Assembly: GCF_029227915.1 (NCBI RefSeq)
Contig: NC_079885.1
Coordinates: forward strand, 13,589,001-13,653,000
Direction of reading: 5' to 3'
Source of the DNA: Hydractinia symbiolongicarpus
Taxonomy: Eukaryota > Cnidaria > Hydrozoa > Anthoathecata > Hydractiniidae
Length of the DNA stretch: 64,000 nt
The position numbers and the translations under genes are program-made. The notes below the pieces were generated by a model. It saw nothing but the letters and a program-made list of their open reading frames with translations. It searched no databases and was not told where the DNA came from. Within the stretch, counting starts at the first letter, position 1. Each line of letters begins with the position of its first letter. Shown piece by piece: positions 1-64,000 of this stretch.

Positions 1-1130
1 GCAGTTAGGATTCAGACGACCTCCCTTCCCCTCTTTAGCGTATTTCCGTCCGTGAAATACACGACGATATCCCACAAACAGGGCCCCAAAATTTTTTTTG
101 CAGCCCCTTAACCAACGAGGGTGTTAATAAGCTGCATATGCCGTAAAAAGTGCAGATGTTTTCGAGCAAGTTTGGTGTTTTGAAAAAAACTCAAGTATTT
201 GCGCGACAAAAACCTGTATAGACCCGAATAATGCTCCAAAAAGCAAAGAAAAACGGACACTAATAATGATTCAAAAAATTAAAAAATAAACTTATATAAT
301 ATAATGGTGGTGAAATTCTTAAAAGAACTGTTTTCGATAGTTTTCAATAAAATTTACTTGATAAAAAACTTATATATCAACTTTAACTTCGTTATTTTCA
401 AGCGCCTTCTTTCAACTATTAGCCTGTAAACTATGCAATGAACTGAAAAAGTACACGGTATCTATACTAGGACTAACTACCCGCGGCTTCCAGGCTCTGT
501 GCTGTCTCTATATATCTATATATATATCTTCCATCCGGCGATTTTAAAGATTCCGCCCCGCGTGGCGATGGCGGAAATCAACAATTAAAATACTGCAGTT
601 ACTTACATTACATAGACATATAGCAGTCAGGGTAAATACCTAATTAGGCGGCATGACCTAATTAGGCGTGGAGCACGTTTGCTACGCGAAGTATACCAAG
701 AGGATTATTGAGATTCTCAAAATTTCGATAGAAAAAAACCCCTATAAAAACAGTTTAAGGAGATATGACTGATATTTTTTCACGAAAAGGTAGGTTATTA
801 TTTTGTCTAATAGAACAAATAAGTTTGGACCAAGCAGCTCTTATAAATGTTAGCTAAAAATGCCAGTAAATAGGCTTTGTACCCCCCTACCCCCGTTATT
901 TCTCGATTTTCCGTTTGCCGGAAGCGAAAGACTGGGAAGTACACTCAAGCAATCAGAAAACGGCTATCGTCTAAATTGAATTATCGTGTATTTTACAGAC
1001 CTCACACAAATACATACTTTATACCAAGTCCTGATAATAATTGGCTTAGCTGGCATGCTATTTCTCTTAATATTTCCACTTGGAAAGCTTATATATACCT
1101 TTTGAAGGCACATTATATTAATTTGAACAC
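1..1130. other. No gene recognised; AT-rich left flank
   Basis: I see no supported gene here. A short open frame at 877-1134 (+) has basic residues but no recognisable motif and runs up to the LINE ORF1 remnant, so it may be LINE 5' sequence or chance. A short TA-rich stretch lies near 508-528. The 5' end of the LINE that follows could lie anywhere in this stretch. Confidence 0.4.
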
Positions 1131-1655
1131 TTAGCTGTCTCACAAACAACATCTAACAATCTACAAAACAGAATTAAAAGTCTCGAAACTGATCTTCTCA
1201 AGTCACAGCAATACAGCCGAGAATGTATCGACATCGACGGAATTGACGAAATGATTGAAGATAGTCAGTTAGAGGACAAGGTCAGTAACATTCTTAACGA
1301 TATCGGCGTAAACATCGAACCGAAAACAGACATACAAGCCTGTCACAGAATTGGAAAGAGAAATTCAGTTATCGTTAAATTTTCCAATCGGTAGACTGTA
1401 AATAAGATAATTAGCAAGAAAAATTTACTAAAAGAAATTCCCGAAAATAAGGTGTACATCAACGAAAGTCTTTGTCCGCTAAATAGAAAAATTCGTGGAA
1501 GATGTAATAGACTTTTTAAAAGCAACAAGATCAGCAAATTGAGAACTAAGAACGGGATGGTTCAAATAAAAGTAAACCAAGACAATCTTTTTATCGACAT
1601 AGACCATGAAGATGTTCTAAAAGATTTGTTTCCTGATTTCGTATTCGAATTCTAG
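1131..1655 (+). pseudogene. LINE ORF1 remnant (RRM-like nucleic-acid-binding ORF1p)
   Basis: One reading frame runs from about 1131 to the stop at 1653-1655, broken by an in-frame TAG at 1392-1394. Upstream of the stop it reads LEDKVSNILNDIGV and then ACHRIGK-NSVIVKF; downstream it reads VYINESLCPLNRKIRGRCNR and a T-x-NG-x-VQIKV strand. This pattern (helical stretch, CHRIGK, VKF, YINESL, basic helix, final beta strand) is known from ORF1 proteins of metazoan LINEs, which bind the element RNA. No ATG-started full-length ORF1 is visible, so the copy probably cannot make its own ORF1p. Confidence 0.6.
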
Positions 1656-1973
1656 AAAACATAATCAAATAAGCGCAGCCGTTGTTGTTTTTAGTCTTAT
1701 TTACAAGCGAGACTATGTTATTTCTAGTGTGCATTCCAAAATGGCGGTGTAAACACGATTGTACGATCGTAATGTTTCTGTTCTCTTTTGTTTTTGCTTA
1801 TATCATTTAAGTTGTTTCCAATATTGTTGTTAACTTTTATATTTTTTATATCATCCTTACAATGCTTATTTTTCATGCCCCTTAGTATTGTTTTGTATTG
1901 CTATTCCCTTGTGTCTAGCTAGCTAACATTATTTTGTTTTTGTTTATTTTTGTGTCTAGTTTGTGTGTGAAAA

Positions 1974-4900
1974 ATGTGCCTTGCAATCCCTTTCCCTTGT
2001 AGTGTGTGTGGAAAATCAGTGAATGACAACCATACTGCAGTGTTTTGTGATCTCTGCAAATTATGGTCTCATACCAAATGTAACAACATTACAGCTAGTG
2101 AATATATTCTGCTCCAAGACTCACCATTTAACTGGGCCTGTCAAAAATGCCTTAGAAATGCTCTTCCCCCAGGAAATGTTTTCTCTGACGACTCTACTAA
2201 CATGAGTACTACCTCTCCTCCTGACTTTTCAAATTCCAGTTCTGCAAAAAATACTAAACTAAAATCTTTTTTGTCCCGCTTGAATGATCTCAATAACTTT
2301 TACGAGACTGTAAAAGAAAATATGGGTGTTGAGGGTGTCAACTGTAGGTACTATGATACAGACGAATTTACATCATTAAACTTGGACAACATGAAAGCTC
2401 TTTCTTTTTTTCACATGAATATAGCATCTCTGAGTCTGCATTTTGATGAGCTTAAAGCTCTCCTCCAAAACCTTGAATTTGCTTTCGATATCATTGGTAT
2501 AACTGAAACAAAATTCCAAGATAAAATCATCCCAAGTAATGTTTCACTTTCAAATTATACAATTGAGCACACTCCATGTGATGGAGAAAAGGGGGGAGCA
2601 TTACTTTATGTATCCAACAGTCTTAATTATACTCGTGTTGATCTAGATAAACTTGCCTATAGGTCACTTAAAGTGGAATCTAAATTTATTGAAGTCATTC
2701 GCAAAAACCGAAAAAATGTTGTTGTAGGTTGTATCTACAGACATCCTAAAATGCCTGTTGAGATCTTCAACAATGATATTTTAATGCCTCTCCTGGAAAA
2801 AATCTCGCTTGAAAAAAAATCTCTGACACTGATGGGTGACTTCAACATCGATATTATGCAAGTAAATACTAATACTCATGCAACAAATTTCTTAGATATT
2901 ATTAATTCTTTTGGACTTTTTCCTCATATTGTCCTGCCTACTAGAGTGACTGAGTCAAGTCAAACTATCATAGATAATATTTTCACTACCCTTGATGAAT
3001 TGAACACTATTTCTGGTAATGTTATAACATGCATCTCTGATCACTTGCCTCAGTTCCTTATTATCAATGGAACTAATGAAAAGTCTAAGCCACAAAAACT
3101 GAAAGTGAGAGACTGGTCTAAATTTAACGAAACCAATTTCTCAAATGAAGTCTCTGCATTAAATTGGGAAAATGTACTTTGTACAGGTGATAAAGATGTA
3201 AACACATCTTTTAACAATTTTTTCAAAGCCATTGAGGACATTTTGGATATCCATGTTCCATATAAAACTATATTATCAACAAAATCAAAAACTGAACCAC
3301 AAAATCCTTGGATGACCAAAGGTATTCTAAAATCCATGAAAATCCGTGACAAACTTTATAAATCTTTTATGTGTGCAAAAAACCCTATCATTAAGTCTAA
3401 CATCCAAGAAAGATATAAAAGATATCGTAATAGGATTGTATCCTTGTGTCGAACCAGTAAGAAGAATTACTATTCTGATTATTTCAAAAAAAACATCCAG
3501 AATATTGGTAACATTTGGAAAGGTATAAGGTCCTTAATCTCTTCTAGTAGTCGCAATGAATCTAATTTAATCTCACTTAACATTAATAAATCTATAACCA
3601 CAGATCCCTTAACTGTAGCCAATACTTTCAACAACTTTTTTTCTTCTGTCGCAACAAACCTTCGCAAGAAAATTCCTCACACACCTAAAAACTTTAATCA
3701 GTTTCTAAAAAACAGTGTACCCAATTCAATGTTCCTGTCACCCACCACTCCAGAGGAGATTTTGAAATATTTATCTACTATAAACTCTAAAAAGTCCAGT
3801 GGTCCATCAAGTATTCCTTATAATGTTTTGAGTCTTATTAAAAATGAAATTGCTTGTCCCTTATCTAAAATTATTAATCTCTCATTTACCTTAGGTGTTT
3901 TTCCAACTCAACTTAAATTAACTAAAGTCATCCCTATTCACAAGAAAGAATCCAAACTCGACTGCACAAACTATAGACCAATCTCATTGTTATCAAATAT
4001 TGACAAAATTTTTGAGAAACTGATTCATGATAGACTTTATAAGTTCCTTAACAAAAACAAGGTCCTATATTCACAACAGTTTGGCTTTAGAAAAAACTAT
4101 TCCACTTCACAAACCTTGCTTAACATGATTCAAAAAATTGCTGACAACCTAGACAAAGGTAATTATGTTTGTGGAATTTTTGTAGATCTCCAAAAAGCTT
4201 TCGATACTGTTGACCATGAAATCTTATTGAAAAAATTGTTTCATTATGGCGTTAGAGGTAATGTCTTAAATTTATTAAAATCCTATCTTTCTGACCGTGA
4301 TCAGTTTGTCTCCATTAAAGGTATTTTCTCAAATAAGGTATTTATGAAGCATGGTGTTCCTCAAGGATCTGTACTTGGCCCACTTCTTTTCTTGCTCTAT
4401 ATTAATGACTTACACGAAGCAATAAAATTTTCCCTAGTTCATCACTTTGCTGACGATACAAACTTGCTGCATTTTAATCCCTCATTGAAATCCCTCGTTA
4501 AAAAAGTCAATCTTGATCTTAGATTCCTCTGGCACTGGCTCAGTGCTAACAAAATATCTCTTAATGCTAGTAAAACGGAATATATACTCTTTAGACATCC
4601 CTCTAAACCCTTTAACTGTGAAGTTAAGCTTTCTATTGGTGGTCAAAAGGTTTTTCCTAGTGAAACTATAAAATATCTTGGTGTACTGCTTGATTCTAAC
4701 CTAGGATGGAAGTCCCAGATTAATTCAGTTGCAACCAAATTGAAAAAGGTTAATGGAATCATTGCAAAAATAAGACATTATGTGCCAATGGATGTTCTTC
4801 TGTCAGTTTATAATGCTCTTTTCCACTCAAATCTAAATTATTGCACCCAAGTCTGGGGTCAGTCCATAAGTTTACAAGTGAACCGAATCACTGTCCTTCA

Positions 4901-5294
4901 AAATTGTGCTTTACGTCTTATGAATTTTGCCAACCATAGAACAAATGCAAACCAATATTATAAAGATTTAGGCATCCTTAAATTCACAGATACTGTGAAA
5001 CTGCAAAATGTATTATTTATTTATAATTTATTTCACAACAATCTACCTGTTCCTCTGATTGGTACCTTTTCAATTGACTTCTCTCACTCTCATAATACTC
5101 GTGCTAACAGCCTAGGCCTTATAAATTTGCGTGCTGTTCGTACTTCTGCATTTGGTTTGAAATCCATTAGGCATCAAAGTGTCCTATCATGGTCTAGTTG
5201 TCAGAATACCTTACCTGAAATAAGACTTTTAGATCTCCCTTTGCATAGACTTAAATCTCTAATAAAGCATACATTGTTGTCTAATTATGTTTAA
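1974..5294 (+). CDS. LINE ORF2: PHD finger, AP endonuclease and reverse transcriptase
   Basis: An uninterrupted 1106-residue protein for target-primed reverse transcription. Residues about 9-60 form a PHD-type zinc finger (CSVCGK, FCDLCKLWSHTKC, WACQKC). An AP-type endonuclease follows at about 140-350: FHMNIASL, GITETK, VVGCIYRHP, MGDFNIDI and a final SDHLP. The RT (about 590-900) shows KSSGPSSIP, IPIHKKES...NYRPISLLS, FGFRKNYST, VDLQKAFDTVDH, GVPQGSVLGPLLFLLYINDL and the catalytic FADD at residues 825-828, then a thumb. Every catalytic motif I can check is present, so ORF2 may still be functional. The ATG at 1974 lies just before the PHD finger and is the natural start. PHD fusions are known in ORFs of several CR1/L2-like elements. 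Confidence 0.9.
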   Translation: MCLAIPFPCSVCGKSVNDNHTAVFCDLCKLWSHTKCNNITASEYILLQDSPFNWACQKCLRNALPPGNVFSDDSTNMSTTSPPDFSNSSSAKNTKLKSFLSRLNDLNNFYETVKENMGVEGVNCRYYDTDEFTSLNLDNMKALSFFHMNIASLSLHFDELKALLQNLEFAFDIIGITETKFQDKIIPSNVSLSNYTIEHTPCDGEKGGALLYVSNSLNYTRVDLDKLAYRSLKVESKFIEVIRKNRKNVVVGCIYRHPKMPVEIFNNDILMPLLEKISLEKKSLTLMGDFNIDIMQVNTNTHATNFLDIINSFGLFPHIVLPTRVTESSQTIIDNIFTTLDELNTISGNVITCISDHLPQFLIINGTNEKSKPQKLKVRDWSKFNETNFSNEVSALNWENVLCTGDKDVNTSFNNFFKAIEDILDIHVPYKTILSTKSKTEPQNPWMTKGILKSMKIRDKLYKSFMCAKNPIIKSNIQERYKRYRNRIVSLCRTSKKNYYSDYFKKNIQNIGNIWKGIRSLISSSSRNESNLISLNINKSITTDPLTVANTFNNFFSSVATNLRKKIPHTPKNFNQFLKNSVPNSMFLSPTTPEEILKYLSTINSKKSSGPSSIPYNVLSLIKNEIACPLSKIINLSFTLGVFPTQLKLTKVIPIHKKESKLDCTNYRPISLLSNIDKIFEKLIHDRLYKFLNKNKVLYSQQFGFRKNYSTSQTLLNMIQKIADNLDKGNYVCGIFVDLQKAFDTVDHEILLKKLFHYGVRGNVLNLLKSYLSDRDQFVSIKGIFSNKVFMKHGVPQGSVLGPLLFLLYINDLHEAIKFSLVHHFADDTNLLHFNPSLKSLVKKVNLDLRFLWHWLSANKISLNASKTEYILFRHPSKPFNCEVKLSIGGQKVFPSETIKYLGVLLDSNLGWKSQINSVATKLKKVNGIIAKIRHYVPMDVLLSVYNALFHSNLNYCTQVWGQSISLQVNRITVLQNCALRLMNFANHRTNANQYYKDLGILKFTDTVKLQNVLFIYNLFHNNLPVPLIGTFSIDFSHSHNTRANSLGLINLRAVRTSAFGLKSIRHQSVLSWSSCQNTLPEIRLLDLPLHRLKSLIKHTLLSNYV

Positions 5295-5585
5295 TTTTTA
5301 TATACCTAAAATTACTATTGTTCACAATCACTTTCACACCACTTTTTTCTTGGGATTTGCAATTGCAATATTTTTCACATTTTTTCGCTTGTCTGTCTTG
5401 TTTTGTAGTGTTGTCTGTGTAAGTTGTGTGTTTTGTATTGTCCACGGTGGCTGTCATACTTCGAGCTCTGCTAACTTTGGCAGTTTCCGGGGTTTACTAG
5501 GGCAAAATTTTTAATTAATAATGTATATTTATCTCCTAGTAAACTGAAATATATGTTTATTTCATTCATTCATTCATTCATTCAT

Positions 5586-6410
5586 AGCTAGCTAGCTACT
5601 AGATAGCTACCTCCAGTCAGAAGAAGAAAATTCAATTCATAATGATTAACAAAACTCTTTTTTTTAAATTTTATTACACGATTTTAAATATTTCCTAAAA
5701 CTCAAGTTGCTTCTTTTTTTTGTTGCATCGTGGAAATAAATTTAAGTCACCAATCCAAGACTAACGGGAAAATGCCTCTTTATTCTTTAAGGTATTTGCT
5801 CATTTGTGGTTAAAAACTTTTGTACTTTTGCTACTAGGGTCTTTTTACTGATATATGTTCTAAATCTGAACTATTTTATCAAATGGTGCCTTTACCTGGA
5901 AATTCTACTTTGTTTACCTACTTTCGCATGTTGTTAAATTCTTCAACACTCGAACCTTGCAATAAATTTTTCAAGAAGTGAGCTTATGTACGACGTGTGA
6001 AGTCACGAATGACCAATTGGACTTTTGTTCAATAATGGTGGCGACCGTTTATGTAATTATTGTTTTTGGGAGATCAAGTTTGGACATTATATATTTAAAA
6101 AAGATAAAAAAATTTAGGGCTTCATCATTTTCTTTACAATCCTATGTTTTTGCATTGTGTTTCATGAGCTTACAATAATGTGGTATAGCTAAGCTATGAT
6201 ACGTAAAAACTACTCCTGAATGACCCTTTAAGAATGTGAAACCACATAATACACCTCAATCAAATTTCGTGTTTTTCGTAACTTTTGTGTTCATTATGGT
6301 AGATTAGTATGCGTGTCAACTCACCAAAAAGCCATAAGTATAAGGGCAACCTTGAGCATATTGTTAAATACAATTTGTACTTTCCAAATGGAAAACAGTG
6401 CTCTCAATTC
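5586..6410. other. Intergenic, no gene recognised
   Basis: AT-rich DNA between the LINE tail and the DUF6589 gene. It begins with GCTAGC-type simple sequence. I see no terminal repeat that matches anything right of the helicase gene, so an outer boundary of a DUF6589/RecQ unit could not be placed here. Confidence 0.4.
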
Positions 6411-6414
6411 TGTT

Positions 6415-6625
6415 GTCTTGGCCACAAAAAGTAGTGATCTATATTTTATGTGGTTAGCCTCATTAATTCCAATAAATTTACCCTGTCAATTTTTTTCCAG
6501 GAGGGACAACATAGACGGTTCTAGAGTGTTAAAAAGCTTCCATTTGAGCTACAGAAACCCTTTAAATTTCTGTTCAATAAGGAACAACTGTTATGTGGGA
6601 TTGAACCCATATGAATATAGTCTAG
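6415..6625. repeat. Interspersed repeat, copy 1 (possible tRNA-derived SINE)
   Basis: This stretch resembles 27,945-28,148: both contain TTCTAGAGTGTT, then a block with ATTTGAGCTACA, then TTTAA and TTCTGT or TTTTGT blocks in the same order and spacing. On the minus strand TAGCTCAAATGG fits a pol III A-box, and GGGTTCAATCCCAC near 6,599 looks like a B-box, but the order and spacing of the two boxes do not form a normal tRNA. It lies just upstream of the DUF6589 gene. Confidence 0.35.
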
Positions 6626-6823
6626 TAAACTAAACTCATCATTTTTTCCCTTTTTGATATTTTTGATAGAGAAGAAAAAAAAGAGAGTTTAGAATAACCT
6701 ACCTTGACAGTTAACATTCAAACTGACAACTGATTTCAAAATCAAAAACATTAGCCACTTAAATTTCACAGTATTGTTTTTAAATATTCGCATAATTATT
6801 TTGGAAGTCACTTTAAAACATGG

Positions 6824-9800
6824 CAGAAGGAAAGTAGACATCTCTTGTGGCCTATGGAGTTGCAGAGGCTGCACAAAATTGGCTTCCAACTCCTTAATCG
6901 TGATATTGATAGTGTTAATAATGACGACAGGAAAAAAAAGTGTGTAAATGGATCGGTGTGTGACAAGTGCTATAGAGGAATAGGAGTACTGGAGAAAGCA
7001 AAAGAACTCAGATTGAGGTGGAAAAACTGTAGATTTAAACGAAAATGTAAAATTGCTGACGATCAGGTAATTCATGAGCGATTTTTTTGTGTTATTCTTT
7101 TCTTTGTATCGTTGATACTATATACACTAGTTTTTTTCATAGAATGCTTCAGAACTAGATTCCTTAAATATCGTAGTTGAAAACGAGTGCAAACAGGAAA
7201 TGGCAAGAGTTGAGCGTGACAATTTAATGACAGACGTCTCTGTCGATGCTTTAGTCAATTTTAATGACGCGAAATTCTTAGAAAGGATGGAAGAACTTTG
7301 CCCAATCCTGTCGGCTGCGAGGTGCAGTAGCTGGAGAGAAAGGGTAAGATCGATGACTGTCCAAGAGATACGGAGAGCAACAAAATGTTACGAATATGTT
7401 CTATACGCTTAATATTTTACAGGGTATATATTGGACAACAAGTGGCGTGTTTCGGAATCCTGTTCAAAGCAAGATATCATAAAAGCAGAGCCTGTATAGT
7501 CTCGCATCGCAATGACCAGCTGTTCATTGCCGCTGGTGCTAAGAAGCAGGCGTTTAAATGGTTCAATGCCCTTGGTGTAACCAATAGTTATCAAACTGCA
7601 TTGAACAAAAACAAGAAATTAGCCTGTAATCATGACCGAGACGTTAAAGGTTGGAAAAATATGATAGAATCCAATGATCCGGAGAGTGTTGGGTACCAGG
7701 TAATACTTTTTTCTCTAGTAATTCAGAAACGTTGCATTTCAAATATAAGCTGCATATATATTGTATGTTGGCAGATTATTGGCGATAATCTAGACTACGA
7801 AGTTAACGTCAGACACCAAGGAATCAACAATCCCAATAGGAGTCATCACTGGTTTCATTACATAGCTGTTAAAGATCGCGTGCACCCCTCTCAAGGTCAT
7901 TTTCAAATTATTTATTTTTATGTCAAATGCAATAAATGGAATTGGCTTAAATTTTATAAATATGTTTGGGTATATCATGATTGATTGATTTAGATCCTAA
8001 AAGTTTTGAAGATTACAGGCGTGCAAGTGTTCTACCAGATAACCACACGCTCGTGATGTTGGCAGATAATTTCAAGCACTTGGTAACAAGAACTATCGTA
8101 TCCTTCATACCAGCGTTTGAATCTTTCAAGAAACATACGCAGAAACATATAGCACATCCATTTGTCGATGAAATGTCGAAAAAATCAGAGGTGGTTAGTC
8201 TTGGACTGTTGTTGGAGTCGGAAAACACGGCATCTGGAATTACTAAGATCTTACGTCATATACAGAAAGAATATGTGCCACAATCGATAAACGAAAACGG
8301 AAAATTGGAGGTCAGTAAATTCATAACAAAATTATATGTTTGCCTCGCCGTTTTGACATAAAAAATGTTCTCTCTTTTTTCAGATACTTCAACCGATTCC
8401 TTTTGGTGGGGACCAATTGACTGAGGAACGTTCTATCAACATCATTCGCGCTTTTCTGGATGGCGATACCAGCTACGATCGTATTGAAGGTCTACAACCC
8501 AAATTTGAAGACTGGCACTTGAAAATGACTCTTTACAAGGTATCAATTTTTTTTTAAACTGAAAAATCCCGAAATTTTGATGGAAGTGATATCACTTTCA
8601 CCTACTTTCCCGATGTATCAGACAGTTTAAATAATAAAGTGTTTCGTTAAGATTGGCTTTTTCGTAAAGAGACATCAGGCGCAGAGTTTGGAACGACACA
8701 GAGGGCGATGAACGTGTTACGTACAAGCAATGCTAAAAAAGGTCCACATGCTGCAATGAATGCCTACGGTGAATTTTCGGATAAAGAACTAGATGCACAA
8801 ATAGTCGCTATTACAATGGAGCACTTCAACATGGCAACATTTGAAGGTCTTTATGTTACAAATTATTCATGCAAATTTATATAAATTGTTTACTAAATTT
8901 GAAACTTATTTCTTCATTAAGATGACCCAGTACCAACAAATATCAAAACAGGATGTGAGGAAGAGAAACGAAAATGGATTTCTATGCATGTTGAAGATAT
9001 AATAAAAAGGTAGATTTATGTGATAATATATGTTCAGTAATGTCGTCACTAATAAAATTACATTTCATCGTATACTAAATAACAAATGTCTAGATACACA
9101 GTAGCATATGCTGACAACATAGGCAATGTAAGAGAAAAACTTAAACAAGAAGGCATAAGAAAGCTGAAAATATTCATCTGCTCCAAAAATGCTACTGGAG
9201 TATGTAATCATTGCCCCTTCAAATCCGCACGTACGAGGGATCTTCATGAGAAACTGAAGCATAACATGGACAGGTCAGATAATGTATATTTAAATGTAAT
9301 TATTATGTGAAACCCATGTTCAGTATATATATCGTACCTTTACAGTTAAAATAAAAATAAAAATGTTAAAACTTTTATATTTTCATAGACGCGAACCTGA
9401 TGTAATACAGCAGCCTATTATAAAGGACCACGTCCTATGTTATCAGAAAGCCTTGTTCACTATCAATCTGCTACTCAAGAACTTGAATGATGCAATAAGA
9501 CAGGGAGATGGTGAACGATTAATCGAAAGTTATAAGTTGGTTCTGCTTTACTTCAAGGCAACTCAGCGTCACAAATACGCATACACCATCCTGAAGTTGT
9601 TATACCGAATCAGATTGGAACCGGAAAATGCATTCAAGTTGACCTGGGGAAGGTTCATTTATACACAGGGATACAAAGGAAGAAATATATCAAATGATCT
9701 TCACCTGGGACATTTAAATCATTTTTTAAAGGAATTACTGCGTTCATTGCGTAGCAACATCAATGAAAAAAATGCTGAAAGGGTGTCGTATACATTACAA

Positions 9801-10154
9801 AATATGAAAGGTAAAAAATATTACAGCTATATGTGAAATACTACTATAATACAATGTAAGATACTATCTGTTAAGAAAAAACATATATTTTATTCAAAAG
9901 GAATTGTTGACGACTTGGAAAGGTCACTGGAATTGTCTAAGGTCAAGGGTCATAGAAAGATGCCATCTACTATTGAAGACGTAAAGAAGTTGGCACTTGC
10001 ATATCATCAGGCTAAAGTATTTAGAGAAACACCAGGAAGAGAATATGAATCGTTTCCAAATTTTAAAGAAACAATATTATGCTCAATAGATGCAGATCAT
10101 CTACATAAGTGGTTATCACAGAAAGAACACGAATTCAATGAACTTTATACCTGA
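6824..10154 (+). CDS. DUF6589 family protein, 11-exon gene (possible domesticated or active transposase)
   Basis: Exons inferred from splice sites: about 6824-7066, 7143-7343, 7423-7699, 7775-7895, 7994-8310, 8384-8539, 8652-8846, 8922-9009, 9094-9273, 9389-9810 and 9901-10154. The N-terminus has a Cys motif (VCDKCYRGIG). Family hallmarks are GGDQLTEERS and KFEDWHLKM at 8384-8539, a GTTQRAMNVL segment, a CNHCPFK...H-x4-H finger-like motif at 9094-9273, and in exon 10 DGERLIESYKLVLLYFKATQ, HKYAYTILKLLY and GRNISNDLHLGHLNHFLKE. I know these from DUF6589 proteins of cnidarians and fungi, which are suspected to be transposon-derived; function is unproven. Most junctions keep frame, but 7343/7423 and 8539/8652 are each off by one base with canonical sites, so this copy may be damaged or use unusual splicing. 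The first exon border and start codon are uncertain (ATG at 6854 is possible). Confidence 0.7.
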
Positions 10155-10159
10155 ACCTA

Positions 10160-10235
10160 TTTATTTACTTTTTCATATTTCGTTTTTTGCATTATATTTT
10201 ATAACTTTGTATATTGTACATACTAACTTAATAAA
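10160..10235. terminator. Overlapping 3' ends of two convergent genes
   Basis: An AATAAA poly(A) signal for the + strand DUF6589 gene lies at 10230-10235, 76 bases past its stop. The reverse-strand signal for the helicase gene (TTTATT on +) lies at 10160-10165, six bases past the DUF6589 stop. The two mRNAs are therefore predicted to overlap at their 3' ends by about 100 bases. No cleavage data were available. Confidence 0.45.
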
Positions 10236-10352
10236 GTAGGACATTTTGGAGATTGAAATAGGGCCTATCTTTTGTGATTTGTTATTAAAGCAATTTTTAG
10301 TAGAGTTTAAGTTTGAGAATAGGTTCTAAATTCAGTTTGTCATTAAAAAAAA

Positions 10353-12320
10353 TCAATAGTCAGGTTCACTGTCATTTGACTCATGTTCAGAGAAATCTGA
10401 AAATTCAGGACACTCTAGATTCGTTTTATCAACGATTTCCATGCTATCGTCACATTCTTTGTGAACATCTGGAACTTCAATATCGTGAAACACATCATTG
10501 AGTATTAGCATAAGTTCCTTGGAAGTATCTGTACCCAGATTGAGATTATTTTGTATATATTCCATTGAATTTATGTATGGTAAATGCAAAACAATTTCAT
10601 TTATACAACTCTTTGATAACCCAGTCATCACTTCTCCAGGCACTAGTAACATTGGTTTGGAACATATAGTTTCATGGTACTCAACTAGCATATCTTTGAC
10701 AAGTTGTTTATCATCTTCTGAAACTTCACGTATAATCTTTTTACCAAATAATTTGGATTCTTTTTCTTCTGTTACAATTTCAAAGGGAAACAACGGACAT
10801 TCATCACACTCACATTTCCTTGCACAAAATGAACAACAGTTATGGCCAGGTGACAAAGGCATTACACTGTTTCCGTCTTCATTGAATGGAGTGTACAGTG
10901 ATGTCCTGAAGCAACTCTTTTCATGCGCTAAAAAAAGCAGGGTTAAAAAAGCAGGACAGCGCGAGAGCAGAAAAGAGAGACAGGTATCCTGTCTACTCTT
11001 TTCATGGCTCTGAATGTAGGATACCATAGAATTATTTACATTTCCTCTGCCCTGTGGAAAGACATATAGTACTGCATGGCAAAGTCCTTCAATGTTCCGT
11101 CCTGCTCGGCCAACCTGTTGGCAATAATCAGCGGTGTCATATGCTGGACCATAATGAACAACAAATTTAACGTTCTTCATGTTAACACCACAACCAAGTG
11201 AACTTGTTGCAACTACCAACCGAATAGTACCTGTGTCTGATGTCAGTGCTGATAAAACATTCGATTTTTGGGCTTCCAATGTTCCAGAGTGAAATAAGGC
11301 AATTAAGTCGGTAGATTTCATACCATTTCCCAAAGTTTCTCGTTCAATCATCTTACGAACGTGGTAGTAAACAAAACCACACAAAGTCGCTGATCGACAG
11401 TAAATTATTACTTTATGTGTATCAGAAACCTCTGATAAAAAAGTGTCAACAATCCACTTCAGACATTGGACATTTTCCCTACTGGAAATATTCAAAACAC
11501 ACAATCGTATATTTTGTCTGTCACTACATACTGATATTACTCTCAGTTTTTTTGATAATCCGCAACTTCTGATAACAAGCTGGGTCAAATCAACATCCAC
11601 AGTGGCACTGAGGGCAAGAATAGGTAAATCTTGACGACAGATAGACCGCATTTCACTGATTCTACCAAATGCTTCTCTGAATGGCTTGTCCTCATTGCTC
11701 ATTGGTGAGGCACCCCTAAGATAAGGATATATAAACATTATAAAGCTATAAAATAAAACTTGGTTTAAAAAATGGAAAACGTTTTCATCTTTTACAGAGA
11801 GTGGCAGAAAATGAGCCTGCATCTGCATGTACAGTAAAGTTCATGCTGTTTTGCATTAAACTACACTCTCTTTTCTCTCGCTAAAACTAAAGATGCATAG
11901 AGGAATATCATGGGGTCAGATTTAGTTATATCTAGCATCATATTATGATGGAGGATGTTATTATACAAAACATACATTCTGAAAATGCTTTCTTTGCAGC
12001 TTTGGGGCACCAATAATAAAAATACCATACCATGACACTTTGTGTACTTCATCCACAACAAGGCAAACAGCATTTTCCAGTACAAATTTAGATGAGAGAA
12101 ACTGTCTTCACCTGGCATTATTAAGCCAAGATTCAGGTGTGCCAATCAAAATATTGAAATTGCCAGATATAATATCCCCATAATCATCGCAATCTAGTTT
12201 GGAAGCCTTTAATCCTAACGCACTTAACGAATTTGCAGATGAAACTTGATCTTGGATTAAAGAAATAAGAGGAGAAACGACTAAAACAAGTGGTGAAGGT
12301 GCTATATTTAACTCCAAACA
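10353..12320 (-). pseudogene. RecQ-like DNA helicase, 3' part (rest of exon 1 and exon 2), split by a giant insertion
   Basis: On the minus strand, exon 1 continues at 12,320 with VLVVSPLISLIQDQV (motif Ia) and reaches the DEVH box (CLVVDEVHKVSW). An intron with GT-AG borders spans 12,030-11,716. Exon 2 starts at 11,715 with GASPMSNEDK and contains LALSATV (III), HKVIIYCRSA (IV), VVATSSLGCGVNMKNVKFVV (V) and QQVGRAGRN (VI), then a Cys-rich zinc-binding segment (CCSFCARKCECDEC), and ends at 10,353 with an acidic tail. This is the RecQ core, a 3'-5' DNA helicase; no HRDC domain is seen. Defects: an in-frame TGA at 12108-12110, a 70-bp insertion at 10,926-10,995, and separation of the Walker A exon at 56.7-56.9 kb by 44 kb. 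Confidence 0.8.
10926..10995 (-). mobile_element. 70-bp insertion in helicase exon, with 11-bp target duplication
   Basis: The insert is flanked by two copies of CTCTTTTCATG (10915-10925 and 10996-11006). Insert plus duplication is 81 bp, a multiple of three, and it adds 27 residues to the helicase without a stop, between two copies of HEKS. A copy with one visible difference lies at 57,116-57,185. The sequence ends in a small palindrome (GACAGG-TAT-CCTGTC). It is either a very short SINE-like element or a deletion derivative of one. Confidence 0.7.
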
Positions 12321-12705
12321 CAGGGGCGGATTTTGACTTCGGCCACTTCGGCACTCGCCTAAGGAGAAATTTTGCCAATGAGAAAATCATGTGTATCTAA
12401 ATATAGAAATTGATTTAAAGCAACGCATAATTTTTATTATAAGCGTTTAATAAGATTCTTTTGCGCCCAGGATCCGAGGTAATATTCTTATCTCCACTCA
12501 GGAGTGTTTGCCGAGGCTCGACTCTCCTTCGATGTGCTTTGCCGAAGTACTATGGTTCTTACGGTAGTCGAACTACATTTTGCCGCATTTCGCTGACTTT
12601 GTTTCTCTCGATTCCTTTGTTTTCTGCCGTAAAAACAGTCGACTTCGGCGGCTGCCGAGGTGTGGACTTTTGGACTCTCTTAAACACCAGTATAGAAAGT
12701 GTTGC

Positions 12706-13015
12706 GGAGAGGTTGCCAAGGCAAAGGCATTAAGTACGGCACGGCAAAGGCAGGCAAGGAAATAGGAAGAGGAATCAGCAGGGGTAGGCAAGGCATGGGA
12801 GGCACAGGCAAGGGCATAGTTAGGCAGGCACCAGAAGAGGCAAAGGCATTAAGCACGGCAAGGAAAGGGCACGGCAAAGGCAGGCAAGGAAACAGAAATC
12901 AGCAAGGCAAGGCATGGAAGGCACAGGCACAGGCAATAGTAGGCAGGCAACAGAAAAGGCATAGGAAGGGTAGGCAAAGGCACGGTAAGTGCTGGCAAGG
13001 CAAGGCAGGCACCTT
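12706..13015 (+). repeat. GGCAAGG-type minisatellite in the left end of the giant element
   Basis: Degenerate short repeats built on GGCAAGGCA / GGCAAAGGCA, preceded by CCAGTATAGAAAGTGTTGCGGAGAGG-type sequence that recurs at 34.98 kb, 38.04 kb and throughout the 41-56 kb array. Open frames through it are low-complexity and not genes. Confidence 0.8.
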
Positions 13016-13019
13016 AATA

Positions 13020-13668
13020 TAGAAAATCTCTCCCGCTACAACTCAAAGATTTTTAGTAAACCGATTTTTAGTAAACCTTGTCCCTAGGGACATGTGGCGC
13101 GTAAGCAGCTATCAACTTGGTGAAATATGAAAAATGCCCCGTAAAAGGGGTTGAAACTGAGTTCCATCACCGGTCTTATTTTGTTTGATTTGAAGAAATA
13201 TGTCCCTGGACTTTTGTATGACGTATCAGAAATGGCTGAAAAAAATAAAAACGAAAAATGTTTCTTGATAAGGAAATTACTTTTTATAGGGAAGTTATTT
13301 ACCAATGTAGAAATTATATTTGAAAATTATCTGTACAGAATGTCCGTTTACGGCTGAACACCCCTGCTTCCCCTGTCCGCTTTTGTCCATCCCTAACGTG
13401 CCGAGGTGCTTTATGGATGACCCTCATTTGAAAATAAAAACATGAAAACGGAAAACTTTTAATTGTTTATCAACATAATAAATAAAATAAATATAGAGAC
13501 ATAAATACAAGTTTATTTAAATAAATACATTACTTGATAACATTTTATTGTCATTTTATATTACTAAGAATTGTGTTGTTTCAAATTAAAAAGGTCATTG
13601 TTTCTTTCCCTTGTATACAAATTTAATGTTGTTTCCCGGATATACAAATTTAATGTATATACAGATGT
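13020..13668. other. No gene recognised
   Basis: AT-rich DNA between the minisatellite and the nested TIR element. A short open frame near 13,151-13,357 lacks any motif. The last part has short direct repeats (ATACAAATTTAATGT twice near 13,616 and 13,643). Confidence 0.35.
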
Positions 13669-13673
13669 ATATA

Positions 13674-16270
13674 CAGGTGCGGATCCAGGGTTAGTCAGAT
13701 AAGTCGCGTGACTAAGTGTAAATTTGACGAAAAATGTTAGCCAAGCGAAGATGTCGACGATCCAGGCGTTGCAAACGGAGGGCGTTAAAAATTGTAATTT
13801 TTTTACGGCGAAAAGCCATGGTTCACAGCCCTCTCCAATTCGCCTATAGCGATGTTGACGTCAAAGTTGTGACGTCGCTACCATATAGACTGAGAGGGTT
13901 GCAAATTATAGCTTACAGATTTTGACTGATTCATTTTGACTAATCAGTCACCCAGTCAGTCAAAAATCAAATAGCTATGGCCCGCAACCCTCCCCATCTC
14001 ACCTAAGGGGCCTGTGACGTCAAAATCGTGACGTAATTTTCACACTCTATGCGTAGTCCAACAATATGTGGCCCGCAGCCGGCGAAGGAAATTTAGGTTC
14101 CGTACTGCGTGGTTACTGATAACCTGTTAGGCTATAGTTTTAACTCCCATCCGCCAGGATTAGTCAAAGACTCACGCCTTTTGGCTTGGATTCTTTCCGT
14201 ACTATTATTGATTATGGCTGCAGCAGATATGTTGGCGCGGGTGCTTACTGATTTAAAGTGTGATAATTTTGAATCTGTTCGTAAAATGCAAAAAGAACTT
14301 TTAGAAAGTGTTTATTCTCGAGCATTTTTGTTGTCTGGGGATATTTATTCCTTGGTTGATAAAAGTCTTCATCGGAATTCAGGTCCAGATATATACCTTC
14401 CATCTGAGGCTAGGTGTGAAGATAAAGGAATTATTGCTTTAAGGTGAGAAATATGTTTTTACTCTCCAACACACCTTGCATTTATTTAAAGGTTTTCAGT
14501 ATATCTGCTACAGAAAGATAGTTGGGGAGAGCTTTATACAACAGACACTAAAACCAAATACAAAAAGATTTAATTAGCTAATAGCTAAGGCTAATACACC
14601 TTTACGATAATTCGGAAAAAATAACACTCCATCGCAGCTTATTTTGCAATCAGAGGAGGTAAACATTACACTTTTATAAGAGTTTATTAAGGAGAAAACA
14701 CGTTTTTTCGTGATAACTTTTCTTGCCACGTTTTGTTTTTAATGAAAAGTACACATAAGTTGTATCTTATTATTATTAACGTTTCCTGAAAATTTGAAAG
14801 AAATTAATACAACGGAAGTTAAAAAACTGGAGAAAACTTTTTTCCGATATTGTAAAACGATGGAGAGCCATAGGAACGCATGTACAATTGAATTATCATA
14901 AAGGTGTATTGTTTTTGTAATATGAGCTTTGAACAGAATTTTCAGCATTGCGGAGGAATACTTTCTCAATTAATATTTGTGTTGTTATTAGAAGCAAGAA
15001 CTTGACATCTGGATAAGTAAGGTTGGTGATGAAAATAAACAACTCTTTGAATGACTATTAAGAAACAAAGTTTGTTGAGTAAAAGGTCATGGTAAAATAT
15101 ATTATTTTTAGATCCAATCCATCAGGAGACTGTCTATACAGCTCAGCATCGTTGGTATAGGCATAGGTGATAATTCTCTTGTTGATGTTTTGAGAATCTT
15201 GACATCCATAGAACTTTTCTTGCATCCTTCCTTTTATTCCAATCATCCTTGTTTTCAATTTGCTTTTAAAAACCAAAAGGCAAATATTTTTATATCTGAG
15301 AAAAGTTTATTCAGATTTTCCCTTTCCCATATTGTTTGTGATATGACTCTTTCTCCTGAGGAGGCAGTTAAAGCAGAAGCAATCTACAACTGTACCCCCA
15401 AGACATGGTTTCCTTTTCTATCAATACTTGCCTTGTCAACAGTAATAAAGAGAAAAATTAACACATTTTACCCACAATTCGGTTTGTTACAGTTTGTTAC
15501 AACTTTCTTTACACAGTGTATATTGCCACACCCATCTATTTTACCTGATGAAGATCAGTTAAAAATTTTATTTTGTTATGAAGATATTGTTAAGTCTGGT
15601 GTAGACTTCAAGCCAAATCATTACGTTCCCCTTTTTCCAGGTTGCAACTTTCGTAACTGAAAGTTGCATTTTCCTATTTCAGCATGCAAAAAGCAGTAAA
15701 AAGCCCCTCTTAATTCTTCTTTTAAAGTTCAAACGAAACTTGAGTTTAGCCCTATGAATAAACAAATATATCTGAACAAATACATGGGTTGAGGTGTGTT
15801 TGTATCATATCACATGTACGTATATTTCATCTTCATTATCCTGATCTTTCCATATTCTTATTGTTTTTGTTATTATTGTGTTTTATTTTGCTGTCCATGG
15901 CTGGTGTGATCATTTGATGCACCTAGTCATGCTGATGAAGCCTGATATTGGCAGAAACAGCAGGAGTTTATAAATAATGAAATATATTCACAATTGTCTC
16001 ACTTTATTATAGTTAATCCCTGTTAATTTTAGTGGTTTTATCTATCTAAAATAAGACGTGTAAGACGGAGATTTGATTCTTATAAAAGATGTTCTTAGCA
16101 GATTTTGTTATAGCTTAGCGTTTCTTTTGGTCAATTTTATTAATAACTAGATAAATCGGAAGACAATTTTTCGCGATTTTTGTACCCGCAAAGCTTAAAA
16201 TTTAGCCCCCAGCTGCTAAATTCAAGACTCAGTCTTGACTAAGTCTTGAAAAAGTCTGGATCCGCCCCTG
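13674..16270. mobile_element. Nested 2.6-kb TIR element carrying an OTU-like gene
   Basis: Left end CAGGTGCGGATCCAG, right end (inward) CAGGGGCGGATCCAG: 15 bases with one difference. The flanking 5-bp direct repeat is ATATA (13669-13673 and 16271-16275), low in complexity. The termini match those of the 44-kb element, so both may use the same transposase. No transposase is seen inside; the cargo is a decayed OTU-like gene. Subterminal GTGACGTC-type motifs occur near 13,860-14,035. Confidence 0.65.
14214..15660 (+). pseudogene. OTU-like cysteine protease gene, two exons, frame-broken
   Basis: Exon 1 (ATG about 14,214 to 14,441) encodes a helical N-terminus with RKMQKELLESVYSRAF and ends in KGIIAL-R. 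A GT-AG intron runs to 15,111. Exon 2 opens with RSNPSGDCLYSSASLV, in which GDC is the OTU nucleophile motif, but meets a TAG near 15,160. The next frame carries on with GDNSLVDVLRILTSIELFLH, then TWFPFLSILALSTVI and the C-terminal FKPNHYVPLF, whose HYVPL fits the OTU catalytic histidine. One indel near 15,150-15,165 therefore separates the catalytic Cys from the His. OTU proteases cleave ubiquitin in cells and are common cargo of large eukaryotic transposons. The fold call rests on these motifs only. Confidence 0.5.
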
Positions 16271-16685
16271 ATATAATATACATAATGTATCTTTAACAGA
16301 TGATAATAAAATATATGTTTTTTTTATATAAAAAAATACAAGGCTGAACAAGTCTGCCAACATCAGCGAATATAAAAAATCAAAATGCAATAAGCTTCAC
16401 GCTGGTCTTAGGGTTTCTTCAAATTTAATATTCAAAATTGTTTTGTTTAAAACTCACGTTTTCTTATTAATTTAAATTTATAAAATTACTATTCTAGAAA
16501 ATATTTTCGTGAGTTTCTTAAAAATAAGAGAAGTCTAATATAACACAATATTACAGCAATATGACCACATAGGAGATAAATTTCTATCCAAAATTTTTTG
16601 AAGAGTATACAAGTAGGACAATAGTACAGAAATTTTAATTTTCGGTAGACTAGCACACCAAAAAAGAAGCAAATTTTTTATTTAT
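16271..16685. other. No gene recognised
   Basis: AT-rich sequence between the nested TIR element and the last exon of the coiled-coil gene. Nothing supported. Confidence 0.35.
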
Positions 16686-18384
16686 TTATCTCCTTTGGTG
16701 GCCGGACTGTGGGTGCCTACGCTTCCGGGAATTTGCGGCATCCTCCCGGGTAAAAAATCCTTTACCCCCAGCCGCACGCCACAATTGAAAATTTTCGCGG
16801 CAAGCGTAGCCACCCATCTCTTTGTTTTCCTCCACGCTCTTCTTAAATAGATCCCACGTTAATTGTGGCTCATTCTCCTTCTAAATAAAAAACAATTATT
16901 AATGTAAGTGAAATTTACAAGGAAAACATGATACAAAAAATGTTGCAAACTTACATTTGCACATTGTTTTTTTAGCGAGGTTATCTCCTCCTCATGTTTT
17001 TCGTTGTTGTTAATCTGGAAAAAATACATATGCTATATGTTCTACTTTTTTGACAAGGAATGTTCAATAATATACTTGTAAAATTAAATGTCCGAAAAAA
17101 GCGCGGTTTGCATCAATTCGCAATATTAAATTTCCGGGAAAATATGTTTTCCATCTCTAAGGCTTGGTTCTCACCTGACACTAAGAGCGATAGAAATTGA
17201 GCACTAAGAGCATTGGAAAATGAGCGTCTGTTTTAAAGTGATTTTACACTATAAGAGAAAAATACTTAATATAAGAACTCTTTGAGCATGGAACGTAGAA
17301 TAAATTCACAATTCACACTCTATTTCGTCATCATTTGGAAATCATGTTCTGTACAAAATACTTCTGCACGAATGTCGGCACCTTTGATCTCAGAAGAAAA
17401 CAATAAAACGAGCACTAGAATCTTACTGCTATTATCAAAAATTTTTGATAAATGTTTGATAACAGCACTAAGCCTTAGTGCTCGAAAAACAGCACTAATG
17501 AGCGACAATGAGCACAACGAGCGTTGAAACTGATTCTCACTTATGAAAAAAACACGAGATATTGCTCGTTAGTGCTCTTTAGTGCCAGGTGAGAACCAAG
17601 TTTAGGTAATTAAACTTTTAAGCTTAAGTAATTAAATCTTTTTCAACAAAACAACAATTTAAAAGCATACCCACCTTATCATTTTTTGCTGAATTAAATA
17701 AAATTCCAGTAGAAATTATGTAAATGATTTCGGAAAAAATTGGTGACCGAATAGCTTGGCGCTGCAAAACATATTTTTAGCAGAAAAAAAAAACAATTTA
17801 ACAAAATTTAATTTGTGGCACTTACTATAGTTTCCTTTAATGAAATTAACTCGTCTTTTTGCTCCTCCTACAATATTAAAAATGAAAATAACAAAAAAAG
17901 TAAATGCTGATTTTTATAACTAAAATGTGGTGACGAAAACAAGAAGTTGTAAACTTACCATTTGTTTTTTTAAAGAGATTGACTCCTCTTTTATCGTTAG
18001 GATTGTACTTCTTAGAAAATCCTATAGCAAATTTGGAAAAAAAAAAAGAAATAAAACAGCATGAATTGTTTTTAAATAAACATATATATATATATTTATT
18101 GCTAAGTTACTCTCACTTACCATTTCATTTTTTAGGGAGGTTGTGTCCTCCGACAATTTTTTGGCAATACGCCGAATGAACTTTTTCTTAATAAAAAAGA
18201 TACATAAAATTAAAGATAAAGAAAACAAGTTAAATAGGTGTAAAAATGATAATAATTAAAGAAATTTCATTTAGGTATAAGGTATAAATTTTGATGTTAA
18301 CAGTCAATTGTAGGATAGCATTTAAAAATAAAAATACAGTGTATTGGTGACAGAAACAAAGATACATACATTGCCTGTTGCCAT
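16686..18384 (-). CDS. Coiled-coil protein gene built from seven phase-0 exons (unknown function)
   Basis: Exons on the minus strand: 18,384-18,370; 18,186-18,121; 18,021-17,959; 17,867-17,826; 17,761-17,675; 17,014-16,955; 16,880-16,686. Each is a multiple of three (15, 66, 63, 42, 87, 60, 195 bases), each is bounded by GT-AG, and joined they give an open frame of 175 residues from MATGN to a TAA at 16686-16688. Four short exons encode similar heptad-like pieces ending in SLKNEM, SLKKQM, SLKETI and SLKKQCAN, which suggests exon duplication. The last exon is different: TWDLFKKSVEENKEM, then GGYACRENFQLWRAAGGKG and a basic, likely nuclear-targeting C-terminus (RKRRH). I do not recognise the protein. 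The 660-bp intron 6 hosts a palindromic MITE. It lies wholly inside the giant element. Confidence 0.55.
17163..17600. mobile_element. 438-bp MITE-like palindromic element
   Basis: Inverted ends: CTTGGTTCTCACCTG-ACACTAA at 17,163 and its near-complement ending CAGGTGAGAACCAAG at 17,600, with further GAGCACTAAGAGC-type inverted blocks inside. The target duplication is not clear. It sits in an intron of the coiled-coil gene. Confidence 0.6.
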
Positions 18385-18487
18385 GACTATTAGATACTAA
18401 AAAGAAAAGAAAAACAGTAAATACAGCTTATACAGTACTACAACAATAAAGAAAAAAGACAGTAAATAATGTAATACTATAATGTAA

Positions 18488-19051
18488 CATGTGTTAACAA
18501 GGCTAACACATTACAGGCAGTGATGCCACATCATGTGCAGTCAAATACATGGCGTACACATTACAAGCATCTGCGCCATAACATGTGTTAACAACGATAA
18601 AACATTACAGGCAGTGATGCCATATCATGTGCAGTGAAATAACTGGCGTACACATTACAAGCATTTGTGCCATAACATGTGTTAACAACGTTAACACATT
18701 ACAGGCAGTGATGCCATATCATGTGCAGTCAAATAAGTGGCGTACACATTACAAGCATCCGTGCCATAACATGTGTTAACATCGCTAACACATTACAGGC
18801 AGTGATGCCATATCATGTGCAGTCAAATAACTGGCGTACACATTACAAGCATCTGTGCCATAACATGTGTTAACAATGCTAACACATTACAGGCAGTGAT
18901 GCCATATCATGTGCAGTCAAATACATGGCATACACATTACAAGCATCTGTGCCATAACATGTGTTAACAACGCTAACACATTACAGGCAGTGATGCCATA
19001 TCATGTGCAGTCAAATAAGTGGCGTAAACATTACAAGCATCCGTGCCATAA
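18488..19051. repeat. Six tandem 94-bp minisatellite units
   Basis: Units start at 18488, 18582, 18676, 18770, 18864 and 18958, always 94 bases apart. Each has GTGTTAACAACG(C/T)TAACAC, a near-perfect palindrome, then GGCAGTGATGCCATATCATG, another partial palindrome. Units differ at a few positions. They lie downstream of the Helitron 3' end, where Helentron-type elements often carry minisatellites; ownership is not proven. Confidence 0.85.
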
Positions 19052-19078
19052 CGTGTTCTTAGGTTATTATATCATAAA

Positions 19079-19690
19079 GTAATAATTGATAATTTGTATT
19101 TTGCGGTTAAACGGTTTAAAATATTGTTTTTAACATCTGAGCAACTTTATATGTGTATTTGTATACCTCCTACCTCTGCAACACCTCCTCAAAGTCAAAA
19201 GTTTATAATAGCAATTCCTTTATATTTTGTGGTTAAATTGGTTTAAAATAATTCCTTTAACTTTTTCTTTATCTTTCCTTTGCCTTTTTCTTTATTGGCA
19301 GTCATTTGTGACTCGGATATGGATGATATGTTGCTATATTTTGCTACAAAACAGTTTAACATATTTTTCTGAGTGTCCGAGCAACTTTATATATGTTGCT
19401 TGTATGCCTCCTACCTCCACTACACCTCCTCAAAGTAAAAGTTTATAATACCAATGTTTTTATATTTTGCAGTTAAAGCGGTTTAAAATAATTCCTTTAA
19501 CTTTTTCTTTATCTTTCCTTTGCCTTTTTCTTTATTGGCAGTCATTTGTGACTCGGATATGGATGACATGTTGCTATATTTTGCTACAAAACAGATTAAC
19601 ATATTTCTGAGTGTCTGAGCAACTTCTTATATATGTTGCTTGTATGCCTCCTACCTCCACTACACCTCCTCAAAGTAAAAGTTTATAATA
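19079..19690. repeat. Tandem repeat of about 240 bp, 2.5-3 copies
   Basis: GCAACTT-TATAT starts at 19141, 19381 and 19619. The units share TGCCTCCTACCTC, CACCTCCTCAAAGT, AAAGTTTATAATA, CCTTTGCCTTTTTC and GTGACTCGGATATGGATGA. The first copy is incomplete and more diverged. It adjoins the Helitron coding region and is probably part of its 3' non-coding end. Confidence 0.75.
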
Positions 19691-19974
19691 AAAATTTTTG
19701 AAATTGATTGTGGTTGGTAAATTTTTTGGCATGGACTGTGGTTGATAATTTTTGTTGGAATTGACAGTGTGGTTGGTGCATTTGTTGGTATGAAGTGTGT
19801 AGGGTGGTAATTTTGTTGGAATTAACAATTCAATTTGGCTTTTCTCTTTTAATTATTTGTGAATGGCAAATTGAAGTTGGCATGTGTTTATATTTTACAA
19901 TTGAACTAGTTAAAATATTTTCAATTTTGAAGTTTGTGATAATCTGCAGGATAGTCAAATTTTGGTTGTAATTA

Positions 19975-22900
19975 TCATGATTGGGATGTGCATATAATAC
20001 ATAAGCAATTTGCAGATGGCGAAGGACAAACTGCATCTTCAATATCATCATCACAATAATTGTCAAGTTCTTTCAACAAGTTAATATATTTTTCCATAGT
20101 GATATTGAATTTTTTGACAGTTTGATTCGATAATGCTTTCAGTCTTTTCTCTTCCTCTTGTCTAGCTTTCATACGGGGATGTGTATTAATGTACAACAGT
20201 CGTTCTTGTGTAATTGGTTCAAGAAGTGCCCAATTTCTTTCTTTTTCGCATCTTGAGAATGCAGTGTAAGCTGTACCAAGGTTGTTTTTTTCCATCTGAA
20301 TGGATTGTTGTAACTTTATACGCATATGAGTGGCAGTTTTACCATCTCCAATTGACATACCCTGACTTTTGGCAATAGTTATTGCATATCCCGGCATTAA
20401 CGGCAGGCCATTTCTGCTGCAACAATTAGACTCACATCGGCCTTCAACAGCAGTAATTGGTATCCATGTCGGATGTTCTTGAATCCATGACGGCCCTTTA
20501 TAATTTGGGAAATCGACTACAACAGCTATCGGAAATTCAGGTGGTGACATATTTGGTGAATAAAGGATTGCAATTACTTTTCCCATGGCACCATTATTTA
20601 GACCAAGGCCTGTAAGACCCTTTTGGTTCTTGGTAAGGATTACAGTTGCACCAACTGCCATTAAAGATCTTAGTGGTATTTGACCCAGTTGCTTATCAGT
20701 TAAAGAGTGATGTTTACCACAACCTCTTGATGGAATAACAGCAACTGGCACACCAAGGTTAGCTAATTTATTATGGTTTTCTTCATTAACTTCATTCCAT
20801 GTTTCCATTAATGCAAGGACGCGACCATGCAAAAAGTTACATTTTTCTGGTTGGGGCAAAGCATCTTCATAACGACTATTTATATCTTGCCAGTCTTGTT
20901 GAGTAATCGATCCATTGCGTATTCTAAGTAGTCGCTGTAGAAGGGCCAACTGATCTGGTCCTTGGCGCATTGTTTCTGTAAGAACAATAACATCTTGAAA
21001 TGAGCGATAGATTGCATAACCAGCAAAGTTGATTGTGGAATCATCATGTTTCGGCGGCTGATGTAAATCCAAAGCACGAATTGGTCCAAGTTGACCAAGG
21101 TCCCCAAAGAAATTGACAGTTGGTACACCTCCATAATAATTATCAAAGTCTCCTGTTGCCTCACATAATCTGTGGCTGCACCAAGCCACTAGAAGCTTCG
21201 ACTGCATGCTTCGTTCATCAATATTAAGTTGAATCAATTTCAGTTCATTATTTTCATGCATGCCTGTATATTTTCTTAGCTTTCTTAGAGCTACATCACC
21301 CAAAGGATAGTCAGAAAGCTGGACAGAATTTAAATTCTTATCTTTTTTTAGTTTGTGTGGTGGTGGAGTCATTGAGTGTATAGTGCGACCATTAGGTATG
21401 AGGACTGATGCTGCACCAGTTGGGGCCAAGTTCATAACTGCAGAATTTCGTTTAAAAATACGGCGAACAATTCTGGTGAGTGCGGTAATGATAAATGTTT
21501 TCCCAACACCAGCTGTTCCTTGTATTAATAAACGTAATTGCTGGCTACCTGTTGGCAAAGTTCCTTTTGCGACTTGTAATAAATGCTCAAGATTTATTCC
21601 AATTACTGTTCTCTGTAATTCATTAGCATTCAAGATGTTTATTTGCGGTAAGGTACAATCATCGGCATGCTGCAATTCATTTCTTTCTGCTTCTTCAGAT
21701 ATAGATTGTAACCATGTGTCAGCATTAATTGGCCATTGACTACCAAAACTTTGAATTGCATAATTATTCCAATCAAACATAGGCCCTCCATTGGGAAGAA
21801 CCTGTTGTACATTCGGCTCACTGATATCAGCAACATGGTGCTTAGCAATATCTCTCATTATTGATCTGCCTATGTTTATTTCTGCAATGGCGGAATTTTG
21901 GGAACATTGAGAAATTGCATCTGTGTATTGTGACGATTGATCTGAAGACTGAGTATCGGTTTGAATATTGATTACATTAGTGTGATTTCGTGTTCTCTTG
22001 CTCTTTTTATCAAAAGATTGTTTAGCCTCTTTCAATGAATCAATTAATATTGATGGACATTCTTCAGTTTGAACAAGGGAAGCCAAAGCAGCAGCAAATG
22101 ACTCATGTTGTCCCTTCAATTCTTCGGTATTATGCCACGTTCCAACAGAAAATATAATGAGCATAGCTTTTGCATAGTCCTCAGTAACAGGCCAAACAGG
22201 TTTTGTAGATATTCCTGTAAAAACTGGCACGTGATCTACTTTGCAGGTACAATTACATTTCTTGCTCCAGTTCCATAATGATATTTCTGGCTCAGTTTCT
22301 CTACGCTTATCACTCAAGTATTTATCCAATGTGCTACTCTTTGTAACGGTTCCATCTTCACCAGTCGTATCCAAGGCTCGGAAGCCACTGATGCCAATGT
22401 ATCGAAAATTCCTGGTACATCTAATCAAACGACCACCACTATTAATGAAATCCGCCGCAGCACCTGGTACATCTACTAGACCAGCAATTTTTTGAAGTAG
22501 GCGTTGAGCCAAATTTTTTACAGTGCTTCCATCAGCAGTGTTTTCAATCAGATGACGATAAACATGTACCAAATCTTCGGTTGAAGCAGCCCCTTTGCAA
22601 GCATAACTAGCAATGTATTTTTGTAGAGCCATAAGGTCCTGATCGATAATGGGTTGACTGTCACAATTTGCTAGCCAACTAAGTAGGCGTGTTTTTACAT
22701 GCATCATCAAGCGAGGATGATCGCGTGGTCCCTCATATCTGGGATGTTCCCCTTCTGTTATGACAGCATTAAAAGGATGAATCTCTTTACCACTTGTTTT
22801 TTTGGTTTGTGGATTAAGATCACCAAAATGAAAGCGACAGTACTTCTGTGGAGCAGTATCTTTTTTATTCTTTCGGTGATAACGCAAACAATTAGAATTA

Positions 22901-23457
22901 CACTTATGGAGGCCAATCCTGTTCACAAGATGGGTATGTTGCTCTTTTATACCACCTTTATGACTAGCGACATCCAAAAGTTCTTGTGCCAGTGGGTTAT
23001 GTTCTGGAGGAGCTTGCGTCCCTTCAGGTCTTGCCCATTGATCTTTGTTTGGAACCCAAGTTCTAATTCCAGAAGTATCTATAATTTCATTTCCCCCAGC
23101 AGGATGCAGTGAAGTGAACATGGGTGAAAAAATCAAATCACTGTCTTCATTTGTTGTTTGTAACCAATTTTGAAGTTCTTGTGCTGCAGGTTTTAATGCT
23201 TGTGAGTCTGCATTATCAGACAAGCTATCCATGATAGTTTTTACTTTTCGGGCATGTTTAGATGACGAAATTATCGCGTGTCCATGTATCTCACCTCTAC
23301 TTTTAGCAAATTCATATCGCAACCAATAGTCATCATATTGAAATACTTCCTTGTTGACTGTGGCAAAGTAATTTATAGTCCTTGCATCAAAATACTGCGT
23401 GACTATATGAAGATTTTGTAGAATCATTTCCCGCTTGAATTTATTATCGCTTTCCAT
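19975..23457 (-). CDS. Helitron Rep (HUH-Y2) and PIF1-like helicase
   Basis: 1160 residues. The Rep part has the HUH motif RGEIHGHAI (H58, H60), which binds the metal, a Cys/His cluster (HKCNSNCLRYH...YCRFHFG, about 184-212) and the two catalytic tyrosines in KYIASYACKG (Y281, Y285), which nick and join DNA in rolling-circle transposition. The PIF1-like SF1B helicase begins with Walker A GTAGVGKT (647-654), then APTGAAS, then FFGDLGQLGP, LTETMRQ, and C-terminal GYAITIAKSQGMS and TAFSRC. All catalytic motifs are present. The Rep domain lacks its first strand, which lies at the end of the preceding frame (CAEFHWKPLHEL), so a frame change is required to make a whole Rep. The ATG at 23,457 may be an internal methionine and not a true start. 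Confidence 0.85.
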   Translation of the reverse strand: MESDNKFKREMILQNLHIVTQYFDARTINYFATVNKEVFQYDDYWLRYEFAKSRGEIHGHAIISSSKHARKVKTIMDSLSDNADSQALKPAAQELQNWLQTTNEDSDLIFSPMFTSLHPAGGNEIIDTSGIRTWVPNKDQWARPEGTQAPPEHNPLAQELLDVASHKGGIKEQHTHLVNRIGLHKCNSNCLRYHRKNKKDTAPQKYCRFHFGDLNPQTKKTSGKEIHPFNAVITEGEHPRYEGPRDHPRLMMHVKTRLLSWLANCDSQPIIDQDLMALQKYIASYACKGAASTEDLVHVYRHLIENTADGSTVKNLAQRLLQKIAGLVDVPGAAADFINSGGRLIRCTRNFRYIGISGFRALDTTGEDGTVTKSSTLDKYLSDKRRETEPEISLWNWSKKCNCTCKVDHVPVFTGISTKPVWPVTEDYAKAMLIIFSVGTWHNTEELKGQHESFAAALASLVQTEECPSILIDSLKEAKQSFDKKSKRTRNHTNVINIQTDTQSSDQSSQYTDAISQCSQNSAIAEINIGRSIMRDIAKHHVADISEPNVQQVLPNGGPMFDWNNYAIQSFGSQWPINADTWLQSISEEAERNELQHADDCTLPQINILNANELQRTVIGINLEHLLQVAKGTLPTGSQQLRLLIQGTAGVGKTFIITALTRIVRRIFKRNSAVMNLAPTGAASVLIPNGRTIHSMTPPPHKLKKDKNLNSVQLSDYPLGDVALRKLRKYTGMHENNELKLIQLNIDERSMQSKLLVAWCSHRLCEATGDFDNYYGGVPTVNFFGDLGQLGPIRALDLHQPPKHDDSTINFAGYAIYRSFQDVIVLTETMRQGPDQLALLQRLLRIRNGSITQQDWQDINSRYEDALPQPEKCNFLHGRVLALMETWNEVNEENHNKLANLGVPVAVIPSRGCGKHHSLTDKQLGQIPLRSLMAVGATVILTKNQKGLTGLGLNNGAMGKVIAILYSPNMSPPEFPIAVVVDFPNYKGPSWIQEHPTWIPITAVEGRCESNCCSRNGLPLMPGYAITIAKSQGMSIGDGKTATHMRIKLQQSIQMEKNNLGTAYTAFSRCEKERNWALLEPITQERLLYINTHPRMKARQEEEKRLKALSNQTVKKFNITMEKYINLLKELDNYCDDDIEDAVCPSPSANCLCIICTSQS

Positions 23458-25304
23458 TTGCTGCCTGACATATCTTCATTCAAATTGTTTATTAACGCAT
23501 GATACTTAATAAGTAGTTCATGCAATGGTTTCCAATGAAATTCTGCACAACTGTTGGTATCAAAATATGCTGGTAAATCGCCAAATTCATTTCGTCTAAA
23601 AAACAACATGGCATCCAATTTTTTTTTTTGGTCTCTCCAGTACGGATCGGTATTAACCAGATTTTTTCCAATACTAATAATTTTTCGTGGAACTGAATCA
23701 TCATCATTTTGTAAATTATCTCTCAGTTCAGCAATTTTGAGATGAGCATCATTTAATTGTTGGGAAACAAGAAAGCTACCCTGCTGCAATGCTTGCATTC
23801 GCAAACGCATATTTAATAAGAAAAATTTCAAGTATGGATGACGCGCTACACGATTATCAGAACAATAATATATATGTTCGATGTATTCTTCAAAATTAAT
23901 TTTACTCAATCTTGGAACAGTTAAGTCACAATTTCTATTAATAAAAACAGTTGGGTATGCCATAGTAAAAAACCCAGGAGTTTTTAATTCTCGAATTGGC
24001 TGTTCTCGGGTATATTCCAAATTTGCATTCGCAATTGTGCCATGTTCAAGAGCTTGATTAACTGCATCTTCAGAACCCAAGAGCTTCTGCAGTATTGTTC
24101 GCAAGTCTTTGTCAGCATCTTTAGGTTCAACCGGACAAACTAAACCAGAACGGGTTATACTTTCATCGTCTTCAGGTAAGTTTTGTTGAAATTGATTTTC
24201 AGCAGGACCCTTGTCTCCTTCTGATATTATATTTGGTAATTCCACAACTGGCATATCAGGTAATTCGGAACGCATTTCTGGTAAATTTTGAATGCGGTCG
24301 TATTTTATAGAGACATCCTTATAGTACTCATTCGGTAGGAACTGGAAGTAGCGTCCTTTTAAAGGTTTGTCAATGTGATCAGAGCCATTGTATTGGTGTT
24401 TATTATTAGTATCTTGATACTCAACACCCCCTTCTGGGTACCCAAAACACAGTCCCCGTAATGCACTTTCAACTTTAACCCTTTGTACAGTATACTGTTG
24501 GATTGAATTTTTACTTCCTTTCTTTTTTATAACCACTATTCCAATTTCTGATGGTAATGATGGCAATTCGGTAGCAATTTGCATTCTTTGAGGAAAACTG
24601 ATGCAATGACCTTTTGATGCAAGCATGCCATACCGCAGGAGGTGTATATTCATAATGACAGTGATACGACGAATTAATGCAACTTCTAGTATAGTCAAAT
24701 TTTGGAGATACGGTGGTACTGGTAAAAAATGCATATCATTATGGCGGATATTATCTTGCAGTGGGCCCAAATCGTCATCATCTACTGAGAGTATACCTGA
24801 AAATCTAGCAGGTGTTTTCACATTTTTTTTGAAACGACTAAGACTTTCCTTATGACATCTGCCACACCTTCCATCACTGAAAATCTTCCAAGGCTTAATG
24901 GTAATTGGTTTTGTTTCGTTTTTCGCAGTAGGACTGATTGCAGGTGTAGCATGAAATACTGGTCGGGTTTCACAACATGTTTTGCAGGTTGCTAAACTAT
25001 GTAACTTCTCACCTTCCTCAAACCGCACTACAGCAGCCACAACATTAGGGTTTTGATGAATCGTGGAGATCTCATTTCCATAAATTTCTTCTTTATTACT
25101 GAACTGGTTATCTGTTACAATTGTTGCCTCTGACTGTGTGGTTGTTAAATTAGTTTGTATTGACTGCTGTGTACTTGGTAAATTTATAGGTACTGACTGT
25201 TGTGTGGTTAGTAAATTTGTTAGTACTGACTGCGCAATTGTTAAATTTGTTAGTATCGACTGTGTTGTTGCTAGGGAGTATGTAGTTGGTACATTAGTTG
25301 ACAA
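23424..25304 (-). CDS. Helitron middle frame: DUF6570-like zinc segment and Helitron-like N-terminal domain
   Basis: 626 residues. The N-terminus has four or more imperfect copies of a 13-residue unit (SVLTNL-x-TTQQ type), probably a flexible linker. Then come CKTCCETRPVF and GRCGRCHKESL, a zinc-binding pattern like that before Helitron Rep proteins, LPVPPYLQNLTILEVALIRR, and the Helitron-like N domain (FFTMAYPTVFINRNCDLTVP, HPYLKFFLLNMRLRMQA, FGDLPAYFDTNSCAEFHW). The frame ends in the middle of the Rep domain; homology goes on in the frame starting at 23,457. At the other end the frame is open upstream of the first ATG (KTAVTLQSIAHNHGSILSTN) to an A6 run near 25,350, where it meets the OTU frame. 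The coding sequence was probably once continuous. Confidence 0.75.
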   Translation of the reverse strand: MSTNVPTTYSLATTQSILTNLTIAQSVLTNLLTTQQSVPINLPSTQQSIQTNLTTTQSEATIVTDNQFSNKEEIYGNEISTIHQNPNVVAAVVRFEEGEKLHSLATCKTCCETRPVFHATPAISPTAKNETKPITIKPWKIFSDGRCGRCHKESLSRFKKNVKTPARFSGILSVDDDDLGPLQDNIRHNDMHFLPVPPYLQNLTILEVALIRRITVIMNIHLLRYGMLASKGHCISFPQRMQIATELPSLPSEIGIVVIKKKGSKNSIQQYTVQRVKVESALRGLCFGYPEGGVEYQDTNNKHQYNGSDHIDKPLKGRYFQFLPNEYYKDVSIKYDRIQNLPEMRSELPDMPVVELPNIISEGDKGPAENQFQQNLPEDDESITRSGLVCPVEPKDADKDLRTILQKLLGSEDAVNQALEHGTIANANLEYTREQPIRELKTPGFFTMAYPTVFINRNCDLTVPRLSKINFEEYIEHIYYCSDNRVARHPYLKFFLLNMRLRMQALQQGSFLVSQQLNDAHLKIAELRDNLQNDDDSVPRKIISIGKNLVNTDPYWRDQKKKLDAMLFFRRNEFGDLPAYFDTNSCAEFHWKPLHELLIKYHALINNLNEDMSGSKWKAIINSSGK

Positions 25305-26623
25305 AATACTTCCATGATTATGTGCAATACTTTGCAGTGTAACGGCTGTTTTTTACCTACAAATATTTTAGAAACTGTTTTTTTGCATCTATAATTGATA
25401 CGCCTGTGTCTTTTAATTTTTTCTATACTTGTTTCATTGACTTTAGGTTCTTCATATTGAATACTCAACTGAAAACACTTTTGCTTTAGAGCATGTTCTT
25501 TATCTAAAAACTTATCATTTTTGGGTCTGTTTGGTCTTAAAGCAGACACAGAAGATTTCATTACTTTCTTCACTAGAAGATCTTCCTTTTCCTTTAATGT
25601 AACCACTTTCTTTTCACCAGGTTTTTGACTTGTTGTATTTTTAGGTTGAACTAAACTTTTTGATGACAAACAGGGAATTTTTTTAGGTGGGCTGAGTGAT
25701 GTGGATAATGTAGCAGAAGGAATGCTCACATTGTCATTAAATATCAATGATTGGTAGTGATTGTCATTGACCCTCCCAAGCAAAATAAAAGCACCAACAG
25801 TGGTACCATCAGTCAGTAGATGGGCCACTTGTTGTTCCCCAGAAATATCATGTGTTTCATCATGAGTAGGACTAATAAGGGTATATGGGTGGACTGCAGT
25901 ACTGGTATCGGATGTTATCAAAATGTTGATACCCAGCATTATTGCGGCAGCGCGTATGAAAATCTCTTCAACATAAACTGTAGGTCTTGACTGAGTTTGT
26001 AAGCCACGTTCCCACTCTTCAGGGCTTATGAATAAAAAGTCTCTGCTATTTCTAAAAATTCCTACATCGCTATTTTCGCGAACAAAACTAACCACGGCTG
26101 CTCTTAGTTGAAGGTGATTCTGGAAACGTAGTTCAGGGGGGACAATTTGTCTGATCTCAGGGCGATTAAGTTGTTGTACTACTGCTCTGTAAAAGCAGTT
26201 GCCATCCCCTATTGTCACTTCTCTATATGTTATGTTTGATAGACCAATACTTCTAGCATAAGCTACTATGTGATCGGCAGTGTTGGAATGATTTAGCAGA
26301 TGGGTGGCATATGATTCCTGTAGTACTATTTGGAAGTCAATATCATTGTGAAAGGGTCCAGGATTGCTTTCAATATCGCCAGATAACAATAACAGTAATT
26401 TAACTGATGCCAGATTGATATTACAGCTCAGACAACACATCAAAATTATTGAAATAAAAAGTTTTAAAAAATAAATGAAGTCATTGTTATTATCCAGCTT
26501 TTCAAAAAACATTTCTGACTGTCTGCGATGATTTATTATTTTATTATCAATGTCATTAGAGTGACTAGCAGCTACATTATAAAAAGAGCCGATGGTGGCA
26601 CGATATGCTTGGACTGATATCAT
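25271..26623 (-). CDS. Helitron OTU protease frame with 2A-like peptide
   Basis: 450 residues. A hydrophobic stretch at 50-68 (IYFLKLFISIILMCCLSC) and LASVKLLLLL (71-80) lead into SGDIESNPGP (81-90), which fits the 2A ribosome-skipping consensus D-(V/I)-E-x-N-P-G-P; release would fall between G89 and P90. After it comes an OTU cysteine protease with TIGDGNCFYRAV (D140, catalytic C143) and, near 288, DNHYQSLIF with the expected His. A basic, Lys-rich tail follows. OTU domains remove ubiquitin. Translation would give a short membrane-prone leader and a separate OTU-containing product. 2A-like sequences are known in several LINEs and in some animal genes. The residues needed for skipping are all present. 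Confidence 0.8.
   Translation of the reverse strand: MISVQAYRATIGSFYNVAASHSNDIDNKIINHRRQSEMFFEKLDNNNDFIYFLKLFISIILMCCLSCNINLASVKLLLLLSGDIESNPGPFHNDIDFQIVLQESYATHLLNHSNTADHIVAYARSIGLSNITYREVTIGDGNCFYRAVVQQLNRPEIRQIVPPELRFQNHLQLRAAVVSFVRENSDVGIFRNSRDFLFISPEEWERGLQTQSRPTVYVEEIFIRAAAIMLGINILITSDTSTAVHPYTLISPTHDETHDISGEQQVAHLLTDGTTVGAFILLGRVNDNHYQSLIFNDNVSIPSATLSTSLSPPKKIPCLSSKSLVQPKNTTSQKPGEKKVVTLKEKEDLLVKKVMKSSVSALRPNRPKNDKFLDKEHALKQKCFQLSIQYEEPKVNETSIEKIKRHRRINYRCKKTVSKIFVGKKQPLHCKVLHIIMEVFCQLMYQLHTP
26354..26380 (-). other. 2A-like ribosome-skipping site
   Basis: Codes for GDIESNPGP; the skipped bond lies between the glycine codon at 26357-26359 and the proline codon at 26354-26356. The leader upstream is hydrophobic, as in 2A sequences that double as signal sequences in echinoderm genes. 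Confidence 0.75.
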
Positions 26624-27940
26624 GATGAATTTGTTTCTACCAAATGGTTGTTGTCAGGTATACCTTTTCTGCTATACCTATAGCCTAGCTATATACGCCA
26701 AAATACAGGACAGAGCAGGGATAAACAGTAGGCAAATCACAAATGCACCTCAGGATAAAGCCAGGAAAAAACACACAAAAAATATAAAAATATAAATAAA
26801 CAGAATCTACTGAAAATGCACCTATTGAAACACGAATGGAATTATTAAATAATAATACTTATCCAATAATCCAGTGAGTTCAATTTAATACTATGTCAGC
26901 AAACTGTCCCTTTTGACTGCTAACTTTTTGGCAAACTTCTAGCAAGCAAGCAAACACGCTCCAGCAAAATTCCAGAGGGTTTGAAAAAAAAAAAATTCAA
27001 CCGCGAAATGAAGGTTTACTTTTTGTCTTTGTGTTCCAGACAATTTATGCTACTTTTAGTTGAAACTTTTTTGAAAAACCGAGCCATCACGTGTTCTCTT
27101 TTGTCCAATAAAAACAAAGAGGGAATAAAAACAAAGAGGGAAAAAGAAAGAGGTCTTTTGCCTTGGTCCAAACACAATATCCTGATGGTTAATGACATTG
27201 TATTTTGTTTATAATCTAACGAATCAGAATGCTCTTGCATCTAGTAAACAAGCATGATTACTGGCGTCGTTTTCATGCCCGTAGGTTTAGAAATGTCGAT
27301 TTTTTGTCGTATTAATGGTGGCGTTGGTGATGCACTTTACTTCATACTTTACTTCATACTTTGGAAAGTATATTGATAGCAATTTATGGGCCAGGCCAAC
27401 TTTTGACATGGCGTATTTGCATACATCAAGACCTTATATTTAACTTAACTAACTCCAATAAAGAGGAAGAACTGAACTGCTGCAGCTTTCTTTGGCGTAT
27501 TCTTGTATGTGTATAGCTAGCAAGCAAGCAAGCTGAGGTTTAATGAGTAATGCATGGAAAGTTTCTTCTAGGTATCAAAAACAACACTTCACTTTGCAAC
27601 TCTTAGTGCAAGACCAGATCGTTGAGTAGTTGAAGACTTGCGTGTATATTATTGGAGACCTTTTTTTAACTAGATTGTGTGCATATAATGACTAGCTAAT
27701 TAATTATATATCACTAAAGATATCAAAATATAACATTTAGCTCAGTGCAGTGTAATGTTATATAACTGCTGGCAAGCGTTTTTTTTTTAAGCTATTTGTT
27801 TACGCTTCAAGATAATTTTCAATTGAATTATTGCAACTTGACCTGTTACATGGAGAGGCAGGATCTTTGGCTGGTCTTTGAGGCAGTCATGATTAAAATA
27901 TTTTGTAATATATTTAAAATAATTATATGATTTAAGTTAT
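26624..27940. other. No gene recognised; probable Helitron 5' flank
   Basis: AT-rich DNA with purine-rich short repeats near 27,115-27,150 and the direct repeat CTTTACTTCATA at 27,335-27,360. The Helitron 5' end should lie near its left part, but I cannot point to it. Confidence 0.35.
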
Positions 27941-27944
27941 TTTG

Positions 27945-28148
27945 TGTGATCAGTCTCACTAATTTTGATCAATACACCTCTTCAATTAATTCCAGATGGG
28001 ACCAGGCAGTTCTAGAGTGTTTAAAGCTCCTATTTGAGCTACACAAATATTTTTAATTTTTGTGCCCAACTAGACAACAGCCTTATATAAAGATCAAACA
28101 CACAACCATTTGCACATGAGCTACTAATCCCTATTTATCAAATTTATT
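27945..28148. repeat. Interspersed repeat, copy 2 (possible tRNA-derived SINE)
   Basis: Resembles 6,415-6,625 (shared TTCTAGAGTGTT, TTTGAGCTACA and following blocks). It ends where the 3.06-kb tandem units begin. Confidence 0.35.
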
Positions 28149-28860
28149 TGTCACTTTATGTCTGTGTAATGTTCAATTTTAAAAAAGAAGCAGAATTTAT
28201 GACATGGATATTATTTGTACTGATCATTATTTTAGCTATATAATATTGTAATAGATTATAATTTGAGAATACATGATTTATTATTCTTTTCCTCCAGCCA
28301 TTTTTTGTCCTCTTTGGTTCTCCCCTATAGACACTGCATTTGTCCACTTGAAGCCTAGCTTGTGTTAAATATTTTAGAATTCAAAACAGTATGTGTCAGT
28401 TGTTAGGCTTAGCCCATCTTACAATAATTAATGTTGATATTGTTGATATAATAATGTTGATATTTGCATTTACAATGAAGTTTTTTTTTTCCTGTCTGAA
28501 TATACATTTTAACAAAGTTTTATCCTAAAATAACAAAAGAAATCTTTGTTTTTAAAAGATAAAAGTTCTTTTTAACTATAACCTCAAATAAAAGCATGCA
28601 ACTAAGAAACAAATAAAAATTAAAAAAATTCAAGAAAATTTCAGCCAATATTCAGGCATTTTGCTAAGAATATTGAGGCTTAAGTCAAAAAACGATTTTC
28701 TTATAAACAAAATGGTATGCAATTTTTCCTTTTCACAGAGTATATACTATTTTTCCTAATATACCTAAACGATACAGATTTTTGCGGTAATTAATTTTGC
28801 AGATGTGCAAAATAATACTATAAAGCTGGCTATAGATGCAAGATATATATTTTTTATCCT

Positions 28861-28930
28861 AGCCCTGTTCAGGATTTGAACCTGGATCTCTCATTTCTAA
28901 GAGTGTCATAACCATTAGACCAACAGGGCT
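28861..28930 (-). tRNA. tRNA-like sequence in unit A (isotype unclear, probably a pseudo-tRNA)
   Basis: The minus strand folds as a 70-nt cloverleaf: perfect 7-bp acceptor stem (AGCCCTG/CAGGGCT), a D-arm with TGGTCTAATGG as A-box, and a T-arm with GGTTCAAATCC as B-box. The anticodon arm is odd, with CTCT/AGAG around an 8-nt loop, so no isotype can be given. Confidence 0.4.
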
Positions 28931-29321
28931 TGAATGTATATACAAAACACTACAGGTAAATATTATATACACTTAGAAATTTACAGCACAAATAAACCTT
29001 TTTTTAAGAAACGCTCAGTTAAGCTACAAGTGACTGTGTTATCTGACATTGAACGTCTAATGAAATGATTAATAAGATCTGTAAACTGTGCACACATTTA
29101 GGTGGAGCGCTTAAGTGAAGGTATATATATGCAATATGTCGTAAATGAGGGTAGCAACACTAACGTGGTTCAGGTGTAGCAATATTCCATGGACCAGTGA
29201 CATATATTTTTTAGAACCTGATGCATATTTTAGAAAACGTTAAACATAAAAAGAAGCAAGAATGGTATCTGGCATTGGGTCAAGTAGGGGAAGTGGAAAG
29301 TATTTCTTCATCAGGTAATTG

Positions 29322-29637
<316 letters not shown>

Positions 29638-29685
29638 TTTATGTTTTGTTTTCAAGAAAAAACTACATTAATTTTGCTACTTAAA

Positions 29686-29711
29686 GTTTCATGCTTCTTA
29701 GCAATCTTCAG
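29686..29711 (-). ncRNA. Hammerhead-ribozyme-like core in the Penelope-like 3' region
   Basis: On the minus strand CTGAAGA (29705-29711) fits the CUGANGA core, followed by a short imperfect hairpin (TTGCT-AAGA-AGCAT) and GAAAC. Hammerhead motifs are known in Penelope-like elements. Stem III and the cleavage triplet are poorly defined here (CTTTAAGTA), so activity is doubtful. A second copy is at 32,123-32,148. Confidence 0.35.
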
Positions 29712-29824
29712 GCAAATGATACAAATTATACAAGTTGGTACTAACTAAAGTATAAACCTTTTTAATTACGTGATAAAACGTAATAAAACAAATAAATACA
29801 AATAAATACATTGTTCGTTACAGT

Positions 29825-31990
29825 TCATTTCAACCATTTCAAAGTAAATTTGTTGCGATGGCGACATTTGTTGATAAGTTCTGTTCTTTTATTTAACAGT
29901 CCCTTCGGTTCAGCTCGTACAATTGCTATTTTTTCTGTTAGGCACAAGTCACACGTGCGCGCTCCTGTCTTATACGGCATTGCACGTTTTTCAATACTCC
30001 ATAAGATTTCAAAGTCTGTTCCGTCGTCTTTTAATCTCCAAATTAATTTCGACAATTCGGTTTCGTTTCTGTATTTCTCGTGTCGAAAGGACTTTTTGTG
30101 GTTGTTAAACCTTTCTTTAAATTCGCCTTCGCATAATCCGTAGTAAAATTCCTTTTTGTCTACGTATTTGACTTCCGCTTTGTAGATAATGCATGCAGCT
30201 AAACAGTCACCATTCAGTGGACACTGGGACTTATCCCGGCAGTTGCAAGGTCGTTGTTTTTGCCTTTCTTCAGAAGTGAGGACTTTTTTATTATGCCCCT
30301 TTATGATGTTTCGGATGTTTGTGCTACATGAATAGCTCAACTTGAGGGTGTTTTTGTTGAAGATTTTATAATATTTGTGATCTTTATTGAAGTTTTTTCT
30401 AACAATCTTGAGAAATGATCGTCCAATGTCTGTTTTAACGTTTTTACTGAACGGCGGGTTGAACCAAATTATCTTCCTTTGGCGATTAGGGCGTTGTTTG
30501 GGTTTACTCGCGTATGCCATTGTGCTTTTAAATCCGCTGGCGGAGAGTGAAGCTTCGTATAAAGGCTTTGCGTCATCAAATGCTTTTTTGTTACATGATG
30601 TCGCAATTAATCTTTCGTTGACCATCTTCGGAATGACTTTCAATACATTATTCGGGTGGTTTGAATTAATGTTAATGTATAGCGGATCGTTGTTGGGTTT
30701 CCTGTAGGGTTTGTAGGTTTTACTATTCACGTTAAATGATACATCCAAAAAGTCTGTTTCAATCAGGTTCGTTTCGATAGTTACTGACAATTTGTCTTCC
30801 TTAAACAAGGTTATGATGTCTTTTCGAATTTTGTTCATTCGTGGTCCATTGGCGTTTTGGATAATTGCAAGTCCATCGTCTCTGTATAGACCAACATGTT
30901 TGATATCGATAATATTGCTGATCTTTTTTAATATATATAGTCCAACTAACTCACAGATCTCCGCTCCATCGAATGAACCCATTGTTACATCGAAAAGAAC
31001 GTTTCCTTTTTTAACCCAAGTCGATGATTTATCAAATAACAAGGACTTCCGACTGTGCCTTATTATATCGAGGACTTTGTTGTCGATTGGTACAGCAGAT
31101 CTTGCGAAATTAATTGCTTTGTCGAGTAGTTCTTCAGAGATAGAAGGGTAAAACTCGACAATGTCGAATTTGATGAATTTTGACTTTGCATCAGTTGGTG
31201 TTTTTTTGAACCATTCAATTACAGTAGATGTATTTCGCCATTGGTTGACCTGCGTTGCTTTCTGAACTTTTTCTATGATGGTCTCCAAGTACTTTTTACT
31301 GACGATTCCCATGTCTGTTTTGGCTGGATTAATTAATCTGCACTTGACATTTTGGGGGAAGTTTGGTTTGTGGTCTTTGATTGTAATGTAGGCCTGTTTC
31401 TCTGAGTAGCATTGCATTTTGGCGTCTAAATCTAGCGATTTTGCGATTTTTTTGGCCTCTTTATTGATGTTGGTTTTCAAAGAAGTACTACATTTTTCAT
31501 ACGATTTTGTGATATTTTCTGTAACGAGTTTGGTGTAATCATTTTTCGGAAGTTCGTATAGGTTATTAGTTTTATCGGCGAAAGCAAATACATTTTCGGA
31601 ATTTTGGATGTTCTTTACGTCTGTTTTCAATTTGTTTAAGAACGAATTGTCAACATTGCGGAATTCGATTTTTCGGATGAGGTCGTAAAGGTCGCTTTCG
31701 AAGCTTGCAAGGTTCGGGTTAACAGGTGGGGTTGCAGTTGATTTAAAACCGAAAGATACGTGTTCGTGCTCGTCTTCTTTTTCGTTATTTTTATCGAAGA
31801 AATATGCCTTCCATCGAATTCGTTTGATAAGGCTTTCTACTTTGTCCATTAAACATTTTAAGTATGTATTTTTCGGTGGTATCGGGATATTCTTTAGCGA
31901 GTAACCAAGATTTCTCCTTTCCATGACCATAAAACAATAATGTAAAATCTTGTAAACAGTGGTGTGTAGAGTGTTCAGAGTGCTCAACAA
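29825..31990 (-). CDS. Penelope-like reverse transcriptase with C-terminal GIY-YIG endonuclease
   Basis: 721 residues, uninterrupted. The RT shows ITIKDHKPNFPQNVKCRLIN (about 202-221, typical of Penelope-like RTs), motif A FIKFDIVEFYPSI (272-284), motif B MGSFDGAEICELVGL (337-351), and the catalytic YRDD at 369-372. A Cys-rich linker (CNCRDKSQCPLNGDCLAAC) precedes the GIY-YIG nuclease (YKAEVKYVDKKEFYYGLCEG, ERFNNHKKSFRH, ELSKLIW). The enzyme nicks the target and copies its RNA there. Candidate starts are the first Met or MVMERRN at residue 21. All key residues are present, so this copy could be active. Confidence 0.9.
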   Translation of the reverse strand: MLSTLNTLHTTVYKILHYCFMVMERRNLGYSLKNIPIPPKNTYLKCLMDKVESLIKRIRWKAYFFDKNNEKEDEHEHVSFGFKSTATPPVNPNLASFESDLYDLIRKIEFRNVDNSFLNKLKTDVKNIQNSENVFAFADKTNNLYELPKNDYTKLVTENITKSYEKCSTSLKTNINKEAKKIAKSLDLDAKMQCYSEKQAYITIKDHKPNFPQNVKCRLINPAKTDMGIVSKKYLETIIEKVQKATQVNQWRNTSTVIEWFKKTPTDAKSKFIKFDIVEFYPSISEELLDKAINFARSAVPIDNKVLDIIRHSRKSLLFDKSSTWVKKGNVLFDVTMGSFDGAEICELVGLYILKKISNIIDIKHVGLYRDDGLAIIQNANGPRMNKIRKDIITLFKEDKLSVTIETNLIETDFLDVSFNVNSKTYKPYRKPNNDPLYININSNHPNNVLKVIPKMVNERLIATSCNKKAFDDAKPLYEASLSASGFKSTMAYASKPKQRPNRQRKIIWFNPPFSKNVKTDIGRSFLKIVRKNFNKDHKYYKIFNKNTLKLSYSCSTNIRNIIKGHNKKVLTSEERQKQRPCNCRDKSQCPLNGDCLAACIIYKAEVKYVDKKEFYYGLCEGEFKERFNNHKKSFRHEKYRNETELSKLIWRLKDDGTDFEILWSIEKRAMPYKTGARTCDLCLTEKIAIVRAEPKGLLNKRTELINKCRHRNKFTLKWLK

Positions 31991-32122
31991 AAACAGGAGC
32001 TTTTATAAACACGAAGTAATTTTAACACAAATTACAACAGAGTGCTCAATGTGTAACAGAGCAGTTATATTATTTTTATGTTTTGTTTTCAAGAAAAAAC
32101 TACATTAATTTTGCTACTTAAA

Positions 32123-32148
32123 GTTTCATGCTTCTTAGCAATCTTCAG
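32123..32148 (-). ncRNA. Hammerhead-like core, second Penelope-like copy
   Basis: Same sequence as 29,686-29,711 in the truncated copy, 2,437 bases away. Confidence 0.3.
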
Positions 32149-32261
32149 GCAAATGATACAAATTATACAAGTTGGTACTAACTAAAGTATAAACCTTTTT
32201 AATTACGTGATAAAACGTAATAAAACAAATAAATACAAATAAATACATTGTTCGTTACAGT

Positions 32262-33797
<1,536 letters not shown>

Positions 33798-34997
33798 GAA
33801 ATGATGTAGAACTTAATGATGTAGAACTTATTACATTTTCTAAACAGGAATTTTTTTTTTGCTTTTCTGAAAGTCGTTCTGATTGAACCAAAAAAGTTAA
33901 TGTGATAAATATATATATTTGAAGATTTTCAGTATATACGTGTTGACGATTGCACAAGAACCGCTTGTCAGAATTTAAAACGTCTCAATAAAAAATATAG
34001 ATATCAATATAGTTATAATTTCCATTTGTCACTTAATCCACACTGGTGATGCTCACCGACAGGGTCAAAAAAAGTTGATTTCCTGCCCTACAATGTGGCA
34101 ATGTCTAATAAACCACTTTTTTGTGATGTTCCAATATTATATATAGCTACAATCATCTACAAAAATATGGCTCTCACCCCTTCTACTATGACATTCAATG
34201 TTATAAAGTTCCCAACTTGACCTCTATAAAACATTGATCGCAAGTGAATCTGTTAGAATATAGAGGTATGTACTTTTGCTGATTTCGCTAAACATTTTTG
34301 TCTAAAATTGGACGATTGTGGATTGTGGCTAGAACAAGCTATGTAATGGGACATTCCTAATCAGGAGTAGAATTATATCACTTACTGTGTCATAGTATAG
34401 GTAGTGTATGGTAGCTACCTGATAGAAAATATGTCGAAAATAATTTTCTATGCTAGCTTGTGTAGCTGATTTTATAGGTAAAGTAGCTAATTTTATGCTA
34501 GCTTTGTAGCTGGTTTTATGCTAGCTGTATATGTTATATGTTTGCTCTATTTTATGCCAGCTAGCTTAAAAAGTCTTAAAAATCTTTAAATCTATTTAAG
34601 TTCTATTATTATTTCAGCTCAGTCGGTAGTTTTATGCTAGCTAGCCTTAGGTGTAAGTGAGAATAAGAAAGGGTTCGTTACATGTAAAAAATAGTTAGCC
34701 TTTCTTCCTTTTCTTGAACAATACGATATAGCTTTAGATTAACGAAAGTTTGAGTTTTAACAAACAACAAACACTCCTTTGCCGTGCTATAAACAAGTTG
34801 TCTCGCTTACTAAAAAATGTACTAGAGAATGACCATATTAAATTGCTGGATTACTGTGATCCTTTGGACGAAATTTTAATATTTCCATAGTAACCATGAT
34901 AATTTGGATGTATAGGGACGAAATCCTATATACTCTCCACCGTACTTACATTTCCTTTATATTTGGCTTATATCAATATAGAAAGTGTTGCGGAGAG

Positions 34998-35204
34998 GTT
35001 GCCAAGGCAAAGGCATTAAGCACGGCAAGGAAAGGGCAAAGGCAGGCAAGGAAATAGGAAGAGGAATCAGGAAGGCAGGGGTAGGAAGGCATGGGAGCCA
35101 CAGGCAAGGACATAGTAGGCAGGCACCAGAAAAGGCATAGGAAGGGTAGGCAAAGAAAGGCACGGTCAGTGCTGGCAAGGCAATGGAACGGCAAGGCAGG
35201 GGTG
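34998..35204. repeat. GGCAAGG minisatellite of unit A
   Basis: Short degenerate repeats on GGCAAGG, preceded by ATATAGAAAGTGTTGCGGAG. Confidence 0.8.
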
Positions 35205-36253
35205 CATGACTTTAGTAGAAAATCTCCACCTTACAACTCAAAGATTGCGTATATTCAATATGTCTAAGTTAAGTATCATATTAGTCCAGGAGTATAGAAA
35301 ATATTGAGGTGCAAATGTTTCAAATTCAATATCTCAAAAAAAAAGTCTCAAATTTATCTCAGGTCAATACACAGTGAATCATAGCAGAATTATGTGCCAT
35401 TACAAGTATTTAAACAATCGGTCATAACGACATATCATTTTTTCATAAATCTGAGAATAACTTGGTTCCAATGACAACAACATTAAAAAGTCAAGATATA
35501 GAAAAAATCAGAGAAGTCCTACTCAAAGGTTACCTATTATATGTCACTTTATGTCTGTGTAATGTTCAATTTTAAAAAAGAAGCAGAATTTATGACATGG
35601 ATATTATTTGTACTGATCATTATTTTAGCTATATAATATTGTAATAGATTATAATTTGAGAATACATGATTTATTATTCTTTTCCTCCAGCCATTTTTTG
35701 TCCTCTTTGGTTCTCCCCTATAGACACTGCATTTGTCCACTTGAAGCCTAGCTTGTGTTAAATATTTTAGAATTCAAAACAGTATGTGTCAGTTGTTAGG
35801 CTTAGCCCATCTTACAATAATTAATGTTGATATTGCTGATATAATAATGTTGATATTTGCATTTACAATGAAGTTTTTTTTTTCCTGTCTGAATATACAT
35901 TTTAACAAAGTTTTATCCTAAAATAACAAAAGAAATCTTTTTTTTTAAAAGATAAAAGTTCTTTTTAACCATAACCTCAAATAAAAGCATGCAACTAAGA
36001 AACAAATAAAAATTAAAAAAATTCAAGAAAATTTCAGCCAATATTCAGGCATTTTGCTAAGAATATTGAGGCTTAAGTCAAAAAACGATTTTCTTATAAA
36101 CAAAATGGTATGCAATTTTTCCTTTTCACAGAGTATATACTATTTTTCCTAATATACCTAAACGATACAGATTTTTGCGGTAATTAATTTTGCAGATGTG
36201 CAAAATAATACTATAAAGCTGGCTATAGATGCAAGATATATATTTTTTATCCT

Positions 36254-36323
36254 AGCCCTGTTCAGGATTTGAACCTGGATCTCTCATTTCTAAGAGTGTC
36301 ATAACCATTAGACCAACAGGGCT
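36254..36323 (-). tRNA. tRNA-like sequence in unit B (probably a pseudo-tRNA)
   Basis: Same sequence as 28,861-28,930, so the same odd anticodon arm. Confidence 0.4.
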
Positions 36324-36714
36324 TGAATGTATATACAAAACACTACAGGTAAATATTATATACACTTAGAAATTTACAGCACAAATAAACCTTTTTTTAA
36401 GAAACGCTCAGTTAAGCTACAAGTGACTGTGTTATCTGACATTGAACGTCTAATGAAATGATTAATAAGATCTGTAAACTGTGCACACATTTAGGTGGAG
36501 CGCTTAAGTAAAGGTATATATATGCAATATGTCGTAAATGAGGGTAGCAACACTAACGTGGTTCAGGTGTAGCAATATTCCATGGACCAGTGACATATAT
36601 TTTTTAGAACCTGATGCATATTTTAGAAAACGTTAAACATAAAAAGAAGCAAGAATGGTATCTGGCATTGGGTCAAGTAAGGGAAGTGGAAAGTATTTCT
36701 TCATCAGGTAATTG

Positions 36715-36859
<145 letters not shown>

Positions 36860-39315
36860 GAAATGATGTAGAACTTAATGATGTAGAACTTATTACATTT
36901 TCTAAACAGGAATTTTTTTTTTGCTTTTCTGAAAGTCGTTCTGATTGAACCAAAAAAGTTAATGTGATAAATATATATATTTGAAGATTTTCAGTATATA
37001 CGTGTTGACGATTGCACAAGAACCGCTTGTCAGAATTTAAAACGTCTCAATAAAAAATATAGATATCAATATAGTGATAATTTCCATTTGTCACTTAATC
37101 CACACTGGTGATGCTCACCGACAGGGTCAAAAAAAGTTGATTTCCTGCCCTACAATGTGGCAATGTCTAATAAACCACTTTTTTGTGATGTTCCAATATT
37201 ATATATAGCTACAATCATCTACAAAAATATGGCTCTCACCCCTTCTACTATGACATTCAATGTTATAAAGTTCCCAACTTGACCTCTATAAAACATTGAT
37301 CGCAAGTGAATCTGTTAGAATATAGAGGTATGTACTTTTGCTGATTTCGCTAAACATTTTTGTCTAAAATTGGACGATTGTGGATTGTGGCTAGAACAAG
37401 CTATGTAATGGGACATTCCTAATCAGGAGTAGAATTATATCACTTACTGTGTCATAGTATAGGTAGTGTATGGTAGCTACCTGATAGAAAATATGTCGAA
37501 AATAATTTTCTATGCTAGCTTGTGTAGCTGATTTTATAGGTAAAGTAGCTAATTTTATGCTAGCTTTGTAGCTGGTTTTATGCTAGCTGTATATGTTATA
37601 TGTTTGCTCTATTTTATGCCAGCTAGCTTAAAAAGTCTTAAAAATCTTTAAATCTATTTAAGTTCTATTATTATTTCAGCTCAGTCGGTAGTTTTATGCT
37701 AGCTAGCCTTAGGTGTAAGTGAGAATAAGAAAGGGTTCGTTACATGTAAAAAATAGTTAGCCTTTCTTCCTTTTCTTGAACAATACGATATAGCTTTAGA
37801 TTAACGAAAGTTTGAGTTTTAACAAACAACAAACACTCCTTTGCCGTGCTATAAACAAGTTGTCTCGCTTACTAAAAAATGTACTAGAGAATGACCATAT
37901 TAAATTGCTGGATTACTGTGATCCTTTGGACGAAATTTTAATATTTCCATAGTAACCATGATAATTTGGATGTATAGGGACGAAATCCTATATACTCTCC
38001 ACCGTACTTACATTTCCTTTATATTTGGCTTATATCAATATAGAAAGTGTTGCGGAGAGGTTGCCAAGGCAAAGGCATTAAGCACGGCAAGGAAAGGGCA
38101 AAGGCAGGCAAGGAAATAGAAAGAGGAATCAGGAAGGCAGGGGTAGGAAGGCATGGGAGCCACAGGCAAGGACATAGTAGGCAGGCACCAGAAAAGGCAT
38201 AGGAAGGGTAGGCAAAGAAAGGCACGGTCAGTGCTGGCAAGGCAATGGAACGGCAAGGCAGGGGTGCATGACTTTAGTAGAAAATCTCCACCTTACAACT
38301 CAAAGATTGCGTATATTCAATATGTCTAAGTTAAGTATCATATTAGTCCAGGAGTATAGAAAATATTGAGGTGCAAATGTTTCAAATTCAATATCTCAAT
38401 AAAAAAGTCTCAAATTTATCTCAGGTCAATACACAGTGAATCATAGCAGAATTATGTGCCATTACAAGTATTTAAACAATCGGTCATAACGACATATCAT
38501 TTTTTCATAAATCTGAGAATAACTTGGTTCCAATGACAACAACATTAAAAAGTCAAGATATAGAAAAAATCAGAGAAGTCCTACTCAAAGGTTACCTATT
38601 ATATGTCACTTTATGTCTGTGTAATGTTCAATTTTAAAAAAGAAGCAGAATTTATGACATGGATATTATTTGTACTGATCATTATTTTAGCTATATAATA
38701 TTGTAATAGATTATAATTTGAGAATACATGATTTATTATTCTTTTCCTCCAGCCATTTTTTGTCCTCTTTGGTTCTCCCCTATAGACACTGCATTTGTCC
38801 ACTTGAAGCCTAGCTTGTGTTAAATATTTTAGAATTCAAAACAGTATGTGTCAGTTGTTAGGCTTAGCCCATCTTACAATAATTAATGTTGATATTGCTG
38901 ATATAATAATGTTGATATTTGCATTTACAATGAAGTTTTTTTTTTCCTGTCTGAATATACATTTTAACAAAGTTTTATCCTAAAATAACAAAAGAAATCT
39001 TTTTTTTTAAAAGATAAAAGTTCTTTTTAACCATAACCTCAAATAAAAGCATGCAACTAAGAAACAAATAAAAATTAAAAAAATTCAAGAAAATTTCAGC
39101 CAATATTCAGGCATTTTGCTAAGAATATTGAGGCTTAAGTCAAAAAACGATTTTCTTATAAACAAAATGGTATGCAATTTTTCCTTTTCACAGAGTATAT
39201 ACTATTTTTCCTAATATACCTAAACGATACAGATTTTTGCGGTAATTAATTTTGCAGATGTGCAAAATAATACTATAAAGCTGGCTATAGATGCAAGATA
39301 TATATTTTTTATCCT

Positions 39316-39385
39316 AGCCCTGTTCAGGATTTGAACCTGGATCTCTCATTTCTAAGAGTGTCATAACCATTAGACCAACAGGGCT
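39316..39385 (-). tRNA. tRNA-like sequence in unit C (probably a pseudo-tRNA)
   Basis: Same sequence as 28,861-28,930. Confidence 0.4.
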
Positions 39386-39776
39386 TGAATGTATATACAA
39401 AACACTACAGGTAAATATTATATACACTTAGAAATTTACAGCACAAATAAACCTTTTTTTAAGAAACGCTCAGTTAAGCTACAAGTGACTGTGTTATCTG
39501 ACATTGAACGTCTAATGAAATGATTAATAAGATCTGTAAACTGTGCACACATTTAGGTGGAGCGCTTAAGTAAAGGTATATATATGCAATATGTCGTAAA
39601 TGAGGGTAGCAACACTAACGTGGTTCAGGTGTAGCAATATTCCATGGACCAGTGACATATATTTTTTAGAACCTGATGCATATTTTAGAAAACGTTAAAC
39701 ATAAAAAGAAGCAAGAATGGTATCTGGCATTGGGTCAAGTAAGGGAAGTGGAAAGTATTTCTTCATCAGGTAATTG

Positions 39777-39889
<113 letters not shown>

Positions 39890-41987
39890 GAAATGATGTA
39901 GAACTTAATGATGTAGAACTTATTACATTTTCTAAACAGGAATTTTTTTTTTGCTTTTCTGAAAGTCGTTCTGATTGAACCAAAAAAGTTAATGTGATAA
40001 ATATATATATTTGAAGATTTTCAGTATATACGTGTTGACGATTGCACAAGAACCGCTTGTCAGAATTTAAAACGTCTCAATAAAAAATATAGATATCAAT
40101 ATAGTGATAATTTCCATTTGTCACTTAATCCACACTGGTGATGCTCACCGACAGGGTCAAAAAAAGTTGATTTCCTGCCCTACAATGTGGCAATGTCTAA
40201 TAAACCACTTTTTTGTGATGTTCCAATATTATATATAGCTACAATCATCTACAAAAATATGGCTCTCACCCCTTCTACTATGACATTCAATGTTATAAAG
40301 TTCCCAACTTGACCTCTATAAAACATTGATCGCAAGTGAATCTGTTAGAATATAGAGGTATGTACTTTTGCTGATTTCGCTAAACATTTTTGTCTAAAAT
40401 TGGACGATTGTGGATTGTGGCTAGAACAAGCTATGTAATGGGACATTCCTAATCAGGAGTAGAATTATATCACTTACTGTGTCATAGTATAGGTAGTGTA
40501 TGGTAGCTACCTGATAGAAAATATGTCGAAAATAATTTTCTATGCTAGCTTGTGTAGCTGATTTTATAGGTAAAGTAGCTAATTTTATGCTAGCTTTGTA
40601 GCTGGTTTTATGCTAGCTGTATATGTTATATGTTTGCTCTATTTTATGCCAGCTAGCTTAAAAAGTCTTAAAAATCTTTAAATCTATTTAAGTTCTATTA
40701 TTATTTCAGCTCAGTCGGTAGTTTTATGCTAGCTAGCCTTAGGTGTAAGTGAGAATAAGAAAGGGTTCGTTACATGTAAAAAATAGTTAGCCTTTCTTCC
40801 TTTTCTTGAACAATACGATATAGCTTTAGATTAACGAAAGTTTGAGTTTTAACAAACAACAAACACTCCTTTGCCGTGCTATAAACAAGTTGTCTCGCTT
40901 ACTAAAAAATGTACTAGAGAATGACCATATTAAATTGCTGGATTACTGTGATCCTTTGGACGAAATTTTAATATTTCCATAGTAACCATGATAATTTGGA
41001 TGTATAGGGACGAAATCCCATATACTCTCCACCGTACTTACATTTCCTTTATATTTGGCTTATATAATGAGGAAATAGGCTCCGCTACGCTCCGTGCGCT
41101 GACGCGCACTCCGCTTCTCTCCGCAAAAAGAATCTCGCCGAAGTGTGGACTTTTGGACTCTCTTTAGTCGAAATTTACGGTGAAAGAAAGATTGATATTA
41201 ATTAGGGGATGGGTGCGTAGGAACTAGTATAGAAAGTTTGCGAAGCGTAAGACTGAGTCCCCTAGGTTCGCAAGCGAAAAATTTTAGATGCCCCTTTCGG
41301 TTGAATTGTATAACGAATCGTATAAAAAACAAAGTTCCCACGTGCTCCATGGTAATCGATCAAACTGTTTCATCTTCGCCTTGATGAAACATTTCCTGGG
41401 GTTTCCGCATTAGCAGCACCGTAGTGTGTTCCGGACACAATATTACTTGCACCAGGGACATATATTTAGAACCTGATGTATCGAAAAAAAAGGTTAAACG
41501 GAACAAGAATGGTGTCCGACATCAGTGTACAGTTCGGGTCAAGTTACAAAAACGGAAAATATTTCTTTATCGTGAAATTATTTTCTGGTTTAAAAAATTA
41601 TGAGATTTCCCGAACAGGAAATTTTTTCATTTTTCTGAAATTTGTTCTGATTGAACCCAAAAAATGAATTATATGTATATATATTTGAAGATTTTCAGTA
41701 GGCGGTCAGAATTTAAAACGCCTCAGTAATAACAAATGTATATACATGTTGAAAATGTTTCCCCGATACATATTTATTGAAATAATTTCCGTTTCTGTAA
41801 CTTGAGCCGCACTGGTGTAAGCTCACCGGCAGTACCTCTATATAAACATTAATCATCAGTGGACGAGACCACGTACTATTTGCAAAATATGTGACTATAG
41901 CTATAGCTATGTTTTTTTGCTGTCTTTTCTAAACTTTTTGGTTCTTGGTTTTTGATATATAAAATTGGCAGAGTCAACAAATTTTGT

Positions 41988-44900
41988 GCACAATTGTAGC
42001 TAGCATAAAATTATCAATGTTGCTAGCATAAAATTAGATATTTGTGCTGACAAAATAGCTAGCTAGCTAGCATAGAAAAATTCTTTCAGACAGATTTTCT
42101 AGCTTTTGCTAGCTATATGGCACTGTTTGTTCTCTTTTTTATTCGAGCTAGCTAACTCTTCTTAAAGTGTAGTTAGCTAGCTATAGCTATATATGCTATC
42201 TAAGTTTTAATATTATCCCAGCTAAGTCGGCAGTTTTATACTAGCTAGCTTTAGGTGTGAGTGAGGCTAGAAAAGGGCTCATTACATGTAAAAAATAGTG
42301 ATATACTAGCTAACATACCCTTTCTTCGTTTTCTTGAAAATGCCCTTCCGTCCATTACGTCCAACAAGCCAATATGGCCATCAACGCAACTTTCATTTCA
42401 AGCGCTATGTATGTGAGACAATGTCACGTGATATTAGTAAGAGTGACCGTGGCTAAAGCCGTATGCCGACCTGATCTCAACTGGAAACGGCATGGTCTCG
42501 ACGAACCAGATTTTCACGGAAGAAATGACCATAAAAAATATTTGGGTAAGTGGGTCAAAAATCGGACGTTTTGAAATTTGATGTACTAGGAGAAAACGCG
42601 GAAATTCGATACGCTCTAATATATTTATGGGAACGAGGAAAATAGCTTCGCTGCGCTCGGCTCGCTGGCGCTCCCCTTCACTACGCTCCGCAATAATTTA
42701 CTCTTCCTATTGTTATTGCCTCGCGGTAGCCGGTCTGTTTAATGGGTTCGGCCAGCTTCGGCCAACTGCAATTCTGAAGTTCTTTCTGATCCAACATGTC
42801 TTCTGATGGGAGCTTGCGGGATCGGGTTTTGCTGTAACTAGTATAGAAAGTGTTGCGGAGCGTAGGACTGAGTCCCCTAGGTTCGCAAGCGAAAAATTTT
42901 AGATGCCCCTTTCGGTTGAATTGTATAACGAATCGTATAAAAAACAAAGTTCCCACGTGCTCCATGGTAATCGATCAAACTGTTTCATCTTCGCCTTGAT
43001 GAAACATTTCCTGGGGTTTCCGCATTAGCAGTACCGTAGTGTGTTCCGGACGCAATATTACTTGCACCAGGGACATATTTTCTTTAGAACCTGATGTATC
43101 GAAAATGCTAAAAAAGGTTAAACGGAACAAGAATGGTGTTCGGGTCAAGTTACAAAAACGGAAAATATTTCTTTATCGTGAAATTATTTTCTGGTTTAAA
43201 AAATTATGAGATTTCCCGAACAGGAAATTTTTTCATTTTTCTGAAATTTGTTCTGATTGAACCCAAAAAATGAATTAAATATATATATATTTGAAGATTT
43301 TCAGTAGGCGTTGATGATTGCATGAGAACCGCTTGTCAGAATTTAAAACGCCTCAGTAATAACAAATGTATATACATGTTGAAAAAGTTTCCCCGATACA
43401 TATTTATTGAAATAATTTCCGTTTCTGTAACTTGAGCCGCACTGGTGTAAGCTCGAGCTAGCTAACTATTCTTAAAGTAGTTAGCTAGCTATAGCTATAA
43501 ATGCTATCTAAGTTTTAATATTATCCCAGCTAAGTCGGCAGTTTTATACTAGCTAGCTTTAGGTGTGAGTGAGGCTAGAAAAGGGCTCATTACATGTAAA
43601 AAATAGTGATATACTAGCTAACATACCCTTTCTTCGTTTTCTTGAAAATGCCCTTCCGTCCATTACGTCCAACAAGCCAATATGGCCATCAACGCAATTT
43701 TCATTTCAAGCGCTATGTATGTGAGACAATGTCACGTGATATTAGTAAGAGTGACCGTGGCTAAAGCCGTATGCCGACCTGATCTCAACTGGAAACGGAA
43801 TGGTCTCGACGAACCAGATTTTCACGGAAGAAATGACCATAAAAAATATTTGGGTAAGTGGGTCAAAAATCGGACGTTTTGAAATTTGATGTACTAGGAG
43901 AAAACGCGGAAATTCGATACGCTCTAATATATTTATGGGAACGAGGAAAATAGCTTCGCTGCGCTCGGCTCGCTGGCGCTCCCCTTCACTACGCTCCGCA
44001 AAAAGCAATGATATTTGCGAATGTAAAAGTCTTTATAAGATATTGAAAGATAAAATAACAGAGTTTCCTGATTTTGGAACATTAGATCATTGGAGAAAGA
44101 TTGAGAAAAAGTTGTTAAGCAACTAGTATAGAAAGTGTTGCGGAGCGTGGGACTGAGTCCCCTAGGTTCGCAAGCGAAAAATTTTAGATGCCCCTTTCGG
44201 TTGAATTGTATAACGAATCGTATAAAAACAAAGTTCCCACGTGCTCCATGGTAATCGATCAAACTGTTTCATCTTCGCCTTGATGAAACATTTCCTGGGG
44301 TTTCCGCATTAGCAGCACCGTAGTGTGTTCCGGACACAATATTACTTGCACCAGGGACATATATTTAGAACCTGATGTATCGAAAAAAAAGGTTAAACGG
44401 AACAAGAATGGTGTCCGACATCAGTGTACAGTTCGGGTCAAGTTACAAAAACGGAAAATATTTCTTTATCGTGAAATTATTTTCTGGTTTAAAAAATTAT
44501 GAGATTTCCCGAACAGGAAATTTTTTCATTTTTCTGAAATTTGTTCTGATTGAACCCAAAAAATGAATTATATGTATATATATTTGAAGATTTTCAGTAG
44601 GCGTTGATGATTGCATGAGAACCGCTTGTCAGAATTTAAAACGCCTCAGTAATAACAAATGTATATACATGTTGAAAAAGTTTCCCTGATACATATTTAT
44701 TGAAATAATTTCCGTTTCTGTAACTTGAGCCGCACTGGTGTAAGCTCACCGGCAGTACCTCTATATAAACATTAATCATCAGTGGACGAGACCACGTACT
44801 ATTTGCAAAATATGTGACTATAGCTATAGCTATGTTTTTTTGCTGTCTTTTCTAAACTTTTTGGTTCTTGGTTTTTGATATATAAAATTGGCAGAGTCAA

Positions 44901-45884
44901 CAAATTTTGTGCACAATTGTAGCTAGCATAAAATTATCAATGTTGCTAGCATAAAATTAGATATTTGTGCTGACAAAATAGCTAGCTAGCTAGCATAGAA
45001 AAATTCTTTCAGACAGATTTTCTAGCTTTTGCTAGCTATATGGCACTGTTTGTTCTCTTTTTTATTCGAGCTAGCTAACTCTTCTTAAAGTGTAGTTAGC
45101 TAGCTATAGCTATATATGCTATCTAAGTTTTAATATTATCCCAGCTAAGTCGGCAGTTTTATACTAGCTAGCTTTAGGTGTGAGTGAGGCTAGAAAGGGG
45201 CTCATTACATGTAAAAAATAGTGATATACTAGCTAACATACCCTTTCTTCGTTTTCTTGAAAATGCCCTTCCGTCCATTACGTCCAACAAACCAATATGG
45301 CCATCAACGCAATTTTCATTTCAAGCGCTATGTATGTGAGACAATGTCACGTGATATTAGTAAGAGTGACCGTGGCTAAAGCCGTATGCCGACCTGATCT
45401 CAACTGGAAACGGCATGGTCTCGACGAACCAGATTTTCACGGAAGAAATGACCATAAAAAATATTTGGGTAAGTGGGTTAAAAATCGGACGTTTTGAAAT
45501 TTGATGTACTAGGAGAAAACGTGGAAATTCGATACGCTCTAATATATTTATGGGAACGAGGAAAATAGCTTCGCTGCGCTCCGCAATAATTTACTCTTCC
45601 TATTGTTATTGCCTCGCGGTAGCCAGTCTGTTTAATGGGTTCGGCCAGCTTCGGCCAACTGCAATTCTGAAGTTCTTTCTGATCCAACATGTCTTCTGAT
45701 GGGAGCTTGCGGGATCGGGTTGTGCTTGCTGTAACTAGTATAGAAAGTGTTGCGGAGCGTAGGACTGAGTCCCCTAGGTTCGCAAGCGAAAAATTTTAGA
45801 TGCCCCTTTCGGTTGAATTGTATAACGAATCGTATAAAAACAAAGTTCCCACGTGCTCCATGGTAATCGATCAAACTGTTTCAT
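41988..45884 (+). repeat. Higher-order repeat, first copy (3,897 bp)
   Basis: Three array units that recur as a block. Rare variants (AACAAACC near 45,287, TTTCCCTGAT near 44,681, GAAAGGGGC near 45,195) return at exactly +3,897. Confidence 0.9.
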
Positions 45885-48800
45885 GCACAATTGTAGCTAG
45901 CATAAAATTATCAATGTTGCTAGCATAAAATTAGATATTTGTGCTGACAAAATAGCTAGCTAGCTAGCATAGAAAAATTCTTTCAGACAGATTTTCTAGC
46001 TTTTGCTAGCTATATGGCACTGTTTGTTCTCTTTTTTATTCGAGCTAGCTAACTCTTCTTAAAGTGTAGTTAGCTAGCTATAGCTATATATGCTATCTAA
46101 GTTTTAATATTATCCCAGCTAAGTCGGCAGTTTTATACTAGCTAGCTTTAGGTGTGAGTGAGGCTAGAAAAGGGCTCATTACATGTAAAAAATAGTGATA
46201 TACTAGCTAACATACCCTTTCTTCGTTTTCTTGAAAATGCCCTTCCGTCCATTACGTCCAACAAGCCAATATGGCCATCAACGCAACTTTCATTTCAAGC
46301 GCTATGTATGTGAGACAATGTCACGTGATATTAGTAAGAGTGACCGTGGCTAAAGCCGTATGCCGACCTGATCTCAACTGGAAACGGCATGGTCTCGACG
46401 AACCAGATTTTCACGGAAGAAATGACCATAAAAAATATTTGGGTAAGTGGGTCAAAAATCGGACGTTTTGAAATTTGATGTACTAGGAGAAAACGCGGAA
46501 ATTCGATACGCTCTAATATATTTATGGGAACGAGGAAAATAGCTTCGCTGCGCTCGGCTCGCTGGCGCTCCCCTTCACTACGCTCCGCAATAATTTACTC
46601 TTCCTATTGTTATTGCCTCGCGGTAGCCGGTCTGTTTAATGGGTTCGGCCAGCTTCGGCCAACTGCAATTCTGAAGTTCTTTCTGATCCAACATGTCTTC
46701 TGATGGGAGCTTGCGGGATCGGGTTTTGCTGTAACTAGTATAGAAAGTGTTGCGGAGCGTAGGACTGAGTCCCCTAGGTTCGCAAGCGAAAAATTTTAGA
46801 TGCCCCTTTCGGTTGAATTGTATAACGAATCGTATAAAAAACAAAGTTCCCACGTGCTCCATGGTAATCGATCAAACTGTTTCATCTTCGCCTTGATGAA
46901 ACATTTCCTGGGGTTTCCGCATTAGCAGTACCGTAGTGTGTTCCGGACGCAATATTACTTGCACCAGGGACATATTTTCTTTAGAACCTGATGTATCGAA
47001 AATGCTAAAAAAGGTTAAACGGAACAAGAATGGTGTTCGGGTCAAGTTACAAAAACGGAAAATATTTCTTTATCGTGAAATTATTTTCTGGTTTAAAAAA
47101 TTATGAGATTTCCCGAACAGGAAATTTTTTCATTTTTCTGAAATTTGTTCTGATTGAACCCAAAAAATGAATTAAATATATATATATTTGAAGATTTTCA
47201 GTAGGCGTTGATGATTGCATGAGAACCGCTTGTCAGAATTTAAAACGCCTCAGTAATAACAAATGTATATACATGTTGAAAAAGTTTCCCCGATACATAT
47301 TTATTGAAATAATTTCCGTTTCTGTAACTTGAGCCGCACTGGTGTAAGCTCGAGCTAGCTAACTATTCTTAAAGTAGTTAGCTAGCTATAGCTATAAATG
47401 CTATCTAAGTTTTAATATTATCCCAGCTAAGTCGGCAGTTTTATACTAGCTAGCTTTAGGTGTGAGTGAGGCTAGAAAAGGGCTCATTACATGTAAAAAA
47501 TAGTGATATACTAGCTAACATACCCTTTCTTCGTTTTCTTGAAAATGCCCTTCCGTCCATTACGTCCAACAAGCCAATATGGCCATCAACGCAATTTTCA
47601 TTTCAAGCGCTATGTATGTGAGACAATGTCACGTGATATTAGTAAGAGTGACCGTGGCTAAAGCCGTATGCCGACCTGATCTCAACTGGAAACGGAATGG
47701 TCTCGACGAACCAGATTTTCACGGAAGAAATGACCATAAAAAATATTTGGGTAAGTGGGTCAAAAATCGGACGTTTTGAAATTTGATGTACTAGGAGAAA
47801 ACGCGGAAATTCGATACGCTCTAATATATTTATGGGAACGAGGAAAATAGCTTCGCTGCGCTCGGCTCGCTGGCGCTCCCCTTCACTACGCTCCGCAAAA
47901 AGCAATGATATTTGCGAATGTAAAAGTCTTTATAAGATATTGAAAGATAAAATAACAGAGTTTCCTGATTTTGGAACATTAGATCATTGGAGAAAGATTG
48001 AGAAAAAGTTGTTAAGCAACTAGTATAGAAAGTGTTGCGGAGCGTGGGACTGAGTCCCCTAGGTTCGCAAGCGAAAAATTTTAGATGCCCCTTTCGGTTG
48101 AATTGTATAACGAATCGTATAAAAACAAAGTTCCCACGTGCTCCATGGTAATCGATCAAACTGTTTCATCTTCGCCTTGATGAAACATTTCCTGGGGTTT
48201 CCGCATTAGCAGCACCGTAGTGTGTTCCGGACACAATATTACTTGCACCAGGGACATATATTTAGAACCTGATGTATCGAAAAAAAAGGTTAAACGGAAC
48301 AAGAATGGTGTCCGACATCAGTGTACAGTTCGGGTCAAGTTACAAAAACGGAAAATATTTCTTTATCGTGAAATTATTTTCTGGTTTAAAAAATTATGAG
48401 ATTTCCCGAACAGGAAATTTTTTCATTTTTCTGAAATTTGTTCTGATTGAACCCAAAAAATGAATTATATGTATATATATTTGAAGATTTTCAGTAGGCG
48501 TTGATGATTGCATGAGAACCGCTTGTCAGAATTTAAAACGCCTCAGTAATAACAAATGTATATACATGTTGAAAAAGTTTCCCTGATACATATTTATTGA
48601 AATAATTTCCGTTTCTGTAACTTGAGCCGCACTGGTGTAAGCTCACCGGCAGTACCTCTATATAAACATTAATCATCAGTGGACGAGACCACGTACTATT
48701 TGCAAAATATGTGACTATAGCTATAGCTATGTTTTTTTGCTGTCTTTTCTAAACTTTTTGGTTCTTGGTTTTTGATATATAAAATTGGCAGAGTCAACAA

Positions 48801-49781
48801 ATTTTGTGCACAATTGTAGCTAGCATAAAATTATCAATGTTGCTAGCATAAAATTAGATATTTGTGCTGACAAAATAGCTAGCTAGCTAGCATAGAAAAA
48901 TTCTTTCAGACAGATTTTCTAGCTTTTGCTAGCTATATGGCACTGTTTGTTCTCTTTTTTATTCGAGCTAGCTAACTCTTCTTAAAGTGTAGTTAGCTAG
49001 CTATAGCTATATATGCTATCTAAGTTTTAATATTATCCCAGCTAAGTCGGCAGTTTTATACTAGCTAGCTTTAGGTGTGAGTGAGGCTAGAAAGGGGCTC
49101 ATTACATGTAAAAAATAGTGATATACTAGCTAACATACCCTTTCTTCGTTTTCTTGAAAATGCCCTTCCGTCCATTACGTCCAACAAACCAATATGGCCA
49201 TCAACGCAATTTTCATTTCAAGCGCTATGTATGTGAGACAATGTCACGTGATATTAGTAAGAGTGACCGTGGCTAAAGCCGTATGCCGACCTGATCTCAA
49301 CTGGAAACGGCATGGTCTCGACGAACCAGATTTTCACGGAAGAAATGACCATAAAAAATATTTGGGTAAGTGGGTTAAAAATCGGACGTTTTGAAATTTG
49401 ATGTACTAGGAGAAAACGTGGAAATTCGATACGCTCTAATATATTTATGGGAACGAGGAAAATAGCTTCGCTGCGCTCCGCAATAATTTACTCTTCCTAT
49501 TGTTATTGCCTCGCGGTAGCCAGTCTGTTTAATGGGTTCGGCCAGCTTCGGCCAACTGCAATTCTGAAGTTCTTTCTGATCCAACATGTCTTCTGATGGG
49601 AGCTTGCGGGATCGGGTTGTGCTTGCTGTAACTAGTATAGAAAGTGTTGCGGAGCGTAGGACTGAGTCCCCTAGGTTCGCAAGCGAAAAATTTTAGATGC
49701 CCCTTTCGGTTGAATTGTATAACGAATCGTATAAAAACAAAGTTCCCACGTGCTCCATGGTAATCGATCAAACTGTTTCAT
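45885..49781 (+). repeat. Higher-order repeat, second copy (3,897 bp)
   Basis: The junction at 45,884/45,885 joins GTTTCAT to GCACAATTG with at most one base of homology. I saw no difference from the first copy at the positions compared. Confidence 0.9.
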
Positions 49782-52700
49782 CTTCGCCTTGATGAAACAT
49801 TTCCTGGGGTTTCCGCATTAGCAGCACCGTAGTGTGTTCCGGACACAATATTACTTGCACCAGGGACATATATTTAGAACCTGATGTATCGAAAAAAAAG
49901 GTTAAACGGAACAAGAATGGTGTCCGACATCAGTGTACAGTTCGGGTCAAGTTACAAAAACGGAAAATATTTCTTTATCGTGAAATTATTTTCTGGTTTA
50001 AAAAATTATGAGATTTCCCGAACAGGAAATTTTTTCATTTTTCTGAAATTTGTTCTGATTGAACCCAAAAAATGAATTATATGTATATATATTTGAAGAT
50101 TTTCAGTAGGCGTTGATGATTGCATGAGAACCGCTTGTCAGAATTTAAAACGCCTAACTAATAACAAATGTATATACATGTTGAAAATGTTTCCCCGATA
50201 CATATTTATTGAAATAATTTCCGTTTCTGTAACTTGAGCCGCACTGGTGTAAGCTCACCGGCAGTACCTCTATATAAACATTAATCATCAGTGGACGAGA
50301 CCACGTACTATTTGCAAAATATGTGACTATAGCTATAGCTATGTTTTTTTGCTGTCTTTTCTAAACTTTTTGGTTCTTGGTTTTTGATATATAAAATTGG
50401 CAGAGTCAACAAATTTTGTGCACAATTGTAGCTAGAACAAGGTATGTGAGAGTAGAATTATCTCACTCACTGTGTAGTATATATATGTAGCTAGCTAAAG
50501 CTAGCTAGCAAAAGCTAGAAAATCTGTCTGAAAGAATTTTTCTATGCTAGCTAGCTAGCTATTTTGTCAGCACAAATATCTAACTTTATGCTAGCAACAT
50601 TGATAATTTTATGCTAGCTATATGGCACTGTTTGTTCTCTTTTTTATGCGAGCTAGCTAACTCTTCTTAAAGTAGTTAGGTAGCTATAGCTATATATGCT
50701 ATCTAAGTTTTAATATTATCCCAGCTAAGTCGGCAGTTTTATACTAGCTAGCTTTAGGTGTGAGTGAGACTAGAAAGGGGCTCATTACATGTAAAAAATA
50801 GTGATATACTAGCTAACATACCCTTTCTTCGTTTTCTTAAAAATGCCCTTCCGTCCATTACGTCCAACAAGCCAATATGGCCATCAACGCAACTTTCATT
50901 TCAAGCGCTATGTATGTGAGACAATGTCACGTGATATTAGTAAGAGTGACCGTGGCTAAAGCCGTATGCCGAACTGATCTCAACTGGAAACGGCATGGTC
51001 TCGACGAACCAGATTTTCACGGAGGAAATGACCATAAAAAATATTTGGGTAATTGGGTCAAAAATCGGACGTTTTGAAATTTGATGTACTAGGAGAAAAC
51101 GCGGAAATTCGATACGCTCTAATATATTTATGGGAACGAGGAAAATAGCTTCGCTGCGCTCGGCTCGCTGGCGCTCCCCTTCACTACGCTCCGCAATAAT
51201 TTACTCTTCCTATTGTTATTGCCTCGCGGTAGCCAGTCTGTTTAATGGGTTCGGCCAGCTTCGGCCAGCTTCGGCCAACTGCAATTCTGAAGTTCTTTCT
51301 GATCCAACATGTCTTCTGATGGGAGCTTGCGGGATCGGGTTGTGCTTGCTGTAACTAGTATAGAAAGTGTTGCGGAGCGTAGGACTGAGTCCCCTAGGTT
51401 CGCAAGCGAAAAATTTTAGATGCCCCTTTCGGTTGAATTGTATAACAAATCGTATAAAAAACAAAGTTCCCACGTGCTCCATGGTAATCGATCAAACTGT
51501 TTCATCTTCGCCTTGATGAAACATTTCCTGGGGTTTCCGCATTAGCAGTACCGTAGTGTGTTCCGGACGCAATATTACTTGCACCAGGGACATATTTTCT
51601 TTAGAACCTGATGTATCGAAAATGCTAAAAAAGGTTAAACGGAACAAGAATGGTGTTCGGGTGAAGTTACAAAAACGGAAAATATTTCTTTATCGTGAAA
51701 TTATTTTCTGGTTTAAAAAATTATGAGATTTCCCGAACAGGAAATTTTTTCATTTTTCTGAAATTTGTTCTGATTGAACCCAAAAAATGAATTAAATATA
51801 TATATATTTGAAGATTTTCAGTAGGCGTTGATGATTGCATGAGAACCGCTTGTCAGAATTTAAAACGCCTCAGTAATAACAAATGTATATACATGTTGAA
51901 AAAGTTTCCCCGATACATATTTATTGAAATAATTTCCGTTTCTGTAACTTGAGCCGCACTGGTGTAAGCTCGAGCTAGCTAACTATTCTTAAAGTAGTTA
52001 GCTAGCTATAGCTATATATGCTATCTAAGTTTTAATATTATCCCAGCTAAGTCGGCAGTTTTATACTAGCTAGCTTTAGGTGTGAGTGAGGCTAGAAAAG
52101 GGCTCATTACATGTAAAAAATAGTGATATACTAGCTAACATACCCTTTCTTCGTTTTCTTGAAAATGCCCTTCCGTCCATTACGTCCAACAAGCCAATAT
52201 GGCCATCAACGCAATTTTCATTTCAAGCGCTATGTATGTGAGACAATGTCACGTGATATTAGTAAGAGTGACCGTGGCTAAAGCCGTATGCCGACCTGAT
52301 CTCAACTGGAAACGGAATGGTCTCGACGAACCAGATTTTCACGGAAGAAATGACCATAAAAAATATTTGGGTAAGTGGGTCAAAAATCGGACGTTTTGAA
52401 ATTTGATGTACTAGGAGAAAACGCGGAAATTCGATACGCTCTAATATATTTATGGGAACGAGGAAAATAGCTTCGCTGCGCTCGGCTCGCTGGCGCTCCC
52501 CTTCACTACGCTCCGCAATAATTTACTCTTCCTATTGTTATTGCCTCGCGGTAGCCGGTCTGTTTAATGGGTTCGGCCAGCTTCGGCCAACTGCAATTCT
52601 GAAGTTCTTTCTGATCCAACATGTCTTCTGATGGGAGCTTGCGGGATCGGGTTTTGCTGTAACTAGTATAGAAAGTGTTGCGGAGCGTAGGACTGAGTCC

Positions 52701-54628
52701 CCTAGGTTCGCAAGCGAAAAATTTTAGATGCCCCTTTCGGTTGAATTGTATAACGAATCGTATAAAAAACAAAGTTCCCACGTGCTCCATGGTAATCGAT
52801 CAAACTGTTTCATCTTCGCCTTGATGAAACATTTCCTGGGGTTTCCGCATTAGCAGTACCGTAGTGTGTTCCGGACGCAATATTACTTGCACCAGGGACA
52901 TATTTTCTTTAGAACCTGATGTATCGAAAATGCTAAAAAAGGTTAAACGGAACAAGAATGGTGTTCGGGTCAAGTTACAAAAACGGAAAATATTTCTTTA
53001 TCGTGAAATTATTTTCTGGTTTAAAAAATTATGAGATTTCCCGAACAGGAAATTTTTTCATTTTTCTGAAATTTGTTCTGATTGAACCCAAAAAATGAAT
53101 TAAATATATATATATTTGAAGATTTTCAGTAGGCGTTGATGATTGCATGAGAACAGCTTGTCAGAATTTAAAACGCCTCAGTAATAACAAATGTATATAC
53201 ATGTTGAAAAAGTTTCCCCGATACATATTTATTGAAATAATTTCCGTTTCTGTAACTTGAGCCGCACTGGTGTAAGCTCACCGGCAGTACCTCTATATAA
53301 ACATTAATCATCAGTGGACGAGACCACGTACTATTTGCAAAATATGTGACTATAGCTATAGCTATGTTTTTTTGCTGTCTTTTCTAAACTTTTTGGTTCT
53401 TGGTTTTTGATATATAAAATTGGCAGAGTCAACAAATTTTGTGCACAATTGTAGCTAGCATAAAATTATCAATGTTGCTAGCATAAAATTAGATATTTGT
53501 GCTGACAAAATAGCTAGCTAGCTAGCATAGAAAAATTCTTTCAGACAGATTTTCTAGCTTTTGCTAGCTATATGGCACTGTTTGTTCTCTTTTTTATTCG
53601 AGCTAGCTAACTATTCTTAAAGTGTAGTTAGCTAGCTATAGCTATATATGCTATCTAAGTTTTAATATTATCCCAGCTAAGTCGGCAGTTTTATACTAGC
53701 TAGCTTTAGGTGTGAGTGAGGCTAGAAAAGGGCTCATTACATGCAAAAAATAGTGATATACTAGCTAACATACCCTTTCTTCGTTTTCTTGAAAATGCCC
53801 TTCCGTCCATTACGTCCAACAAGCCAATATGGCCATCAACGCAATTTTCATTTCAAGCGCTATGTATGTGAGACAATGTCACGTGATATTAGTAAGAGTG
53901 ACCGTGGCTAAAGCCGTATGCCGACCTGATCTCAACTGGAAACGGAATGGTCTCGACGAACCAGATTTTCACGGAAGAAATGACCATAAAAAATATTTGG
54001 GTAAGTGGGTCAAAAATCGGACGTTTTGAAATTTGATGTACTAGGAGAAAACGCGGAAATTCGATACGCTCTAATATATTTATGGGAACGAGGAAAATAG
54101 CTTCGCTGCGCTCGGCTCGCTGGCGCTCCCCTTCACTACGCTCCGCAATAATTTACTCTTCCTATTGTTATTGCCTCGCGGTAGCCAGTCTGTTTAATGG
54201 GTTCGGCCAGCTTCGGCCAACTGCAATTCTGAAGTTCTTTCTGATCCAACATGTCTTCTGATGGGAGCTTGCGGGATCGGGTTGTGCTTGCTGTAACTAG
54301 TATAGAAAGTGTTGCGGAGCGTAGGACTGAGTCCCCTAGGTTCGCAAGCGAAAAATTTTAGATGCCCCTTTCGGTTGAATTGTATAACGAATCGTATAAA
54401 AACAAAGTTCCCACGTGCTCCATGGTAATCGATCAAACTGTTTCATCTTCGCCTTGATGAAACATTTCCTGGGGTTTCCGCATTAGCAGCACCGTAGTGT
54501 GTTCCGGACACAATATTACTTGCACCAGGGACATATATTTAGAACCTGATGTATCGAAAAAAAAGGTTAAACGGAACAAGAATGGTGTCCGACATCAGTG
54601 TACAGTTCGGGTCAAGTTACAAAAACGG

Positions 54629-56358
54629 AAAATATTTCTTTATCGTGAAATTATTTTCTGGTTTAAAAAATTATGAGATTTCCCGAACAGGAAATTTTTT
54701 CATTTTTCTTAAATTTGTTCTGATTGAACCCAAAAAATGAATTATATATATATATATATATTTGAAGATTTTCAGTAGGCGTTGATGATTTCATGAGAAC
54801 CGCTTGTCAGAATTTAAAACGCCTCAGTAATAACAAATGTATATACATGTTGAAAAAGTTTCCCCGATACATATTTATTGAAATAATTTCCGTTTCTGTA
54901 ACTTGAGCCGCACTGGTGTAAGCTCGAGCTAGCTAACTATTCTTAAAGTAGTTAGCTAGCTATAGCTATATATGCTATCTAAGTTTTAATATTATCCCAG
55001 CTAAGTCGGCAGTTTATTACTAGCTAGCTTTAGGTGTGAGTGAGGCTAGAAAAGGGCTCATTACATGTAAAAAATAGTGATATACTAGCTAACATACCCT
55101 TTCTTCGTTTTCTTGAAAATGCCCTTCCGTCCATTACGTCCAACAAGCCAATATGGCCATCAACGCAATTTTCATTTCAAGCGCTATGTATGTGAGACAA
55201 TGTCACGTGATATTAGTAAGAGTGACCGTGGCTAAAGCCGTATGCCGACCTGATCTCAACTGGAAACGGCATGGTCTGGACGAACCAGATTTTCACGGAA
55301 GAAATGACCATAAAAAATATTTGGGTAAGTGGGTCAAAAATCGGACGTTTTGAAATTTGATGTACTAGGAGAAAACGCGGAAATTCGATACGCTCTAATA
55401 TATTTATGGGAACGAGGAAAATAGCTTCGCTGCGCTCGGCTCGCTGGCGCTCCCCTTCACTACGCTCCGCAACTAGTATAGAAAGTGTTGCGGAGCGTGG
55501 GACTGAGTCCCCTAGGTTCGCAAGCGTAGTGAAGGGGAGCGCCAGCGAGCCGAGCGCAGCGAAGCTATTTTCCTCGTTCCCATAAATATATTAGAGCGTA
55601 TCGAATTTCCGCGTTTTCTCCTAGTACATCAAATTTCAAAACGTCCGACTTTTGACCCACTTACCCAAATATTTTTTATGGTCATTTCTTCCGTGAAAAT
55701 CTGGTTCGTCCAGACCATGCCGTTTCCAGTTGAGATCAGGTCGGCATACGGCTTTAGCCACGGTCACTCTTACTAATATCACTTGACATTGTCTCACATA
55801 CATAGCGCTTGAAATGAAAATTGCGTTGATGGCCATATTGGCTTGTTGGACGTAATGGACGGAAGGGCATTTTCAAGAAAACGAAGAAAGGGTATGTTAG
55901 CTAGTATATCACTATTTTTTACATGTAATGAGCCCTTTTCTAGCCTCACTCACACCTAAAGCTAGCTAGTATAAAACTGCCGACTTAGCTGGGATAATAT
56001 TAAAACTTAGATAGCATATATAGCTATAGCTAGCTAACTACTTTAAGAATAGTTAGCTAGCTCGAGCTTACACCAGTGCGGCTCAAGTTACAGAAACGGA
56101 AATTATTTCAATAAATATGTATCGGGCAAACTTTTTCAACATGTATATACATTTGTTATTACTGAGGCGTTTTAAATTCTGACAAGCGGTTCTCATGAAA
56201 TCATCAACGCCTACTGAAAATCTTCAAATATATATATATATATAATTCATTTTTTGGGTTCAATCAAAACAAATTTAAGAAAAATGAAAAAATTTCCTGT
56301 TCGGGAAATCTCATAATTTTTTAAACCAGAAAATAATTTCACGATAAAGAAATATTTT
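54629..56358. repeat. Large inverted repeat (838-bp arms, 56-bp spacer)
   Basis: The left arm 54,629-55,466 is repeated in reverse at 55,523-56,358 with few differences. The inverted arm interrupts an otherwise normal unit: CGCAAGCG on its left and ATTTTAGATGCCCC on its right are adjacent in other units. Short homologies (AGCG and ATTTT) lie at the two joints. Confidence 0.9.
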
Positions 56359-56725
56359 AGATGCCCCTTTCGGTTGAATTGTATAACGAATCGTATAAAA
56401 AACAAAGTTCCCACGTGCTCCATGGTAATCGATCAAACTGTTTCATCTTCGCCTTGATGAAACATTTCCTGGGGTTTCCGCATTAGCAGTACCGTAGTGT
56501 GTTCCGGACGCAATATTACTTGCACCAGGGACATATTTTCTTTAGAACCTGATGTATCGAAAATGCTAAAAAAGGTTAAACGGAACAAGAATGGTGTTCG
56601 ACTCAAGTTACAAAAACCCCCAGCTGTTTTATCACGCGCAATTTTTGCTACGCAAAAATTGCGCGTGGGCTTCGCTTCGATTCGCAAATCCGCCTAAGGA
56701 GAAAAAAATACTGTATCCGCCCCTG
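56359..56725 (+). repeat. Right end of the giant element, with subterminal hairpin
   Basis: Begins as a normal array unit (AGATGCCCCTTTCGGTTG), then after GTTACAAAAACC becomes unique. At 56,633-56,667 lies a perfect hairpin with a 16-bp stem (CACGCGCAATTTTTGC) and a 3-base loop. Then come CGCCTAAGGAGAAA and the terminal GTATCCGCCCCTG. Confidence 0.75.
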
Positions 56726-56913
56726 AAACACACACTTGGTAAAAGTTGGTAGATTAAACTTTTACCATAACACGTTGGAAAAATACACAAGGTATCGACT
56801 CCATTTAAAATATTTACCACAGCTTCTAATTGTTTCGGTTTAATTGAAAAAGAAAGTGGAACTAAAATGTTTGAGATGACTTTTGAAACATCCGAAACAG
56901 TCGCCATGTTCAA
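56726..56913 (-). pseudogene. RecQ-like helicase, first exon 5' part with Walker A
   Basis: The minus-strand frame starts MNMATVSDVSK, has a Q-motif-like FSIKPKQLEAV and the Walker A CIFPTCYGKSLIYQLLPSVC (Cys replaces the usual Gly in PTGYGKS). The exon is cut at 56,726 by the giant element and continues at 12,320. As it stands, transcripts would have to cross 44 kb and the joining bases carry no splice sites of their own, so the gene is probably dead. CCAAT-type sequence (GCCAATCAG on +) lies 140 bases upstream of the ATG. Confidence 0.75.
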
Positions 56914-57092
56914 TGAAATAAATTAAATCCATAATTTTAATCATCAGCCTCACTATAATATAATTAAAAGGGTGTAGCTTTCTTTATTAGTTTAGTTGAT
57001 ACGGCCACGGATCAACAAAATTGTTGCGCAACTGCCCTGCAAAAATTAGCCAATCAGAAAGTAGCAGTTGCATTTCTACGGTAGGTTAGTCC

Positions 57093-57185
57093 TGTCTCTC
57101 TTTTCAGCGATAGCCCGCTAAAAAAAGCAGGGTTAAAAAAGAAGGACAGCGCGAGAGCAGAAAAGAGAGACAGGTATCCTGTCTA
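57093..57185. repeat. Second copy of the 70-bp element, within a short inverted repeat
   Basis: 57,116-57,185 matches the insertion in helicase exon 2 with one visible difference. Together with CCTGTCTCTCTTTTC at 57,093 it makes an inverted repeat with 15-bp arms. Confidence 0.6.
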
Positions 57186-57189
57186 ATAT

Positions 57190-57233
57190 GAATATGAAGT
57201 GAACGCTCTACCGACTGAACTACCAATCCCCCA
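57190..57233 (-). other. 5' half of a tRNA-like sequence
   Basis: The minus strand reads GGGGATTGGTAGTTCAGTCG then GTAGAGCG: an A-box and D-arm without a T-arm. It abuts the 70-bp repeat and may be the head of a tRNA-derived SINE. Confidence 0.35.
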
Positions 57234-57239
57234 AAGAAG

Positions 57240-57670
57240 ACAACCCTTTGCATGACTTTATTAATTATATCAAGCATATTGTATCTAGTAAACACCTTTT
57301 GAGCATTCTGTCCCGAAAAATGATATATATTTGTAGTTTAGAAATTTAGCTCTAAATATCGTCCCTCAAAGGCACCGGATTTTAATGTATTTAGAGACTT
57401 TACTATATATATAATATAATATACTATATAAGAATGTTTTCTCTTTCTTTATAGATTGCGTACAATGAGAGCGAGAGATGTTATCTTTCAATACATGAGA
57501 TAAAAAGAAGAAAGCAAAACCTCTTACTGCGTTGTTATTGTTTTTCTGTCAAAAATTTGAAGCTGTTTTATAAATCTTGATAAAGTTAATAAATTGTTTT
57601 CGTTTCTGTAGATTGTTTGTTTTTGTTTATTGTTTCCCGTGAGTTCTATAATAGCCATCAAACAATCAAA
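57240..57670. other. No gene recognised
   Basis: AT-rich flank with a TA-rich patch near 57,405-57,430. Confidence 0.35.
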
Positions 57671-57672
57671 TT

Positions 57673-57740
57673 GATTCTGACAGGATTCGAACCTGCATTT
57701 CCCTGTTAACAGGGCATCCTACCAATTGGATGACTGAATC
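57673..57740 (-). tRNA. tRNA-like sequence (Asn-like GTTAA loop, degenerate)
   Basis: On the minus strand: acceptor GATTCAG/CAGAATC with one mismatch, D-arm ATCC-AATTGGTA-GGAT, T-arm CAGG-TTCGAAT-CCTG. The anticodon arm CCCTG-TTAA-CAGGG forms a tight hairpin and not a 7-base loop, so this is probably a pseudo-tRNA. Confidence 0.4.
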
Positions 57741-57744
57741 GTAA

Positions 57745-58243
57745 GTCAAAATTATTAGACATACAAACTAAACTTACATTTTTTGTGATTACTTTGTGGA
57801 AAATAACTTGTTTTGTTTATTATATATATAATTTTTTTTTGTCACTGCATTAACCAAAATCTTTTGGAGACGACCCCTGAGTGTGTACTTAATTTATGGA
57901 TGGCCCCTCCTCTATACCGTCAGGGAAAACTTTTAAATATGCTGTTACAGTATAAATAAACCGTACTTGTTAATTAGATGTCTATTACATCCTGCTGAAG
58001 CAGCAAATCGCTTACACTGAGCTGAAATTTGCATCTTCTTTTAGAACTAAGAAGCAAGAAATGTGTGGACCAACTACAATTATTTTGAGCCAATAAAAAA
58101 GATGATGATGAAGGGAACATGTGTTTAAAATTTTTTGACAAAAGCCTAAACAATTTGGCAGATACAGCCCGTCAATGACAGCTGTAGCTGTTGAAACGCA
58201 GCCTAGAATAAATTCACTTGTTCATTACAAGATAATATCTATA
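57745..58243. other. No gene recognised
   Basis: AT-rich intergenic DNA. Confidence 0.35.
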
Positions 58244-58265
58244 TTATTCAATAACTAATAGTTAG

Positions 58266-58668
58266 GCCGTCATCAAAAATATGTTGTGTTCGCGTCCTCC
58301 GACCGACTCCCTTTTGGTAATAAAAACCTGAGTCGTTAACTTGGACAAAGACCCGGAAAAAATTTCGCAAGATATTTTTCAAAAATAATTTTTTTTTCGC
58401 CAGAACTAATTTATGCAAAATTGACAAAAACTCGTGAAAATTAATTTCAGTAAAAATTAATTCCTTTAGGGTACTCCTGTGGCTACTGACAGTTTACAGG
58501 GCGGCGAAAAATGGTCTACAAACGATGTCGAGTGGCGCTATACTGTCTTGGCCCTGAGAACGAATTTTGCTCCGATCTGAAAATCCTGGGAAAAAATACG
58601 TCCGGTCGCCCGACTGACTCATTGCAGGGTCTTCAGGACGCGAACACAACATATTTTTGATGGTGTCC
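58266..58668. mobile_element. 403-bp MITE-like element with 22-bp flanking direct repeats
   Basis: Inverted ends share ATCAAAAATATGTTGTGTTC followed by GCGTCC. Exact 22-base direct repeats beginning TTATTCAATAACTAATAG flank it (58,244-58,265 and 58,669-58,690). Inner parts also pair loosely (CCGACCGACTCCC and GTCGCCCGACTGACTC). No coding capacity. Confidence 0.7.
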
Positions 58669-58690
58669 TTATTCAATAACTAATAGTTAG

Positions 58691-59540
58691 CTGATAATAT
58701 GTATACATAGCTATATTTATATGATTGTATATACGCCATTTAAAAGACGAAAAAAACTTTACATCAACTACAGTGCTAGTAGTGAGGACACATAAAATAT
58801 CCACACCAGCCCCAGGGTAAGTCATCAACACAAGTTAGCTACCTATTCCTTTTACCCAACCTGGAACTGATTTTTGTGTTCTCTCTGATCATTTTCAGTT
58901 ATTAAATTCTCTATACAAAACTCAATCTAAATTGCACCTAGAAAGAATGAATACTTAAATACGAGTTTCGCCTTTAAAATCAAATAAACTAAATAAATAT
59001 AGCTAGCTAGCTAGCTAATCCACACTGCGCGAAATTAGCTGTTTACCCATATTGCCCATGTTGTCTTTTTTCCACAGTTTAAAATATTGGACAACATGGG
59101 TCGAAAGACATCGCGGGATGGCACAGGACCATGCGTACAGGTTGTAAACAGGCCGTTTTTGCAATCTGGGCAGAACAAGTCCAGCATGGAAATTGATCTA
59201 TAGCTGGCTATCAACATTATCAACAAAGTGTTTTTCACAGCTATGTAATGCAAGAATGTATAAAGTTGTCATCACTAAAAGATTCTTCATCGCATCAGTG
59301 TTAGTTACACAGTGATACTCACTTAAACCTTTCTATGGTCGCCGCCATGACAGTTTGATTTGATGTCACAAACCTGGCTTTTAAGTACAGCTTCACAATT
59401 AATTTTTCTTAGGTTCTATTCGTTTATTTTAAAGTTTGTGCTACTTCGAAGCTGTACTACTCAAGTAGTTTACACGAAATCAAGTATCACAGCACGAAAC
59501 GCAAGATGTCGCTCAGCAAAAAAAATCTTTTTATTCACGC
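58691..59540. other. No gene recognised
   Basis: AT-rich intergenic DNA with a GCTAGC block near 59,001. Short open frames lack motifs. Confidence 0.35.
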
Positions 59541-59796
59541 CTGGCGGACTAAGAGCCGCCCCTTATGGGGCGGCAATTAGACGCCAAATTCATTGTTTAC
59601 ATTGATTAACTGCGTTTTGATTGGTCTATAACTAGCAGCGAAACTTTTAGTAGGAACTGTTTCTACTTTTCAGCGAAACGAATATTTCGATGCAAAATCA
59701 TAACAAACAAAACTGCGCATGCTCAGATACAATAATCGCCGTCGAATTCGCCGTTCAATTCGCTTCGTCAGAATCCCCCTTAAGAGTCGCCCCTTA

Positions 59797-59890
59797 TGGT
59801 TTACACGAAATTTACACAGTGAATAATGTGAATTGATTACACAGTTAAGTTTACACAGTGAAGATTACAATTACACAGTGAAGTTTACAC
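59797..59890. repeat. Short tandem repeats (TTACACAGTGAA type)
   Basis: Degenerate units on TTTACAC-GAA and TTACACAGTGAA just upstream of the second LINE. They may belong to its 5' UTR. Confidence 0.6.
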
Positions 59891-60000
59891 GAATTCCGTA
59901 ACGGAATTTTAGTGCTGTTGGTGAATTTAAAATTATGATAACGCAACGAGTTGCTGAGATAATATCAAGATAGTTATTTTCAATAATAGTACTAGCTGAA

Positions 60001-63000
60001 AGCAGAGAAGGGCGAATAATGAATGGGGGGAATGGCGATTCCATCGGAAATTCAAGACCTGCAACTGCAGCAGACGAAGTGATGGGCCAAGGCCTACCAT
60101 CGGCATCAACGGAAGTTCCGTGTGTAAAGTGCAAAAAATTATTCCGTACGGCGAGAGGTGCTCTACAACATCAGAGACAATGTAAAGTAATTGTGTCAAG
60201 AGTCGATCATCTGCCTGCAGAAGAAGAGGTTCCTATGCATGAAAACTCTAGCAACAATGCAACAGAAGTAACAACTCCTGAACAGTTTTACTGGGGTGAA
60301 GTGAAGGGAAGTGATTTTACAAAACTGATTGATTCCTGCTATAAAAAAATCGTTTTCTGGAGAAAAAATCTTTTCATGCTCCCAAGTGGAGGCGCTGGCA
60401 AAGACTTTACCCGGGAAGTAACTAGATTGCTTAATGCTTGGGTAGAAGATAGCCCGCTGGGATCGATATCTATGAAGGCGATTCACATCATGCCAGCCCT
60501 TTTACTCCAAAAACCAAGCAAAACCTCCAAAACCAGAGACCATGTAAAAGCTCTGGAAAGAAGACTGCGTTTATGGCATAGAGGGGAGATTAATGCGTTG
60601 GTGAATGAGGCAGAAACACTACAATCAAGACTGCCAAAAATTATGGAGAAGAAAACAATTGAAACAATCTCAAAACAGTTTAAGGAGAGAATGGAAAAAG
60701 GTGATGTGCATGGCGCAATCAAATTGCTTACAAACAATATGAGTGGAGGAGTGCTTCCATTAGACGATGCGACAATTGCAACACTGAAGGAGAAGCATCC
60801 CAAAGGACAAAATACTAATGATTACAATCTACTGCATGGCCCTGTTCAACGCATCAATCCGATAATATTTGATGCTATTGATGAGCAAATGGTACTAAAA
60901 TCTGCATTGGCAACACAAGGTGGTTCGGGTCCTTCTGGTTTTGATGCTGATGGATGGAGAAGGCCGCTGACAGCGAAAATGTATGGAGAGTGTGGCAGGG
61001 ATTTACGATCGTCCATTGCAAATGTCACAAAGAAAATTTGCACCCAACAAATAAAAGATCAATCGTTGCAGGGTTTTCTAGCTGCAAGGTTAGTACCACT
61101 TGACAAGCAACCAGGAGTCCGACCCATTGGGGTCGGGGAAGTGCTAAGGCGGATCTGTGGAAAGTTGGTTATGTCAATTGTTAAAAGAGATGTTATCATA
61201 TCAAGGAGCAGGGTGCAGATGTGTTCTGGTCAAAAAGGAGGAAGTGAGGCTGCAATCCACTCGATGAGGAAAGCATTTGAAAGTGAAGGAGCTGAGGCGG
61301 TGATACTAGTAGATGCCGCTAATGCTTTCAATAACATTAATCGGAAAGCTCTACTTCACAATGTGCAAATATTGTGTCCAGAGTTCTCACATTATGTCGT
61401 CAATTGTTATCGTGTGCCTGCCAGATTGTTTGTCATTGGTGGAATTGAACTTCGCTCTAATGAAGGGACCACTCAAGGAGACCCAATTGGCATGGCAGTT
61501 TATGCTATGGGAATTACACCACTCCTTAACATCATGTTGTCAACAATTGCTGATGTTCCAGATCAAATGGCAGCATTTGCGGACAATATTACATCAACAG
61601 GAAAATTGCAATCATTGAAGCAATGGTGGACCAATATTACAACAATCGGTCCACACTTTGGATACTTTCCCCAGCCAATGAAATCATGGCTAATTAAAAG
61701 AGGAACACTTTGATCTTGCCAAAACAGTGTTTGAAGGCACAAATATACAAATATCCAAAGATGGTGAGAGACATCTTGGCGCCGTTATTGGAAGTAAAAC
61801 AGCCAAAGATCAATACTGCAAAAAGAGGGTCAAACACTGGTCTGATGAATTGACCTTGCTGACACAGATTGCAGTCACCCAGCCACAGGCGGCATATGCA
61901 TGTTATGTGAGTGGCTTTCAGCATCGCTACTCATACTTCATTCGAACGATACCTCAAATGGAAGATTACCTCCAACCAATTGAAGATATTTTGAGACATC
62001 AATTTATACCAGCCATCACTGGTGGGAAAGTCATAAACGACACAGAAAGAGATCTTCTGTCCCTCCCGCCTCGGATGGGCGGACTTGGTCTTAAAAATGT
62101 CTGTGAAATTGCACCGATCGAGCACGAGAATTCAAAGCAGTTTACATTTAAACTTCAGAATCAGATACTTGGCACCACTGAAAATGGGGAAATAAAATCA
62201 ATTGCAATGATTAAAAGTGAGAAGAACCAACGAAAGTAAGAGAAACTGGTGCGAGTCAGAGCCGAGTTGAATGAAGATCAAAAGAAAAAGAACGACTCCA
62301 ATTGCCTAGTCGGTTCTTCAATCTGGTTAACAAATCTTCCAATCAAAGAGCTTGCATACGATCTCAACAAAGAGCAGTTCCAGGATGCACTGCGTATTCG
62401 ATATAACTGGACCCTACCTCGATTACCCACTGAATGTATCTGTGGAAGCAGTTTTGATGTTTCACATGCGCTGTCCTGTAAGAAAGGAGGGTTTGTGACA
62501 TTAAGACATAATGAGATTCGCGACATAACAGCAAAGCTAATTGATGAGGTATGTTTCAATGTTCGAAGCGAACCAAGCTTGATGGCTCCAGATGGCGAGC
62601 AGTTTCAATATCGTACTGCCAATCGCAGCAGAGAAGCACGTTTGGACATCAGTGCTACTGGGTTCTGGACTGTGCTTCAAAGTGAAGTGCTTCAAAAGGA
62701 ATGAAGATGAAAAGAAACGCCATTATAACGAGCGAGTAAACACCGTAGAATATGGGACCTTCAGTCCCCTTGTCTTCTCAACAAATGGAGGAATGGGTCG
62801 TGAGTGTGGAGCGTTTTACAAACGACTATCAGAGATGATTGCTGAAAAGCGGGATGTCACAGTTCAACAATCGACCAAATTCATAAGGTCGAAGATCTCA
62901 TTCAGTTTGTTAAGATCAACTTTACTATGCATCAGAGGCGCACGCTCATTGTGGGGTAGGGAACCTGCAACAATCAATGACATTGAACTCTCCAATTCTC

Positions 63001-63172
63001 TTTCAAGGATTGTAGGCAGCGATTAATCAATAATCTATTCTGTGAAGAGATTTTAAAATTCAAAAACAATCAAAACACTCGAATAATCAAATTAAATAGA
63101 CAGTAGTACAGTATTAAAAATAAATAAATTGTTGCTAAGTTTGAAAAAAAAAAAAAGAAAAAAAAAAAAAAA
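60001..63172 (+). mobile_element. Decayed non-LTR retrotransposon with A-rich tail
   Basis: Spans the pseudogene above and ends in an A-rich tract at 63,144-63,172. The 5' end is not defined and no target duplication was identified. Confidence 0.6.
60019..63026 (+). pseudogene. Non-LTR reverse transcriptase, probably restriction-like-endonuclease type (R2/Hero/NeSL-like), decayed
   Basis: The N-terminus has a C2H2-type finger (CVKCKKLFRTARGALQHQRQ). The RT follows: GPSGFDADGWRRPL, RLVPLDKQPGVRPIGVGEVL, VILVDAANAFNNINRKALLH, NEGTTQGDPIGMAVYAMGI and AAFADNITSTGKL. The catalytic FADD is FADN here (residues 520-523), which should kill polymerisation. Reading continues in another frame after about 61,700 (HLGAVIGSK, LPPRMGGLGL), is stopped at 62,237, goes on with CICGSSFDVSHALSCKKGG and a likely PD-(D/E)xK nuclease (EARLDISATGFW), and shifts again near 62,670 to YGTFSPLVFSTNGGMGRE. 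So there are two frameshifts, one stop and one active-site change. The clade is inferred from the N-terminal finger and the C-terminal CCHC-nuclease order. Confidence 0.7.
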
Positions 63173-64000
63173 TTTTAACGTTAATAGTGTGACGTTATTA
63201 AAACGGTACTAGTCGATTAGGCCCTTGGAAAAATCCACTTAGGCAGAAAAACAATTGAAAAGTTCTGTCATTTGAATTTTGATGACATCAGCAAATATTT
63301 CAGTATATTGAATATGCCTTTTACTAAAAAAAATAATCTGAAAATGCATAAAAAGAAAGTATATAAGTCATAATTTAACAAAAAAGTTCTTAAAATCTAA
63401 CACAAAATATCAAATGTCAAATCGCATGAAATCCTCCCAACAAAACTTCAGACAAAATATGAAAAACAACGGCGTGCAAGGTGTAAAATCTAGTTAGTAG
63501 AAAGTTACAACATTGACAGTCACAACCCAGACAGTTACGACAACAATAATAATAATGTCAGAAATAACACATATCTCAAATATGTATACATCTTATTATG
63601 TGATTATGTTGAAAACCTTCAATATTTTAATCTAAAGTGTCGAAAAGAAAGGCTTGCAACAGTAAGCACAGATCTATGAAATAAGTTCTTTACGCATTTT
63701 AAACAATATCAAAAAGCCAAACTCAAACAAACACAAAACACCTAAAAACAAAAAATTAAACTTTGAAAAATCATTTATTCGGTTGCATACCATCCTCTCC
63801 CGCAAAAATATGCACAAAATGTAAAAATTAACCGGTTAACAAAACAATTTTTTGTCTAATGATTCGTACTGACTTTACCAAACATTTTAACCTGAAATGT
63901 CGAAAAAGCAATATGCAAGGAGTAGATTTCAAATCAACAAAAATCATTATTTTGAAAACATTGTATATATATATGGTCCTACCTCACAAAAGTTTACAAT
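63173..64000. other. No gene recognised
   Basis: AT-rich DNA to the end of the window; no motif or repeat seen. Confidence 0.4.

Follow-up and report, generated by a model that had tools for sequence, protein, structure and literature searches.

A 44.4-kb interval in the genome of Hydractinia symbiolongicarpus is one insertion with a 5-bp target duplication. It spans positions 12321 to 56725 of the window, the whole 64,000-nucleotide stretch of DNA analyzed here, and its outer ends are those of an abundant family of hAT transposons. We consider it probable that a hAT copy of about 5.3 kb entered a helicase exon, was loaded by Helentrons, recombination and nested insertions, and grew where it now stands.

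A single insertion with precise ends

A motif scan of the window found the terminal sequence CAGGGGCGGAT exactly at 12321-12331 on the plus strand and at 56715-56725 on the minus strand; with up to one mismatch allowed, there were 4 matches, against 0.15 expected by chance. AAACA immediately precedes 12321 and immediately follows 56725. The boundaries are as follows, with L026 denoting a transposase-bearing relative and the right-end start at 56615 set by eye from letters in common.

12316 to 12320, no strand: left AAACA target duplication, read from the sequence and the empty-site comparison
12321 to 12686, plus strand: left terminus of the hAT5-type copy, matching L026 at 98.9%
56615 to 56725, plus strand: right terminus of the hAT5-type copy, matching L026 at 96.8% over its final 62 bp
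56726 to 56730, no strand: right AAACA target duplication, read in the same way

After rejoining, the helicase exon reads in frame (PSVC+LELN), and the joined 128-aa query matched P0001, a 178-aa H. symbiolongicarpus protein, at 100% identity and 100% coverage. The empty-site comparison covered 20 loci (L029-L048). L038 and L042 represent the two exon halves in the window itself, and seven others (L041 and L043-L048) have diverged too far for an exact check; one of these, L041, has an alignment that spans the junction at 70.6%. The exon was uninterrupted, with AAACA present once and precisely at the junction, at 10 other genomic places (11 rows, L039 and L040 overlapping), which establishes 12321-56725 as a single insertion. 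The first-pass annotation had proposed one element with terminal inverted repeats, one target duplication and one interrupted exon, for which a genome search should find uninterrupted counterparts; the exact ends, the AAACA pair, the empty sites and the full-length protein match bear this out.

The interrupted exon is part of another transposon and not of a host gene, because it is carried by a repeated element:

6618 to 57185, minus strand: element that received the hAT, about 6.2 kb without the insert, with a RecQ-like helicase, DUF6589 and a 9-bp duplication

Its helicase (two exons) and DUF6589 pieces lie on opposite strands, its termini are TAG...CTA, and the duplication ATATGAATA, read by eye, flanks it at 6609-6617 and 57186-57194. 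Against copies L049, L051 and L052, pieces longer than 400 bp are 97.7-99.1% identical and shorter ones 95.7-100%, with some indels. A host RecQ gene broken by the insertion, as the exon had initially been taken to be, was rejected, since the exon lies within this repeated element and at 10 or more other places. AcademH was considered as a name; Academ target duplications are 3-4 bp, with which the 9-bp duplication is at odds, and a literature search for Academ combined with DUF6589 found nothing. Academ and Kolobok elements with a helicase do exist (passages of PMC10799480).

The outer ends belong to a hAT5-type family

The terminus CAGGGGCGGAT occurs in 883 exact copies, versus 9 for the reversed control. 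L026 is 5.3 kb long and has a 967-aa frame with DUF4371 (1.8e-21) and Dimer_Tnp_hAT (1.3e-4) domains; its transposase has 229 homologues among 7989 scored, with relatives in Hydractinia, Hydra and octocorals annotated, for example, as 52 kDa repressor-like or ZMYM1-like. Five-base-pair duplications flank 18 of 20 family end pairs from 19 regions, about 15 of them independent, as 3 of the 18 repeat another's flanks; L019 and L026 have no target duplication. Right ends were sought in 12 sister copies and were absent from the predicted place in six; all six with a located right end have target duplications, 5 bp long in five and 6 bp in the other. The seven sisters with both ends located, L026 included, measure 2.6-5.3 kb. 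Identity to L026 is at least 98.7% in 17 of 38 sisters and 87.6-96.2% in the other 21.

The usual hAT duplication is 8 bp, and CAGGG-type ends are typical of hAT elements. The 5-bp duplications, the short CAGGG-type terminal inverted repeats and the L026 transposase assign the family, on sequence characters, to the hAT5 group of the hAT superfamily (Kapitonov and Jurka 2007, as cited in passages of PMC12730594). The window copy shares with L026 the left end, pieces of 754-1119 and the right 62 bp. It thus retains no more of the backbone than the hAT ends and 5' sequence as far as L026 position 1119, about 794 bp in all; L026 1120-5511 has no match in the window, which makes this copy nonautonomous, lacking its own transposase.

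Helentrons and their passengers fill the interior

Most of the left part is a 28.4-kb minus-strand array of Helentrons that holds RepHel and OTU, a nested hAT and a Penelope-like element.

12687 to 41121, minus strand: three-unit Helentron array, placed in the hAT at L026 666-754
13674 to 16270, no strand: nested second hAT-like element with an ATATA duplication
19978 to 25352, minus strand: Helentron Rep/helicase frames (PIF1, Helitron_like_N and DUF6570 by Pfam)
25274 to 26653, minus strand: Helentron frame for an OTU-like cysteine protease, from a domain scan
29464 to 33676, minus strand: Penelope-like element in a TA run of Helentron unit 1, in part a tandem repeat (99.9% over 1613 bp)
34964 to 38025, minus strand: Helentron unit 2, edges approximate
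38026 to 41121, minus strand: Helentron unit 3, the only one of the three to have the 5' terminus
41122 to 41222, plus strand: hAT backbone, L026 754-851, from alignment to L026

The array contains near-identical 3.06-kb units, and only unit 1 bears RepHel and OTU. The Helitron, Penelope-like and OTU content foreseen in the first reading is all present here. The OTU frame, then taken for an element of its own, adjoins RepHel, as it does in Helentrons (passages of PMC4067079 and PMC6431247), and the scanned part of the frames of at least 120 codons yielded no separate multi-exon gene. Edges of the Penelope-like element are approximate owing to the TA run, and its two frames had no match in NCBIfam. 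Relatives of the nested hAT-like element (L003, L004 and L006) match from 14761 or 14837 to 16270. A Rep/helicase with an OTU neighbor is a Helentron feature; Pfam found no AP endonuclease domain in the scanned Rep/helicase frames, which departs from the strict definition of a Helentron. Helitron2 also lacks this domain (passages of PMC4067079) and is therefore an alternative name.

Over the next 15 kb or so, short Helentrons alternate with duplicated hAT pieces.

41223 to 55471, minus strand: array of ten short Helentrons, both ends present (0.86-1.57 kb), hAT pieces between
55472 to 56614, no strand: inverted and truncated Helentron pieces, from alignment

The hAT spacers are L026 850-999, seven times, and 998-1119, twice. 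Nine of the ten short Helentrons are 93.9-100% identical to one another, and there is an exact 3898-bp tandem duplication (41987-45884 and 45884-49781, 100% identity). Short Helentrons end in CTAGT on their own strand, with inverted GCGGAGCGTAG near both ends. Identical Helentron ends recur at the hAT 851 and 998 junctions, which, by comparison with intact sisters, sit between A and A on the plus strand (T|T on the Helentron strand). At both sites we find what is expected of Helentrons, T|T insertion without duplication and subterminal inverted repeats; a 2-bp AA duplication is an equally good reading of these junctions. The repeats next to the outer ends (12688-13003 and 56349-56617) belong to Helentrons and not to the hAT termini. 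A single repeat family for termini and interior, as first suggested, was rejected by the L026 and Helentron alignments: the ends are hAT, and the repeats are Helentrons plus duplicated hAT pieces.

Probable growth in place and its rivals

The left junction of the 28-kb array is absent from 39 other left-end copies (40 of 699 candidates scored), Helentron sequence is present in the first 1.25 kb of 0 of 38 sisters, and among the 40 scored candidates the window copy alone has this cargo between its ends. The expectation that other loci would have CAGGGGCGGAT ends with 5-bp duplications held; that they would share the interior did not, as 0 of 39 scored copies have the left junction. By these comparisons, the load appears private to the window copy, as far as examined, and growth in place is then the simplest reading.

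Such a history begins with entry of the hAT5-type cut-and-paste transposon, about 5.3 kb long, into the helicase exon, the step to which the 5-bp duplication attests. Helentrons entered its first 1.1 kb in one orientation at T|T sites, presumably by the rolling-circle pathway that their family features suggest. Entry points are exact at 851 and 998 and approximate at 666-754, taken by the Helentron with RepHel and OTU, and at a likely fourth site near 1119. Homologous recombination between near-identical Helentrons may have duplicated the intervening hAT pieces, generated the exact 3.9-kb tandem duplication and the inversions, and removed most of the backbone, including the remainder of the transposase gene. 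The second hAT and the Penelope-like element entered the Helentron part later, an order that the anatomy shows. Growth by nested, tandem and inverted additions with the ends kept, as the first-pass annotation had envisaged, is visible in the array itself, and most likely took place at the present position. Since the outer ends are intact, hAT transposase from sister copies may still be able to act on the composite.

The spacing of the Helentrons speaks against growth in place: within about 1.1 kb of one copy there are three certain sites and a probable fourth, all in the same orientation. Of 38 sisters, 0 are affected, and the 6.2-kb host element yielded no Helentron site (a 133-bp match at 74% lies outside it); independent insertions at this position would be expected to cluster less. 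Helentron sites found within the hAT and not in the host element would suit an element loaded elsewhere, the loaded composite, of 44 kb or smaller, being cut and pasted whole by the hAT5-type transposase of sisters. Both ends are intact, the duplication is clean, and cut-and-paste leaves no copy behind, with which the unique junction is compatible. We nevertheless regard movement of a composite of tens of kilobases as unlikely: no second junction locus appeared among the 39 other scored copies, so that transposition of the 44-kb unit gains no support, and the seven fully delimited sisters are all small. Were it true, the moved cargo would comprise a Helentron that seems autonomous, together with a second hAT and a Penelope-like element, making the hAT a transposon shuttle, and this would be, to our knowledge, the largest hAT movement. 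In a weaker form, Helentrons may re-insert near their donor in one orientation, turning the hAT into an array that both carries its pieces and multiplies them.

The exact 3898-bp duplication and the near-identical 3.06-kb units are typical spots for assembler error, and a wrongly assembled array, with falsely duplicated repeats, or a wrong joining of the ends could be suspected. However, the window is free of N, and a false join would hardly give left and right ends of one subfamily with one duplication that match empty sites. We thus think an artefact very improbable, although the array copy number is less certain than the outer boundaries. The same ends and the precise empty sites contradict two separate hAT insertions or a rearrangement joining unrelated ends, which we give almost no credence. 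A third exact CAGGGGCGGAT, at 16260-16270 on the minus strand, might seem to favor two events, but it closes the nested hAT-like relative at 13674-16270, a complete element with its own ATATA duplication; for this reason 12321-16270 was also rejected as the true element.

The interval illustrates how a transposon of modest size can swell about 8-fold with its ends preserved, and it has done so since a burst from which the closest copies still agree at about 99%. The order of its layers is readable: the outer element (9 bp), the hAT (5 bp, 10 paralogous empty sites), the Helentrons, and then the second hAT and the Penelope-like element. It also appears that Helentron insertions can give rise to tandem arrays in which a portion of another transposon is duplicated, and the upper size of a hAT that can still move becomes a testable question.

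Comparison with known systems

The 5-bp duplications of the family, and a sister transposase with DUF4371 and a hAT dimerization region, are as in the hAT5 group. Unlike its sisters, the window copy is 44.4 kb long, versus 2.6-5.3 kb in the seven measured, and has no transposase. A narrow literature search found no hAT of 44-kb size, which is no proof of absence, and a similarly narrow one on hAT, nested insertion, Helitron and tandem array gave maize work. The RepHel with an OTU neighbor, T|T target, subterminal inverted repeats and association with tandem repeats resemble Helentrons and HINEs, such as the oyster Cg_HINE (PMC4067079; PMC7492417). Unlike those, several copies lie inside one hAT, apparently recombined, and carry hAT pieces in tandem. 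Giant eukaryotic transposons span tens of kilobases with extra genes and occur as families of giants, whereas the window holds one overgrown copy whose family members are small. Such giants are reviewed in PMC6431247 (passages). As in ordinary nested clusters, insertions lie within insertions, here four levels deep, but the outer element is terminally complete and its empty sites are demonstrable. Every component is of a known kind, and the interval has the look of one copy that outgrew its family, not of a new type of giant transposon.

Empty site and termini of the 44.4-kb hAT copy

A search of the genome (481 Mb, 76 contigs; the window is G000:C11:13589001-13653000) with P0001, a 178-aa H. 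symbiolongicarpus helicase protein, returned many helicase relatives (150 scored of 213 candidates), and 20 loci (L029-L048) served for comparison with the window flanks after joining. Eleven rows, or 10 places once the overlapping L039 and L040 are counted together, displayed uninterrupted sequence with a single 5-bp copy at the junction; thus, removal of the interval 12321-56725 and one AAACA leaves a sequence found elsewhere, and an uninterrupted helicase exon, which the first-pass annotation proposed to look for, is present at these places. Two further loci (L038 and L042) are the halves of the window's own helicase copy, and seven were too divergent for the junction to be checked, one of which, L041, aligns across it at 70.6%.

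The inverted termini and AAACA repeats described initially were borne out: CAGGGGCGGAT lies at 12321 (plus strand) and 56725 (minus strand), with AAACA on either side. This motif occurs 883 times genome-wide, versus 9 for a reversed control. From the first 100 of the 883 places, all on C1, we fetched 20 regions, 19 selected for two motifs facing each other less than 10 kb apart and one (L028) with motifs facing away. Perfect 5-bp duplications flank 18 of 20 end pairs in 19 fetched regions, the exceptions being L019 and L026, which have none; L020 was counted as two pairs, one nested in the other, with its two cross-pairings left out. Because 3 of the 18 pairs repeat the flanks of another, about 15 duplications are independent. 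In L020, the element at 279-9731 encloses a second CAGGGGCGGAT-ended element (4504-8957), with clean 5-bp duplications TTCAC and AAGAT. Two sister copies, L063 and L064 (G000:C1:27088760-27095597), share one orientation and identical flanks of 20 bp at a distance of 5.6 kb, which suggests local tandem duplication of hAT plus flank.

The host element

The helicase exon belongs to a repeated element and not to a host gene. Three genomic copies (L049, L051, and L052) match window 6618-57185 except for the interval and some indels, at 97.7-99.1% identity for pieces longer than 400 bp and 95.7-100% for shorter ones.

Copies of the host element (about 6.6 kb; RecQ-like helicase, opposite-strand DUF6589 pieces)
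Window 6618-57185
L049 441-7024
L051 182-6908

As read from the sequence, L049 and L051 have TAG...CTA termini with 9-bp duplications (AGGAGTTCG and AGCTTTATG), and the window has ATATGAATA at 6609-6617 and 57186-57194. Repeated copies with such ends and duplications indicate that the hAT sits in another transposon, making the host element, at 50.6 kb with its insert, the outermost shell. In L051, one strand encodes DEAD and Helicase_C exons and the opposite strand three DUF6589-matching frames (one below the curated cutoff), possibly pieces of a transposase. A 9-bp duplication departs from the length typical of Academ; the host element is possibly a transposon with a helicase that differs from Academ in this respect.

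The window helicase copy is also damaged elsewhere, e.g., by a 70-bp insertion at 10926-10995 that was absent from the helicase and host-element copies compared over that place. This insertion is 98.6% like 57116-57185, the host-element end, and is a solo insertion in the element's own helicase exon. Reverse transcriptase frames lie outside the interval at 1971-5294 and 59974-61710; one has a PHD finger and a subthreshold endonuclease match (LINE-like), and the other has a subthreshold RVT_1 match.

The transposase-bearing sister and the interior load

The left end of L026 (G000:C1:26469230-26474502; 5273 bp) aligns to the window over 371 bp at 98.9% identity, and its right 62 bp do so at 96.8%; pieces 754-851, 850-999, and 998-1119 are also common to both. 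The recognizable backbone in the window amounts to ~794 of 5273 bp, as computed from alignment coordinates. The 967-aa frame of L026 contains DUF4371 and a hAT dimerization region and has 229 homologues among 7989 scored; the 120 matches listed include 52 kDa repressor-like or ZMYM1-like names from Hydractinia, Hydra, and octocorals. By eye, L026 850-1119 holds a putative first transposase exon. The transposase frame (1399-4299) starts with a GNCLY-like stretch, OTU-motif-like by eye; Pfam reported no OTU in this frame.

Features of the hAT interior
12687-41121, minus strand, Helentron sequence: unit 1, then two shorter units
13674-16270, nested hAT within Helentron sequence, duplication ATATA
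29464-33676, Penelope-like element within 12687-41121
41223-55471, ten short Helentrons of 0.86-1.57 kb, each with both ends, alternating with hAT pieces

Unit 1 holds Rep/helicase and OTU frames as well as the nested hAT and the Penelope-like element. The Helitron, Penelope-like, and OTU content noted initially stands, whereas the idea that ends and interior form one family does not: the ends are hAT, and the interior repeats are Helentrons plus duplicated hAT pieces. The 725-aa Penelope-like frame gave no Pfam match; it has 2473 homologues among 7992 scored and, among the matches listed, P0014 carries PF01541, which we take to be GIY-YIG. GIY-YIG combined with reverse transcriptase marks Penelope-like elements.

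Read on the plus strand, the ten short Helentrons start with ACTAGTATAGAAAGT and end with CTCCGCA; nine that were compared are 93.9-100% identical. Helitrons canonically end in CTRRT. The hAT pieces between them are L026 850-999 (seven times) and 998-1119 (twice). The tandem duplication of 3898 bp at 41987-49781 is exact and has to be either very recent or a product of misassembly.

Origin of the load

Using the left 440 bp of the window hAT as a query, we scored 40 copies from among 699 candidates. One of the 40 is the window itself, and in all 39 others the match stops at or before query base 372. Within the first 1.25 kb, fetched for 38 of these 39 (the remaining one is L026), BLAST found Helentron sequence in 0/38 (E up to 1e-5). 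The hAT sites are uninterrupted at 666-754 in 24/38 sisters, at 851 in 29/38, at 998 in 20/38, and at 1119 in 19/38; in the remainder, a deletion or divergence makes the alignment to L026 stop short of the site. For 12 sisters, the right end was looked for where predicted. Six had it there; they measure 2574, 2940, 3261, 3564, 5249, and 5344 bp and all have duplications, five of 5 bp and one of 6 bp. In the other six, it was not at that position. The load is therefore private to the window copy among those examined.

The load is most simply explained by growth in place. Independent hits do not explain well why the Helentron sites, all in the same orientation, cluster within the first 1.1 kb of the window hAT, with none found in 6.2 kb of the host element. 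Either local re-insertion by Helentrons or loading of the hAT before its move may lie behind this clustering. The first-pass observation of one giant TIR-ended insertion is confirmed, and its interpretation is upheld in part.

Comparison with known systems

Neither the parts (hAT5, Helentrons, and Penelope-like elements) nor the processes (repeat recombination) are of a new kind. The name hAT5 is applied in PMC12730594 to hAT families with 5-bp duplications, a feature matched by the CAGGGGCGGAT family, the likeness being one of duplication length. The short Helentrons at hAT 851 and 998 are flanked by A and A, which reads equally as an AA duplication; A/A-flanked insertion agrees with the T|T target described for Helentrons, along with subterminal inverted repeats and OTU genes, in PMC4067079 (OTU genes also in PMC6431247). 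The AP endonuclease that gives Helentrons their name was not found in the Rep/helicase frames scanned, and Helitron2 is therefore a possible name for the interior elements. Repeats make up about half of each Hydractinia genome, as stated in PMC11067881. Tandem repeats carried by Helentrons have been described in oyster (PMC7492417). The case is unusually clear and needs no new category.
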